From: Norana najaformis
Lineage: Eukaryota > Annelida > Clitellata > Crassiclitellata > Hormogastridae
Direction: 5' to 3'
Assembly (NCBI GenBank): GCA_964023275.1
Contig: OZ029915.1
Location: forward strand, 13,398,712-13,462,711
DNA length: 64,000 bases
Shown: positions 1 to 64,000 of the stretch, one piece after another
Numbering within the stretch: the stretch's first letter is position 1
Layout of the letters: each line of letters begins with the position of its first letter
Notes under the pieces: model-generated
Seen by the model: the letters and a program-made list of their open reading frames with translations, nothing else
Told to the model about the DNA's origin: nothing
Database searches by the model: none
Translations under genes and position numbers: made by a program

Positions 1-563
1 TAAAAGTTTAAAGTTTAAACAACTTTAATATACTTAAAGCTGAAAGTTCCTCATCTCCAAAAACTTACTGGATAGCTTTGAATATGTTATTCCATCGGGA
101 GAAGGAAAAATTTATCCTCGCTGTGTTCTCGGATACCCCGTAGCTTGCAAGTAGGTCCAAATTCTTACCTATTTTACAGATAAAATTTTCTCAGTATAAG
201 GCTGAAATTTGTTGGTTATTCTGTATGCGATGAATTTCTTCATCCTATTTCTTCACCTCTTGACTTAGAATACTTTCAGCCAACAAATCATGTAGAGGTT
301 TGCAAACTCATCTGTTCTTTGCCTAACAAAAGCTGCCTCCTGGACGCCATTCCTACATCTCTTCTAACCTAACAGCGCCGTTATCGCAGTGCACAAGGCA
401 TCAATCGATGATTGCTTCTAAACCAATCTAAGCATTCTAAACTTCTAAATTGCATTCTAAAATCGCAATTCAGTGGACAGAACTAGCCGAGATCGTGATG
501 GCAGTAGGGAGTGTCATGTTGAAGTGTATCCGATAATTTTATTACAGTGCTTGTTACCTTTAG
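1..563. other. Left edge, intron of unit 0
   Basis: This stretch must be intron of the receptor gene whose last exon starts at 564, because no transmembrane exon of the family is visible here. A short open stretch near 44-150 ends at a GT-like donor but resembles nothing in the array. I see no supported gene. Confidence 0.5.
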
Positions 564-804
564 ATTCTATGCTCAAAGCAAGAGAAAACAAAATTACAAA
601 ACGCTCGACTACCATCATTTCAATTCATCCAACGGTCAGCAACAGACGTCAGATGTCGCTACAACTTTGGGCCAAACCGATGAGCCTCGCTTGCAATCCC
701 AAGTCATGCCAACGTATTCGGTTTATGTTGCAGAGACTGACCTCGTCGACCCCGTCGGCGCTGTTCTTCCAACCAGAATCGGCAACACATGCCGTCAGCT
801 GTGA
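564..804 (+). CDS. Unit 0 receptor, cytoplasmic tail exon only
   Basis: This is the last exon of a seventh member of the lectin-CUB-sushi receptor family, whose other exons lie left of the window. A pyrimidine-containing acceptor (ends TTTAG at 563) precedes codons for FYAQSKRKQNYKTLDY, and the exon ends PTYSVYV plus 24 residues before TGA at 802-804. The first base completes a split codon (phase 2), as in every other tail exon here. The basic juxtamembrane run and both tyrosine clusters (YKTLDY; PTYSVY) match the other six tails. A possible poly(A) signal AATAAA is at 1182-1187. The tail would lie in the cytoplasm; the signalling role is inferred from conserved tyrosines. Confidence 0.85.
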
Positions 805-895
805 TGTCAACGGACGTCTTCTGCTTCATGCTTAGTCATGCAAATTATTATGATTGCTAATTCTTCAGAGTAACGCTGTCTTAGTTCTGCAAGAT

Positions 896-995
896 AAAAA
901 AACTATTATCGCTTTGCCAATCAGACAATCAACAGATGAACCGTAAATTTATTAGATCTAATGTAACGTCTTCATTGTTTCCGGTGTTAATTGTT
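896..995 (+). repeat. Direct repeat, copy 1 (about 95 bp)
   Basis: This segment is repeated with few changes at 1248-1340. It runs from an A-rich start through TTTGCCAATCAG and ends GTGTTAATTGTT. It lies in the putative 3' UTR or just downstream of unit 0. The copies start about 350 bases apart. No coding potential is seen. Confidence 0.75.
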
Positions 996-1247
996 TAAGC
1001 AATGCAATAGATTAGACACATGTACAACGCAACATGTATTAATTTAATGCTAATAATTTTCAAGCCCAACAGCAGTCAGCCAAAAGCATTCAAAACTTTT
1101 ATTTCATTTGTTCATTCGGATTAATTATATAGGGCCCCTTGAGCTCCAGCTCAGCACCAGTCCATCGAGCTAAAGTTACACAATAAACCTTTGAAAATAC
1201 ATGCACAATCAATTCAAATAAGCAGCCTTCAACATATTAGCTTACAT

Positions 1248-1340
1248 AAAAAAACTATCATTGCTTTGCCAATCAGATAATCAACAATTGGACCGTAAAT
1301 TTATTAGTTCTAACGTCATTGTTTCCAGTGTTAATTGTTA
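1248..1340 (+). repeat. Direct repeat, copy 2 (about 95 bp)
   Basis: Second copy of the 896-995 repeat. It shares TTTGCCAATCAG, CCGTAAATTTATTAG and the final GTGTTAATTGTT, but lacks about six bases (near TAACGTC) present in copy 1. It could be a local duplication or two insertions of a short non-coding element. Confidence 0.75.
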
Positions 1341-2202
1341 GTGGACAGTTCACGAAAACTGTCTCATACAAACATTAAAGTTCAACAAGTGTCCACGGCA
1401 CGACTTAAATACCTCAAGTATAAACATTCAACATATGCGAACGTATCAACCATACAAACTATGCAAAACTGTCAAGTATTCAACTATTTCGATACAAGAG
1501 ACCTCGAAAACTGTTCACTGTTCGGACATACAGTTTCTCACCGTTGACTGTATTGTAACTTGTGTAGGCACCAGCTGCGCGTCTTAAACAGAAATTATCC
1601 AAACACTTGAAACCGTGAGTATAACTAAGGCATAACTCTTCCAACAAGCGCACAGAAGCGTATATATACTCTAAATACATACACTCGCTAGCAAATCACC
1701 AAATATATTTCACTTATGGAGACGCAGGCAAAGGGAAGCTAAGCTCTTCTCCGCTTCTCAGTCTTCCTCCACTTTAGTCACGGCCTCGCTTCTCTAGTCC
1801 ATTTCACTGAGACCCCCTTTGAATTCCTGAGTTCTTATTCAGTTCGCTCTGTCGCATAGCAAAAGACAGTTGGCATGTTTCTCATTCACTGTGTACAGCA
1901 GCCCGTCCTACCTTCTCGCCAGCAAGGTAAGGTATACCATGCATCAAGTCAGGTCTTAAAATATAGCTCATTTTGTGACATAATGGAAGAAAATTTGATA
2001 TTGAAACATTATAACTGAAAATAGACTTTCCACTTGTCATAGGTATGCTTGTATGCTAATTTAATACTTTCCCATTCTATTATTAAGCGAAACAATTGTT
2101 ATATTGACATATGCTTTTAGCTTTAGCTAGATTTTGTACCAATGCAAATTAATAATATAGTTTTATTTATTATCTGTTTTCATTGTCAAAGGTGCACCTT
2201 AA
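1341..2202. other. Intergenic, nothing recognised
   Basis: Spacer between unit 0 and unit 1. I see no gene, no family exon and no clear mobile element before the SINE at 2203. Confidence 0.5.
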
Positions 2203-2430
2203 TCTGATGGTTATCGTGCAGGACTGTGAACAAGAGGTCGGAAGGACAGAAAATTGTTTTGCGCCCATTACCAATTCAGCTATAATGAGTACAATGATCG
2301 TAAACTATCAGTGGAAAGATCAGGCGGCCAGGGAGAGGGCTGGCCAACCGCTGTCTTATGCTGAGGCTAAGAAACATGAAGTCGCTAGCACTTCATACCC
2401 AAGACTGACTCAGGGCTAGCAAGCTTAAAG
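2203..2430 (+). mobile_element. SINE family A, copy 1
   Basis: This is a degraded tRNA-derived SINE. Its body shares with 59800-59995 and 61481-61770 the string TATAATGAGTACA, then GTGGAAAGATCAGG-like and TGCTGAGGCTAAG-like blocks, and ends near AGCTTAAAGG. Its 5' part still aligns with the tRNA-like head of the 61481 copy (ATGGTTA...). The 78-residue open frame here is only the repeat read as protein. Confidence 0.7.
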
Positions 2431-2776
2431 GATCTCTCTTCTTCTTTCTTTGTCTAACGTGGTCAAATTGTCGAACTGTTTAGATCTGGTTTAAACATTA
2501 AAAGTCATAAGGGCCTACAAGGAGAAATAGATGTCTCCAGAGAAAAGCCACAAGAAATGTTGAATTTATGTTGAAATAAGTTTTGCTTTTACTGGGGCAC
2601 GCTGTATTATAGATTGTCCAGCACTACGGACTAATACTACACTACGACAGAAAAATCATAGGTAACTGCTTGGCTTTTCTATGATGTTCTTTAAGTTGTC
2701 TCAAAGTTTCTGAGCATTTGCTTTGATTTCATTTAGACCGATCCTTAGATTGATTTAATAACTTAGCATGAAGATG

Positions 2777-2800
2777 TTTTGAGACGACCCCTGACCTAGT
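2777..2800 (+). promoter_or_regulatory. Conserved upstream box of unit 1
   Basis: The sequence reads TTTTGAGACGACCCCTGACC, followed by TAGTAAAA. The same box occurs once upstream of each of the six complete genes and was not noticed elsewhere in the window. It starts 288 bases before the unit 1 ATG. The A/T-rich stretch just after it could serve as a TATA-like element. A role as proximal promoter or 5'-UTR element is inferred from position and conservation. Confidence 0.75.
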
Positions 2801-3064
2801 AAAATTAACATTCACAACGACAAGGCAAGGAACCGCCCATTTCAGCTGGATTAATGCGCCTCTATATTAATTACGCTGTAGGCCTACATTTTCTAACCAC
2901 TTCTCTGCAATAGGTCACGATAAAGGAAGAAGGCTAGTTATGATATATTTGTAAGGCGAAATTCAACGTTTATTTCTCGCGCAACAGACTGGCTGCGTTT
3001 CAGTGTTGGTGACATCACTTTGCAGTTAGGCGAATTAAATTACTGAATAATGTTATATGTTCGA

Positions 3065-6000
3065 ATGAAGAATGTTCTGTTCATAGTGACGCTTTCCATG
3101 GTGTTGCGCGAGACTTTGCCAAAAGAGCAGAACAATGAGTCAGGTAGGTTATGTGTCCTTTAGTCATATTAAGTTCGTTCATACATCTGTGTAAAAACAA
3201 TTTGTGAGCAACGAATCTTAAGCAGACACAAAGCCTACGATTCATCGCTCAGCCGATGGATATATGGCGTGTTAACAAATTTATTACTTGCTTACTTAGA
3301 TGCATCGCATGATTAGGCCTATAACTCAAGACTAAATTAAAGAAGACAGCGTTTTAAGAGGTTAAGCAGACGGTTAAATGCATTGCACCTAGATCTAACT
3401 ATAATTATTAACTCTGTCAGATAGCTAGGCAGTGCTGCATAAAGCTATTGATATGTTTTCATTACGTTCTCTGATCTATAAAACAAAGTTATCATTTTAT
3501 ACCAGAAAAATTCGGCCAACCGGGCGATTCTATTCTATTCTAATATAAAGCCACATATTATTCCCGTACTCAAAAACTACACTGGCTACCAGTCGGACGG
3601 ATAATTCAGCTTGAACGTTGTCATAATTATGAGAGGCATTACAAATTTTACATCAGCACATCTCTGTTCACTGCCAACTTCTCATACCAACAAATACCGC
3701 TCTCGATCAACGGACATTTTTTATTTCATGGTGATTTTCAAAAGAATTATGAAGCCAGAAATAATTCATGGACACTGCAGTCGGGGGAAGACAGAGGAAG
3801 AGATGGAGGGACATGATCCAACAGGACCTCAAACTACTCAAATTAAAGAGGGAGGAAACAGAAACGCATGGAGAGAAAGATTTCGTGTGGCTGACCCCTC
3901 CATAGGAATAGGGATTAATTCCAGCTAGAAGGAGAGAGAGAGACTCTTGATGTGCACCAACACGGAATTCGCTGCCCAGTTCTATCCACTCTGTTAGTTA
4001 TTTAATGCTGCAATAAAATCTATAGGCCTAAATGACAAAAAGAATGTTTAACTTTAAATGCCATCTATACTCTAGAAAGTATGTAGGCCTACCCAGTCCT
4101 GCAGAAATCCGGATTAAGATCTCCGTTTAATAAAACTTATGATGCCCTATTGTAACATGAGTGACAATTGTCATGCAGCAGAAAATCATTGTAGCCTTAG
4201 CATGACCGAAAGGATATTTTGATAGAGTTTTATAAACTATTTTCAAGGAAAGGGCAGGACAGTAATGTACATATGTTATACATAAATTTTCAGAATTGTT
4301 TGTCTTGTTTTCAGACGAATACTGTCAATCGGAATATTTTCGACCTCACTGTCTGAAGAATGAGGTCATACTCATGAAGAGCGCTTTGTATGGACGCATG
4401 CGCATTGGCAAGTGCATTTCGGAAAAAGAAATCGCAGCCCTTGGACCTCACTTTGGAGAAGATCCCCGCTACCTCGGCTGTTCAGCAGACGTCATGACCT
4501 TGTTGGACCATGAATGTTCTGGAAAACCACAATGCGAAATTCGCATTTTCGATATTTCAGAGAAAAACATTCAGCCCTGCTTTCCAGGTCTTAATGTGTT
4601 TTTACAGGCGACCTATACATGCATCAGCGGTAAGATGATTTTAACTTAATATCAGCACAACTCTAAAACTTTGGCCTTACTGTGGTTTCATGTCGCCCTT
4701 GTGCAATAGACTTGTGGTTTGCTTGCTGGGCTGTCAGCCCAAAGATACGTCAAATGTTTTGATTCCGACAGAAGCGAGAACTATGTATTCATCTTGTAAA
4801 TTCAGCTGCAAAACGAGTGCATGAATTGCGTACTAGCAATGAACCCAAGGCTAAGAAACTGAAGTGACCAACATTTTATTTCAATACTGTCTATCGGAGT
4901 TGATTAAGGTTCTTTTTCTTCCGTTTCAGCATCTCCTTCTACTCCTATCATTGTCATCAGCATCAGCAGCGTCATCGTCGCCGTCATCATCGTGATCATC
5001 TTCTTCGTCTTTTTCTTTTTAACTTACATTGATTGTTACTTACAAAGCTAAATCTTCAACCTGCTATGTATTAATTAACGTAATGCAAAGTAAATTTAGA
5101 TTCTTTGCTTTCTACTCATTTACAGTTGTAGATGAAAAGCGTTCGTGCACCGTAACAGCATCGAAAAGCCCGACTCACATAATCGATGCAACGTCTGCCT
5201 CTCAACGAATCTGCGGAACAAAATCTCAGCCGTGGATCGTCGAAGCTCCCATTGGTCAAAAAAATAAAATCACCCTGATCGATTTCAGTGCTTCTGACCG
5301 AGTATTAGGTCAAGTGATGAAAGAATGCTACAGTTATGGTTTCATTGCAGATAAGCCTGGCAAAAGAAATGTCTCCATTTGTAGCAGAGGAACAAAACGA
5401 GAGTATAGCTTACATCTATCGACTGGAAGCAGAATTGAAATATTTCTCAGCCCATCTGACCAAACAAAAACCATTAACAACGGATCGAAATTCATAGTGA
5501 AAATCGAAGGTTAACGCATATTTTGGTTTTAACACTTTTGTTGCTGTCTATTTGGGTAAATATGAATTTCTTTACATATTTATGCAACATCTTTTAAGAA
5601 TCGCCTTCAGCTCAGAAGTGCTGAAACATGGCTATCTTAGAGATATAACGAGGTGCAAATCAGACATAATAAAAGTGATTCTTCAACTGTTTCTTGCGGA
5701 AGAACGATGTCTTTCAAAGGTAGGTTGCTCAGAAGGACAGGTCAATGGCCAGGAGTGCTTGAATCGATACAATGGAGTGAGTGATAAAGGTAATTTCTGA
5801 ACCATTTATGATTTTATAAAGTGGAATAATGTCAAATCTGAAATAAAAGCAAGATACATTCATCATCGTTTGAGGCGTAAACATCAACACCTTTGTCATT
5901 TAGATCAATACAGAATATTACAAATTACATGCCATTTTTCTAGACTGCTGCAATTGCTTGGTAAGAATATCACAGATAAGTTGGCTATCTGTATGCACAT

Positions 6001-7835
6001 ATCTCTTTTTCTGAGGTTTCCATTTGCAATTTGTCTCCTACTGTACTATTTTTCTATGCCATAGCCATCGTTCATGCTTCTAATTGTCAGATGATTGCAA
6101 ATAGTAGGCCTATTCACTTCATTTAGGATGATTAGGCAAATGGTGTTCCGTTAGACTAATTTAGCTTTCTATTTATCATGATGACTGTAATTTCAAACTT
6201 TTGAAAGTGGCCATCTCTGTACAAACTTGTAGCTTTCGGATGTTCTGATATCATTCCTCCGGAGGACGCTTGGTTGAAGAGAAATGATGATACGATTCAA
6301 ATTGGTTGCTACTCCAGTCGTCAAACGTGGAAACTTAGTTGCAGTGAAGGAAAGTGGGTTGGTGTTCTGGGAAACTGTTCACAAGGTAAAAAGGCTTGCG
6401 TGAGCATGTTCTGAATGAAAGCTCAGCTATTTCAATACCCAATTCTCTGTATAGGCTATTCGCTTCAAGTGACTCCTGCTTAAAGTTTTCAATGCTCATA
6501 GCCATAGTATACCTGAATCTAAGCCTAAGTTCTGATGCAGTCTATGTGTGGTTTTAGGCTAAAGGTTTGAGGTAATGCTTTTGTCTCCATTTCAAGGCTA
6601 AATGCTTATTTTAACTTATTTGACCTAGTAATTTGCTACACGCTTTCATAAAACAATTAAGATCCTGATATTAATTTTAAAAATTCAAAAACGTACTCTT
6701 GTTATTAAATAATAAGTTATAGATGTAAGTGGTAATAGTGTTACACATGATGCAGATAACTCAGTAGGCCCAGGCCTACCTGAACTGATCGAAGATTCAA
6801 ATTCAAGGACATCTATTTCAAATGATGAGCAAGGTAATTGAGACGTTACTGATTGGTATGATATACGTGTTTTAATGGTTTGTTTGGTGTCTGGCGTTGA
6901 TTTTACAAAATCGATCTTCAGAGACTATTATTAATCAAACTTTGGTATCGATACACTGGACAACAGTGGACACAACAATCAGCATTCTGGAACTCTTTGC
7001 GGATATGATACTGTTTGATCATTATTTGTTGAATATGGGTTTATTTGATTTTGCAAAAATAAGATCAAAATGTTGAACATTCTAAACGCAGCATCCAGAT
7101 TTTCATGCAGTTGATTTTAAGCATTTTCTGTGAATTTCGGATAACTTTTGCATTTTATGACAATTGCTTCCTATGATCATTTAGACTTATTGGCATATAA
7201 GTAACCATTGTTCGTAGTTTTAAATCTAATCAATATAGCGTTTTTCAGTTATTTTGTCTTTTTCATTTTAGTGTTGGCCATTGTTGCCATATCTGGATGT
7301 ACTTTGGCAATTTGCCTGGCGATTGCCTGCGTAGGAGCCGTTTGCTTGCGCAGGTATAACATTAGCCCTGCCCCGATTTAAAAAATCCTAGCATAGGGTT
7401 AATTTCTCCACTACATTAAATTACGGAAAACCGATTAACGGAGTTCTCCAGAAGAATTAAGATTGATCCAGTCGTACAGTTTAGAGTCACCGTTGTATAA
7501 GTGAATGTCAAAAGCGATTACCCTGACCTTTACTTATCGTGAAGTGCAGAGGACCTCAGAAAAGCCAGAAAATCGCATGATTTTTTGTCATAATAATGTT
7601 ATTACAATATTAGATATTACATACTACAAACTCCCAGTTACATTATGTATATTGCGTAAAATGTGAATTCTTGTTTACCAACGTAATTTGTGACAGGTCT
7701 TACAATAGTTAATTCACAACATATATGTACAAAATAATTATTAGTTGCTAAAAATATCTAAGCCTGAACAATATTGCCGAAACAGATATTGCAAAGCACG
7801 TTGAGCGATGCAATTTCTTAATTAAGTGTAAACGT

Positions 7836-7866
<31 letters not shown>

Positions 7867-8218
7867 TGTGGCATGCTCCTCTCTGGAGCGATGCTGTAAA
7901 CGTAATAGTAGCCTAGATTGTTCGAAATACGCTATAGTTCTTAAAATACTTGGTGCGTATGTGGTTTATTTTAGATTTTATGCCCATGCAAAGAAAAAGC
8001 AAGAATACAAGACACTGAATTATCAGATCCATTCGACAAGAAGTCTGCAAACTGGTCAGCGAATGTTTCCAGGAGTCACGGCCGACGTAAATGGATACGA
8101 AGCAGATGGCATTCGGGTCATGGAACAAACGCCAACATATTCTGTCTATGCTGCAGATGGCACCTTCATTGAAAGCAATAATTCAGTCAACAGTACAAAC
8201 CAAAATGCTCAAAATTAA
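3065..8218 (+). CDS. Unit 1: lectin-CUB-sushi membrane receptor
   Basis: Type I membrane receptor, 455 residues from seven exons: 3065-3143 signal peptide; 4315-4629 SUEL/rhamnose-binding lectin domain; 5126-5509 CUB; 6233-6385 sushi-like; 6723-6833 stalk; 7272-7353 TM; 7975-8218 tail. All introns are GT-AG; ectodomain exons are phase 1-1 and the TM exon is phase 1-2. The start MKNVLFIVTLSMVL gives a short signal peptide; an upstream ATG at 3056 is closed by a stop. The lectin shows the YGR motif, the CSGKPQC core and PCFPGL near its end. The CUB has four cysteines and the ICGTKSQPWIVEAP core. The sushi-like domain has four cysteines and KWVGVLGNC. The stalk is 37 codons, against 22 in the other units. 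The tail has YKTLNY and PTYSVY. A surface recognition and signalling role is inferred; the ligand is probably a glycan. Confidence 0.88.
3560..3925 (+). mobile_element. LINE 3'-end remnants in unit 1 intron 1
   Basis: Two decayed pieces of reverse-transcriptase C-terminal coding sequence are visible. Near 3565-3600 one frame reads QKLHWLPV, a hallmark of L2/CR1-like LINEs. At about 3770-3925 frames read GRQRKRWRDMIQQDLKLL and then, shifted, NAWRERFRVADPS, the usual end of another LINE group. Stops and a frame change separate the pieces, so the element is dead. Confidence 0.6.
4930..5051 (+). CDS. Candidate alternative TM exon of unit 1
   Basis: After a strong acceptor (TTTCTTCCGTTTCAG, ending 4929) lies an open stretch that, joined in phase 1 to the lectin exon ending at 4629, reads ASPSTPIIVISISSVIVAV and continues as about 14 more mostly hydrophobic residues, then LTYIDCYLQS and a TAA at 5049-5051. 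This would give a short membrane-anchored form with lectin but no CUB, sushi-like domain or tyrosine tail. The sequence is rich in TCATC and TTC repeats, so a hydrophobic frame could arise by chance from a decayed microsatellite. The correct phase, acceptor and stop argue for a real exon. Confidence 0.4.
7838..7866. repeat. (ATC)n microsatellite
   Basis: About nine ATC units in intron 6 of unit 1. On the minus strand it reads (GAT)n, like the (ATG)n tail of the LINE fragment at 48455-48930, so it may mark the 3' end of a minus-strand LINE stub. Confidence 0.8.
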
Positions 8219-9969
8219 TTTAACAAAGCAGAGAACAATTGAAATTTCTTTGTTTTAAAGTTAGTAAAATAAGCATTGAACCAAGAAATATCGATTAGCA
8301 GTAGGCCAACTCTTTTGCGTGAGTTTGAGGTCTGCTCACAAGCTAATACTAGTAGTAAGACGATTTGTATGGCGCCATAGAAAGGCCGAAGCCGAAAAAG
8401 GGTGCTGTACATGATTTTAAAAATTGACAATGCCATGTGATTTTAAAAACAAGTCGTGACTTGAATGCGTCCAGAGATGGGGCATTCTTCATATGGTCAA
8501 GTAGATTGTTCCAGCAGTGGGTCCGCCGACAAATAAGGAACATTCGCCAAACCTTATCGAAGACAGCGGACCATTCAGTTGATTTCTCGATGAAATTTAT
8601 TAGTCAGATACAATATGTGTGTCCCATGAAGAGCATTTGTTACGGCCTTCTGAGTCAATTACACGCATATTGGTTTGTCCGACTTTGGGATGGTTTTCTC
8701 AAGCACGGAACCATTTGATGCATATGAGAATCTCCTGTCAGTAAAAGCGAGATCTGAGAGGAAAATGGTAGCATCCTTATAGCATCGCTTAACTCAGACG
8801 ATTTTTTAAACGAAACTTTTCGATGAACATTTAATTTCGATGAACATTTAATTAAACTGACCTAATGCGATGCCCGTCAGACCCTTATAAGAGATGACTA
8901 TTCTGTGTGCTTCGTTATCTTTGGTTTTGCATGTATATTCGTTCTATATGGTAGTGTGATAGAGTATCGCTTAGCTAGATACAATTATATCTTTACTCGT
9001 TATATCAGCCAGTTAGCGCATGTAAAGTCTTTGGTATATTTTGTTCCGCTGGGCGTCGATCTATTGTCTTGTCGGTGACAGTCTTGGTTTAGACCACACA
9101 GGACAGGTGACATGTTCCTTTCGTTGCATGAACCAGCTTAGAGTGCTTTGTGGATCGGCTGCAACAAAACATTCAGCATGCATCTGCGCCATAACCTCGA
9201 ATTACAGTCGGCCTTTAAAATGTTCCGGTGTATGACTGCATTCTGAAAATTTTGTTTATGCGGAAATTTTATTCATCAACGGACACTTTTTAGTAATTGT
9301 GTATATTTTTTGTAAGTTTTGCAAACATAAAAAGCAACCGTTAGCACAAAAGAATAAGGATTGGCCACTGACCAGACAATCTGCTGACCACCTTTGACTG
9401 AAAATTGATTAGCACAAAATTGTAGCTCCAATTGCAAGACTATTTAATTGAAGTCAAAACGTTTAACAGTTTATTATGGTTCGAAAAGAGAATGATCAAC
9501 CGTATGAAATAGAATTCACAAGCCTAGGCCTATAAGATTGACATTATTAACAGCATCAGTAGCCCTGTATACTTAGAAATGGTCTTGCATTGCTAGTGCT
9601 GTCGTTTCAGCGGAGTTTCGTTTTCCCAATGCTTAATTAGTAAGAAGAAGAAGTGTTCGGCGTAGCAGTATTTCGTGCAATTTCGTAACTATAGAATCTT
9701 TCATAAAGTGATATGGACACGGAGGTGCTTATACAGAGAGCGATAGCTAGATAGAAAAGGTTGGCCTAAGCACTCTGCGACGAGAAATTACCAAAGCATG
9801 AGCAAAACTTTCAAGAAATATCCCTTCAACAAAGGAAATTTAGTTATTTATAAAGTTATGCTAAGATCTTATAGTCAAACATTTCAAAGCTTTCTCTGAT
9901 ACACCTAAGTCATTGTTATATTTTTACGTGTTGTTTCCCTTTTCTGCGTCGAATAATCTGCGACACGAT
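8219..9969. other. Intergenic between units 1 and 2
   Basis: No gene is supported. At 8385-8560 the sequence (GGCCGAAGCCGAAA..., then TTCCAGCAGTGGG) resembles 34070-34180 (GGCCGAAGCAGAAA..., TTCCAGAGTGGTGGGG), so both look like copies of an old dispersed repeat. The 93-residue open frame at 8437-8718 overlaps this repeat and resembles no known protein. Confidence 0.4.
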
Positions 9970-9993
9970 TTTTGAGACGGTCCCCGACCTGAT
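9970..9993 (+). promoter_or_regulatory. Conserved upstream box of unit 2
   Basis: The sequence reads TTTTGAGACGGTCCCCGACC, then TGATTACATAA. It differs from the consensus at two positions in the GACGAC core and starts 263 bases before the start codon of unit 2. Confidence 0.72.
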
Positions 9994-10232
9994 TACATAA
10001 CAAATTTGCAACGGTCTCGAATTATTACGCCGCAGGTTTTATATAAAGAAACGAAGATAGTTTGATCGTATTACCAGCTGGAGAAAGTCGCTGTATGCAG
10101 AAGATTTACCATTTAGCAACATTACACGCCTATTTCGTGCTTAATTTAGCTTTTCATTATTCTGTTTAAGATTATAAATAAGTGGTTTTTAGGAATAAAG
10201 CGTTTCATAGTTGTGCTGAATTGAAATAGAAC

Positions 10233-13200
10233 ATGACCGTTCGAGTGAAAAATTTAATGAGGATAGTGACAGTTTGGATGCTGTTGCGTGTATCACTTCC
10301 AGCAAGGATAGACAAAGACACGGGTATGAGTCAAATTGATAAATACACCCCGACTGGTTTAACTTCTCACTTTTCTTTAGCATACATCGATAAATGTTTT
10401 ATTCGGCTATTATCTGAATTTGGTGCATTATCTTCATCCAGTTATTCTACAAATTAATATTATTTTATGACACATAGGTGGCCTACTCGTTTCTTCGAGT
10501 ATAACTTGGATTGTCGCCTCTTTTATTTCGTTCTTATTGTCTGGCTTGTAGTAGTCTATATAGGTCGTTTGAGTCTTCCATCGAAATCCACGCTGTGAGC
10601 AGCCTCTTCTCGACGGCATCGACTGTCCAGCACACGACAGGGGGCTCTGGGTTTCAACCTGCCTCACCGGCTGTGGTCGGTACTAAACTAATTCCCGACA
10701 GGTCATGGACGCAGAGTTTACAATATCGTCAAATGGAGGCGCACCACTGATCTTTCATAAGACTGACGATGACGCTTCCAAATGGTTGGACACGAATCGC
10801 ATACGATAACGCAACGCGAACCAGAAACTATGGGCGGAACTACGTTGGTAGAGTGAGAACCTGCTGATTGAGATTTTATCACCGATTCGAGCACCATTTC
10901 TTTCGAAACGACTCCTATTATGCTTAATGAACTCATTTGATTTAGACTAGTGAGAAGTGTCTTCGAGAACTTTTAGAAGGTGCTGTATATGTACAATTGG
11001 TCGAGATGCATATTAACGCAAAGAAGAGCGTCCTAAACTAGACTTTAACTAGAACAAATAAGAAAGCTTTAATTTATAAGATTTGTGCTTTCCTTGTTGT
11101 TTTACTGATTTAACTACTGATGTTCTGTGACTCCAGTTGCATCAGAGGACTACTGTCTGACTGAAACCTTTCATGCGAGTTGCCTGAAGAATGAGGTTAT
11201 ATTCATGAGAAGCGCCACCTACGGACGAATGCGAGTTGGTCGTTGTGTAAAGGCTGAAGAAGTTGACGCACACAAAGCTTTAGTCGGTGATGATCCTCGT
11301 TACCTTGGCTGCTCATCGGATGTCTTACCGGTACTTGACCAAAAGTGTTCCGGAAAAACAGATTGCGAAATTCGAGTTTACGACATTCTTGATGAAAACA
11401 TCCAACCTTGCTTTCCAGGTTTAAAAATGTATCTTGAAGCCAGTTACAAATGCATCAATAGTGAGTACTCGTAACCTAAATATCTTTCTGAGTTTTGTGA
11501 CTCAATAATCATATTAACCATTTCGTTGCAGTGTTTTCGTGTCTTCAAGTGGTTTTATAATTTTAATGTTTAATATTTACTTACATAAACAGCGACATAG
11601 GCTTGGGCCTATGTATACCTATAGCAGAATTTGCGATCAGTATTAACCTTTTCCTGCACAATCTGTGATTGCTACACTATTTACCAGAAACTACAGTATC
11701 CTCTAGGTACAATAATGTTTCAATTAATTGGCTATCGTAGTAAGGTTAGCTTACAAATAAATTATTAACTCGCAATTGTTGCTTTAAAAATTGGTTGAAA
11801 GCAGTTAGGCGAACCATTTAGCGGAACACCATGTCATTTTAACTTAGCGACACCTATAGACACACACTATAAAAGAACAAACTGCAATTTGACAACACTA
11901 AGGTCAATAAATCAAGTAAAACTCAAAGGCCATTTGTTGTTAGTTGACGGAGTTGCATAAGAAATACTTGGGCCTACTTCCCAAGACTTACCATTATTCT
12001 GCAAGGTCATCTGATTGTCTTTCTCTGGTCATACCTTGGACTAGAACTGTTCTGGGTAAACGGGCTTTTTCAGTTGCTGGACCTAAATTTTGGAACTCCC
12101 TTCCTGTGTCTGTTCGTTCTGCTCAGTCGCTTTTGTCATTTCGTTCTCAACTTAAAACATACCTTTTTCAAATTGCTATCCACCGTAGGCTGCCTCTCTG
12201 TCCTGTGGACTGACCTTCTGGATATTGACCTGATTGCGGCTTGGCTATGGTGCGCCATCGATTGATGCCCTGTGCATTAGACACCGGCGCATTAGAAGTT
12301 TCTAATTATTATTATTATTATTATTATTATTACTTCATCGCTGTTTAAGATTCACTAGTAGGCCCTATAATTTTTTTATAACGCTCCACAAAAGATAAGT
12401 ATTTTTAAATTGCAAATTACCGACGCATGACCTTTACTTAACAGTTTTTGCAATTGTCTTTCAGTGGTGTATTAGCACTAGAGTAGTTTCATTTTATAAC
12501 TTTTCGGTGAATTCACGATTTATGTTCGATGAAATTATTGTATAAACTGACAGACACTTCTATAAATTGTAATTGGTTCTGAACGTTTCCATAACTGCAA
12601 CATCTAATGGGTCTGGCGTAAATCGGAGCAGTAATTCCTGCTCTCAAATACGATCGACTTCCAAAACCTCCGCTTATTGAAGAAAATAGAGACCTTTTAA
12701 TAAAACGATGCTTAATAAAACAAGGTCTGAATTGCATATAGGAATCAGCCAAGTGAATAACGCTGGGAACGATTTTCATAAACTTTATCTGGAGAAGCAT
12801 TGACTGAGCTAAGCTGCAATTCGCACTCTTTGGGTGGTTAAACGAGGCCTTTGGTTGCCATAGCGCAATTCTGAAATATTAAATATCATTTACATTTCAG
12901 TCTCATAATAACAGCTTCTGTTAACTTTGAATATAACAGTTTGTCTGTGGTTTCTCAGTTGTAGACGATCATCGATCTTGCGCTGTGACTGCTACAAAGA
13001 ACCCAAACCACATAATCGGCCACTCTGCCCATCAGAGAATTTGCGGAACAAAATCTCAGCCATGGATTGTCAATGTGCCATTTGGTCAGAAAATTAGAAT
13101 CAGCATTCTGGAATTTGCTGAATCACCTCCTGGCCAAGTCGGAGCTCAGAAGCCGTCATGCCACGGAATTATTGTGGAAAAGAACGGGAAGAAAAATGCA

Positions 13201-16200
13201 TCGATCTGCAGAGGAGAAAGTCAACGAGAGAATGAGCTCTACTTATCAACTGGAATTCAAGTGGAAATATTTCTTAACCCGCCAGAACCGAAGAACAACG
13301 ACGGACATCAAAAAATATTTCTGCTTAAACTCGAAGGTGAGAATATTGTTAACTTATATTCATTATTAGACCTATATTCTGATGAAATTACACAGTTTTG
13401 AATCTAGCACCTTCAAATATCAGTTTGGTATTTAAAGCAGTTTAACAAATTGTCTTGTATAGCGATATATGAAAGAATAGATTGTCAGAAGTCGACATGT
13501 GATGATTTCACATTCTGCACAATTTTAGTTGATGCTTTCAAATATAGCGTTATATTTCTACCGGTTCAAAAAGATCAGTAAACCGTATCGATATCAGAAT
13601 AAATTTACTAAAAGTATTTTAAGTTATTCTATTTACGTACAAAAAGAATATTGTGTACAGGGCCAGTGTTTCTCTATCAGAAGATCTTTGTGCAAGATGA
13701 AGAACCATTTGCATTAACTAATATTCTCAATTGTTAGAAAGGCAATTATCTTCGCACTTTTCTTCGTGCGTTATTTCTGCAATTACAAAGCGCCACTATC
13801 TAGTGACTAAGCATCCATCGATGGCGCTGAGCAGTTGTAAGCGAAAAAACTTGCTCAGGGTTCCTACACCGAAACCATCTCAGGTCTTCATACGTCCTAT
13901 CATAAGCCGTAACGTCTTTGGTAGAATCAAAACCTGAATATACAGGTACATATATATATATATATATATAGTTTAGTAGCAATTAATATCAAAATTATCT
14001 GGAAGTTTAATCGGTTGAATGGAAATGAACATTTCTGTTGTAGCTCTGGGTTGTTCTGACATCATTCCGCCAGAAGACGCTTGGCTAAAAAGGAACGATG
14101 ACACGATTGTGATTGGATGCTACTCTAGTCGTCAAACATGGCACCTTGACTGTTCAGGCGGGAAGTGGGCTGGTGTTTTAGGAAACTGTTCCCGTGGTGA
14201 GGTTTTTACGGTAGAGTAGAATATTTTATGTCCGTGAGTCGATTAATAGGCATGAGCTTTAAATACGATTTATGTGTTTTCCATAAAAAGCTGAGCAGAT
14301 CGAACGACCTCGGAAACAGATGCGAATACCACTTAAGTGTCATATTTTACAGAACATAAGCATTTAAATGTACAATATCTAATCGGCGGATAGGTAAAGC
14401 ATTCATGTTTCTAAGTTTTCTGATTATTGGTGATTTTGCATTTCAGACACTTCAGTATCTGATTTATCTGAAGAACCTGGCTTGAAAACATCGTTGTCAA
14501 ACAAAGCCCAAGGTTACCACTACATTACGGATACGAACTCCATTGTCTAGGTGTATTATAGGTGTATTATATGTGTGTACCTAATCGCAAACGCAAATTT
14601 ATATAGCGCCTTGTTAAGAGACACTCCTCGGAGGCTCTCCCGACCTGACAACAGAAAACAGCGATCGAACACAACACTCTACGGCAAAACGAGACAAAGA
14701 AAGACCAAAAGTTCATGTCGCAGGTTGTTAGGCAACTTACTCCACAATTCTGGAATATGATGTCTGTATGTATGTGTGTACCTAAAAATTATATAGCATC
14801 TTCTGTCAGGAATTCGTGAGTGATGGCGAGTAATTGTGGGGCAAGACGATTTGATAGAGCGCTCAACTCTGAACGTGGTGAGTACGGGTTTGAGTCTCCT
14901 CTTAGGCGGTTACTGTGTAGAGACCTTGAGCAAGTCCTTCACTCACAGTTGCTCAGATTGATGCTTAGTCAGCACGTAATGGCGCTTAATAAATGCAGAA
15001 ATAATAATAATAGTTATACCCTATGCCAAACTAGCAGATGAATTAGTGTCGAAACATTAAAAACAAGAACGGTGGCTGATAGTTTCAGTGTTTTCTAAAA
15101 TAGAAAAGAAAATGTTTAGATAAATGAAAGAAAGTTACTAAGTCAAATCTATGTACTGTACCCCGTGTCGACGGCCGTTTTCTTCCACCGGCCCCCTCAA
15201 AAAAATCTCGCGAAAGCTCATAGTTTCATAGGCGTGGCGTGAGGAGCGTCCTAAAGAAGGGAACCGGAGAAAACTGCGTCTTCCGTCATCGATCGGTTGG
15301 TGCTTCGTTGCACCCGGAATTGGATGGACGACGAGTTGACGACGCACGCTTCTGGTTTACGACAAGTGTCCTTGAGACGACCTAGCATCCGTATTAACGC
15401 CCAAGGTCGTAATTATGCGTCGAACGCCTTCGCGAAGAGTTGCAAACTCGGTTTAAGCTCTAATTGCAGGACCCGTTGACGCTCGAAATGTATAACGCGC
15501 TCTTTATAGGAAATTTTTATGACATCACATCGATGTTTGTGTTGGCTGGTGGTTTTGAGCGTAAAATTTTTGTGACTTAGCATCGACATGTTATTTGGCT
15601 GTTAATTTGTTTGTGATTGGATGACGTTCGCGCGCAAATTTTAAATATAGGGCCTACGCTTCTTATTGGCCATCGTTCACGCAAAATGTCTGACGTTAGC
15701 AAGCCGTTGAGGTAGCGGGAAATAGACTTAAAAAGAGGACGCTAATGCTTTGTTGAAAAAACGCCAAAATTTGATACAAGTAGTCTGTCGTGTTTTCAGT
15801 TGGTGATTTGAATTACAAGTGTCGTTGACAGATTTGTGCGTTTAGAAACTGTGACGTTTCTTGTAGTGTTGTAACTGAACTGATAGTTTGTTTAGTTAAT
15901 ATACAATCGAAACTTAAAGACTGTGTGTCATATATCAAGTTAAAGCTACGCTACAAATCTGGCGAGTCGACGATTCCAAAACCAATCGTTGACAACTTTG
16001 AAAGATCACCGACATATACACACACATATATATTATAGAACCAAAAATATTCTACCAACAGGGGCAATCCGTGACTCCTTTTAGGAACTTTTCAAAGGCG
16101 TTGAATCCTGGCTATCTAACAGATCTAAACAGATGCGACATAAATTAGCTGAAAATGTTTGATGACCGTCGGCTCATGCAAATTACAAGATTAGTCGGCT

Positions 16201-17477
16201 GAAAAGCTATTAAGTCCCTAATTATTTTTGTTTTAAGTTCAGTGCAATGTGGAGTTATGTTGTGATACCTTAAGCTAAATCCTCTTTTTAGTTGAGTTTG
16301 TTTATCAGAATGTCGCTATAACTTTTTTATGAAGTTTTAGCTCATAATTTAAACAACGCGCATTTTGGTTGCAAAAAAATTACACAAATTTGCTTTATTA
16401 ATTAATTTATAGTTGTGTTTCTGTTTTTCAGTCTTGGCCATGGTTGCCATTGGTGGATTTACGGTGGCAATTTGCTTGGCAATTATCTGTACGGGAGCTG
16501 TCTGCCTTCGACGGTAGGTTCAGAGCACGGATGCCAGTAACATGCACCATTTTATGTGCAGCCGTTATAATATTATATCAATAACCGCTACTGTAAGCAA
16601 CAAGCGTGCGAGCGCACGACTTTTGAAGATAGCGCGCACAACAATTTCTGCTTGTGCACAAATATTCTGTGAGTGAATAGTATTTCAAAGTTAACATTTG
16701 CTCAGTGTTACAGCTGCTGGCATATTTAGCCTACAATATTTAGAAGGCCAAAACTAGGATTCCATGTCCTATTATCCTATTGTGCAAGTGTGGGTTTTCC
16801 AAAAACGCACTGACTAATCACAAGGTAAGCTCAAAGTTTTCTCGCGCGAGCGCCTACGTGATAAAATGCGCGTCGGTGAGAACCGCAGCTTATGTCAGCT
16901 CTCCTGCACGCAGGGCTCCCCAAGCCAATCACAAATACGTCAACAACTCGATGACTCATCGGCATGACGTAGCAAAAAAATACAGTACAAACATGTTCAA
17001 TGATCATCGATAAAACACGCTCGTTTATATTTTTTTATTTTTTAAATTTTGCCAAAAAATTAGAACTATTTGCCTTTACAGCAATTTAAAGATGCACCCT
17101 AAATTGCATGAATTCGAGCTGATTATGTTTAATCCGGCCTGACAATTGATCAGTAACTTCCATTTAAAAAGTCATTTCTGTTTCAATTGTTAACAAATGA
17201 ACGTTTGATGGCTGACACTATTATTATACTAATCTTCAGATTCTACAGCAAAATCAAGAAAACCCAAGATTACAAGACACTTAATTACGACACAAATGCC
17301 GCAAGAATTCAACATCCGGGTCAAGGAATTCTTTCTGGTGCAGCAACCGAACTTTGCTGTGATGACGTACAACGGATGAGCGGACAGCAAGTGCCAACCT
17401 ACTCCGTCTACGTGGGAGAGAGCGATTCCGATTATCCACGCAGTTCACAGAACCCTCTTCCATCTGCCCGTCAATAA
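10233..17477 (+). CDS. Unit 2: lectin-CUB-sushi membrane receptor
   Basis: Predicted 443 residues. Exons: 10233-10323 signal peptide; 11137-11460 lectin; 12959-13336 CUB; 14044-14196 sushi-like; 14447-14512 stalk; 16432-16513 TM; 17240-17477 tail. Start choice is open between ATG 10233 and ATG 10257 (MRIVTVWMLLRVSLPA), both in frame. The lectin (EDYCLTETF..., ATYGRMRVGRC, KCSGKTDC) is one of the more divergent copies. The TM exon has lost the first cysteine of the family ladder (GGFTVAIC). The tail starts FYSKIKKTQDYKTLNY and has PTYSVYV; its middle (AARIQHPGQGI) is closest to unit 4, hinting at past exchange. Intron 5 (14513-16431) is swollen by repeats. A poly(A) signal AATAAA lies at 17606-17611. 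Confidence 0.87.
11944..12332 (+). mobile_element. LINE 3'-end fragment with (ATT)n tail
   Basis: In intron 2 of unit 2 a frame reads FSVAGPKFWNSLPVSVR followed by LLSFRSQLKTYLF, the typical C-terminus of L2/CR1-like LINE reverse transcriptases. It is followed by a short 3' UTR and (ATT)n at 12304-12332. The 5' part is missing. No target-site duplication was identified. Confidence 0.75.
13949..13970. repeat. (TA)n microsatellite
   Basis: A run of about ten TA units in intron 3 of unit 2, about 75 bases before the sushi-like exon. Confidence 0.85.
14577..14650 (-). repeat. Dispersed repeat, TATATAGCGCC type
   Basis: The plus strand reads TTATATAGCGCCTTGTTAAG and then a block ending GACCTGACA. 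Related segments are at 28190-28285, 57262-57345 and 62341-62400. On the minus strand the leading word becomes GGCGCTATATAA, matching the GCGCTTTATAAAT-like ends of the LINE fragments, so these look like minus-strand LINE/SINE 3' ends. Confidence 0.5.
14815..15020 (+). mobile_element. tRNA-derived SINE (family C) with LINE-like tail
   Basis: A tRNA-like head (GATAGAGCGCTCAACTC, then a B-box-like GGGTTTGAGTCTC) is followed by a short body and GGCGCTTAATAAATGC with an (ATA)n run. The tail resembles the L2-like LINE ends at 26479-26760 and 54362-54825, as expected of a SINE mobilised by those LINEs. Confidence 0.65.
15130..16000. other. Unclassified inserted block in unit 2 intron 5
   Basis: This block is more GC-rich than its surroundings and carries several ATTGG/TTGGC words. 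It shares a 15-base word (AATGTCTGACGTTAG) with 18690-18710 in the next intergenic gap. Short open frames at 15138-15479 on both strands show no known family. I see no coding part of a mobile element. Confidence 0.3.
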
Positions 17478-20257
17478 GTCGATGTCATCATGTTCAGTTT
17501 ATGCTTCGTGTATGCTTTTTCTGGCATTCTGCAAATGCTCTCATTCAAACTTACAATGAAGCTGACCAAATTGGTGCTTCGGCTCTAACCACAGAGGAAG
17601 CACAAAATAAATGCTTATCAAATGCTATACAAGATTAACATTTGTACAGTACCTGTGAAAGGAGTGCCAAATCATCAGAACACATCAACGTCTACTGGTT
17701 ATACTTTCGTACACTGTGACAATAGTCGAGAGTCATTTCGGACAATTAATTCTGAAAGTGATAAGAGTGTGTGTATGTAACAGGAAAATTTATAGCATGT
17801 GTTTATACCTTATAAAAGAGCATTTAGCTAACCTAGCTAATTCTATTGATCGAGAGTTCTAAGAGAACGACCAGTTCATCTGTAATTGAATTATGTGGAG
17901 GATCTCGACTTGTAGTCTCACGCAGACTCGAATAGATATTGTAACCCCCGTGTCTTATACTCTCTTGTCTAAGTTCTAGTGACGACTGATTGCAGTCACT
18001 TTACATTATACTATGGTACCTGCAAGCTTTGCTTAGCCAGTAAGCAGATACACACGTTAACTGGGGTTTAGTCTCCTATATGATAATTATAGGTCAGACT
18101 CAAATTAACATATGATTTCTGGCGGAAATTGTAATGAAGTTACAATAGCTCGTATTTTCCACTACCATCTTGTATCATAACGTATGATTGAATAAAATGA
18201 ACAAAGTCGCTTGTAAATCAATCAATATATTATATAGTTTAATGTCTTCATTAATTCTTAATTAAGGCCAGCTTCTTATCAAGCCTAAATCTATGGTTCT
18301 ACCCACCCACAAGCTTTGATGGCCATTTTGCCCCTGGATCCTGACCCTTTGATAAAGTCTGAGATAGTTTCACTGTGAGTTGTAGTGAGTTTGCATCGAC
18401 GTAGAATGGTTAGATTGTCACTCACCACTAGTTGTCTCTGCGCAAATAATCCCATTCACCACTCCGACATATCTTGTAGACCATCGATTAAATGTCTCTC
18501 GTAGTAGGTACTTTAAGCGAGTTCCTTGCAGTTCAAGGAATGGAATTCACACGATTCAATCGTAGCCGTCCAAAGGAATGGCTCCTTGATGAGATATAGT
18601 TACCCTGTAGAATCGAAGACTAGGTATCTTTGCTGCCTTTCGACTCACGCCACTAAGTCCGTATCGACACACTTACATGGACTTAATCCACGAATGTCTG
18701 ACGTTAGTTTCTCGACGAAAACTCTGTCATTTCACAACGAAAACACAGGTTAACTAACTGTAAAACATGAGACCTTATTCGCTCATCATTCGAGAATGCA
18801 GTTCGACTTGACAAGTCTATAACTGACCGCTTATTTTCTCGGAGCCACGCTAGATCACAACGAAGACCTTTCCTGTCCAAAATCCAGCCGTGAACTGACT
18901 ATCGCAACGGTTTTCCGCATCGAATGTTCCATCGTTATAAGATTTCTATTGGCCGAAAAGATCGTCTGCCTCTTTCACTTCTCCTTGTAGCAGTTTCATA
19001 TCTCTTCTATGAAATCTTCGTCTGCTCATTAGTTTACAGTGGATAAGAAGTTGCGTCTACTGCGTCTTCTCATTGGCTGACGACTTTCAATAGCAACGCG
19101 TCGCCATTGGTCAAAAATCCCACAAGTAAAATTGCGATTGGCTGGCAATCAAAACATCAGTTTGAAATTTCGTTCGTATTGATTCGCAAACTATGGCAGA
19201 TTGCGATTAAAATAATCTATTAACATCCACGTTGATCACCCGTAAAATCAGTTCAGAAAACCCTCTCATATTCCCCGTATTTAATATATTTATAGAATTT
19301 ATAGAACCTACGCTGGCCCTGCTATTTTTATTAGTTTGAACGTTTTAAGCTGGCCAAGTATTTGAGTGAGTAATTACGTTGGTCAACACAAACTCTTATT
19401 CTAATACAAGCATAAGTATGTCAATAATACGCACAGTTCATACAATAGTAAAATCAATTGGAATTGCCAAACATGGCGAGAATATATATATAGATTCAGT
19501 CTACAGATATACCACCGAACTTCGATCAACAGTTGACGATGCGTATTCAAAGTCCGTTGTTAGGATTGCACCGAAGATACAGAGCCAGTGATCGGTTTAT
19601 GGCATTTATTTGCATTATGGTCAACAAATGAAGCACAACAAAACAAAGTCATATCACCGCAAATCATTCATTATAAATTAGCCAATATTGTGGGCTTCTG
19701 CAGAGATTGTTCTTGCAGTAAGCCTATTTTATAGTAATCTTTGGTAATTATATCGCATGCCTTTCGAATTTAATGGAAAGAAATGATATATGTTTGACTT
19801 GATGAACAGTGTTGAATATATGCATGCAGAACACATAACGGATGCCTAGTTTACCTGTCGTGTTACATTTTGTTCAGTTTTGATGCTCACCCGTTATTTT
19901 AATAACGCTCCTATATTGCTGTTCACTGTGTAGGCCCTATGCTCTCCGATTTCTACAGCAACGTTACGCATGGGAGGACCGATAGCTGAATAACCTCGAT
20001 TTGGAATTTCATAGATGAGCACCCCAAGATGTGAAACCACATACGAAGTTTTGCACGTTATCGGATTATGGCATTATCACTAAAATAGTAACAGTATTGT
20101 CACTAAACTTCAGAAAGGGTGTGTGATAAATTCACGATTTATGCTTTGCGCTATATTTGCAGACATAAACAGAAAATGGTTGTGAATGGTTTAGACAATG
20201 AATGTACCAAATAATTATTTAAAAATTATGAAATTTAAATAATCAACAACCTCAAGC
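17478..20257. other. Intergenic between units 2 and 3
   Basis: After the unit 2 poly(A) signal nothing coding is supported. The stretch 18250-19330 differs in composition and has several ATTGG words (near 18950, 19070, 19105 and 19137) plus the 15-base word shared with 15130-16000. It may be old repeat sequence. The open frames here (for example 18526-18753) are not family exons. Confidence 0.4.
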
Positions 20258-20281
20258 TTTTGAGACGATCCCCGACCCATT
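20258..20281 (+). promoter_or_regulatory. Conserved upstream box of unit 3
   Basis: The sequence reads TTTTGAGACGATCCCCGACC, followed by CATTAAA. It starts 272 bases before the first in-frame ATG of unit 3. Confidence 0.75.
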
Positions 20282-20529
20282 AAACCGTGGCTGCGTATAT
20301 GAATATTGCATTACATATTCTATAGTCATATTAGTACGCCTGAATGTGAGTGGGTCATCTTAATTAAAGGTTTCGTCTGTATTCGTCTGTATACTTACAC
20401 AGGAAACATCAGCAAGTCTGTTTGATAGGTTTTTACCTAATTTAGTTTGCTGCTGAAATTAACGTGAAGCGCGTTCGCGATTTTCTGAAACTTGAGAAAG
20501 CGAGTATTAGAGGCCTATGAGCGACTATA

Positions 20530-23500
20530 ATGATTCAAATGAAGCATTTAGACCTACTTATCATTTCAATAGTTTGGATGATGCTGCATATGTCGCTGTG
20601 CTACGAAGTAAACAAAGGTCCAGGTAATGTTTTTTCCTCTTTTGAAACCATACTTCCGGTTAATTGGCGTTGATCCATAAATATTAACAAATGTAAATGC
20701 AGGATTTTAGACCTAGACCTACATATAGATTTATTTGAATTAATAATATAGACAAATATAAATTACACGTTAGCCGATTGACCTAATGTACTTCATAGCT
20801 CACACGCTATGGAGCATAGCGTTCTATACTTTCTATTTTATTACTCTTAACAATATTTAAAAGAAATGTCTTTGTGAGTGAAAAGCTAAAATTAACTCAA
20901 ACTAAAACTCTTTGTAATGTTATGGTTCATATAATAAGGAGAATTTTGGATTTACAATAAAAAGAGGTTCAAGTTTTAATATGCTAAAATAAAATAAAAA
21001 TAGTTCTGAGCCACAGAACTTAAGAATTCGTCCCCAGCCAAGCACGAGACAGGGCACCAGCGAAGGGTCTAAAGCAAAAAATTTTGCCTATGTCCTCCAA
21101 ACGAACGATTATGATGTGGCTTCTTCAACTTCTTCTTCTGTTTTACTGACATTTAGCTTAAAGCGATCATCGTTTGATGCTTCATGCATTCTGCAGAAGT
21201 CTTTAAAAGTCAGATTTAATCTGTAAAAACTGTACAGATTTTCTGTTGAATACCTCAAGATTGGAGCTCGACCTCGTACCTATTAAGGAACCCACCTTAG
21301 ACTTTAAAAGTCGACATTTTCTTTCTGGGAACTTCATACTTGTTTAATAGGAGGCCTTTGAACCAAGTTTACTTAGATGCAGTCTTCTGTTTCTTTAAAA
21401 TAATGTAATGTAATGTGAACGAAAATTCTATAACTCATTTTAGTACATTTTGAAGTCGTTTCTCGCCAGCCTAATTGTTGTTCGAGTTCATTAAGAGCAA
21501 GAAGTTTGCCTATACGCAAATAATGCTCAAGTAACTGGAACAGTTATCACTTGGATTTTCGCACACACGTAGACCCCATTTAACAGAGTCTCTTCCAGAG
21601 TTGACAGTTCACAACATGTTCAAAGTTCCTGGTCCCTGCTACATTAATAAGGAATTAAAATAGCTAACTGCAATATTCGCAGTATACAATTGCGCTCACC
21701 AAATGGAAGTCTCTTGAAAGATGGTAGAAGACGCGGCGTCAGGATATCTCTCAGGTCACTAGGTCTGTGCAATTCCCGTTTTTTATATTTTAAATATGGT
21801 AAATTTTATGTCCCACACAAGTCATAAGACTTCGCTTGCAGTTTGCGTGCTTCTTGGTCTGCAGTCTCTTCCCGTCGACCTCTTAACCTTTAAGATAAAA
21901 TCTTTTCGCTGCCACTGCGCTTAGCAAACTGCTTGTGGTTCCTGTGGGGAGCACGGAAATATGACTTCCAGAATTTATGTTGAGCAATACGTCTATTGCT
22001 ATATCATCCAAATATTTCTGCGTTCAGAGTAGAGAGTGACAAGGTAACGTTTACCTCGGCAATCCCTCGGTAACTGAAGTAATTCTGCGGCAGAAGTTCG
22101 GAAGAAGTTTTAACACTGGCGCGAAAATTGGTAAACATCGTGCGGTAACGTATAGAAGTTGCCGTAATATCAAGGTAACTGTGGCAAATGTAATAACTTA
22201 GGGGCCTAAATAATCAATCAATTAGTATCTTATTAATCATTTAATTTGCATTTTATTTTACCAGCTGTAGATGAATACTGCCAGTCGGAAAACTTTCAAC
22301 CTAAGTGTCCTAAGAGCGAGGTCATACTAATGAAAAGCGCCATCTATGGACGTTTGCGTATTGGCAAATGTGTCAAGGCTGAAGAAGTTGCTGCTCAGAA
22401 AGTTCTGGCTGGAGATGATTCTCGCTTTCTTGGTTGTTCCGCTGATGTCTTACATATGCTGAATAAAAGATGTTCCGGGAAGATGGATTGCGATATTCGC
22501 ATTTCAGCCATATCATTTGAAAATATTTACCCTTGCTTTCCTGGTCTGAACGTTCATCTTGAAGCCAGCTACGATTGCATAAGTAGTAAGTCTCTGTTTT
22601 TACACTCGTATTTCAGCATTTGTTGGCATTTAATTTGTGTAGAATGCGGATTCACTTGGTATCATCGCATTTGTCAGAGTAAATTTGACCATTCTCGTTG
22701 GAAAGAAGTCTTCGTCTCTAATAGTGACTTTTTATACAGGTCATTAACCTAAAAACAAATTTTGGTCTAATTAGACAAATTCGTTCTCCCTGAAATTTGA
22801 ATGTATTGACTTACTTAAGTACAGGATTCATGTAATGCTCAGTTCTGTGATAATATAAATTTAAATTTAACAGAGGTCAATATCTTCTAATGTTGCATTT
22901 GAAAAAGAAGTAGGACTTAGCTGTCATTTAAATTTAACTGAATTTTAGTTGTCGATGAAAAGCGTTCGTGTGCAATTACAACTTCGAAGAATCCAGTTCA
23001 TGTGCTCAGTTCATCTGATTCCCCAAGTATCTGTGGAACAAAACATCAACCATGGATCGTCGAAGCTCCCAATGGTCAGAAAGTCAGTGTCTCTCTTCTT
23101 GATTTCACTGCTTCGTATTCTGACCGCAGTCAAGAACATAACAAAGAATCGTGTCGCAGCCTCGGCCTCGTCGTTGATAAGACGGCGAAAAGAAATCTAT
23201 CGATCTGTGAAGACAGAGAAAACCGACACAAAGAGATATACATGTCTACTGGAAACAAAGTAACTCTATATCTCGGTCCTCGGTCGGATCAAACCGAATC
23301 GACTGCCAACGACTGGCGTTTCATTCTAAAATTTGAAGGTTTGAACACAGCTCGTGTTTAATTTTAAATAGCTCCCAAATAAAAATGAAAAATTTAATTG
23401 CAGCAAAGAATGGAGCTTCGAATCCATATGTCATAATTATAAAACTAAATATAATCTGTAGAAGTATCTCTACCGATTGTCACTTTCACAAAATAAATAT

Positions 23501-26273
23501 AAAAATATTAACAGAAACTCGACAGGTAGAATATCATCTCAGCTGATCTCCTGTTTCGATGATTTTTTCTAATTACAGCAATTTACGTCTTATAGCTTAT
23601 AAAATAAATAATAAGGCATTCACGGTTAAAGCATGTGTAAACAAAGTTGATGAATTAATAGCAATCATTGTTGTGCTAAATCATTTTATCGAAGCAGATT
23701 GTAGGCCTAATCTTGTTTCTATTCTTTCAAAAGAAAATATATAAGATATTTAATGAGGGCCGACGTTGCTTAAGTGATTCCTCTGGCTCACCAGTTCAGA
23801 AATTGACAGCATATAAAATGGCATTTTGTATATTCTGTAGCTGTTGGGTGTTCGGATGTTATTCCGCCGGAAGATGCTTGGCTGAAGAGAAACGATGACA
23901 CGATTCTGATTAGTTGCTATTCTAGTCGTCAAACGTGGCAACTGACCTGCAAAGGAGGAAAGTGGATTGGTGTCTTGGGAAACTGTTCTCATGGTGAGCT
24001 TCATGTTCTTGCCTTGTGCATGTTTACATGTCGCACTATGGAAGAGACTATCACAACGATAGGCGAAAGTCTCACTGTTTTAACATAAAATTTAATCGTT
24101 GCAGTAAATATGCATGTATGAACATAGATGAAAAGAAACTAGGAACACGTGACTAGCGGCGATGGCGGCGAGTCCATATCCGTCAAACAAGTCTTGATCT
24201 GTCCAGCATATAGAAGTCACGGCTCTAGACTGCACGGAACTCATCGACTGGTCAGAAGAAAACAGAGAACAGATGAAGAGTCGATGTTTAATCCAATGAT
24301 CCAATAATTTTCAATAATTCAGCAGAAGATGCAAAATCTGTTGAGTTAGAACACATGAATTCAACCCTTAATCTGTGTCGAGTAAGCCTCTCAGTGTTGC
24401 CAAAATATTAATGTTTCATGTATTCATCATCTACACAATTTATTTTTAAAATGTTAGTAATCTAAACTGAGTGTTTTAAAACCGTGGTTTCATTATTTCA
24501 TTATTATATGTTAGATATTGCAAGTCAAAAAACAGCCGAGGACTTAGAACCTAAGTCATCCATTACGAGCGAAGAGCAAGGTATGCTACACGCAACATCT
24601 ACCATTACTATCACCATACTCTTTGCAATCATTTATAACGATTTTTGCCACTTTAAGATTAGAAATATATGTTTAGTGCGACGTGGTGTTGTTTTCTGTG
24701 CTCGGCGTCTCTTCGAAATATCAGGGTTAGGTTCGAATCGGTTACAGTGATGAAAGTAGGAGCTGCACAGAGTGAGACAGAGAGACAGAGAGGCAAAGAG
24801 ACAGAGACAGAGATAGAGAGTGAGAGAGTTCACGGAATTACTATCGTTAACTTTTCGACTATGTTCGAGTTTAAAGCATATCAATTGCGTTTTCACAGGA
24901 TTAAGTTTTACCTAATCCGAAGGCATCCAGATCTGTACTTCGTAGTATTCCGCCTGTTAAACGCACAGAAGAGTGCATCTGATGGGCGATGTGTGGAGTA
25001 CAGCTGAACAACGTATGCTAACGGATTTGAGCAATGATGAGCAGGGTCAGATCTGCTATGTACAATGTACAGAAGTGGCCTAAGGACGGAGATTTGTTGG
25101 ACACCGATACGATTGGTTGCCCATATCCAGTTGTTTCAGCCATATGCCATCGAAGAAAGAACCAATATTACCACAGAATACCCTGAGTTTGAGGAGCAGG
25201 AAGTTGTGATACACAGTGTCGAACGCTGCGCAAACTCCCAAAGAGCAAGAAGCATCATCGCTTCGCGGAGTCGTCTCATGATTTCATGCATGCATTTGAT
25301 GAAATTTGATCATTCCATGCATGTTTCTGTTCCTCTTCAGCGGAATTTGCATGTATTAAAGTCTACTTTTGAGTCCATGGCTTGCAGACGTCGGCTGATG
25401 GTTCTTTGGTTGACTTAGATTCACTTAATACCAATTGATGATGGGACTTTGTCTTTTTAGAATGTTCATATGCACCTCATTTTCTTATTAGACTTTGCAT
25501 TATCATGACAACTTCAAGAGAAGACAGACTGAGAAAGCGGCTATAGACTGGAGCCTTAGTTTGACACTCTGGAAAGTCAAGCCCAACTATTTTTATGAAC
25601 TTTTATAAACTTAATAACTTATTAGTATACTAGTCTAAAACTTATGGCAAAAATATTATCAACCTATAAGAAAATGAATATGACTGGCATGTTTTATTTT
25701 TGTCTTTCTGTGTCGTTTTAAGTTTTAGCTATTGTTGCCATTGGTGGATGTACTCTGGCAATCTGCTTGGCAATCGTCTGCATTGGGGCTGTATGCCTGC
25801 GCAGGTAAGTTAAGAGCTATTTCAAATTGACCTATCATTAGTCTTTCTTAACTTATTAGTATACTATGTGATTTTAATTAACCCGACCTACTAATTCGAA
25901 TCACAATTGGACGGTAAAATACGTGAAGAATTCGGATTGCAATTACGACTGTTATAGCATATAAGTACTCAGATTATATTGGAGACGCATAGATCTGTTG
26001 CAATTTAGCCAGATATATTCAAGGGTTTTAGTTAAGCTAATATGACGCAGTATGTTTAGATTTTATGTTCATGCAAAGAAGAAGCAGTCATACAAGACTT
26101 TGAACTACAGCTCCAACTCTGCTGGAAGGCAGGACTTCGGCCAACTGGTCGTGCCTGGTGTCGCTTCTGGAGACTGCACTGGAGACAATGCGAGTTTACG
26201 AGAAATGCCAACTTATTCAGTCTACGCAGGACGGAGTGTTTTCAACAGCGTCGATCATCCAATCACCTCATGA
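20530..26273 (+). CDS. Unit 3: lectin-CUB-sushi membrane receptor
   Basis: Predicted 439 residues. Exons: 20530-20623 signal peptide; 22265-22585 lectin; 22949-23338 CUB; 23841-23993 sushi-like; 24515-24580 stalk; 25723-25804 TM; 26060-26273 tail. Two in-frame ATGs (20530, 20539) precede the hydrophobic run LLIISIVWMMLHMSL. The lectin (ENFQPKC, AIYGRLRIGKC, KCVKAEEVAAQ) is intermediate between unit 2 and units 5/6. The CUB keeps ICGTKHQPWIVEAP. The sushi-like exon has SC in place of GC at its second cysteine motif (ILISCYSSRQTW). The TM has the full four-cysteine ladder; its acceptor could be misread, because a second AG lies six bases downstream, but phase and length (82) fix the first. The tail has YKTLNY and PTYSVYA. 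Confidence 0.87.
24764..24826. repeat. GA-rich low-complexity tract
   Basis: A tract of GAGACAGAGA-type units in intron 5 of unit 3. It explains the 112-residue open frame on the plus strand and the Leu/Cys-rich one opposite; neither looks like a gene. Confidence 0.75.
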
Positions 26274-26478
26274 AACATTTATTCGTGTTTTCAGCAGTAG
26301 CGCGGCTGATCTTCACAGTTGAGAGCCATCAGTATTCACTGAATTGATTTCGATTGTTCATTCGGAATAACACTGGATTTACATAAGAATATTTTAATTT
26401 TAATCAATTGACGGCAAAGACGTTAATCTCGCGATATTTAAATCTGCTTTGCATATAAGCTCATAAGTTGCTAGTAAT

Positions 26479-26760
26479 ATGCTTAAAGTGTGCGAAATTA
26501 AATTCAGTGATATTTGCGAATCTTTTACTAAAATTAAATTTCTAAACTCTAACCTAATGAGTATTCCGTCTTTTTGGAACAGCCTTCAGCTGGAAATCCG
26601 AACCGTTTCGGCTAAAGCACGGGGAACATTTTCAGCTAAGCTTAAGACGCATCTTTCTAGAACTGTTATATAGCCATGTTCAAGTGTTTCTGAGAGGTAT
26701 TTACAAAGCGCTTTATAAATGTTCAGGTAGATTCAGACATACGTACATACATACATACAC
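26479..26760 (+). mobile_element. LINE 3'-end fragment
   Basis: A frame reads PSFWNSLQLEIRTVSAKARG and SAKLKTHLSRTVI before a stop, then a tail with AAGCGCTTTATAAATG and an ACAT-type microsatellite (about 26735-26762). This is the C-terminus of an L2/CR1-like LINE, truncated at the 5' side, lying between units 3 and 4. Confidence 0.65.
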
Positions 26761-27121
26761 ACATTTTAACTGCAAATCTTTATCATTAAAACTGAACAAT
26801 AACCACGAATCCTAGAGTTGCAACTTAAATTATAAAAATGATCTGCTTATGCATAAAATATTTAGCGCTTAGTTTATAATTCAATTGTGTACTCGTAATA
26901 CATCACAAAAATTAAATGAACCCCTATTAAGCATAATACTAGCATAAAATAGTGGGTATTTCAATGAAATAAACGATATTAGGTATTTCCAAATTTCATG
27001 AATCTTTGACAATTTAATTTAACGTTGAAAAACAATATATTTAATTCGTTTTTTATTTGCTTTGGCTAATGCAGCAGCATAGTTTTTCATAGAATTTCTC
27101 TACACTTAAGTAACTTCAGAA

Positions 27122-27145
27122 TTTTGAGACGACCCCTGGCCTACA
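27122..27145 (+). promoter_or_regulatory. Conserved upstream box of unit 4
   Basis: The sequence reads TTTTGAGACGACCCCTGGCC, then TACAAAAATTATT. It starts 341 bases before the chosen ATG of unit 4, the longest distance in the set. Confidence 0.73.
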
Positions 27146-27462
27146 AAAATTATTTGGTGCGATATTAATATTTATTGAATTTCAGCTTACATTTGGCATA
27201 TCAGTGCGCTTGAGCATATAGTAGTGGCTACTGCATAGGAGAACAAAGGTCTGTCACTGTTTAAAGTAGGGATAACATTAAATGGACGCGAGCCTTAATA
27301 CATCAGAAATTTGGTTTTAATTCAAGGTCACCCGATTGAATACCGATATTTGCATTATTTTAATGAAAATTTAGGCCTTGTTGGATGCGTCGAGTTAGTC
27401 TAATACAGTCTGCACTAAAGCCTATCGAAGTCATATTAAAGTTTAATCATAAGACGTTCGAA

Positions 27463-30400
27463 ATGAAAAACATTTTGAATGGTTTGTTGCTGTGCACACA
27501 GTTCAGCTTCATTTTGGCTTTGACTGACGAAGTGCGGATAGATTCAGGTATTATGCCTTTCACATTTATGCCAGAACTTTTCTATTTTATTTTATTTTTC
27601 ATAGTATTTGAAAATAATATAAACTATTATTAACACGCATTCATTGGCCTATTCACATTTGCTTCAACATATATTTTATATACTGCTGGCCATCTATTTG
27701 TGTATTACGTCGAACGGTGTTTAATAACGTCACAAAAGAGCTGTAACAAACTCTGCCATTGATGATTGTAAGCGTAACATTTTGACATCTCTTGCATCAT
27801 TTGAATCTGCCAGAAACGCTCAAAACTGTTGGTCAATAGGGAAAGGTGTGTTTTTAAAGTACTTGTCTCTAGGGAATACATGATGCCATAAAAAGAATCA
27901 CCTAGCAAATGCAAGTGAGGAGCTCGCTCCAGAGGCCATGTGTGCAGTGGAACAGAACCCCTTATGTGCACGTATAACCTAGATGTGCTGCAGCCAAGAA
28001 TAATGATGTCATTCGCGTCGCAACGCTTAGTGACTGACGACCAGGCTGAGCTCTGACTGGAATGCACAGCTTCCTGATGTAGCTAGGAATAGCACTACCT
28101 TGGCTCGTACAAGCATAATGATCTTATAGACTACCTAGACGGTCATCAGTCATCGGCCAGTTGATAGCATGTTTCAGATATGGCATTATTATAATAAACT
28201 TATATAGTGCTTTCTACAGAGAAACTACTCAGCAGCGCTTCCGGTGTAAGAGCCTCGCAGTAACATGTAAGGAATTGAGCTGTCACACATTGACTGCTTG
28301 TTGTAGTTACTTTAGCATGAATTCTGGGACGAGGGCTATTCCACAGTGACTGGCTGCCCACTGCAATAGCCCTTTGTTGAAACCAAGAAATTCTAGTCCT
28401 ATATGCCTTTCGGATGTACTGAGGCTTGAAACAGATGTTCTGGAAGGTTGGAAATGGCTACTCCAACGAGCACACATATACATGTTGCGCCCACTAAAAA
28501 TCACGAAGCAAAGAGATTCCCCTCAAAAGAGATAACACGAAAATGCGAAGCTCAGACTTTTAAAAGGAGCCACGCAGTTATACATGAGTAATTGCTTCTG
28601 AAGAGTGACTGCTTCTAAAATCCTAATTACTTTCAGACGAATACTGTCAGTCGGAATATTTTCAAGCTAAATGTCTTAAGAACGAAATAATTCTAATGAA
28701 GACTGCTATCTACGGACGCATGCGCATTGGTCGATGTATTAAGGAGAAGGAAGTCGCAGCTCTGGGACCTCTTGTCGGAGAGGATCCTCGTTACCTTGGT
28801 TGCTCAGCAGACGTCATGGCTCTAATGGATCGGAAATGCACAGGAAAGACCGAGTGCGATATACGCGTCATCGACATTTCGGATGAAAATATCCAGCCTT
28901 GCTTTCCTGGTCTGAATGTCTATTTGGAAGCTAGCTACAGCTGCGTCAGTGGTGAGACGTTTTCACTTTGATAATTGTAACAGTAGTCTTTATGAGGAAA
29001 TTTATGTTGTCTCCATTAATTTGGTTTTCTCCTAATTCACTATTATTTGGTGAAACTTGGTCACAAACTAGATAAAATTTAGAAAATTTGCTGTCAAATG
29101 TTTGTCTTCATATAATTAGCTGAAGTAGAAAGTCATGAAACGAGTGTGACAATTTCTTCATCAAAATGTGTGTCATGTATTGTCCTAGATGGTGATGTGA
29201 ATAGCTAACTATTTTAGAATTATAAAAACAACTCCGCTTATACACCTGGCTTCGCACATAAGCTAGTTCTTAGAGGATAAAATAAGCCCTTAATCGGTGT
29301 TTTAATTATCGAGAGATTGTGCTACAGTTGTAGATGAAAAGCGATCTTGTGTTGTATCGGCTTCTAAAATGCCGAATCATATACTTACTACATTTACCTC
29401 TCAACAAATCTGCGGAACAAAATCTCAGCCATGGATCGTAGAAGCTCCAGTTGGTCAAAAGATTAACCTCACACTTCTTGAATTTGCTGCTTCTCATGGT
29501 CGCGAAGTCTCAGGGAAAACAAGTGAGGATTGCTTTAGTTATGGAGTCATCGTGGATAAAGCAGAAAAAACGAACACATCCATCTGCAGAAGTGCAGCAA
29601 AGAGAGAAACTGAGCTGGTTTTGTCAACTGGAAATATAGTGGAAATATTTTTCGATCTATCTCATCCATCAGAAAGCTCTGACGATGAACGAAAATTCAT
29701 ACTGAAGTATCATGGTTGGTCATAATTTTGGTTTTCCTTATTGCCAGTTGCCATACAAATCTAGTCAGTTTCTAAATTTCGGAATGTTTTATTAAATAGT
29801 TATTTTTCTATTCTAACCCCTGAGAGCTCGCAAGAAAGAAAAATCTAACCTAACAGCTTTAATGTAGAGTTTAGAATAGCCCTATATCAGTATATTTGAT
29901 ATTTCAAATTTTACGCACTGAATAAACTCTAGACTGAGCTTTCCGTTAAAAAATTAAACGATAATTTCAAGAAATTAAATTTTTACAATGTTACATCGGT
30001 GACCTCAATGTGAATTTTGTTATTACTTAATGGTAAAAACTGACACCAATTCTTGCGGAAGTCCAATTCGGCAAAAGTAGCCAGCTCAGAGCCTAATGAA
30101 TTAGCTTTTGGCTACTTCATTAGGCTTCATTACAAAAGGACCTGTTTGAGTAATACTGCAGCTAGACCAAACATATGAAGTTACAAATCTGCCTAAAGTT
30201 GTAGCTGAGACCTAACTATCTAACTGTTGTAATTTGATCTTCGACATTAAACTTCCTTCTATCGTGAAAAGTAGAAGTGGTTGGGCTATTTCCACGGCTT
30301 TTCTACCAATAGACTGATTACCTTATCATATCCCGCTAGCAAATAATGGTTCCGAAAGTGTTCAGCCTTCAACCGCGTTCAGTTTTTAAAATCACACTTA

Positions 30401-33400
30401 ATAGGTTTACAATGTTGCTATTTTAGCAGTTATTTGCAACTACAAGTTCTGCGGACGTTGACATTCGCTTTGAGCTCACTAGTTTTATAGAAAAATAATA
30501 AAATCGTTTTAGCTGTTGGTTGTTCGGATATTGTTCCACCGGAAGATGCTTGGCTAAAAAGAAACGCTGATGTGATTGTGATTGGTTGCTACTCCAGTCG
30601 ACAAACCTGGCATCTCGGATGTAACCAAGGGAAATGGGTTGGCGTTCTCGGTAACTGTACACAAGGTAAGGTACCATAGTAACATCGATGTTGAATATGG
30701 ATCCAGCTGCGACCTCGTATGAATAACAGTCTGTAACATAATCGTTGCTTATCTATAATTCTGATCAATGACTTCCATGTTTCAACAACCTTCCTCATCT
30801 TCTAAAGGTCATATCTGATTTATTTTATCGATGGAATTGACTTCTTTTGGTTTTGAAAGGACACTGAAACCGACTCAACCACCTGGTTGTGTGCATCACA
30901 CAAAGCGATGGCGAATAGTACGGACCTCATGGCGCAGCTTTTGTGTGCCAACTTTTAGATGTATGCATGTATGCATGTATGTATGTGTTAACTTAATATT
31001 ACGCTGAAAATAGCAGTAATTTTAGCTCATGTACCTATTATTATCATAATGTATTATTTTTTAAAAGAGTCAGCAGAAAACGTTTGTTTTGATGTTATTA
31101 AAAGGTCAATCCTAAAGGGTCAGCATGCCATCTAGATATAGGATTATCCTCTGACCTTTAGAAGTGTTTCAGTGGGTCAAACGATTCTTGTCTACTCATA
31201 TTGTTTATAGATGAATATAATTCATAAAATGAAATAAATATGAAAAACTTAACTAAAACGTTTTAACATTTACAGAGCATTCAATTGTTTTATAATTACC
31301 CAGTGCAATTGTCGTACAAATTTGACAGATAATGCTTTAATTCTAGTTTGAAATATGATGAAGACAGTGTTTGTATTTGGTAAGGTAGCAGGAAGATGAG
31401 ATTAGCCTAAGCAGAATAAAGGAATAATAGTCGTAGGTAAACTAAAGCTGTGTGGAACAGACCGTTCATTCAGGTAAAATGAAAGCATAGTCGAACCGTT
31501 ACATATTGGTTTTCTTAAAATTTAGTTCTTGCAGCGCTATTATAGTTTTGGAATGGTCGGTATCAGCGCGAACTAATTCATCGAGCAATGCAGCTAATCA
31601 TTAAGTCAATCCATAGTCCAGTATTTGAACGGTAGGCAAGAAAGCTGGCGTAATATAAATTGCTGAATCATTGTTTATTAGTTCAAGCAATAAAACATGA
31701 TTCTCTTGAGTCATTGTTAAATGAACAAGTCTGTGTAAAATGTTCCTAAATTGCAGCTATTTCAGCCGGTGATTCGGCCGTTCAGCTAAATATAAAGAGC
31801 ACAATTTCCAGCGAAGAACAAGGTGAGCTCATAAATTTTAAAATTCAACAATTATTTTCAACAATTTTTTGGGTCACATGGTGATCATAATTATCGCGAG
31901 TTAAAATCGTAATTCGTCTTATATCGTAATATTGTGGATTAAGAGCATCGCTTTTGTCCTATCCAGTTCTTAGTGTAAAAGATCTATAGAACCTGAGATG
32001 CTACACAGATATTTCCGAGGGCTGAGACTGTTGCTCGTGTAGTCAGTTAGTCTAAGTTTTACTGTTCCCCGTTCTAATTATAAATATATACTTATATACT
32101 AGAAATATATATTATGTATATTTGTCCAAGTTAGAACTACATTTGTTTGTTTAATTTCTTGAAATTACCATGATTATTAGTCTTTAAAGAAATATTAACT
32201 ATTTGAAAATTTATAATATTACGGACTCTTTAAACGCTCCTTGGATTAAAATATATTAAATTTGGTAAATAAACATAATTTGCTTTTTATTCATTGCACT
32301 TGTTGTGTGCGCAAGGTCAATAAATATGAATCTGAGGTGCAAGACAAGTAAATGTGTGCGAAAATCTTGTCCAGGTCGTTACATAAAGTCCATTCAGCAG
32401 GAGCGAACCCAAAATCGTTGGATTACAGACCCATCGCACTGCCGTATAGACCATCATTCCGCACATTACACGACACTAGGCTACTTTACTCTAACATAAT
32501 GTAAGGTAATGCAATTTATTGCCGAAATATTTCATCGAAACGAGAAAATTGCCTGAAAGTGATCAACGTTTACCGGCAAATAAGCAGATAAAATCTGCCA
32601 CAACAAGGTTGCTCTATTGATCGAAATCAAGATGTTTTTGCCTAGCTCAAAATCACCTACGTCAGTTATAATAGACTATGATAATACCTATAGGATAATG
32701 AAAACAGTAGCAATGCATGTCTTTATAATCTTGATATGTGATTTTAGTGCTGGCCATGGTTGCCATATGTGGATGTACCTTGGCAATTTGCCTGGCGATT
32801 GCCTGCATAGGAGCCGTTTGCTTACGCAAGTATGTGAACATTTTTCATTCTCAATGACTGACAGAACGTTTTAAAACTACTGTAGTTTTAACAGCAATTA
32901 AAATGACAATACTTTGAACAAACAGCCTGTGTTTTCTCAAATAGTTTTGTCGATGTTGAGTTGTTTGTCAAGCACACTGTGAGTGTAGAAATTTGAAGCA
33001 GATATGGTTGTCCTGCTGGTTTTCTGACTTGGCGATTTGGGTGTCGACGTGAGCTAATGCGGAATAATTTAATAATAAACGTTAGATAATAGTAATAGTT
33101 TTATAATGGCTTAAACTTAGCTAGACAGTCGAAGACATGTAACTCATAATTAAGTCAAAGCTTTCAAAACTACTAGATTTATTTTTGCATATTAATTTTG
33201 TTCTGTTAGAGTTTATGCCAAAGCAAAGAAAAAGCGGGAGTACAATACTTTGAACTACCAAATCAATTCAGCTAGAATTCAACACGCGGAGCAAGGAATT
33301 CGCTCAGATGCTGCAACCGAATTCTCTATAGGCTACGAGCAGGGCTTAGCTGGACAACAGGCGCCAACATATTCAGTCTACGTGGAAGAAAATGGTTTCA

Positions 33401-33450
33401 TTGAAGTCGATAATTCAGCTAACATTTCAAATCAGCATTCTCAAAATTGA
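27463..33450 (+). CDS. Unit 4: lectin-CUB-sushi membrane receptor
   Basis: Predicted 442 residues. Exons: 27463-27547 signal peptide; 28637-28951 lectin; 29328-29714 CUB; 30513-30665 sushi-like; 31757-31822 stalk; 32748-32829 TM; 33210-33450 tail. The frame is open further upstream, but ATG 27463 (MKNILNGLLLCTQFSFILAL) gives a normal signal peptide and matches unit 1 (MKNV). The lectin segment KEKEVAALGPLVGEDPRYLG is close to unit 1. The CUB ends KYHG where others end in IEG or FEG. The sushi-like domain has IVPPEDAWLKRN. The TM has an extra cysteine before the ladder (CGCTLAIC). The tail starts VYAKAKKKREYNTLNY, with Asn replacing Lys in the first tyrosine motif, and ends SNQHSQN, like unit 1. 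A poly(A) signal AATAAA is at 33634-33639. Confidence 0.88.
27690..28620. other. Unit 4 intron 1, repeat-derived
   Basis: No family exon is visible before the lectin exon. A 120-residue open frame on the minus strand (27705-28067) has no recognisable domain and is probably chance. At 28190-28285 the TATATAG(C/T)GC dispersed repeat recurs (AAACTTATATAGTGCTTTCT). Confidence 0.4.
30090..30126. repeat. Inverted repeat, 11-bp arms
   Basis: AGCCTAATGAA at 30090-30100 is perfectly repeated in inverted orientation at 30116-30126 (TTCATTAGGCT) with a 15-base loop, in intron 3 of unit 4. It could form a hairpin; no function is evident. Confidence 0.7.
32330..32475 (-). mobile_element. SINE family B, degraded copy
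   Basis: The plus strand reads CCAGGTCGTTACATAAAG, then, about 85 bases on, GCCGTATAGACCATC. It aligns with the better copy at 36425-36725 (GGTCGTTACACGGAATC ... CGATAGACCACCATG), whose minus strand has tRNA-like A and B boxes. It lies in intron 5 of unit 4. Confidence 0.5.
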
Positions 33451-35336
33451 TGGAACACACTGCTTAAAATGTTCCACTAAGACTGCGGACAATGATGCCT
33501 TCAGTGCGATTTCTATTAATACCCTCTCTCGTCTCCAATGTATGTTACAGAATAACAGCATATCTCTGACATACAAAGTGTAATACGCTTAAGATGGTTA
33601 GATGGAGATTGAGCAAGACACTGAATTTGGTGTAATAAAGTAATTTAGTATGAAATCTGCAGTTAAATACTTCGATCTGCTCTCCTTTCCCATGCATTAA
33701 GATTCACAGAAGTCCAGCCTGTCGATGATAAACGCAGAAGGTAGCAGTGAAGTGCTGATTAATTAAGGCAGCGTAGAGCATGTTTGAAGCACTGCAATTG
33801 GCTGACCCATTTCGTAATCGTAATCGTAATTCCGAGATTTTTACAACGAAAGCCGCGCCGTGGGGACAAGCTTATTCACAGGCGCTCAGTCAAAACAAAA
33901 TCGATAGGCAAAAGGGTCCGGTTCCAGGTCAAGATCCAAAAGTCAGACGGAGAGACAGCGCGGCAGCTATGGGGGTGGCGGTTGGGGTTGGAGAGGAGAG
34001 AGAGAGAAAAGGTAGAAGGGGTGTCAGGATAGGATCTGTCAAAGAGGAATGTTTTCAGTTTTGAGTGAAAGGCCGAAGCAGAAATTGGAAGCGGTGGAGC
34101 ATCGATGAGTTTGTATGATGGGTCAGAAAACTGTCGCAGCTCTGGGGGGAGTTTATTCCAGAGTGGTGGGGCAGCTATGGCTATGGAGCGATTACCAAAT
34201 TTTAAGAGTGAGGTGACGGATGGGCTGAAAAGTGTTAGGGCAGAAGAGGAGCGGGCAAAATTCTTGATATGCCACTTTAAAAAGAGTTCACTGTCAAGTT
34301 AGGCACTCTGGTACCTCATGACTAGGGCTAGCGGTAGACAACGGTCACTCTCAAGTAGATACACTCGTAAGTCATCTCAAAACCCATATTAGGGCCGATC
34401 GGTCGATTCAGCTGAAGTTGCAGTGTGGTGCAAGCAACGAACTACTGTTTAAACGAGGCAGAACGTGAATCGCCTTTTGGATATACTTGAGGATCCTGTT
34501 AGTCATGACCACTCTGAAATGGCGCACGTGAAATGCTTTGCAATTCTTTATTAACTGAAGTACATTTAGATTATTCATCCAATGCCAAGTCACATAATGT
34601 AATTCGACACGCTATGCATGGCTGTAATGGTGAGCAAAAGATCTCTGTTGCACGTTTATGATGTACTCTACAAGTAGGTAGGCTAATATAATATACTGAC
34701 ACAATTTCTTGTAATTTCGCCTTGAATTATGTCGCTTATTTTATTGAGGAAAATTTCGACTAAGGTTTTACGCTACCTGGATTCTTTTTCCATACATAGA
34801 CAACCATCCAGTACCTTCAAGTACACAATGGTTATGCCATATTTAAACCTTTAATAGCTGCACACGTGAAGAATTATATTTTATTTCGCCCTGAGTTCCG
34901 AGAAAGATTTTGCTTCAATTTAAGCTCTCATAAGGATACCATTGATAGCTGCTGGCAAGAAAATCAAGATTCTCAAAACGTTAAAAATTTAAAATTAATT
35001 TGAGAATAATCGATAAGAATTGTTTAGTTACATAGTTATTTAAGTAGGATCTAGTTGTATTAAAAACTCGAAATGAAACTAACAGGCAAGTGGCAGAAGT
35101 ACCACTGAACATGCAGTCAATTCCATGGGAATGACGCAATAAAGTTTGATAGCATTGGTGAATAATATCTGCTGTTTTATGTGTCATTTATATCGTAATA
35201 TTTTCAAGACTTTTTTTAAACTATCAAACACGCAAATAATGAACGACTGACACGTGTTAGTTTCTTTAACATAGTTGTAATATTTGTTTCTATCATCTAC
35301 CGCAAACTTCTTTCGGTTGATTCTATTTAATTCAAC
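33451..35336. other. Intergenic between units 4 and 5
   Basis: This gap contains the unit 4 3' UTR and poly(A) signal, then a repeat-like block at 33780-34300 starting with CGTAATCGTAATCGTAAT. Part of the block (34070-34180) resembles 8385-8560. Open frames of up to 94 residues lie in the block but show no domain and mostly follow GA-rich sequence. No gene is supported. Confidence 0.4.
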
Positions 35337-35360
35337 TTTTGAGACGACCCCCGACCTATT
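35337..35360 (+). promoter_or_regulatory. Conserved upstream box of unit 5
   Basis: The sequence reads TTTTGAGACGACCCCCGACC, then TATTTAATAA, a good TATA-like run. It starts 252 bases before the ATG of unit 5 and is identical over its first 20 bases to the unit 6 box. Confidence 0.78.
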
Positions 35361-35588
35361 TAATAATTCGCAGCAAATTAATACGCCTAAAACGCGATGT
35401 CTTCACACAAAGCAAAGCATAGATTGTTGAACGTAAACCTTCGTTACTTTCACCAAGATTATACCAGAGTGAAACATAGCGTTTTATGTATTCAATAAGA
35501 GTAGCTGATTGTGAACAAATTGCGTGACTGCCGTGAGCTAACACGTTTTACTGAGGCCTAGTGCAAACAAGTTGCTAAAAAGTTTAAA

Positions 35589-38500
35589 ATGAAGAGTTTG
35601 CTGAGTATGCTGCTGTGTATGCTGTTAAGTCTACATACTTCTGTGAGTGGTGAAGTTAGAAAACCTTCAGGTAAGCCTATGTTTTGTTTTGAGCTATTAA
35701 GGCCAACTTTCCACATATTATTGCTGCGCAGTAATTTTAGAGTGTTCTGATCGGTTTACTTGACACTTTACATGAAATATAGGCTGTCTAATCAAATATA
35801 AAATGTCTATATTTATATAAACTTTAAATTGAAATACCACAATTTAAATCTTGCAAAAGAATGCATTATAGAACTGAGGCTAATGTACCATGATAATTTT
35901 TCTGACGACATTATAGTTTTAAAGTCCTTGGAGTGCTTTTTTCATACGAAAAAAATGCGAATCACAAAATCTGCTGAATACCGAAATAAAATTAAAACCA
36001 ATGAATAGAACAATGAGGCGATTGTAATGTTTAAACGCTTTGGGTAGCAGCCTCTCATATGATTGAGTTCTTTAAGTCTAAACTATTACCGTATGTATTT
36101 CCATAAGATTCTTATACTTGAATTTCTATAGAATAACCGTTAGAAGCTTTATGGCTGATGAGTTTACCTTGAAATTGAGCTTCACAAATTTGTAATTGCA
36201 ATTAACGCCAATAAATACCTATTTTAGGGTAAAGTCACAAAATACGAACATGCACAAACAGTGGCTAAGAGAAATAATGCATGATTAAATAATTATGCCA
36301 GCAAACAACTCAAAATTAGCCTAAGCGATATTTGTGACTCAACTAAACACTATGCACATAGCTAGTCTACCTGCTACACGCATATGAAACTAATACCGTG
36401 ATAAAGTAACTAGAAATATTTTTAAATAGGCGGAGTATCCCATATCTCACAAGTGAGACGTAAGGGAGGCGCTCATTTCCTTTTCTTTAGGGCCTTAAGC
36501 AGGCAATGGATGAATCTCAAAAGGTCCTGAACACTGGGCCAGTGCATCGAAGGACTTGTCGTCTACTTCCCACCGGTATCAAACTATACTGCTTGCTGAC
36601 AAAGGCACATTTGTGCAAGCAACTTGCCTAGGGTCGTTACACGGAATCGAACCTGTAACCGCATGATCATTGACCAAACGCATTACCGATAGACCACCAT
36701 GCCGTGTCGTAACTTTTATTATTACGGTAATATGACTTAAAATTAACCTGATAAACAATTATACACCTATAAAAGCAGCGTGAAAACAGTTCATAGAAAT
36801 CAGAATTGAATTTTTTACGTGACGCAGTCAAAGTTTGTTATTCAATCTGCAAAAGGGAAATGTTTCTTTCATACTTTGATTTCTTTAATGAAATTTTATG
36901 TAATATAGTAAAATACTCTAAATGTTTTTTTTTTAAATAAGGCATAATTGTTTATTGATTTGCATCGCAATAATTATTGTAACACCTCATTATTTCTGGT
37001 GTTAACATGCGGCATGTAGAAGAGTACTGTCAGTCGGAATACTTTCAACCTCAATGTTTAAAGAATGAAGTCATTTTCATGAGAACTGCTATCTATGGAC
37101 GAATGCGCATTGGCAAGTGTGTGAAGGCTGAAGAGGATGCAGCGCAGAAGAAGCTGGCCGATTACGATTCTCGTTTTCTCGGATGTTCAGCCGATGTTTT
37201 ACCGATACTCAACCGAAAATGCTCCGGCAAGTCAGGCTGCAATGTTCGAGTTATAGCGATCTCAGATGAAAATATTCACCCTTGCTTTCCTGGTCTAAAT
37301 GTACATCTGGAAGCCAGCTACGATTGCATTACCAGTAAGTGATCCTAAATGTCGCATATTTTACTTGGTAAAACCTAAGCCATCTTATTTCGATTTTACT
37401 GAAATATGGAACTTTCTTCCATAATATCAGCACCCATAGCATTTTAAATTCAAACCATAAGACCGACGTTGTGTCGTCCATGTGTAAACAAGACAGCAAA
37501 ACCACTGCAGCTAAGTACATTCGTCTCTATAGCATTTCGAAATCACATCTTTAGTTGGACGTTTTCTTCAAACATAACAAATTAATGATCGCCATTGTGT
37601 GACTTTCTGTAAACAAATTAAAATTAGAAATCGCCATGATGTGACTTTTTAAAAATTAAATAATAGAATTTATAATCGCCATTGTGTGACGTTTTCTTTC
37701 AACACAATCAATTTAATAATCGCCATTGTGTGACGTTTTCCTAGACACAAAAATTAATAATCGCCATTGTGTGACGTTTTCCTGAAACACAATCAAAATA
37801 CTAATCGTCACTATGTGATGCTTCCTGTGTGAATTTTTCAGTAAATATAATCAAATTAATAATGTGACCTTTTCTCCAAACAAAATAAAATTAATAATCG
37901 CCATTGTGTGGCGTTTTCTTGAAACATAGTCAAATTAATAATCGCTGTTGTGTAGTGTTTTCTTGAAATACAATCAAAAGTAACAATCGCCATTGTGTGA
38001 CGTTTTCATTCAACACAATCAAATTAATAATCGCTATCGTGTGACGTTTTCCTATACAAAAATCAGTAATCGCCATTGTTTGACGTTTTCTGTAAACACA
38101 ATGAAATTAATAAACGCCATTGTGTAAGGCTTTCTTTAAACACAAACACATTAATAATCGCCATTGTGTGAAGTTTTCCATAATTAGAATTAAAATTAAA
38201 AATCGCTATTGTGTGACTGAGAATTATTATGCAAAAGGCAAATGAACATCAACAACCTCTTTTCATGTGCTTTGTAGACTTCAAAAAAGCTTTTGATTCA
38301 ATAGCACATGAAACATTATGGACAACAATGATAGAAATGGGATTTCCTGGACACATAATAAAGTTGTTATCCAAGCTGTACAAGAAACAAAACGCAAGGA
38401 TCAAAGTGGCAGGAACACTATCTGGAGAGTTCAGAGTCAGGAGAGGGGTGAGACAAGGATGCGTGTTGTCTCCAAGTTTATTTAACATTCTGGCGGAGAG

Positions 38501-41500
38501 GGTAATGAGAGAGGCTTTGGAGGGTTTTGACGGAGGAGTGCAGATAGGGGGAAGGCGGTTGACAAACTTAAGATACGCAGACGACATAGTACTAATAACA
38601 GAATCTGAGAAGGAATTACAAATACTGGTTGAAAGATTAGACAGAGCAGGAAGGAAATATGGAATGCGGATTAACACGGATAAAACAAAGGTCATGACAA
38701 CAGCAGAGACCAGGTGTCAGATCAGCATAGGTCAGGAAACAGTGGAGCAGGTGAATACTTTCATGTACTTGGGCTCGAGGATCGACAGGGACAGCGATTG
38801 TGGAGCAGAGATAAGGGTACGACTTGCAAAGGGATATGCAATGGCTGCAAATCTTAAAAAAATATGGAAAAGTCATGGCATATCACTGGTAACAAAGATG
38901 AGGCTCTTGATGACATTAGTATGGCCGGTGGCACTATACGGATGTGAGAGTTGGACTTTGAGGAAGGAGGAAGAGAGGAGGATAGAAGCATTCGAGATGA
39001 AATGTCTAAGAATGATCATGCAAATATCGTGGATGGAAAAGCGGTCAAATGAATGGGTACTGGAAGCGGCTGGAGTAGAGAGGAATCTTTTGAAGACAGT
39101 AAGGAAAAGGAAATTGATCTATTTTGGCCACATCATGAGGAAAGAGGGAACATGCATCGAGAAGGAGATAATACAAGGCACAATACCGGGAGGACGGAAA
39201 AGAGGAAGACCGAGAATAAACTGGTTGGGCAACATCAGGGCATGGACTGGGCTAACAATGGAGGAGATGCTCAGGCTGGTGGAGGACAGAGGACACTGGA
39301 GGAACATTGTGCATGATGCGGCCGAATCTCGGAACGAGGAAGGCTGAGAACGGAACGGATTGTGTGACGTTTTCTCTCAACATAATGAAATTAATAATCG
39401 CCATTGTCTGACGTTTTCTTTCGACAGAATGAAAATTATAATCGCCATTGTCTGACGTTTTCTTTAATTAAATAATAAAGTTAATAATCGCCATTGTGTG
39501 ACGTTTTCTTGAAACACAATCAAATTAATAATCGTCATAGTGTGACTTTTTTAAATTAAACAATACAGTTAATAATTATTAATGATTATAATCGCCATTG
39601 TGTGAAACACAATCAAACACAATTTCTTGAAGCACAATCAAATTAATAATCGCCATTGTCTGACGTTTTCGTTCAACAGAATAAAAATTATAATCGCCAT
39701 TGTGTGACGTTTTCTTTAATTAAACAATAAAATTAAAATCAAAATCACATTGTTGGAAGTTCTGCGTGGAATAGAATAGGTAACTCTGTGTATGATGTAC
39801 TGTTTTATGCTACGTCTTAAAACAATAGCGATTGTTTTGGATAGGTACTATTAAAATCACTCGATAGGCTTATTGATATTTAACACCTTGTAGTTGTCGA
39901 CGAGAAACGTTCGTGCGCTGTTGCTGCTTCTAAGAACGCGGTTCATATAATGAGTTCCTCTGACACCCAGAACATATGTGGAACGAAATCTCAGCCGTGG
40001 ATCATAGAAGCACCTGTTGGTCAGAAAATCAGCATCAGCCTTCTTGACTTCACTGCCTCAGATTCAGATCAAAGCAAGATGATATCATGCCGCAACTATG
40101 GCGTCATCGTCGACAAAGCTGCAAAGAGAAACTCATCGATCTGCGGAAGAACTGATCAGAGGGAGAACGCGATGTATGTGTCAAATGGAAATCTAGTTAT
40201 GATATTTCTCGATTCTGCTTCTCTTATGGATTACACTGATGTAGTCACGGGATTCTTTCTCAGGATTGAAGGTTTGAAACAGGATTCACGATTTGTTTTT
40301 AGTGGAATTACAAAAAGAAATTTGTATAAATAGATTACCATGCGTTGTACTGCACTGTGATTGACAAGATTCAATTGTTTTTGTTCTCGTCAATACTAAG
40401 TATAACCTCTAATCGTAGCGCTGGATTAAACTATAATTTTAGTTACAAGTGATACAGTAATGTATGAAAAAGTTAATTTTTTCCCAAAATACCTTATTTA
40501 CATTCAAATGTTTTAAAATGAACAAATTCCGCAAGCCTCCGAGAAAGACCACATCCATGTGTTTCAGAAACAACGTATTACAATAGAATCATGAAAAAGT
40601 ATCTGTCGCCATTGAACATAGCATAGGGCTTCAGTTTGGAAGAAAACCAATAAGCGAGCGGCGGTTGTGGTCAAGTCTGTACTCGGTGGACAAGCGACTA
40701 ACAGAAGAAAAGAATATATACGGGGCAGTAGCTTATCAGTAAGTAGTCACCCTGTTCGGCGAATTACTGAGGAAAAGCTGGTGTTTTTTGTCTTTTAGCT
40801 GTTGGGTGTTCAGATGTTATTCCGCCAGAAGACGCTTGGTTGAAAAGGAAAGATGACGCAATTGTGATTGGCTGTTATTCTAGTCGTCAAACTTGGCATC
40901 TCAGTTGTTCTGGAGGAAAATGGATCGGAGTTTTGGGAAACTGTTCTCATGGTTAAAATTTAAATTTAATACTACTTTCAACACAGTGGCACTATACGTG
41001 TACTTGACATTTTTATGATTTTTTTCGCGCATAATAAGAGATTTAAAAATAAGAAATAAAATACCTTGAACTAATTTATCACTTTGGTAAAGATAAGTCA
41101 CAGGAAACGAATGGTTTAATTTAAGTCTTTTTTTCATACCGACAGGCATCTGAAATGATTGCATTGAACAAACTGTAGAAGTATGATTTATGAACTGCAG
41201 CATATGTTGTCTAACTCAAAATACGGTAACGGTCTCGTATTCAGACAGGCACAATTTAACAAGGGGCAGCTAATCGTGCCCCAAAATTATGGGGCACCGT
41301 AGCGAAATCCCGCTCGGCTTGGCGCTACGAATGCGACGCTTTAAGCACAGCAAAGTTAAAACGCACCGAGCACTGTTGGCAGGTTAGACCCATGGAATAC
41401 CAGCCTGCAGTACCTCTTGTGTCGGTATATGAGCACCAAGGGAAGGTGGAGGATTAAAATAAGTGTCCTATTGAAGTATTGTCGCGATTGTGTTTGCTCT

Positions 41501-43114
41501 TCAAGCGCATTTTCAATCATTATTCAATCGCGGAGCCCCGTTTCTGAAGACTTTCTTTAGAGGCGTGTAAACAAGAATGTTGCATTAACGTTACGAGGCC
41601 TTGATTCTATGTATTAAGTTTTTATCAATTGTTTCCACTATGAACAGATGTTGCAGTTCAGAATTCAGCTGTAGAGTCTGAACATGAAGCTAAAATGTCG
41701 AGGGAAGAACAAGGTACTAGCGACATCACTCTGCATTACAGATTTAATTAATTCAATATCCAACAATGAATATGATATTATACCTTAAAATTACGTAATA
41801 TACTTGCTTATTATTTTTACGCGTAGACAAATTATTTAAACAATTGTCTTGTGATTTTAATAACGCGAGATCTAATCGACAGTGTAGACACTGTCCTTAC
41901 ACACTTAAACAAGTTACTTGTGCAAGATCGATCTTATAACTCAAAAGTTAATTATTAACAGGCCATTTAGGTCTGCGCTGATATCAAGTCCAAAAAGACT
42001 TAACAATTCATCCCTTGCAGGCTGTGAGACTATCATAGGATATCATCCTTAACAGTATCAATAGCCGCAATAGCATCAAACAGAGCCAAGAGCCTTATCC
42101 TTGGCGATCTTTACTCCATTAAAAAATTATGACAACGCATTGCCATAGCTTATTAGAGATAGCTCGACATATAATTAATTAATTAACATGTATATATATA
42201 TCTGTCTTTCTGTCTGTGATTGTGTATTTTTTAGTTCACTTATGATTTTATGTTGTAATATGTTGTTTAAGTTTTAGCGATGGTTGCTATTGTCGGATGC
42301 ACTCTGGCAATATGCCTGGCAATCGTCTGCATAGGAGCTGTTTGCTTACGGAAGTAAGTTCAACACAATAGCAATACATATAGGCCTAAAACAAGAATAT
42401 TTTGTTTAAATTACACATTGCTGAGCTAAGGCTTTTACCTCTAAATTTGAATCTCTTCTAACAGTCTATACCAAGACATAGTTAAGAATTACAAGCGTCT
42501 CTTGTACTGTCGCTAGTTTCAGTTACCAAAGACAAATATAGCCGATATTATCAAAGAATCATGTAGTTACCGCTTCTGGACATCAGTGAACATACTGTTT
42601 GCAGAATAAGGAGTACTTGAAAACAAAATGCATTTTGCAGACAAAATCGCATATTTAAAGCTGACTCATTATTTATTATACAAACACAAATTCGCATATT
42701 TAGTCCAGTGCTTACACCTTTTTGCTGATCGCTAGCGGTTTTCATTCTTCTGACATAAGTCCTTTGTATCTTTGGCTGCCGTCTGCCAACCCAGGTCGTT
42801 GTTGCCCTTTTCCAGCGCCTTTAGAAGGTTCTTTAAAAAGGTGATATAGAAAAAACGTTTCAAGAAATAATTGCTAAATATGCTTTTATTAAACTGTTAA
42901 ACATTTTTCCACAATACTTTGAAGATTTCATGTTAAAGCGAAGAAGAAGCAAGCATATAAGACATTGAACTACAACATCAGTGCAGCCAGAAGTCCACAC
43001 ACAAGTTCGCAACTTGTTCCAACGTATTCAGTCTTTGCTGGGCAGGATGAGTTCAACGAAACCACCGACAATAGGATCAGCTCAGACAGTACTGACCCTT
43101 GTGTGCGACTCTGA
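35589..43114 (+). CDS. Unit 5: lectin-CUB-sushi membrane receptor
   Basis: Predicted 421 residues. Exons: 35589-35670 signal peptide (MKSLLSMLLCMLLSL); 37020-37334 lectin; 39894-40271 CUB; 40799-40951 sushi-like; 41648-41713 stalk; 42272-42353 TM; 42925-43114 tail. This is the closest relative of unit 6. Its CUB exon differs from that of unit 6 at only 11 of 378 bases, 7 of them amino-acid-changing codons. The lectin has AIYGRMRIGKC and KCSGKSGC. The tail begins FHVKAKKKQAYKTLNY and, compared with unit 6, lacks 15 residues in frame before PTYSVF. It also runs past the unit 6 stop to end DPCVRL. Intron 2 holds a minisatellite split by a LINE. A second tail-like exon follows at 43350. Confidence 0.88.
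36425..36725 (-). mobile_element. SINE family B, best copy
   Basis: On the minus strand the head reads GCATGGTGGTCTATCGGTAA (A box) and, about 30 bases on, GGTTACAGGTTCGATTCC (B box), a clear tRNA-derived promoter. The body runs on to about 36425. Related pieces are at 32330-32475, 55655-55795 and 56690-56790. It lies in intron 1 of unit 5. Confidence 0.75.
37557..38217. repeat. Minisatellite, left arm (about 44-bp unit)
   Basis: About 14 units built on AATCGCCATTGTGTGACG followed by TTTTC and an A-rich half (AACACAATCAAATTA). Unit length varies around 40-46 bases, with some longer decayed units. It is in intron 2 of unit 5 and is interrupted by the LINE insert at 38218. Confidence 0.9.
38218..39359 (+). 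mobile_element. LINE insert splitting the minisatellite
   Basis: A 1.14-kb insert sits inside one repeat unit. The word TTGTGTGAC stands on both sides (38209-38217 and 39360-39368), as a target-site duplication would, although the host repeat itself contains this word. The insert is almost entirely the reverse-transcriptase frame at 38229-39347. The endonuclease part is missing and no poly(A) or microsatellite tail is seen. Confidence 0.75.
38229..39347 (+). CDS. LINE reverse transcriptase, 5'-truncated, open
   Basis: 372 codons without a stop. Residues 15-24 read FVDFKKAFDS (palm motif A), 73-87 GVRQGCVLSPSLFNI, and 116-119 YADD, the catalytic site. The C-terminal part has LIYFGHIMRKEG and GRKRGRPRINWLGNIRAW, as in endonuclease-type non-LTR retrotransposons. 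The N-terminal endonuclease and the fingers of the polymerase are absent, so the insert is 5'-truncated and could not retrotranspose on its own. The lack of stops suggests a recent insertion. It lies in the sense direction of unit 5 intron 2. Confidence 0.85.
   Translation: MQKANEHQQPLFMCFVDFKKAFDSIAHETLWTTMIEMGFPGHIIKLLSKLYKKQNARIKVAGTLSGEFRVRRGVRQGCVLSPSLFNILAERVMREALEGFDGGVQIGGRRLTNLRYADDIVLITESEKELQILVERLDRAGRKYGMRINTDKTKVMTTAETRCQISIGQETVEQVNTFMYLGSRIDRDSDCGAEIRVRLAKGYAMAANLKKIWKSHGISLVTKMRLLMTLVWPVALYGCESWTLRKEEERRIEAFEMKCLRMIMQISWMEKRSNEWVLEAAGVERNLLKTVRKRKLIYFGHIMRKEGTCIEKEIIQGTIPGGRKRGRPRINWLGNIRAWTGLTMEEMLRLVEDRGHWRNIVHDAAESRNEEG
39360..39740. repeat. Minisatellite, right arm
   Basis: About eight more units of the same repeat (ATCGCCATTGTGTGACG and ATCGCCATTGTCTGACG variants), continuing after the LINE insert to about 150 bases before the unit 5 CUB exon. 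Confidence 0.9.
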
Positions 43115-43349
43115 CAGTTTATGCAGGAGGGACTTATATCTAATTTATCTCAAACAAATAGACGGTCATTTCCAATTTTACTAAAAGTAGTCTGTCGTTT
43201 TTCCTATCTCACTTTTAACTTCAATAAGTCAGTGACTCTTCTTGCTATATTTGAAATATAAACCCAGAATGAATCCGTTTGCTTACATTATCATCATTAT
43301 GTTGTGTGTGCGGATCTTAATTAAACAAAAACCAACACGCACTTTTTAG

Positions 43350-43521
43350 ATTCTACAGTAATTGCAGGAAGAAGCAAGAATATATGACACAACTACTACA
43401 ACGGTTTGGAAAGAAATCAAAACTTCAAAACTTGGATATACGCTCTCTGTCTAACATCGTTAGCGGTAGTTCTGTAAACGATGCGCCTCAATATGATGCC
43501 CAGCAGATGCTCATCTATTGA
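43350..43521 (+). CDS. Candidate second tail exon of unit 5
   Basis: An acceptor (CACTTTTTAG) is followed by 57 open codons ending TGA at 43519-43521. In the phase set by the TM exon it reads FYSNCRKKQEYMTQLLQRFG, with a later PQYDAQQMLIY. The start resembles FYSKIKKTQDY of unit 2, so it is homologous to the tail exons, but YKTLNY has become YMTQLL and PTYSVY has become PQYDAQ. Spliced from 42353 it would swap the tyrosine tail for one with altered motifs. It may be an alternative terminal exon or a decaying leftover. Confidence 0.55.
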
Positions 43522-44857
43522 GTTTGCATCGGAGAGAGCGACATGGAGTTTTAAGTCGGTACTGATAACAAGGTCCCTTCGATTTGACTTTGAGAGAACT
43601 GACTCTCAGTTAAAGTTGTTAAATGCTGATTGCCGAATCACATTAATTCTTATTTTTCCCGCTATGCTTAGATGCCTAGGTCTTGATCATGTACCAAATT
43701 AGCTGTGAAAAACATGTGTCTTTTAGGACTTCAGCTCTTTGTACCTTTTCTTCTGTGGAAACAGTTTGTTTCATAATAATTGTTAGTTATTCATTTGGTC
43801 AAGTATATTCTACCGGTCAGCTTTATATAGTCCAATGAGCATCGACCAGTGGTAAAAATGTCGTAAAAATTTAACCTGCTCACTAAGTTACTATGCTGTT
43901 CTATTTATCATAGCTTTGCGTTTGAGTGAATTAAATGTTTAGAGCTATTGTAGAATGCGTAAGTAAGTAAAAGTTTCAGTCCGTGATGTCTCATGTTCAG
44001 TTTTTTCCTAGGCATTTGAGTCGCTTTGAACATAAAAAATTGTTCATTTTAAAATTGAAAGAATAACATTCATTTATGAACTGGAGTAATTGCAATACTT
44101 TGTAGTCTGTTTAGTTGATTTGTTTCATGGATGTTTTCAGAGAAATTTGATATTTGTATTCCCAAAACTATGTTAAAACCATTTATTGCCATGTTGCAAT
44201 ATAAACTCTCAATATCGATATAAGAAAACTACTAGACAATAAACAGCGTTGATTCAAAAATTTTAGCAGAAGGCGATATGCGTGACAACGTCGCCGTTTC
44301 ATTGCATTGCATTGGTGCATTTTTATGGCAACATTTAAACTACTCAACGGCGCCTTATTTATTACTTTGTTACAGTAACTTCGTTTTATAAACCTGAAGA
44401 CCGTTTAACGATCTGAACGAAACAGTCAGTACAGTGAAATGAAGCGATAGAGATTGCAAGACAGGGTATGAACGATGAGATAGGAGGCTAAATCATAGGG
44501 GGGCACGTGGTCTAGTCAGGCAGCGCATTTCAGCTACATTTTCTTTGTCAAGTATGGGTGATTAATAAAATAAGATAGTAAATTGTTTAATTAGCAAATT
44601 AATTTTTGCAAAAAGCTGCAGCGACCATTTAAGATACCATACTAAGTCATTCAAGTGGTGAAGGTTCGTCTTCCGCAGACAGGAAGTCATCGACTCCTCC
44701 TTCATGTCTGAAGCACAACAGTTTTAAATGCAACATTTATTTTCTAGCTAGATTGGTCCTCATCTTTCTGAGGTCTCCGCCTGACTATCACTGGACAACA
44801 AATTTTTACAAAAGTCATGTTACTGAAATGAAATTAGTCAGTTCTTATCAATTTGTA
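43522..44857. other. Intergenic after unit 5
   Basis: No gene is supported. The short open frame at 43481-43702 is a shadow. A tRNA-like A-box string (GGCACGTGGTCTAGTCAGG) near 44503 has no clear B box. Confidence 0.4.
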
Positions 44858-44887
44858 TGTGCTGAACACGAATATGACAGTGAAAAT
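44858..44887 (+). repeat. Left terminal inverted repeat
   Basis: TGTGCTGAACACGAATAT followed by GACAGTGAAAAT. It pairs with 47056-47085. Confidence 0.88.
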
Positions 44888-44999
44888 GCCGAATTGGCTC
44901 TAGTTTTTTTGTAATCTGAAATGAAGTAATTTTATATCGCACAATGCATGCCAATAGTGATACACTTACAGTTAATATTTGTAAAAACCAAGTCATAGA

Positions 45000-46694
45000 C
45001 TAGTTCTTAGATTTTTTTGCCTGTCTCTTGTACAGCTGTTCGGGAGCATCTCTGCGGAGTGTCCAGCAGTAGTCAGCCAACATTGTAGTGGACCATTTTC
45101 CCTGGTACCTTTGCTCCATTGTTGCGATATCTTGATGAAAACGTTCGCCATGTTCGTCACTAACCATACCACAGTTGCCAGGGAAGAAATCCAGATGGGA
45201 ATGAAGGAAATGCATCTTCAGAGACATATTGCAGCGAAATTTCTGGTACTGCTTGAGCATGTCTTCTACTAGTTCCTTGTAGTTTTCTGCCCTAACATTC
45301 CCCAGAAAGTCTGTAGACACTAGACGAAAAGCATTCCATGCTTGTTTCGCATCACCCTCCAGCAAGTTGTTTAAGCGGTCATCTTTGAAGAGTTCTCTAA
45401 TCTGAGGACCCACAAAAACTCCCTGTTTAATCTTTGCTTCACTGAGTCGATGGAATTTTTCATGCAGGTATCGGAAAGCTGGCGAAGTGCGGTCCATGGC
45501 TTTCACGAAGTTCTTCACCAAACCTAGTTTGATGTGAAGGGGTGGTAGTAGGATTTTGTGAGCCTCGACCAGAGCTGGGTGCTGGATATTCTTCTGTCCA
45601 ACTGCCATGATTTGTCTGGGAGTCCATTCCTTCCGCACGTAGTGCAACTCTCTTGCTCGGCTATCCCACTCACACAAGAAACACATATATTTTGTATATC
45701 CTTGCTGCAGTCCCATTAAAATGGCAACTACCTTCAAATCACCACACAGGTGCCATTTGTACCTGTTATAGTCAATGGAATGCAGTAGCTGTTTTAGGTT
45801 ATCGTATGTCTCTTTCATGTGGACAGCATGCGCTAATGGAATAGATGGAAGACGGTTTCCATTGTGCAAAAGCACAGCCTTAAGACTCAATGTTGAAGAG
45901 TCTACAAAGAGTCTCCATTCTTGTGGGTCATGAGTGATCTGTAAGGCATTCATGAGGTCGTCAATATTGGAACAGAATACCAGATTACCTTCCTTCATAA
46001 AGAAAGGTTCCAACTGCTGATGGCGCTTTCTATATGAAGTAATTGTGACATCTTCTTCTAGAAGATTCCACTGTTGGAGTCTTGATCCTAGCAATTCTGC
46101 CTTGTTTTTGGATAAGTCCAAATCACGAACAAGGTCATTTAGTTCTTCCTGTGTTATTCTGTGTGGGGTTGATGATGCACCACAGTGAAAATCGGGATCA
46201 CTGCACGCTGACGGACCAGGAGAAGAACATGTCGGCTCACCCTTGTCCTCATCAGATGATGAATCAAGGAAAATATATTCTGCTGGAGGTTCTGGAATAG
46301 GAAGTCCATCACCATGTGGAACTGGTCTCAATGCTGACGGAATGTTTGGGTAGACTGTTGTCGACTTCTTTTGCTTCGTTATTCCACCGGAAAGAGGAGG
46401 AACCAAGCAGAAATAACAGTCATCTACGTGGTTGCTTTGCTCTCTCCACACCATGGGAACTGCAAACGGCATTGATGGTCTTTTGCCATTCAACCACTGT
46501 GAAAGCTGTGTTGTACATGTAGCACAGCATATATGCGGGGCCCATGGCTTGTCTTGGTCACCAACCTTGCATTCGAAGTAAGCATGATATGCCTTCTTGA
46601 CTTGATAAGTGATACTTTTCTTCTGGTTGGCAAATGTCACTTCCCCACAAATGTAACAAAAGTTGTCCACAGTATTTACGCACTTCCGAGGCAT
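45000..46694 (-). CDS. Transposon protein, probable DDE-type transposase
   Basis: 564 residues, single exon, no stops. The N-terminus has zinc-binding-like cysteine pairs (C13-x2-C16, C57-x2-C60, C93-x2-C96). An acidic Ser-rich linker covers about residues 140-170. The core has RLFVDSSTLS (D265), WHLCGDLK (D319) followed by CFLCEWD (C338, C341), LLPPLHIKLG (H387) and VSDEHGERFHQD (about 511-522). This order of acidic residues with an intervening C-x2-C and His looks like an RNase H-fold transposase, but the exact catalytic set is inference. From memory, very similar multi-copy single-exon proteins occur in many invertebrates. The terminal inverted repeats around it support a transposon origin. 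Confidence 0.8.
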   Translation of the reverse strand: MPRKCVNTVDNFCYICGEVTFANQKKSITYQVKKAYHAYFECKVGDQDKPWAPHICCATCTTQLSQWLNGKRPSMPFAVPMVWREQSNHVDDCYFCLVPPLSGGITKQKKSTTVYPNIPSALRPVPHGDGLPIPEPPAEYIFLDSSSDEDKGEPTCSSPGPSACSDPDFHCGASSTPHRITQEELNDLVRDLDLSKNKAELLGSRLQQWNLLEEDVTITSYRKRHQQLEPFFMKEGNLVFCSNIDDLMNALQITHDPQEWRLFVDSSTLSLKAVLLHNGNRLPSIPLAHAVHMKETYDNLKQLLHSIDYNRYKWHLCGDLKVVAILMGLQQGYTKYMCFLCEWDSRARELHYVRKEWTPRQIMAVGQKNIQHPALVEAHKILLPPLHIKLGLVKNFVKAMDRTSPAFRYLHEKFHRLSEAKIKQGVFVGPQIRELFKDDRLNNLLEGDAKQAWNAFRLVSTDFLGNVRAENYKELVEDMLKQYQKFRCNMSLKMHFLHSHLDFFPGNCGMVSDEHGERFHQDIATMEQRYQGKWSTTMLADYCWTLRRDAPEQLYKRQAKKSKN

Positions 46695-47055
46695 TACTGT
46701 TCTGTATTGTATCTAAATGGATAAAGTAATAATAGTTTTATAAAACAGTAACTTAAACTGTCTCGCACAAAGTCTGTAATATTGTAAATGCTCAACCGTT
46801 CCGACTCGCTTTATATAGTACACTGCTGACGTCATCTTACGTCAGCAGCCGACTGGCTGTAGTTTTACATTGCATCAGAAAATGACGTAATCAACTGTGC
46901 ATGATGTGTCCATGATGGGATTATGCAATGAGGTGGAATATTACATCATTCTAGACTTATTTAGGATATTGTCGCAGTCCTACTGCATAAATTTACATGG
47001 TGAAACATAAAAAATGAACTATATGAAATATTTTCAAAACGAGAGCCAATAAAAA

Positions 47056-47085
47056 ATTTTTATGGTTATATTCGTGTTCAGCACA
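47056..47085 (+). repeat. Right terminal inverted repeat
   Basis: Inverted partner of 44858-44887, ending ATATTCGTGTTCAGCACA. Confidence 0.88.
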
Positions 47086-47992
47086 CCAAGATGCTACACA
47101 TTAGGGCCTTTTCCAGTCAGTAACGATTTCTATGTTGACCAGTGAACCAGGAAGCAAGTTACAAAGCACTGTTGCAATACAAAAAACATCTCGTCTCCAG
47201 CCTAGAACTAAGCCATGTATCACCGTTACGTTGAGTTAATGGATTGTTTGCAGGAACTCAGGTCTCTAACTTAGACAATGCGCCGTTTCGAAGTAAATTC
47301 CAAAGCTCTCAAAACAGATCTGTGCTTTGCAAGACTTGCCTATATATTATACTTCCAAGCTTGCACTTTTACCAGATTTACAGAGCAACTGCTCGGTGAT
47401 AGGGACAAATAAGGCAAATGTTAACAAAATGGCCAACACGCAGTTCTTAACACAGAGACCCAGTGCTCTATAACATTGACTACCGTGTACACCATAACAA
47501 GACGACCTAATATGCAAACCTAGAATAGAATCTAGCATAACACGTCTTTCAATAAATAAAGTCTTAAGTTTGACAACCAGTGAATCCATACGAAAGGTCT
47601 AATAATAACAGTAAAATATAGTGAACTGCGAAATAGTATTTAAAGGCTCATTTAAACAGCTGTTTAACGCGTTGTATAAGTTACAAAAGTAACGAAAGAA
47701 GATCAAGTTAATTACAAATAACACACGAACCCATCAGCTAAAGTGATTTTATGGGCTGCTAGGATGTTGAAATATATTTTGACTGAAGCGAACATGCAAC
47801 AAAAGGTAGTTGGCTTATGGAAGGAATATCAACTAAAAGACAGACTAAGACTTAATTTAGTGCCCAAAAATCAGCGTCCCGCACATCTGTCTTAGCCAAG
47901 TGTAAATAATTTTAATATTAAAGCGTGTTGTTCGATTGTCATTAAGCGTGTTATTTTTGCCGAAATATATGACATAGAAGCCTATTCAGATG
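47086..47992. other. Intergenic before unit 6
   Basis: Nothing recognised between the transposon and the unit 6 upstream box. Confidence 0.4.
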
Positions 47993-48016
47993 TTTTGAGA
48001 CGACCCCCGACCTATT
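47993..48016 (+). promoter_or_regulatory. Conserved upstream box of unit 6
   Basis: The sequence reads TTTTGAGACGACCCCCGACC, then TATTTAAATA. It starts 327 bases before the ATG of unit 6. Confidence 0.78.
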
Positions 48017-48319
48017 TAAATAGCCAGATGCACAGAAACAATGTTAAGTCAATTGTGCAAAATTAATGCGCCAAAGAAGTGTCACGGTGACAGAAAATAA
48101 AAGCATAAACTGTCGTGGATAAAGCAGCGTAAGGCTTAGTTCTCTCAAAAAATGAACAATCGCAGTGCGTTGGGTTAAAATATATTCAGTGAGTCTTGTT
48201 TGCTGGTGGCAAATGAAGTGACTGCCGGTAACACAATTGCGAGCAAAAGCTTCTACTTGCAAGACAGACGAGTTTTAAGGTGCCTGTGAATTCTTATAAC
48301 TTTTTATGAAAGGAAGAAA

Positions 48320-51300
48320 ATGCTGAGTAATTCACTCGTGTGGATGCTGTTGGGGATACATGCATATGTGATTGGTGAAGTCAGGAAATCGCCAGGTAAG
48401 CTTATCTTCTATTAAATTTTCTGTTGCCTATTAGGTAATTCTCGGTTTCTATAGACTTAGACATGTGTGTTTAGCACAGCTCTGTATGCATGTGAGGCAT
48501 GGACAATCAAAAAGACGGATAAAGATAAGATATTAGGATTTGAAATGTACTGCTATAGACGAATATTACATCTGAATTGGACAATGAAGGTAAAAAATAC
48601 GGAGGTCCGAAGAAGACTGAGGATAAAAGAAGATCTAATACAAGTAATAATGAGAAGGAAATTACACTTGTTTGGACATATATGCAGGATGGATGACAAT
48701 AGAAAAATAAAAAGCTTGATGATGGGAATTATGGACGGAAATGGGAGACGAGGAAGACCTAACAGGGGGTGGACAGATGATATAAGGGATTGGTGTAAGC
48801 AAGACTTGCACGCCTTGATAAGAACAGCACAAGATCGGGAACTGTGGAGACAAGTGACAATGCATGCAGTGGACACCTACGGGCTCTCGGCCCATGGATC
48901 ATGATGATAATGATGATGATGATATACTTAGGACATGAGATTCAACTTAAAACTCCTATGTATTTAGTTTGAAATTATTTAGTTAGAGGTTTGCAGAGTG
49001 ATCCTCTCTGCGGACCAAAGACCTTAACTGAATTGAGTTCCCTTGAAAATCTTATTGCTTTTAGGGGATTATAATCTTTCAAGAACTGGTCTTTTGAACT
49101 CGCTAAATCTTGTCATATAAACGCATGTCTTCTTAATAGTGTCTACCCTTAATGGGCTAGAACTTAGTAATATTGTGTAAAATCTTTATGTTTTCTCTGA
49201 ATTTACAACATGCAGAAGAGTACTGTCAGTCGGAATACTTTCAACCTCGCTGCCTAAATAACGAAGTCATTTTTATGAGAATTGCCGTCTATGGACGCAT
49301 GCGCATTGGCAAATGTGTAAAGGCTGAAGAGGATGAAGCGCAGAAGAAGCTGGCCGATTACGATTCTCGTTTTCTCGGATGTTCAGCCGATGTTTTACCC
49401 ATACTGGATCAGAAATGTTCCGGCAAGACAAGCTGCAATGTTCGTGTCATTGAAATCTCAGACGAAAACATTCGTCCTTGCTTTCCTGGTCTAACTGTGT
49501 ACCTTGAAGCCAACTACCATTGTATCAGTAGTGAGTAATTCCCTATTCTATGAGTTTATGTATTAAGTAAAGGTACCTATTGACTCATCACTTTTCTTCT
49601 TCGGTAATAGTGTAACTGTATTACAGACTTTGAACACGATACGCTATTTTTTAAAACAGCAAAAAATATTAACTCCAGGTGCAGAAACAATTGTTCTAAT
49701 CAAAATCCTCCATTTGGTGAAAATTTAAGTTGATTTTAAAGTATTGGTACTTGATTCTCAAACTTGAAACGACGATTGCAAATGAGATGACTTTCAAAAT
49801 CACTTTTATCATTTTCTAGTTGTCGACGAGAAACGTTCGTGCGCTGTTGCTGCTTCTAAGAACGCGGTTCATATAATGAGTTCCTCTGACATCCAGAACA
49901 TATGTGGAACGAAATCTCAGCCGTGGATCATAGAAGCACCTGTTGGTCAGAAAATCAGCATCAGCCTTCTTGACTTCACTGCCTCAGATTCAGATCAAAG
50001 CAAGACGATGTCATGCCGCAACTATGGCGTCATCGTTGACAAAGCCGCAAAGAGAAACTCATCGATCTGCGGAAGAACTGATCAGAGGGAGAACGCGATG
50101 TATGTGTCAAATGGAAATCTAGTTACAATATTTCTCGAATCTGCTTCTCTTATGGATTCTACTGATGTAGTCACGGGATTCTTTCTCAAGATTGAAGGTA
50201 TGGAGCACGACTTCGGAATTATTTTCGTTGCAAAGCACTTTAATATTTTAAGTTTAACGGATTAAAGTTTCGGCCTACGTCAACCTATTGAAAGTCATTA
50301 CTGCGAATTCACTCTCCAATTTTAGGTCGAGTTGGGCCAAATTATCATTTCACTAGTCACTGATGATTTGGTTATGTAGTAACGTATTCTGTAATTTAAA
50401 TTCTACCGCTTCGTAAATATGAGAGCATTATCTTATCTAGTAGTAAAATCACCTTGGTTCGCTGAGTAGCAGAAGGAAGCATATAGTAGTTACTTACGTC
50501 CAGTGCTGTCCTGTGTCTTTTAGCCGTTGGGTGTTCAGATGTTATTCCGCCAGAAGACGCTTGGTTGAAAAGGAAAGATGATGCGATTGTGATTGGCTGC
50601 TATTCCAGTCGTCAAACTTGGCATCTCAGTTGTATTGGAGGAAAATGGATCGGAGTTCTGGGAAACTGTTCTCATGGTTGGTACTTCGATGAGGTAGATA
50701 AGCTTCAAAACTCAGTGTAATTTTGCAACAACGAATAAAAGTACGAAACTTGGTATAGCACGCTATATTAGAAATTTAAAATTTATTTTTATAAGATATA
50801 AGTACGTTGTACCAAAAATTCTTTCATAAATTATGAATAAACGTTCTTGCATTGTGCAACATTATTGTAGGGGCCTACGTTAGAATAATTTAAAAATATC
50901 TTTTCCGCCAAACGTTGCAGTGATGCTGTTTTCACGTTTTCACAGCGTCTGTGTTTAAGCGATTAACTATCTAAAATAAACTCATACAACAAAGTATAAT
51001 AAACGTTTCTAGCAAACGTTAGATCAAGAACTTTACAAATGAATAGAAACATAAGCAGAATGAGACCAAGAAAACGAATTTTTATATCTAATTGATTGAA
51101 AATGTTTAGAAGGTGATTGTTCGTAAGGAGCTACATGGGTTATTGCCTATGTAGATTGCTAGAGTTTTAAATGCACTGAAATAAATAATAATAATTAGAG
51201 AACTTCTATAGCGCCACTGTAATAATGTTCAAGACATCAGTCAATAATAATTGTGTAATTGTGAAATGAGTTATTGCCCTTGTGAATTATTAGAGTGTTA

Positions 51301-53130
51301 AATACACCGAAATAAATAATATTAAATTGAGAACTTCTATGGAGCCATTGTAATAATGCTCAATGCATCCGTCGATGGTCACTACTAAGCAAAATCGTTG
51401 TGGAAGTTAAATTATAATGCGATTCCGGTCAAAATCCAAGAAGATAATCCGATAAGACACGGGAACAGTTTACGGAGGATATGAGTCCAGGAAAAGATTA
51501 TTGCTTAGTAGAAATATGAAAGTAAACACAGACTGCAGAGCGAACGTTTGCTGAAACAGAGGTGAACGAAAATTAATGGGAAAAGGCCGCAATGAGATCA
51601 ATTACTATTTGGTATTTAGCAGCTGTTTGCATTTACTGTAGATGTTCCAGTTCAAACCTCAGCCAGAGAGCCACAATATAAGGCAAAACATTCACATGAA
51701 GAGCAAGGTAAGCTATATTTTAGGTTTATTGACTTTAATTACCATGGATTGATGTTTAGAAATTCGCATTTTGATAATAAATGAATCGAGTGTCCGATTT
51801 GAAATATGCTATACAAAAACCCATTTCTGCACAAATTGGCATTGGGTGAACAACTGTTTATTAATCAGTTCAGGTGTTTTGTCTTGGCCTGATCAGAAGA
51901 ACAAAAAGGTTTAAAAGCGTCTAAGGAGTCAGTGTCTATGTTCTCTGTATGGTGGAATCCACTGGTAACTCGACCGCTATTACATGTCCCTGTGTTGAAA
52001 TTTCCGCAGTTTTCCATGTCAAAATTTAATTAAAATCAGTTCTTAGGTTTTTCAGATTTACATTCTGTATGCTAAAGACAATCTGCTAGAAGTATTTGGT
52101 CAAACCTGCCATGAAACTTACATGTTATTAGGTGGAATTGCCTACAGATTCAGCAGCCTGTAAGCCTGATATTAACTGTTCTATATACCGGCATTAAGAC
52201 ACTTGTGAAGAATATCTTAGTAAACAATTAATCATAAACTACATTGTTATTCGCTAAATGCTTTTGCATTATAAATTTGCCAAGAACATAAAAATGATAT
52301 GATAATGTTGACTTCAATGACTTTGTCTCGTGACTTGTTTTCTTGTGAAACTGTTTCTTATGCTGTAAGGCCTGCGTGTTTATTCCTTTCCAACAAAGTA
52401 ATTTTATTTCTTTTTCTTTCTTCCACGCTAAGTTTTAGCGATGGTTGCTATTGTTGGATGTACTCTGGCGATTTGTCTGGCAATCGTCTGCATCGGCGCT
52501 GTTTGCTTACGCAGGTGAGTTAAACAAGATAACATCAACACTTTACAACACTGGTAACTGGTCTAGCAGTAGGTTTTAAAATGTATTTGGCGTTTAATTT
52601 TTCCTGTTTTACATGTTTTGTTTCTAATTGGCCTCATGCTTTTGCATTATACATGGCAACACTTCTAAAATTTGGTTGTAATAAATGAAAAATGAAAACT
52701 TTTTGCCGTTTATATGTCTTTGATTAAAAATAAATGATTTGTCAATTTCGCAATCACTCCAGCAAGGAGCTACTCCACTCAAAACATGGTAATCATTTTT
52801 GTTACTTGTTGTAAAGTAGTTGCCCTTGTCCTAATCGTCGTTTTTTAGCCGATGGGATAGGTTTAAAGTAGTCACATTAGAGTAGCCCATATGTAGAACT
52901 ACAAATACTTTCAATATTGCAGATTTCACGTTAAAGCAAAGAAGAAGCAGGCATATAAGACATTAAACTACAACATCAATACAGCTAGGAGTCAGCATAC
53001 AAACGACATAATTCCTTCCGGTGTTGCCAATGACTTCGTTGGGTTGAGTTCTCAACATGCTCCAACGTATTCAGCCTTTGCTGGACATGATGAGTTCAAC
53101 GAAACCGTCGACAATCGAATCAGTTCATAG
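48320..53130 (+). CDS. Unit 6: lectin-CUB-sushi membrane receptor
   Basis: Predicted 425 residues. Exons: 48320-48395 signal peptide (MLSNSLVWMLLGIHAYVIG); 49216-49530 lectin; 49820-50197 CUB; 50524-50676 sushi-like; 51642-51707 stalk; 52433-52514 TM; 52923-53130 tail. It is the sister of unit 5: the TM differs at nine bases, eight of them silent, while the CUB differs mostly by replacements. The lectin has 16 amino-acid differences from unit 5, around a 63-base identical core. The tail has YKTLNY but PTYSAF in place of PTYSVY, so the second cluster has lost its last tyrosine, and it ends NRISS. AATAAA at 53430-53435 may be the poly(A) signal. Intron 1 carries a LINE fragment. Confidence 0.88.
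48455..48930 (+). mobile_element. LINE 3'-end fragment with (ATG)n tail
   Basis: In intron 1 of unit 6 a frame of about 145 codons reads STALYACEAWTIKKTDKDKI ... LHLFGHICRMDD ... RRGRPNRGWTDDIRDW, the C-terminal third of a reverse transcriptase of the same broad type as 38229-39347. A run of GATGATAATGATGATGATG follows as a microsatellite tail. It is 5'-truncated. Confidence 0.8.
51136..51380. repeat. Tandem duplication, about 131-bp period
   Basis: Two adjacent copies (about 51136-51250 and 51267-51380) share TTATTGCC, TTAAATRCACNGAAATAAAT, GAACTTCTAT and TGTAATAATG. They lie in intron 4 of unit 6. The second half resembles the TATAGCGCC dispersed repeat. Confidence 0.65.
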
Positions 53131-54361
53131 AGCACAAAGCCTTGCGTTAGACTCTGACATTTTGCAGCAAAGGCAAAAATCTTTTTCTTTCACGTAGTTT
53201 AATTGCTGAGCATTCACTTCGCTATAAGTAAATATTTATGCTTGGAGTAGAATCGTGTGCGAATAGCTTAAACTAATCAAATTTCAAATATGTACTCTTA
53301 AACTTTATGCAATACAATACGTCTGAATTTGGATTACTGTCCTCTTTAAAAAGCTTAGAGATGCATTTGGAACTCTGGAAAACTAGCGGTGTGAACTAAT
53401 TTGATGTCGTAATCGTGTTTTGGTGTGCTAATAAATTCCTGGTGAACATGTTCATAACATTTGTCTGAGAGACTAATTATATGCAAAGGTGTAAGTAAAT
53501 CGCAAACTTAGAAACACTATAAGGCTGCTCTAACCAAATTTTCGCCCGTAGGCAATCAAAACTATTAATAGCCATCTCAGCCTACAACAAATTCCTCGCA
53601 TACGCAATGATGGTTAGAGCCGCAATGTGAATTGTACAAATAATGATATCGAAAGACATAATGGAAAAGTAGAGTAGAGAGATGAACACTGAAGTCGAAC
53701 AATATATCCGGCAGCCATGTATCAATGTATCCGATGATCATCAATAGATACTAGCCAACGGTCAGATGAAGTCAACGATCGTCACATATTATGCAGACGC
53801 TATACAATGCTGGAAGTCAGACTCGATTAAACCTCTTCAACTCAGCTCATAATCGTCATCCATAAACGGTCATGGTCTCCTGCATATTCGTCAACACTTC
53901 ATAGTTTCTATTAATATCAGTGATGCCACCATCCATTACAACCATGTCCAACCTTCATTACACATGCATACATGCATACATATGTAACAGAGATTGAACC
54001 TCGCTACGAGTGTAGGTGTAGTGAAGTCCCAACAGTTGCCTTGCTGTGGCTGCAACTTGACCGGGTGGTCGGCCGGCCTCTGGTAGAGTACAGTAGAGTG
54101 AAGATGAGTAGTAGTTGATGTGTTTATTTGTGACATACGGAGTAGTATATTAAACAACAATCTTCTCGTATATATATCTTGAATGAGTAAAATTAGCGCT
54201 ATATAATGCTGCAAAGGTCGGCCATACACAAAAGCGAATGCCTTGCTTGCCCTATGCGAGGCTCCTGGTTCACTAAAATTCCTGCATTGCAGCGCTAATC
54301 ACAGTTCTCAGCCTTAATCACATGCTCAGCTAAAGATCTCCCGTCTCTCTGTCTATACTGA
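53131..54361. other. Gap downstream of unit 6
   Basis: It contains the unit 6 3' UTR. No extra lectin, CUB or sushi-like exon is visible before the cassette at 55831. The 97-residue minus-strand frame at 53936-54229 is unrecognised. Confidence 0.4.
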
Positions 54362-54825
54362 TCACGACTTGGTGGCAAACAAACGAGAACCTCGTCTTAT
54401 ATTCGTGACACTCTTCACTGGCTCCCCGTCCAGCAGCGTGTTCACTTTAAGATCCTCTCCCTCATGCGCAATTCTGTTCTTGGCTCTGCTCCTCTTTACC
54501 TCATTGACTTCTGCACTTTGGTCTCCTAGTTGCCGGGCCGTAGCAACCTTCGCTCGGTCACTCAAGATCTCCTGTTTGTCCCTCGCATGAGTACTGCTGC
54601 AGCCCAGTCCAGAAGCTTTGTCTACGTTGGTCCCACTTGCTGGAATCGTCTCCCTCGAGAACTGCGACTTGAGCTCCTTTCTCTCCCCCTCTCAGTGTTC
54701 CGCAGGCGCCTGAAGACTGTACTGTTCAACAGTGATTTTACTTTTTCGGGTCGGAAGCACCTCTGTTGAATTTATCCTCTAAGAGGCACTTTATAAATCT
54801 CAAATTACAATTACAATTACAACCA
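54362..54825 (+). mobile_element. LINE 3'-end fragment (L2/CR1-like)
   Basis: A frame reads RDTLHWLPVQQRVHFKILSL, then after one stop NLRSVTQDLLFVPRMS and VYVGPTCWNRLPRELRLELL. The end CACTTTATAAATCTC plus (AATTAC)n is the usual short-repeat 3' terminus of such LINEs. It is 5'-truncated and dead. Confidence 0.8.
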
Positions 54826-55010
54826 ATGCACAACCATATGACTACATGTATTTTATGTTACATGCACTGTCAATATTATATTATTGTATTAAAATAGTAA
54901 GTCAACAAATTGCAAACGTAATCATACATTTATCAGCCTTGAGCTAAGACAAAATAGCATGTCCTTGTCCGTCTTCAGTGCGGTGATAGTTCAGATTGTT
55001 ATTCTGCATT

Positions 55011-55205
55011 TCATTCAAATTCCGCCAGCAACTTTCTTCTTGGAGTCAAAAATTTGCTGCAATGCTCCGGAAAAACTTGCAGCAAATATTGTTTTTGCCA
55101 TTCATTCTTAGTTAGAATTGAGTTGTGAAACTGGATCCGCATCAGCCCTCTCGCGGCCGTGTCACTGACAACCTTAACCGTCTTCACAATTTGCAGTGAA
55201 ACACA
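55011..55205 (-). mobile_element. Fragment of a transposon-type protein
   Basis: On the minus strand an open stretch reads LQIVKTVKVVSDTAARGL, then LTKNEWQKQYLLQVFPEHC and a stop. From memory it resembles the conserved C-terminus (KVVND.AERG...EEQKQ.LLQVV..HR) of multi-copy transposon-like proteins in invertebrates. Only a fragment remains. Confidence 0.45.
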
Positions 55206-55401
55206 GTAGTACTCATTTCCATTCCAACTTTCAGGAGAGAACTGCAGGAATTAATCCTTCAGTTCAAGGATCTAAACAGAAATTTCGGTGTTGGCGGTTA
55301 CAGGAATCTCAGTGGGCTGTTAGCATTTACATTTCATCAATTAACCTGGAGACTGGCTATCCGCGCCTTCGATTCGCATTTTTGTGTGACTTGAATATTT
55401 C

Positions 55402-55403
<2 letters not shown>

Positions 55404-55450
<47 letters not shown>
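55404..55450. repeat. (AAT)n microsatellite
   Basis: About 15 AAT units, probably the tail of a lost LINE or SINE; the preceding 200 bases show no recognisable coding sequence. Confidence 0.85.
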
Positions 55451-55654
55451 GCCAATAACTAGGTGTCGCAAAGAATTCTAATAAATGTATACATTTTCCG
55501 GTTGCTAAGACGATTCGTTTCTGTCAGGTCTGGTGAGATGCTGTATAAAAGCATTATTGTTCTACTGCAGTTTTAAGTTTCACGACCTGAGTTTTCTGTC
55601 TTGGTAAAAAACTTATAATCTGAGTTAAATTTACTCTGGTGTGTACTTTTAGTT

Positions 55655-55795
55655 TGTGTTTGCCCTAGAGTAGGGGGAACAAAGGGAATGGGCTCATTTC
55701 CTTCTATTTCGCTCTTGAGTCAGCAACTCCATGGCTCTAAATAAGGGGCCAGAGCATCGCAGGACTTGCCGCTTACGTTTGCCCTTTTTAGACTT
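55655..55795 (-). mobile_element. SINE family B, partial copy
   Basis: It shares CTCATTTCCTT, GGCCAGAGCATCGCAGGACT and neighbouring words with the body of the 36425-36725 SINE (CTCATTTCCTT ... GGCCAGTGCATCGAAGGACT), in the same orientation. The tRNA-like head is absent. Confidence 0.6.
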
Positions 55796-56689
55796 AAATT
55801 AGATTTAGGCATATTATTAATATTTTTTAGATCAAGGCGTGCAATCTGCGACGACTACGACAAAAATCCAGACAACAGTGGATTCAGTTCATTGTAAGTT
55901 AAAGTAACAGTCTAACGACATCTTACAATTGATCATACAGTGTAGTCTTTATTGCCTGACATTTACGTAATGTCTCACTGTAAACATAAAATTACTTCAT
56001 GCTGTTTATGTATATCAAACCTATCTGTTTCAGTCGGTTCGGAAGAAAATACCACTGGTGGAAACGTTATACCGCAGAGTTTACGTAAGATTTGGATTTT
56101 GTTTAACCCTCAATTTTAAAACTTTTAAAGTTTTTCTCAAACTTTCCAAACGCTTTAAATGATCTTTGATTTCTTGCATACGTTTTATTTGCGCTAATGG
56201 ATCCTAATTGCATCTGAAAGCTGAGATTAAAGATCTGTTCTAATGTGTCCTCTAAAGGCTGGCGGGTAAATTTTAAAATAAAACTAGTATGACTGCTATT
56301 GGTGACAGAAATAGATGCTGTACATAATACGCAGCCGCTTCGTTGAGGCTAGCATTGCAATTTGGACTGCAGTGCAAGTTCGGAGCTGCCATGAGATATA
56401 TTCATTGCGTTGGCATCATGAATGCATCTTTACTCACTGTTGCCTAACGCCTTTGAGTGATGGCTTTTGCGTGAGATAGCAGCGCCTCACAGACATGAAA
56501 TAAATAAACGTGTTTGTCGACCTATCAAACCAAAGAACCTATCCATAGTGGTTTTTGTGTCTTAACAGTGAATTAGAATAAAGATCCCGTGTCCTATAAT
56601 GTCCAGTGTCCTTCTATGTCTTTCAGTTTTATTTGTCCAGTTTTACCTGCCATTTTCCATTAATCAAAGGGAGACGATCATTTGACGAA

Positions 56690-56790
56690 TTTTAGGGTTC
56701 TAGACTCGGGACCAGTGTATAACAGGACATAAGGTTGATTTCCATGCTCGCGCTGATACCAAATTATACGGTTTAGTGAGAGTCAGTTGA
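56690..56790 (-). mobile_element. SINE family B body, decayed
   Basis: GGGACCAGTGTATAACAGGA, then GATACCAAATTATACGGTTT, corresponds to GGGCCAGTGCATCGAAGGAC and GTATCAAACTATACTGCTTG at 36535-36600. It lies between the stalk and TM exons of the cassette. Confidence 0.45.
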
Positions 56791-57261
56791 TAGTCATGTA
56801 TCTATTTCAAAATTCATTTGATGCACAGATATTTGAATAGGTTGGCGGTGAACAGTCAAGAGATCCCCCACCTTTGCCTTAAGCTGTTTCACAACTGTCT
56901 AAAGTTACTTTATTGATCACCAACAGTTTAAGAGCTATAGAGACACTCAAGTTTAGGTGTCAAAGGTAGAACTCAGAAGAAGCCACATGGTTCTGGACCG
57001 TTTTACAACTTTGCCAAATTACACCATCAGGTTGCAGGTCTACAGAGTTATTAGTGTTAATGTATTCGATACAGATTGGAGACGTGCATGTATTTTAATT
57101 TCATCGATGTAACATTTTCATAGTTTTTTAGTGTTTCTAGCTGTCGGTGTCGGAATAGTAATCATCATCGTCTGTATCATCGTCATCATCTTCGCGCTCA
57201 GAACCACAAAAAAGTCTGCAAAGTAAGTTCATTCACTATAAACTAGTCATTGCAATCGTAA

Positions 57262-57345
57262 TCACTAATTTGTATAGCGCCTCAACAAGAGAAACTCATC
57301 AGATCCTTAAAGGGGCTCCAGACCCGACAACACAAGGCCACATTC
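57262..57345 (-). repeat. Dispersed repeat, TATAGCGCC type
   Basis: AATTTGTATAGCGCCTCAAC, then AAAGGGGCTCCAGACCCGAC, related to 14577-14650. Probably a minus-strand LINE/SINE 3' end in the intron between TM and tail of the cassette. Confidence 0.5.
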
Positions 57346-58642
57346 AAACCGAATGGTTTGTATTCTCTAATTAATGCGTGTGGTATACCCTTGTGAGTAA
57401 AGAAGCCTATGAACCCGATATATGCGGCAATGTATTACAACTGGGCTTTTACATCTTCTTCTTATGGTTTGTCTGCTGTCAGGCAGGGTCAAACGTCCGA
57501 TGACGTCACTCCTGTTGGTACTCAGCTTCTTCTTTCAGCCTGCTGTATCCGTCCGTCATCATCCAATCCAGCAGCATCTGTCTGGGTCTTCCTCTTGTCC
57601 TCCTCCCCTCCATTCTGCCTTCAATTACGGTTCTCAAGAGTGAATCCCCTCTCAATATGTGACCAATCAATTTTCTCTATCACCTCCTTATTGTAGCTGC
57701 TATAGATCTTCCTTCTCCAACTGTTTTCAGGACCTCCTCAAATGTGGATTTGGCGGAGGATGGAAAAAGTTAGTTGGATGGCTTTTACATAGCATGTTCG
57801 AAATTTTCTCTCGAAACTTCCATATTAACTGATGTCAGAACTTGTTAAGAACGGCGAGTTTATCAAAAGGTGAATAATGAACGAATGGTGGGCTCTCGTA
57901 AATACCTATAAGAGCTGTCAGATTTTCATGTAGTAACATTCATATAAAGTAACTATTAACCATTTGGTCGAGAAAAAAGTATTTCCAACGGGAAGAAACC
58001 TTTGGTCAGTAGCTAATGATTAAGACAAAAATATTTGAAATTTATTTTGAAAACTTGTTAAATTAAAGCCTCTGGCTTTTTGAACCTGCATTTCTTAGTC
58101 ATTTGTTGCATGTCTTGTTCTGTTTGCGACCGTTGTTATTTTGAATTTCAGATAGAATGTTCAACCAAAGTCAAACAACACTTCCACACAGAATAACCTT
58201 GGGGAATTCGAAAAAAGCCGCCCAATATGCCTGCCAGTACATCAGCCAACGCACCAGTTCATGGAGTGGATGACATTCGAGGTGTTTACGCCGGTGTTCC
58301 ACTATCAGCAGTCAACCAACTGGAAGAGGAAGCCACAAACCAACAGCTGGAAATGTCTACGCTTCCGTAGAATTCCAGAAAGAACCCACCTACCAAGAAC
58401 CAAACAAGAAACGAGACGATGCAGCGTCTCCACCTTAGGTCGGTCCATTGGGAGACATCAGTGCCATGCCGTGTGCGAAGCGTGAAGCAGTTGCCTCCCC
58501 TGGTAACTCCTCAAGCGAGTCCAATTCTCATTAAATCCAAATAACTGCACAAGGAGATGTCTACGCTCTTCCAGTGAAAAATCCCAAGTCGCCTGCTGCA
58601 AACCCTTCAGGTGGAGTGGTTTACGCAAATCTGCAAACATAA

Positions 58643-59165
58643 TTTGCTGCCGATGGCAGACAGCAACGAACCACGATCAACCACAGTGAGGTTCAACGGT
58701 TGACGACAAAGAAATTTATCAACTTAACACGAAACAAAAGTTTGGTGAAAAAGTTACGGTATACAAGGTTGTAGCTAAGCCATTAAATTACAGGTAAAGT
58801 AAATAAGTAAATATCCAACGGCCCTGCGCTGAATGCAAGCAAGGTGCACATTTTTATTCTTTTAGGCCCTTGACCCTGGTTATAAAAATCTCGTTTTACT
58901 GTTAAATTCTATGTACATACATAAGGTATACAGCTAAGGTCTGTTGTTCGCAAGGTGTGTGTGTCATAGCTTGGAAGCTGCTTAGTTCTCGTATAACTGC
59001 TGAACTGTGTGCTTCAGTAAATTGTTGCTATGCATGTTCAGATTACGGACACAGGTGCCTGTAGGATGCTCAAGGAGTACAATGAGCAGCACTGCATGTG
59101 TCTGTCAGTCAGAACAGAGGTGCGATTCCTTGTTTATGACGAATAGAAAACAACAGTTGCGAAAA
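58643..59165. other. Gap between the two receptor families
   Basis: Nothing recognised. Confidence 0.4.
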
Positions 59166-59799
59166 TGATGATCGGATAGCTGGATCGTTTTGCAATTACT
59201 CAGATCACAATCAACGGCTTCTCGTCCTGAATTGACAATTGGTATGATGTTTAGACGTCCTGGTCTGTGTTACTTTGAGGATTTGGAATGACAACAACAA
59301 ACGAAGTGCTCGCAAGACACGGTTACTAAGGCGTATTATCAGAATATTAACGATAGAACGGTTTGCTGCCATGTTATTATTGAATATTATAAGCACAGAT
59401 GTTTTATCCAACTTGCCAGTCGACTATTGCGTCATCTACATATCATGGTCAACCACTTGAAGTTTTTATGTTAAGAATAGCGAGGCCAACAACACTAAAA
59501 AAGAAGGCCAAATCAAAATCACCAATTTATGTAATAGCGACTTAAATTCCTAAAAGCGCTTCCGACCTTAAAGCAAAACTACGGTCGAATGTGCTGTCGC
59601 TTAAACGCACAGAGATTCATCCACTTTAAAAACATAAATTTCACTTGGTATGCAACCAAATAACTGCATAAGGAGATGCACAACGATAATGTTTTCGATA
59701 TGACTGAATATTTTATTTTGGGAGATTTAAAGTAATAAAAATAAATTTTTATTCATACACTTTCCACAGCAACTATTCTGAAGGAGGTGTTATGTTTTA

Positions 59800-59995
59800 T
59801 GGAAGTGCGAGATAATCAAGTGGTGCGCCCCCTAGCCAACTCAAGTGTAATGAGTACACTGACAGCGTACTATCAGTGGTAAGATCAGGTGGCAAGGGAG
59901 AGGACTGGCCACGCGACCTCGATGCTAAGAAAAATAGAGTCGCTAACACTTAAAACCCATGGCTATCCCCGGGGACTAGCTTAAGGTACCGCTTT
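59800..59995 (+). mobile_element. SINE family A, copy 2
   Basis: It shares GTAATGAGTACACTGACAG, GATCAGGTGGCAAGGGAGAG and GATGCTAAG with 61481-61770. The tRNA-like head is missing or decayed. Confidence 0.7.
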
Positions 59996-60108
59996 TCAAG
60001 TTCCTACATATCGAACGCTGGGCAGAGCTAGATTCTTATCTAAGGCCAATGACGACTATAGCAAGCCTAGGAGGCGCAACGGTAATTAATAACTCATCGC
60101 TTTGGCGC

Positions 60109-60136
60109 TTACATCCGAGCAAATACAAAACCGAAA
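60109..60136 (+). promoter_or_regulatory. Second-family upstream element, copy 1
   Basis: TTACATCCGAGCAAATACAA, then AACCGAAAG. Copies lie at 60394, 61877 and 62737. No MFSI exon follows this copy at the usual distance, so it is probably orphaned. Confidence 0.5.
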
Positions 60137-60393
60137 GAATACAGTGTGGATATGCATGCACATGATCTATATAATAGTTTATGTAAACCCAATATAATAT
60201 AAACAACATTCATATTCGGTATGATCACTCTGGTACCATATTCCTCGGTAAAGGAGAAAGGTCATGATGCTTCTCTAAATATCCTATATACTGCGAGAAA
60301 CCCAGCGTGCTAATTTTAAAATGATGTACACCACTAATTATGTCTATTTAAGGCGAGCAATGATAGTGGTATTAATTATAGATATACGACTGC

Positions 60394-60421
60394 TTTACTT
60401 CCGAGTAAATACAAACCCGAA
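60394..60421 (+). promoter_or_regulatory. Second-family upstream element, copy 2
   Basis: TTTACTTCCGAGTAAATACA, then AACCCGAA. It ends about 197 bases before the ATG at 60618. The sequence from about 60290 to 60670 is repeated at 62630-63020. Confidence 0.55.
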
Positions 60422-60617
60422 GTTGAATGTAGAATGTGTGTTGTATATGTAAGCTGATGGCTGCCATACCCATAGAACTCGTTTAGTTATAGCTGCAGCT
60501 AAAATTAAATGTAACCTATAATATAACGCTGCTAAAGAAGAAATAATTCTTCAGTGGGGTATCAAATGTATTATTTTTCGCCTGTTTCTAACTGAGCACA
60601 GTTAACCAGCAGCCAAA

Positions 60618-60666
60618 ATGTTTTCTATCCATAATCGTAGGTTTAGAAGTATGACAGTATGTCTGG
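60618..60666 (+). CDS. MFSI signal-peptide exon 1 (weak)
   Basis: ATG TTT TCT ATC begins an open exon reading MFSIHNRRFRSMTVCLG and ending at a GGTAAGT donor in phase 1. It is homologous to 62080-62140 and 62959-63019 and is preceded by the same upstream sequence. The hydrophobic core is short and interrupted by arginines, so this copy may no longer work as a signal peptide. No downstream exon of its own is visible before the next copy. Confidence 0.5.
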
Positions 60667-61480
60667 GTAAGTCTTTTATTTGTTTTACTAGCTGAAGATC
60701 TTGAAGACATCATCTAATATATGACAGCATCTTGTAACTTATTTCTGCCTGATGGATTTCAAATACGCTAATATTAATAACCGTTCCTGGATGCACTAAA
60801 TTCTGTTAAAATTCTGTTGCCTTTCCTCGAGAGTGATAATCGGATAGATATAGATAGATATATAGGAAGGCTGTCGCAATCAGTTAGACCCAAATCAACG
60901 GCTTCTCATCCTAGATTGTCAGTCGACACCACATGTAGACGTCCCGGTCCGTGCTACCCTGAAGATTCGGACTGAAGACGACCAAATTAGGTGCTTGCAG
61001 CAAAAGGTTACTATTGCGTATTATCAAAATATTATGAGAGAATATTTTGCTATCATGTCAAGATTGAATATTGCAGGCAGAGGTGTTTAAAACTCCTTCT
61101 GTTCAGTCGACTACTGCGTGCATTTACGCATACATTTAAATAGTATCATCAACCACTTATTTTTATTTTTAAGTCACGAATAATGAGGCTACGAGTAAAC
61201 CAAGAAAGAGGACCAAATCGTAATCGTAATTTAAACAGCAGAACGACTCTAAATCACTAAAAGCGCTTCTACTCTAAAAGCAAAACAACGGTCGAACATG
61301 TTGACGGATTAAACGCATGGAAACTACTTAACAAACTACACAGAAATTTAAATTGGTATACAAAAAATAATGTTTCCGATTCGACTGAATATTTTACTTG
61401 GATTGTTCAAAATAATTTTAAAAAATAAAATTTTTATTCACACACTTTTTGCAGCAACTTTTCTGAAGGAGTTTTTGTGG

Positions 61481-61770
61481 GTGCTCGCGATGGTCCAATG
61501 GTTAGCATGTCAATCGTAAGGTAGTGGGTTCAAATCTCCGCCAGAGCAGAATTTTTTTGCAAGATTTTGGCTCCACTTATGCCCCTAACCAACTCAACTA
61601 TAATGAGTACACTGACGGTACACTGTACACTGTCACTAGGAAGTTGGAAGATCAGATGGCAAGGGCGAGGACTCGTCACACGCCTTCATATACCGAGGCT
61701 AAGCAAAATTGAGTCACCAACACTACACAGCAATGGCTGCCTCTCGGGGTCAGCTTAAGGTACGGCTCTT
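61481..61770 (+). mobile_element. SINE family A, copy 3 (with tRNA head)
   Basis: The head has A-box-like GATGGTCCAATGGTTAGCAT and B-box-like GTGGGTTCAAATCTCC, closed by GAGCA that could pair with TGCTC at the start, so it derives from a tRNA. The body (ATAATGAGTACACTGACGG, GATCAGATGGCAAGGGCGAG) matches the other two copies. Open frames of 62-63 codons here are the SINE itself. Confidence 0.78.
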
Positions 61771-61876
61771 AAACTTTCTATATATCATGAGATGGGTAGA
61801 ACTATATTCTAAGGCCATAGATTATAACAAAGCGTACAATAAGAAACCGAAATTAATGACCAGTCTCTCTCTTGCA

Positions 61877-61903
61877 TGCGTCCGAGCGAACACAAAACCG
61901 AAA
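61877..61903 (+). promoter_or_regulatory. Second-family upstream element, copy 3
   Basis: GCGTCCGAGCGAACACAAAA, then CCGAAAG. It ends about 177 bases before the ATG at 62080. Confidence 0.5.
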
Positions 61904-62079
61904 GAGTACAATTCTGAAATGGACACGATCTATTTTATAGCATCTGTGAATCCAATGTAGTATCGGCGACACTTGCACGTAGACTCGACTGCATGCACAA
62001 AATAATAAACTTGTGTGGCTGGTGTCAACTGTGTGCAAAGTCAGCCTATTCTCGATAGAACGTACTGATAGTCAGGACA

Positions 62080-62140
62080 ATGTTTTCGATCCAAAGATGC
62101 AGATCAATAAGTGTAGCTGTTTTATTCGTAATAGCCTTTG
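62080..62140 (+). CDS. MFSI signal-peptide exon 2
   Basis: It reads MFSIQRCRSISVAVLFVIAF plus G across the splice and ends at GGTGAGT in phase 1. The hydrophobic core is good for a signal peptide. There is no room for a lectin exon before the next MFSI exon, so it may be an alternative first exon for the C-type lectin exon at 63624 or a broken duplicate. Confidence 0.6.
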
Positions 62141-62340
62141 GTGAGTAATTTATTTTTCGTGTTACTTGAGGTTTTCGTAGCCATGGCTACAAAATGTCAG
62201 ATAAGTATCTCTCATTTACAAAATTTCTTCAGGCGTCTTGGAGATTGTCTAAGTTTCTTAGAGAAATTTTAGCTCTCACGTAGAGAAATAAGTGGCTTTC
62301 GTGCAGACATTGGTTAAAAACTGCTATATATGTATGAATC

Positions 62341-62400
62341 AGGCTATCTATATAGCGCCTTTTGTGAACCTTACAAAGGCTCTACGTTGTCGTCAGGTGT
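62341..62400 (-). repeat. Dispersed repeat, TATATAGCGCC type
   Basis: CTATATAGCGCCTTTTGTGA and the following 30 bases resemble 14577-14650. It lies in the gap after the 62080 exon. Confidence 0.45.
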
Positions 62401-62736
62401 CTACTAACGCGTTCTGCGCTTATGAATCGTGCTTTTAAATTACAATTTCTGATGTTTTAACTGCATTTACTTCCGCCCAGATATGTGCACTGAAAAAGGG
62501 ATTGGTACGCTGTATACAATACAATACAATACAAATTATATGAGATACAGAAACCCATCTTGGCAAAATTTAATTAGCAAAGAGCAAATTCGTAGGATAT
62601 TTATTGTTACCTTAAGTCGCATATTTATCTCAGGAATGCCCAGCGTCCTAATTTTAAAATGATATGCAGCACTAAATATGTTTATTTATGGCCAACAACG
62701 GTGCGAGTAATAATTACTATTCAGTCCATACGGTCG

Positions 62737-62765
62737 CTTTACTTCCGAGTAAGTACAAACCCGGA
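62737..62765 (+). promoter_or_regulatory. Second-family upstream element, copy 4
   Basis: CTTTACTTCCGAGTAAGTAC, then AAACCCGGAA. It ends about 194 bases before the ATG at 62959. Confidence 0.55.
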
Positions 62766-62958
62766 ATTGAATGCACAATTTATGCTTTATATGTAAGCCT
62801 ATGTTAGCCATACCGAAAGGGTTCCTATATAGTTATAGCCTCCAGTTAGAACGAAATGTAACGCTGCAAAGCAGAAATAAAATAATTCTTCCTTGGGATA
62901 TCGAATATATTATTCTTCACTTGTATTTAAATTGAGCAATGTTAACAGATAGTCAAGC

Positions 62959-63988
62959 ATGTTTTCTATCGAGCAGCATAAATCTATAAGCCAAATCGTT
63001 TTGCTTATAATATTTCTGGGTAAGTAAATTATGTTTGAAGTTGTTCGGGACATAATCTTAGTTAGATATAACTGCTTCATTCAAGCGACTTATGCTGAGG
63101 AGTTTTAGATATCGCTTATATTAAATATTGTTCCCGGCTTATATTATCAATTTCAGTTTAGGCTAGTTTGGAGAGATTTCATTTTGTTACGATTGGTTTT
63201 GGCAGTCAAACACAGTTTTGTCATACTACCGAGTCATGCAATGTCCCCTTCTAAGGATTTAGACAACAACACAGATATTGTAAATAGTCGTAATCGTAAT
63301 CTCAGGAACTGTGCAGCTTCCAAATGCAAATTGCAGAAACCGCTCGTAACCAAGCGTCAGTCAAAAGCAAAAAATTGGTAAGGCAGGCATGGTCAGGTTC
63401 GCGTTCAAGTTGGTTCCAAGTCGGCGCGTATATGAATACATGAATAAGCACACTTTTGACTGGAAATTGAACGTGTGTGTTGATAAATAAGTAAATTTTC
63501 AGTTGCTTATCATAAACTGGATATCCATTTTAATTAATCTCTTTGTTAATTGTTCATAATATTCTTGTTAAATGTTCATGCACTTGGCCATTCAAATCTA
63601 TGCACTAATTAATTGCACCACAGAGTTCACCGTCTTTGACAAGAGTTCTTCCAATCAAGGTGTTTGTGAGAGAAGCAATGAAAGAAACATTTCTTATTTC
63701 AAAGGAGGCGCTAAAGAATTGGATTGGAATGCAGCGTGGCACTTGTGCAATATTCAAAATTCCTCCCTGCCTGTAATTTGTAACCAGAACGAACAGCATG
63801 ATTTAACAACCTATTTAGAAACACATATAAGAAGTTCAGCCATTTGGACATCAGGGAAAAAGATTATATTCGACAAGTGGACATGGATAAATGGAGAAAC
63901 ATTCGAAAATTATGGTAAAATGTCAGTTTGTTCAATTGTGGCTGAAAACCGAGTAATGTTAAATGCTTTTTATTCTATTTATGCCTAA
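62959..63988 (+). CDS. C-type lectin domain gene, partial at window edge
   Basis: Exon 1 at 62959-63019 reads MFSIEQHKSISQIVLLIIFL (signal peptide) with a phase-1 GGTAAGT donor. Exon 2 begins after CACCACAG at 63624 and carries a C-type lectin-like fold: a cysteine near the start (NQGVCERSNE), DWNAAWHLC, WTSGKK, then FDKWTWINGETFENY and VCSIVAE. A donor-like ATG|GTAAAA at 63914 would end exon 2 in phase 1, so the rest of the domain could lie beyond the window. Alternatively the frame runs to TAA at 63986-63988, just where the last cysteine of the fold is expected. No EPN or QPD sugar-binding triplet is obvious, so calcium-dependent sugar binding is doubtful. Probably a secreted or surface recognition protein. 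Confidence 0.65.
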
Positions 63989-64000
63989 AATCGCCATATA

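Follow-up and report, generated by a model that had tools for sequence, protein, structure and literature searches.

A tandem cluster of predicted single-pass surface receptors with a SUEL-fold domain and tyrosine-containing tails

Latrophilins (ADGRL) are seven-pass receptors with further domains, and EVA-1/EVA1C carries two SUEL domains without CUB-like or four-cysteine parts. CLEC-2 and Dectin-1 have a C-type fold, a type II membrane orientation and a hemITAM in an acidic-Gly context. The rhamnose-binding lectin (RBL) domain contains four disulphides, so eight cysteines, and the sugar contacts of CSL3 are Glu7, Tyr27, Asn74, Asp79, Gly83 and Lys86 (PMC3269628, available in part). The Fester co-receptors (FcoR) of Botryllus schlosseri, according to the available part of their description, consist of a V-Ig, a sushi and two C2-Ig domains in 520-610 aa, and their tails contain a Y-x-x-I/L/V core whose function is unknown (PMC12065747).

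The locus described here lies in a window of 64 kb (the whole stretch of DNA analysed), and its predicted products are very probably surface recognition receptors of some kind. We favour, with moderate confidence, a reading in which the genes form an old tandem family and encode single-pass surface receptors of type I that signal or are sorted via a YxxL core, whereas non-self recognition as their role is doubtful.

Layout and coding status of the cluster

Six complete genes and one additional tail exon, all on the forward strand, were found in the 64-kb window:

564..804, + strand: c0, seventh copy, represented by its last (tail) exon; AG acceptor 562-563, stop 802-804, YKTLDY and PTYSVY
3065..8218, + strand: c1, complete, 457 aa; exons 3065-3143, 4315-4629, 5126-5509, 6233-6385, 6717-6833, 7272-7353, 7975-8218 (splice model, one open frame)
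10257..17477, + strand: c2, complete, 432 aa; exons 10257-10323, 11146-11460, 12959-13336, 14044-14196, 14447-14512, 16432-16513, 17240-17477 (splice model)
20539..26273, + strand: c3, complete, 434 aa; exons 20539-20623, 22271-22585, 22949-23338, 23841-23993, 24515-24580, 25723-25804, 26060-26273 (splice model)
27463..33450, + strand: c4, complete, 442 aa; exons 27463-27547, 28637-28951, 29328-29714, 30513-30665, 31757-31822, 32748-32829, 33210-33450 (splice model)
35589..43114, + strand: c5, complete, 421 aa; exons 35589-35670, 37020-37334, 39894-40271, 40799-40951, 41648-41713, 42272-42353, 42925-43114 (splice model)
48320..53130, + strand: c6, complete, 425 aa; exons 48320-48395, 49216-49530, 49820-50197, 50524-50676, 51642-51707, 52433-52514, 52923-53130 (splice model)

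The remainder of c0 would lie beyond the left edge of the window. A sequence-only reading had proposed seven copies in the same orientation, six of them complete and built on a seven-exon plan, and the splice models of c1-c6 bear this out: each gene has seven exons, all 36 introns are GT-AG with phases 1-1-1-1-1-2, and splicing leaves a single open frame in all six complete copies. The protein lengths reported there (455, 443, 439, 442, 421 and 425 residues) agree for c4, c5 and c6 but differ by 2, 11 and 5 residues for c1 (457), c2 (432) and c3 (434), differences that likely stem from where the first exon was taken to start and where the exon limits were placed. A reverse-transcriptase frame is located inside a c5 intron, and an Rfam search gave no match at gathering thresholds.

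Pairwise codon counts, from which columns gapped in either copy were left out and whose medians include the infinite dS values given by saturated short exons, gave a whole-protein dN/dS of 0.16-0.30 in all 15 pairs. Over the same 15 pairs, the mean fractions of differing sites at codon positions 1/2/3 were 0.21/0.16/0.50 (SUEL exon) and 0.13/0.07/0.42 (exon 4). As dS exceeds 1 in 14 of the 15 pairs, positive selection could escape detection; the signal exon and the stalk exon, which are both short, each have two of 15 pairs with dN above dS. BLASTN matches between ~3,000 and 53,200 (E up to 1e-3, n = 88) are mostly exon-to-exon (n = 60), and only two of the remaining 28 link places more than 4 kb apart. 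The copies thus look like real, long-maintained coding genes under purifying selection, and the splice models, the codon-position pattern and dN/dS together support well the earlier proposal of a clustered single-pass membrane receptor family with tyrosine tails. In contrast, the claimed combination of a diverging ectodomain with a constant signalling end does not hold: the tail exon has a mean dN of 0.43 across the 15 pairs, compared with 0.36 for the CUB-like, 0.22 for the SUEL and 0.11 for the sushi-like exon, and the tail thus diverges more than the lectin domain.

The copies appear to derive from old duplication, with c1 grouping with c4, and c3 with c5 and c6. Exon 3 is 97% identical between c5 (39894-40271) and c6 (49820-50197), with introns that are unalignable, and such exon-limited identity is found for both c5/c6 (Fisher p 1.2e-7, uncorrected) and c1/c4 (p 1e-4, uncorrected). 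Gene conversion between copies, confined to exons, is the process indicated by these sequences.

Outer domains of the predicted proteins

The outer part of the proteins is illustrated here by the exons of c5:

37020..37334, + strand: exon 2, SUEL-fold domain (Pfam SUEL; all six copies keep the eight cysteines)
39894..40271, + strand: exon 3, tentatively CUB-like (Pfam CUB, E 0.0051)
40799..40951, + strand: exon 4, short domain with four cysteines, more conserved than the other outer parts

The SUEL domain noted earlier was recovered by profile search in all six spliced proteins (best E 7.3e-7), although among the matches listed the scores of c1 (26.4 bits), the exon consensus (31.1 bits) and the joined consensus (26.9 bits) are below the 31.4-bit cut-off. 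The closest PDB match of the SUEL profile is CSL2 (E 1.7e-5), and the next three are latrophilin-type RBL domains (E 6.9e-5 and weaker). In addition to the eight cysteines, a YGR motif is invariant in all six SUEL exons. The reading of sugar-site loss is based on low-identity alignments, in which the contact Asp is replaced by Gln, His, Arg or Tyr and the contact Lys by Val or Met in all six copies (c2 has a Lys one residue ahead of the replaced position), and the DPC and KYL motifs are altered. The contact Tyr is retained, as is, by alignment, the contact Gly, and the contact Asn is ambiguous. At the position of the contact Glu, the LPHN2 alignment, with cysteines matched, places Gln or Leu, whereas in the CSL2 alignment an invariant family Glu falls on the CSL2 Glu; this contact has probably been lost as well. 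With the Asp, Lys and probably Glu contacts lost, ordinary rhamnose or galactose binding is doubtful, and the domain is best described as SUEL-fold, its altered DPC/KYL motifs and contact residues making a sugar-binding RBL uncertain. Degenerate SUEL-exon patterns retrieved 49 stretches from IMG/VR and 18 stretches from GTDB genomes, and degenerate four-cysteine exon patterns 33 stretches from IMG/VR, without a confirmed relative in any set, as expected of collections that are not animal.

The CUB domain proposed earlier is tentative for exon 3: Pfam CUB matches two of the six copies weakly, but the best score (c5, 17.6 bits) is below the cut-off of 21.4, the consensus gives no match, and the structure model is poor (pLDDT 41). 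Four cysteines of this exon are invariant. The nearest PDB sequence to both the CUB-like profile and c5 is ADGRG6 (E 0.2-0.25), and c4 gives unrelated matches only.

Sushi (CCP) domains have four cysteines with a Trp between the third and the fourth, and this pattern is present in all six copies of exon 4 (C3, C25, C36, W41 and C48 invariant; mean column identity 89%). The four cysteines and the Trp are all that is left of the sushi assignment made from the sequence alone, as no copy of this exon matches Pfam sushi or any other Pfam family, and comparison with PDB sequences gave one unrelated match (E 0.52). Foldseek with the exon 4 structure model (pLDDT 84.5) returned nothing at E 0.001 and no sushi or complement name in the best 50 of 194 matches, a test weakened by the small size of the domain.

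Membrane segment and tyrosine tail

The membrane-near part is again represented by c5, which is followed by a further candidate exon:

42272..42353, + strand: exon 6, transmembrane segment without internal charged residues (translation, by eye)
42925..43114, + strand: exon 7, cytoplasmic tail with YKTLNY and PTYS (translation, motif)
43350..43521, + strand: possible alternative, second last exon behind c5 (AG acceptor, same acceptor phase, open to stop)

A single hydrophobic segment precedes the tail and stop, with no seven-pass part visible by eye in the translations. The supposed constancy of the YKTLNY/PTYSVY tail applies to its core, since Y[KN]TL[ND]Y and PTYS are fixed in all seven tails, but the tail exon as a whole diverges more than the SUEL exon (mean dN 0.43), and the tails are 63-81 residues long with a distal part variable in length and sequence. 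YKTL/YNTL, some twelve residues in from the membrane, fits YxxPhi in all seven tails, and an extra YxxPhi (YHHF, YSKI, YSVF or YSAF) is found in c0, c2, c5 and c6. A scan with the ITIM, ITAM (6-12 gap) and hemITAM patterns matched none of the seven tails. Residue -2 of YxTL is Gln in six tails and Arg in one, and only c2 has a membrane-adjacent YSKI five residues ahead of YKTL, a spacing one residue below the ITAM minimum. As the tails fit no ITAM, ITIM or hemITAM, signalling is a predicted role only.

In the candidate exon behind c5, YMTQ replaces YKTL and the motif scan finds no YxxPhi; its first residues resemble those of the tails elsewhere in the cluster (c1, tblastn E 0.045), and no counterpart was seen behind the other copies in the window.

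Possible roles and comparison with described receptors

The predicted proteins would run from a signal peptide through the SUEL-fold domain, the CUB-like domain, the short four-cysteine module and a variable stalk to an uncharged transmembrane helix and the tail. Given that the side chains contacting sugar have been replaced, the SUEL-fold and CUB-like domains may recognise a protein, or else a glycan of an unusual kind, in place of free rhamnose or galactose. The four-cysteine module and the transmembrane helix are nearly invariant and may fix a geometry common to all copies or bind a partner that the copies share. The receptor would be clustered by its ligand, and the membrane-near Y[KN]TL core could either be phosphorylated and bound by an SH2 protein or serve clathrin adaptors as an uptake signal.

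An immune or allorecognition cluster, with germline copies that differ in the non-self or self markers they detect and that signal via the tyrosine tail, had been suggested on the strength of a diverging ectodomain and an unchanging signalling end, a basis that the dN values and a whole-protein dN/dS of 0.16-0.30 do not support. The tandem arrangement, the divergence between copies in the SUEL and CUB-like exons (mean identities of 66% and 53%), the exon-limited conversion and the fixed YxxL core are consistent with such a role, as is the Y-x-x-I/L/V core in the available description of FcoR (PMC12065747). However, selection is purifying overall, the outer lectin domain is more conserved than the tail, none of the seven tails has an ITIM, ITAM or hemITAM (the c2 YSKI–YKTL gap being one short), and the domain order differs from that given for FcoR in the same partial source (V-Ig, sushi, two C2-Ig; PMC12065747). 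We regard this role as tentative.

Scavenger or uptake receptors, with YKTL as a YxxPhi sorting signal for clathrin adaptors and debris, mucus, egg-coat or microbial material as ligand, are likewise a tentative explanation: YKTL/YNTL fits YxxPhi in every tail, four tails carry further YxxPhi motifs, and the distal tail is constant in neither length nor sequence, but a single YxxPhi accounts neither for the PTYS block nor for the second Tyr ([ND]Y), which is fixed. Somewhat less probable are adhesion or developmental receptors with a use related to latrophilin or EVA-1, in which the SUEL-fold would bind a protein partner. The three latrophilin-type RBL matches after CSL2, the lost sugar-contact residues and the strong constraint on the membrane-near four-cysteine module point in this direction, yet seven tandem copies are, in our judgement, many for such a role, no partner is known, and the single hydrophobic segment offers no seven-pass part. 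It is improbable that the cluster represents an undescribed polymorphic recognition class, in which a SUEL-fold without sugar pocket would serve as a protein-recognition module, conversion would proceed exon by exon (possibly with an mRNA template, given that the likeness extends over two neighbouring exons and skips their intron), and alternative last exons would switch between YxxL and YxxL-free tails. A decaying pseudogene array without function, to which the reverse-transcriptase frame in the c5 intron might point, is very improbable and was rejected on the selection pattern, given six open frames, 36 of 36 canonical splice sites and dN/dS far below 1.

If the tandem receptors form a recognition family, they would add a SUEL-based architecture to the receptor clusters of animals without antibodies, and the c5/c6 and c1/c4 exon exchanges would provide a concrete handle on copy change. 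If instead their role is ordinary uptake or adhesion, the SUEL-fold would still be constrained after sugar-contact loss, which would caution against calling every SUEL match a lectin.

Among the literature matches listed, no named class has the order SUEL, CUB-like, four-cysteine, transmembrane segment and tyrosine tail; as a negative drawn from the literature only, this does not show that such a class is absent. Like latrophilins, the cluster proteins have one N-terminal RBL/SUEL domain, and their profile matches latrophilin-type domains in PDB, but they are single-pass with a short tail, and the contact Lys, and probably also the contact Glu, is replaced. Membership of these seven-pass adhesion GPCRs was rejected on the single hydrophobic segment seen by eye. 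Set beside EVA-1/EVA1C as generally described, they are likewise single-pass membrane proteins with a SUEL domain, but carry one SUEL-fold domain where EVA-1/EVA1C has two, together with the CUB-like and four-cysteine parts. With CLEC-2/Dectin-1 they share a lectin-type fold, a single membrane pass and one YxxL, whereas their fold is SUEL-type, their orientation is type I, and the acidic-Gly hemITAM context is absent from their tails. Like the soluble rhamnose-binding lectins CSL2/CSL3 they have a SUEL-type sequence with eight cysteines and YGR, but are membrane-bound with altered DPC and KYL motifs. No Ig family is among the Pfam matches of the six copies, and FcoR membership was rejected on this and on the different domain order, with SUEL, CUB-like and four-cysteine parts in 421-457 aa instead of the V-Ig, sushi and two C2-Ig domains in 520-610 aa of the available FcoR description (PMC12065747). 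What the two have in common, as far as that description extends, is a clustered multigene family of type I receptors with a Y-x-x-I/L/V tail core (PMC12065747).

A tandem cluster of maintained receptor genes

The 64,000 bases of the window (38% G+C) contain six complete genes (c1 to c6, left to right) and the tail exon of a seventh copy (c0, 564-804) between 564 and 53,130 on the plus strand, and we are confident that the cluster encodes surface receptors. Each spliced model has seven exons (signal, SUEL, CUB-like, four-cysteine, stalk, transmembrane, tail), with GT-AG borders in 36/36 introns. The introns, which place the source among the eukaryotes, are 250-2,559 bases long, and successive complete genes are separated by 1,189-5,205 bases (five intervals). 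As the intron phases are 1-1-1-1-1-2, each of the three outer domains is encoded by a phase-1 exon. The products comprise 457, 432, 434, 442, 421, and 425 residues; an earlier sequence-only reading gave the same lengths for c4 to c6 and 455, 443, and 439 for the first three. The first exons of c1 to c4, picked by signal-like frame, donor, and phase, are the weakest part of these models.

Across all 15 pairs of c1 to c6, the fractions of differences at codon positions 1, 2, and 3 are 0.21, 0.16, and 0.50 in the SUEL exon, 0.31, 0.26, and 0.51 in the CUB-like exon, 0.13, 0.07, and 0.42 in exon 4 (four-cysteine), 0.13, 0.09, and 0.41 in the transmembrane exon, and 0.33, 0.33, and 0.52 in the tail exon, with only a slight third-position excess in the signal exon (0.60, 0.42, 0.60) and the stalk (0.46, 0.41, 0.58). 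Over the whole protein, dN/dS is 0.16-0.30 in every pair. DNA similarity between copies ends at the exons: 60 of the 88 BLASTN matches at about 3,000-53,200 run from exon to exon, and only two of the remaining 28 link sites >4 kb apart. On this sequence evidence, c1 to c6 are maintained genes. Other features lie in and around the cluster:

38217-39344, reverse-transcriptase frame in intron 2 of c5 (Pfam RVT_1, E 1.2e-31)
45003-46712, minus strand, frame of 570 codons without interruption, located between c5 and c6 (nothing in Pfam up to E 0.1)
48461-48901, open frame within the first intron of c6, by eye like a reverse-transcriptase C terminus (no Pfam match)
59192-60629 and 60876-62970, long direct repeat right of the cluster, diverged to about 68-72% identity (three pieces)
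63572-63985, frame matching C-type lectin (E 0.00028; 22 bits, just under the cut-off of 22.6)

The reverse-transcriptase frame in c5 is flanked on both sides by 44-base repeat arrays (37558-39740). Our impression is that the frame at 45003-46712 looks like a transposon gene, and the C-type lectin frame probably belongs to another gene at the window's right edge.

Extracellular domains

The proposed SUEL domain is recovered by Pfam in all six copies (best E 7.3e-7), with scores of 26.4 bits for c1 and 31.1 for the consensus of the SUEL exon, under the cut-off of 31.4. The exon profile matches CSL2 at E 1.7e-5 and latrophilins at E 6.9e-5 or weaker. Eight cysteines are invariant in the six copies. 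RBL domains contain four disulphides, and the sugar contacts given for CSL3 are Glu7, Tyr27, Lys86, and Gly83, plus Asn74 and Asp79 (PMC3269628). In our alignments, the Tyr (of YGR) and Gly are retained, the Asn position is ambiguous, and in all six copies the Asp is replaced by Gln, His, Arg, or Tyr and the Lys by Val or Met (in c2, the residue just before is a Lys). At the Glu position, the LPHN2 alignment, with cysteines matched, places Gln or Leu, and the CSL2 alignment, in which the cysteine is shifted by one residue, places an invariant Glu. From the sequence, therefore, a canonical rhamnose/galactose site in the SUEL-fold domain appears unlikely.

The CUB assignment is tentative: Pfam matches weakly in two of six copies (best E 0.0051) and not in the consensus. 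For the CUB-like profile and c5, the nearest solved sequence is ADGRG6 (E 0.2-0.25), aligned over its residues 27-98, which we take to be its CUB domain; the c4 exon yielded only unrelated matches among solved-structure sequences, and the structure model (pLDDT 41) is too low in confidence to be informative. The suggested sushi domain finds no Pfam match in any copy. The 50-residue model of the four-cysteine module (pLDDT 84.5) has four strands and no Foldseek match at E 0.001, so that "sushi-like" describes the cysteine pattern only.

Divergence, tails, and probable exon exchange

Mean dN over the 15 pairs is highest in the signal (0.94) and stalk (0.69), followed by the tail (0.43) and CUB-like domain (0.36), and lowest in the SUEL (0.22), four-cysteine (0.11), and transmembrane (0.09) parts. 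The contrast drawn earlier between a diverging ectodomain and a constant signalling end is thus reversed for the lectin domain and also fails for the CUB-like domain. dN exceeds dS in 2/15 pairs each for the signal and stalk exons, both short; since dS is >1 in 14/15 pairs, single-site positive selection could be missed.

Y[KN]TL[ND]Y and PTYS are invariant in all seven tails; the second Tyr of YSVY is present in five and is Phe in c5 and c6. Scans with ITIM, ITAM, and hemITAM patterns matched none of the seven. Only c2 has YSKI at the membrane, five residues ahead of YKTL, a spacing that falls one residue below the usual ITAM gap. YKTL/YNTL also has the form of a YxxPhi sorting signal; a second YxxPhi occurs in c0, c2, c5, and c6. 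As the transmembrane helix has no internal charged residue, a charge-paired adaptor would not be expected. Behind c5 lies a second tail-like last exon (43350-43521) that shares the acceptor phase but encodes a different tail; nothing equivalent was seen behind other copies.

In the unrooted protein tree, c3 groups with c5/c6 (support 0.989), c2 adjoins, and c1 is left with c4, a grouping that might stem from block duplication. In the c5/c6 comparison, the CUB-like exon (39894-40271 / 49820-50197) has 6/126 third-position differences vs. 73/284 across the remaining exons (Fisher p 1.2e-7); the 120 bases of intron on either side stand at 40-73%, and the introns are unalignable. Exon 4 of this pair is also low (5/51 vs. 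48/186 in exons 2, 6, and 7; p 0.014), as is the transmembrane exon of c1 and c4 (7272-7353 / 32748-32829; 3/28 vs. 173/361 in exons 2, 3, 4, and 7; p 1e-4; exon sequences compared). These p-values are uncorrected because pairs and exons were picked after the data were seen. The simplest reading is exon-limited gene conversion, perhaps from cDNA.

Possible roles and known receptors

Recognition of non-self, in line with the immune or allorecognition role suggested earlier, is a possible function and about as likely as uptake or adhesion. Among the literature matches listed for architecture and tail, none describes this domain order. The Botryllus FcoR family differs in its domains but has in common with the present receptors both clustering and a YxxI/L/V core (PMC12065747).
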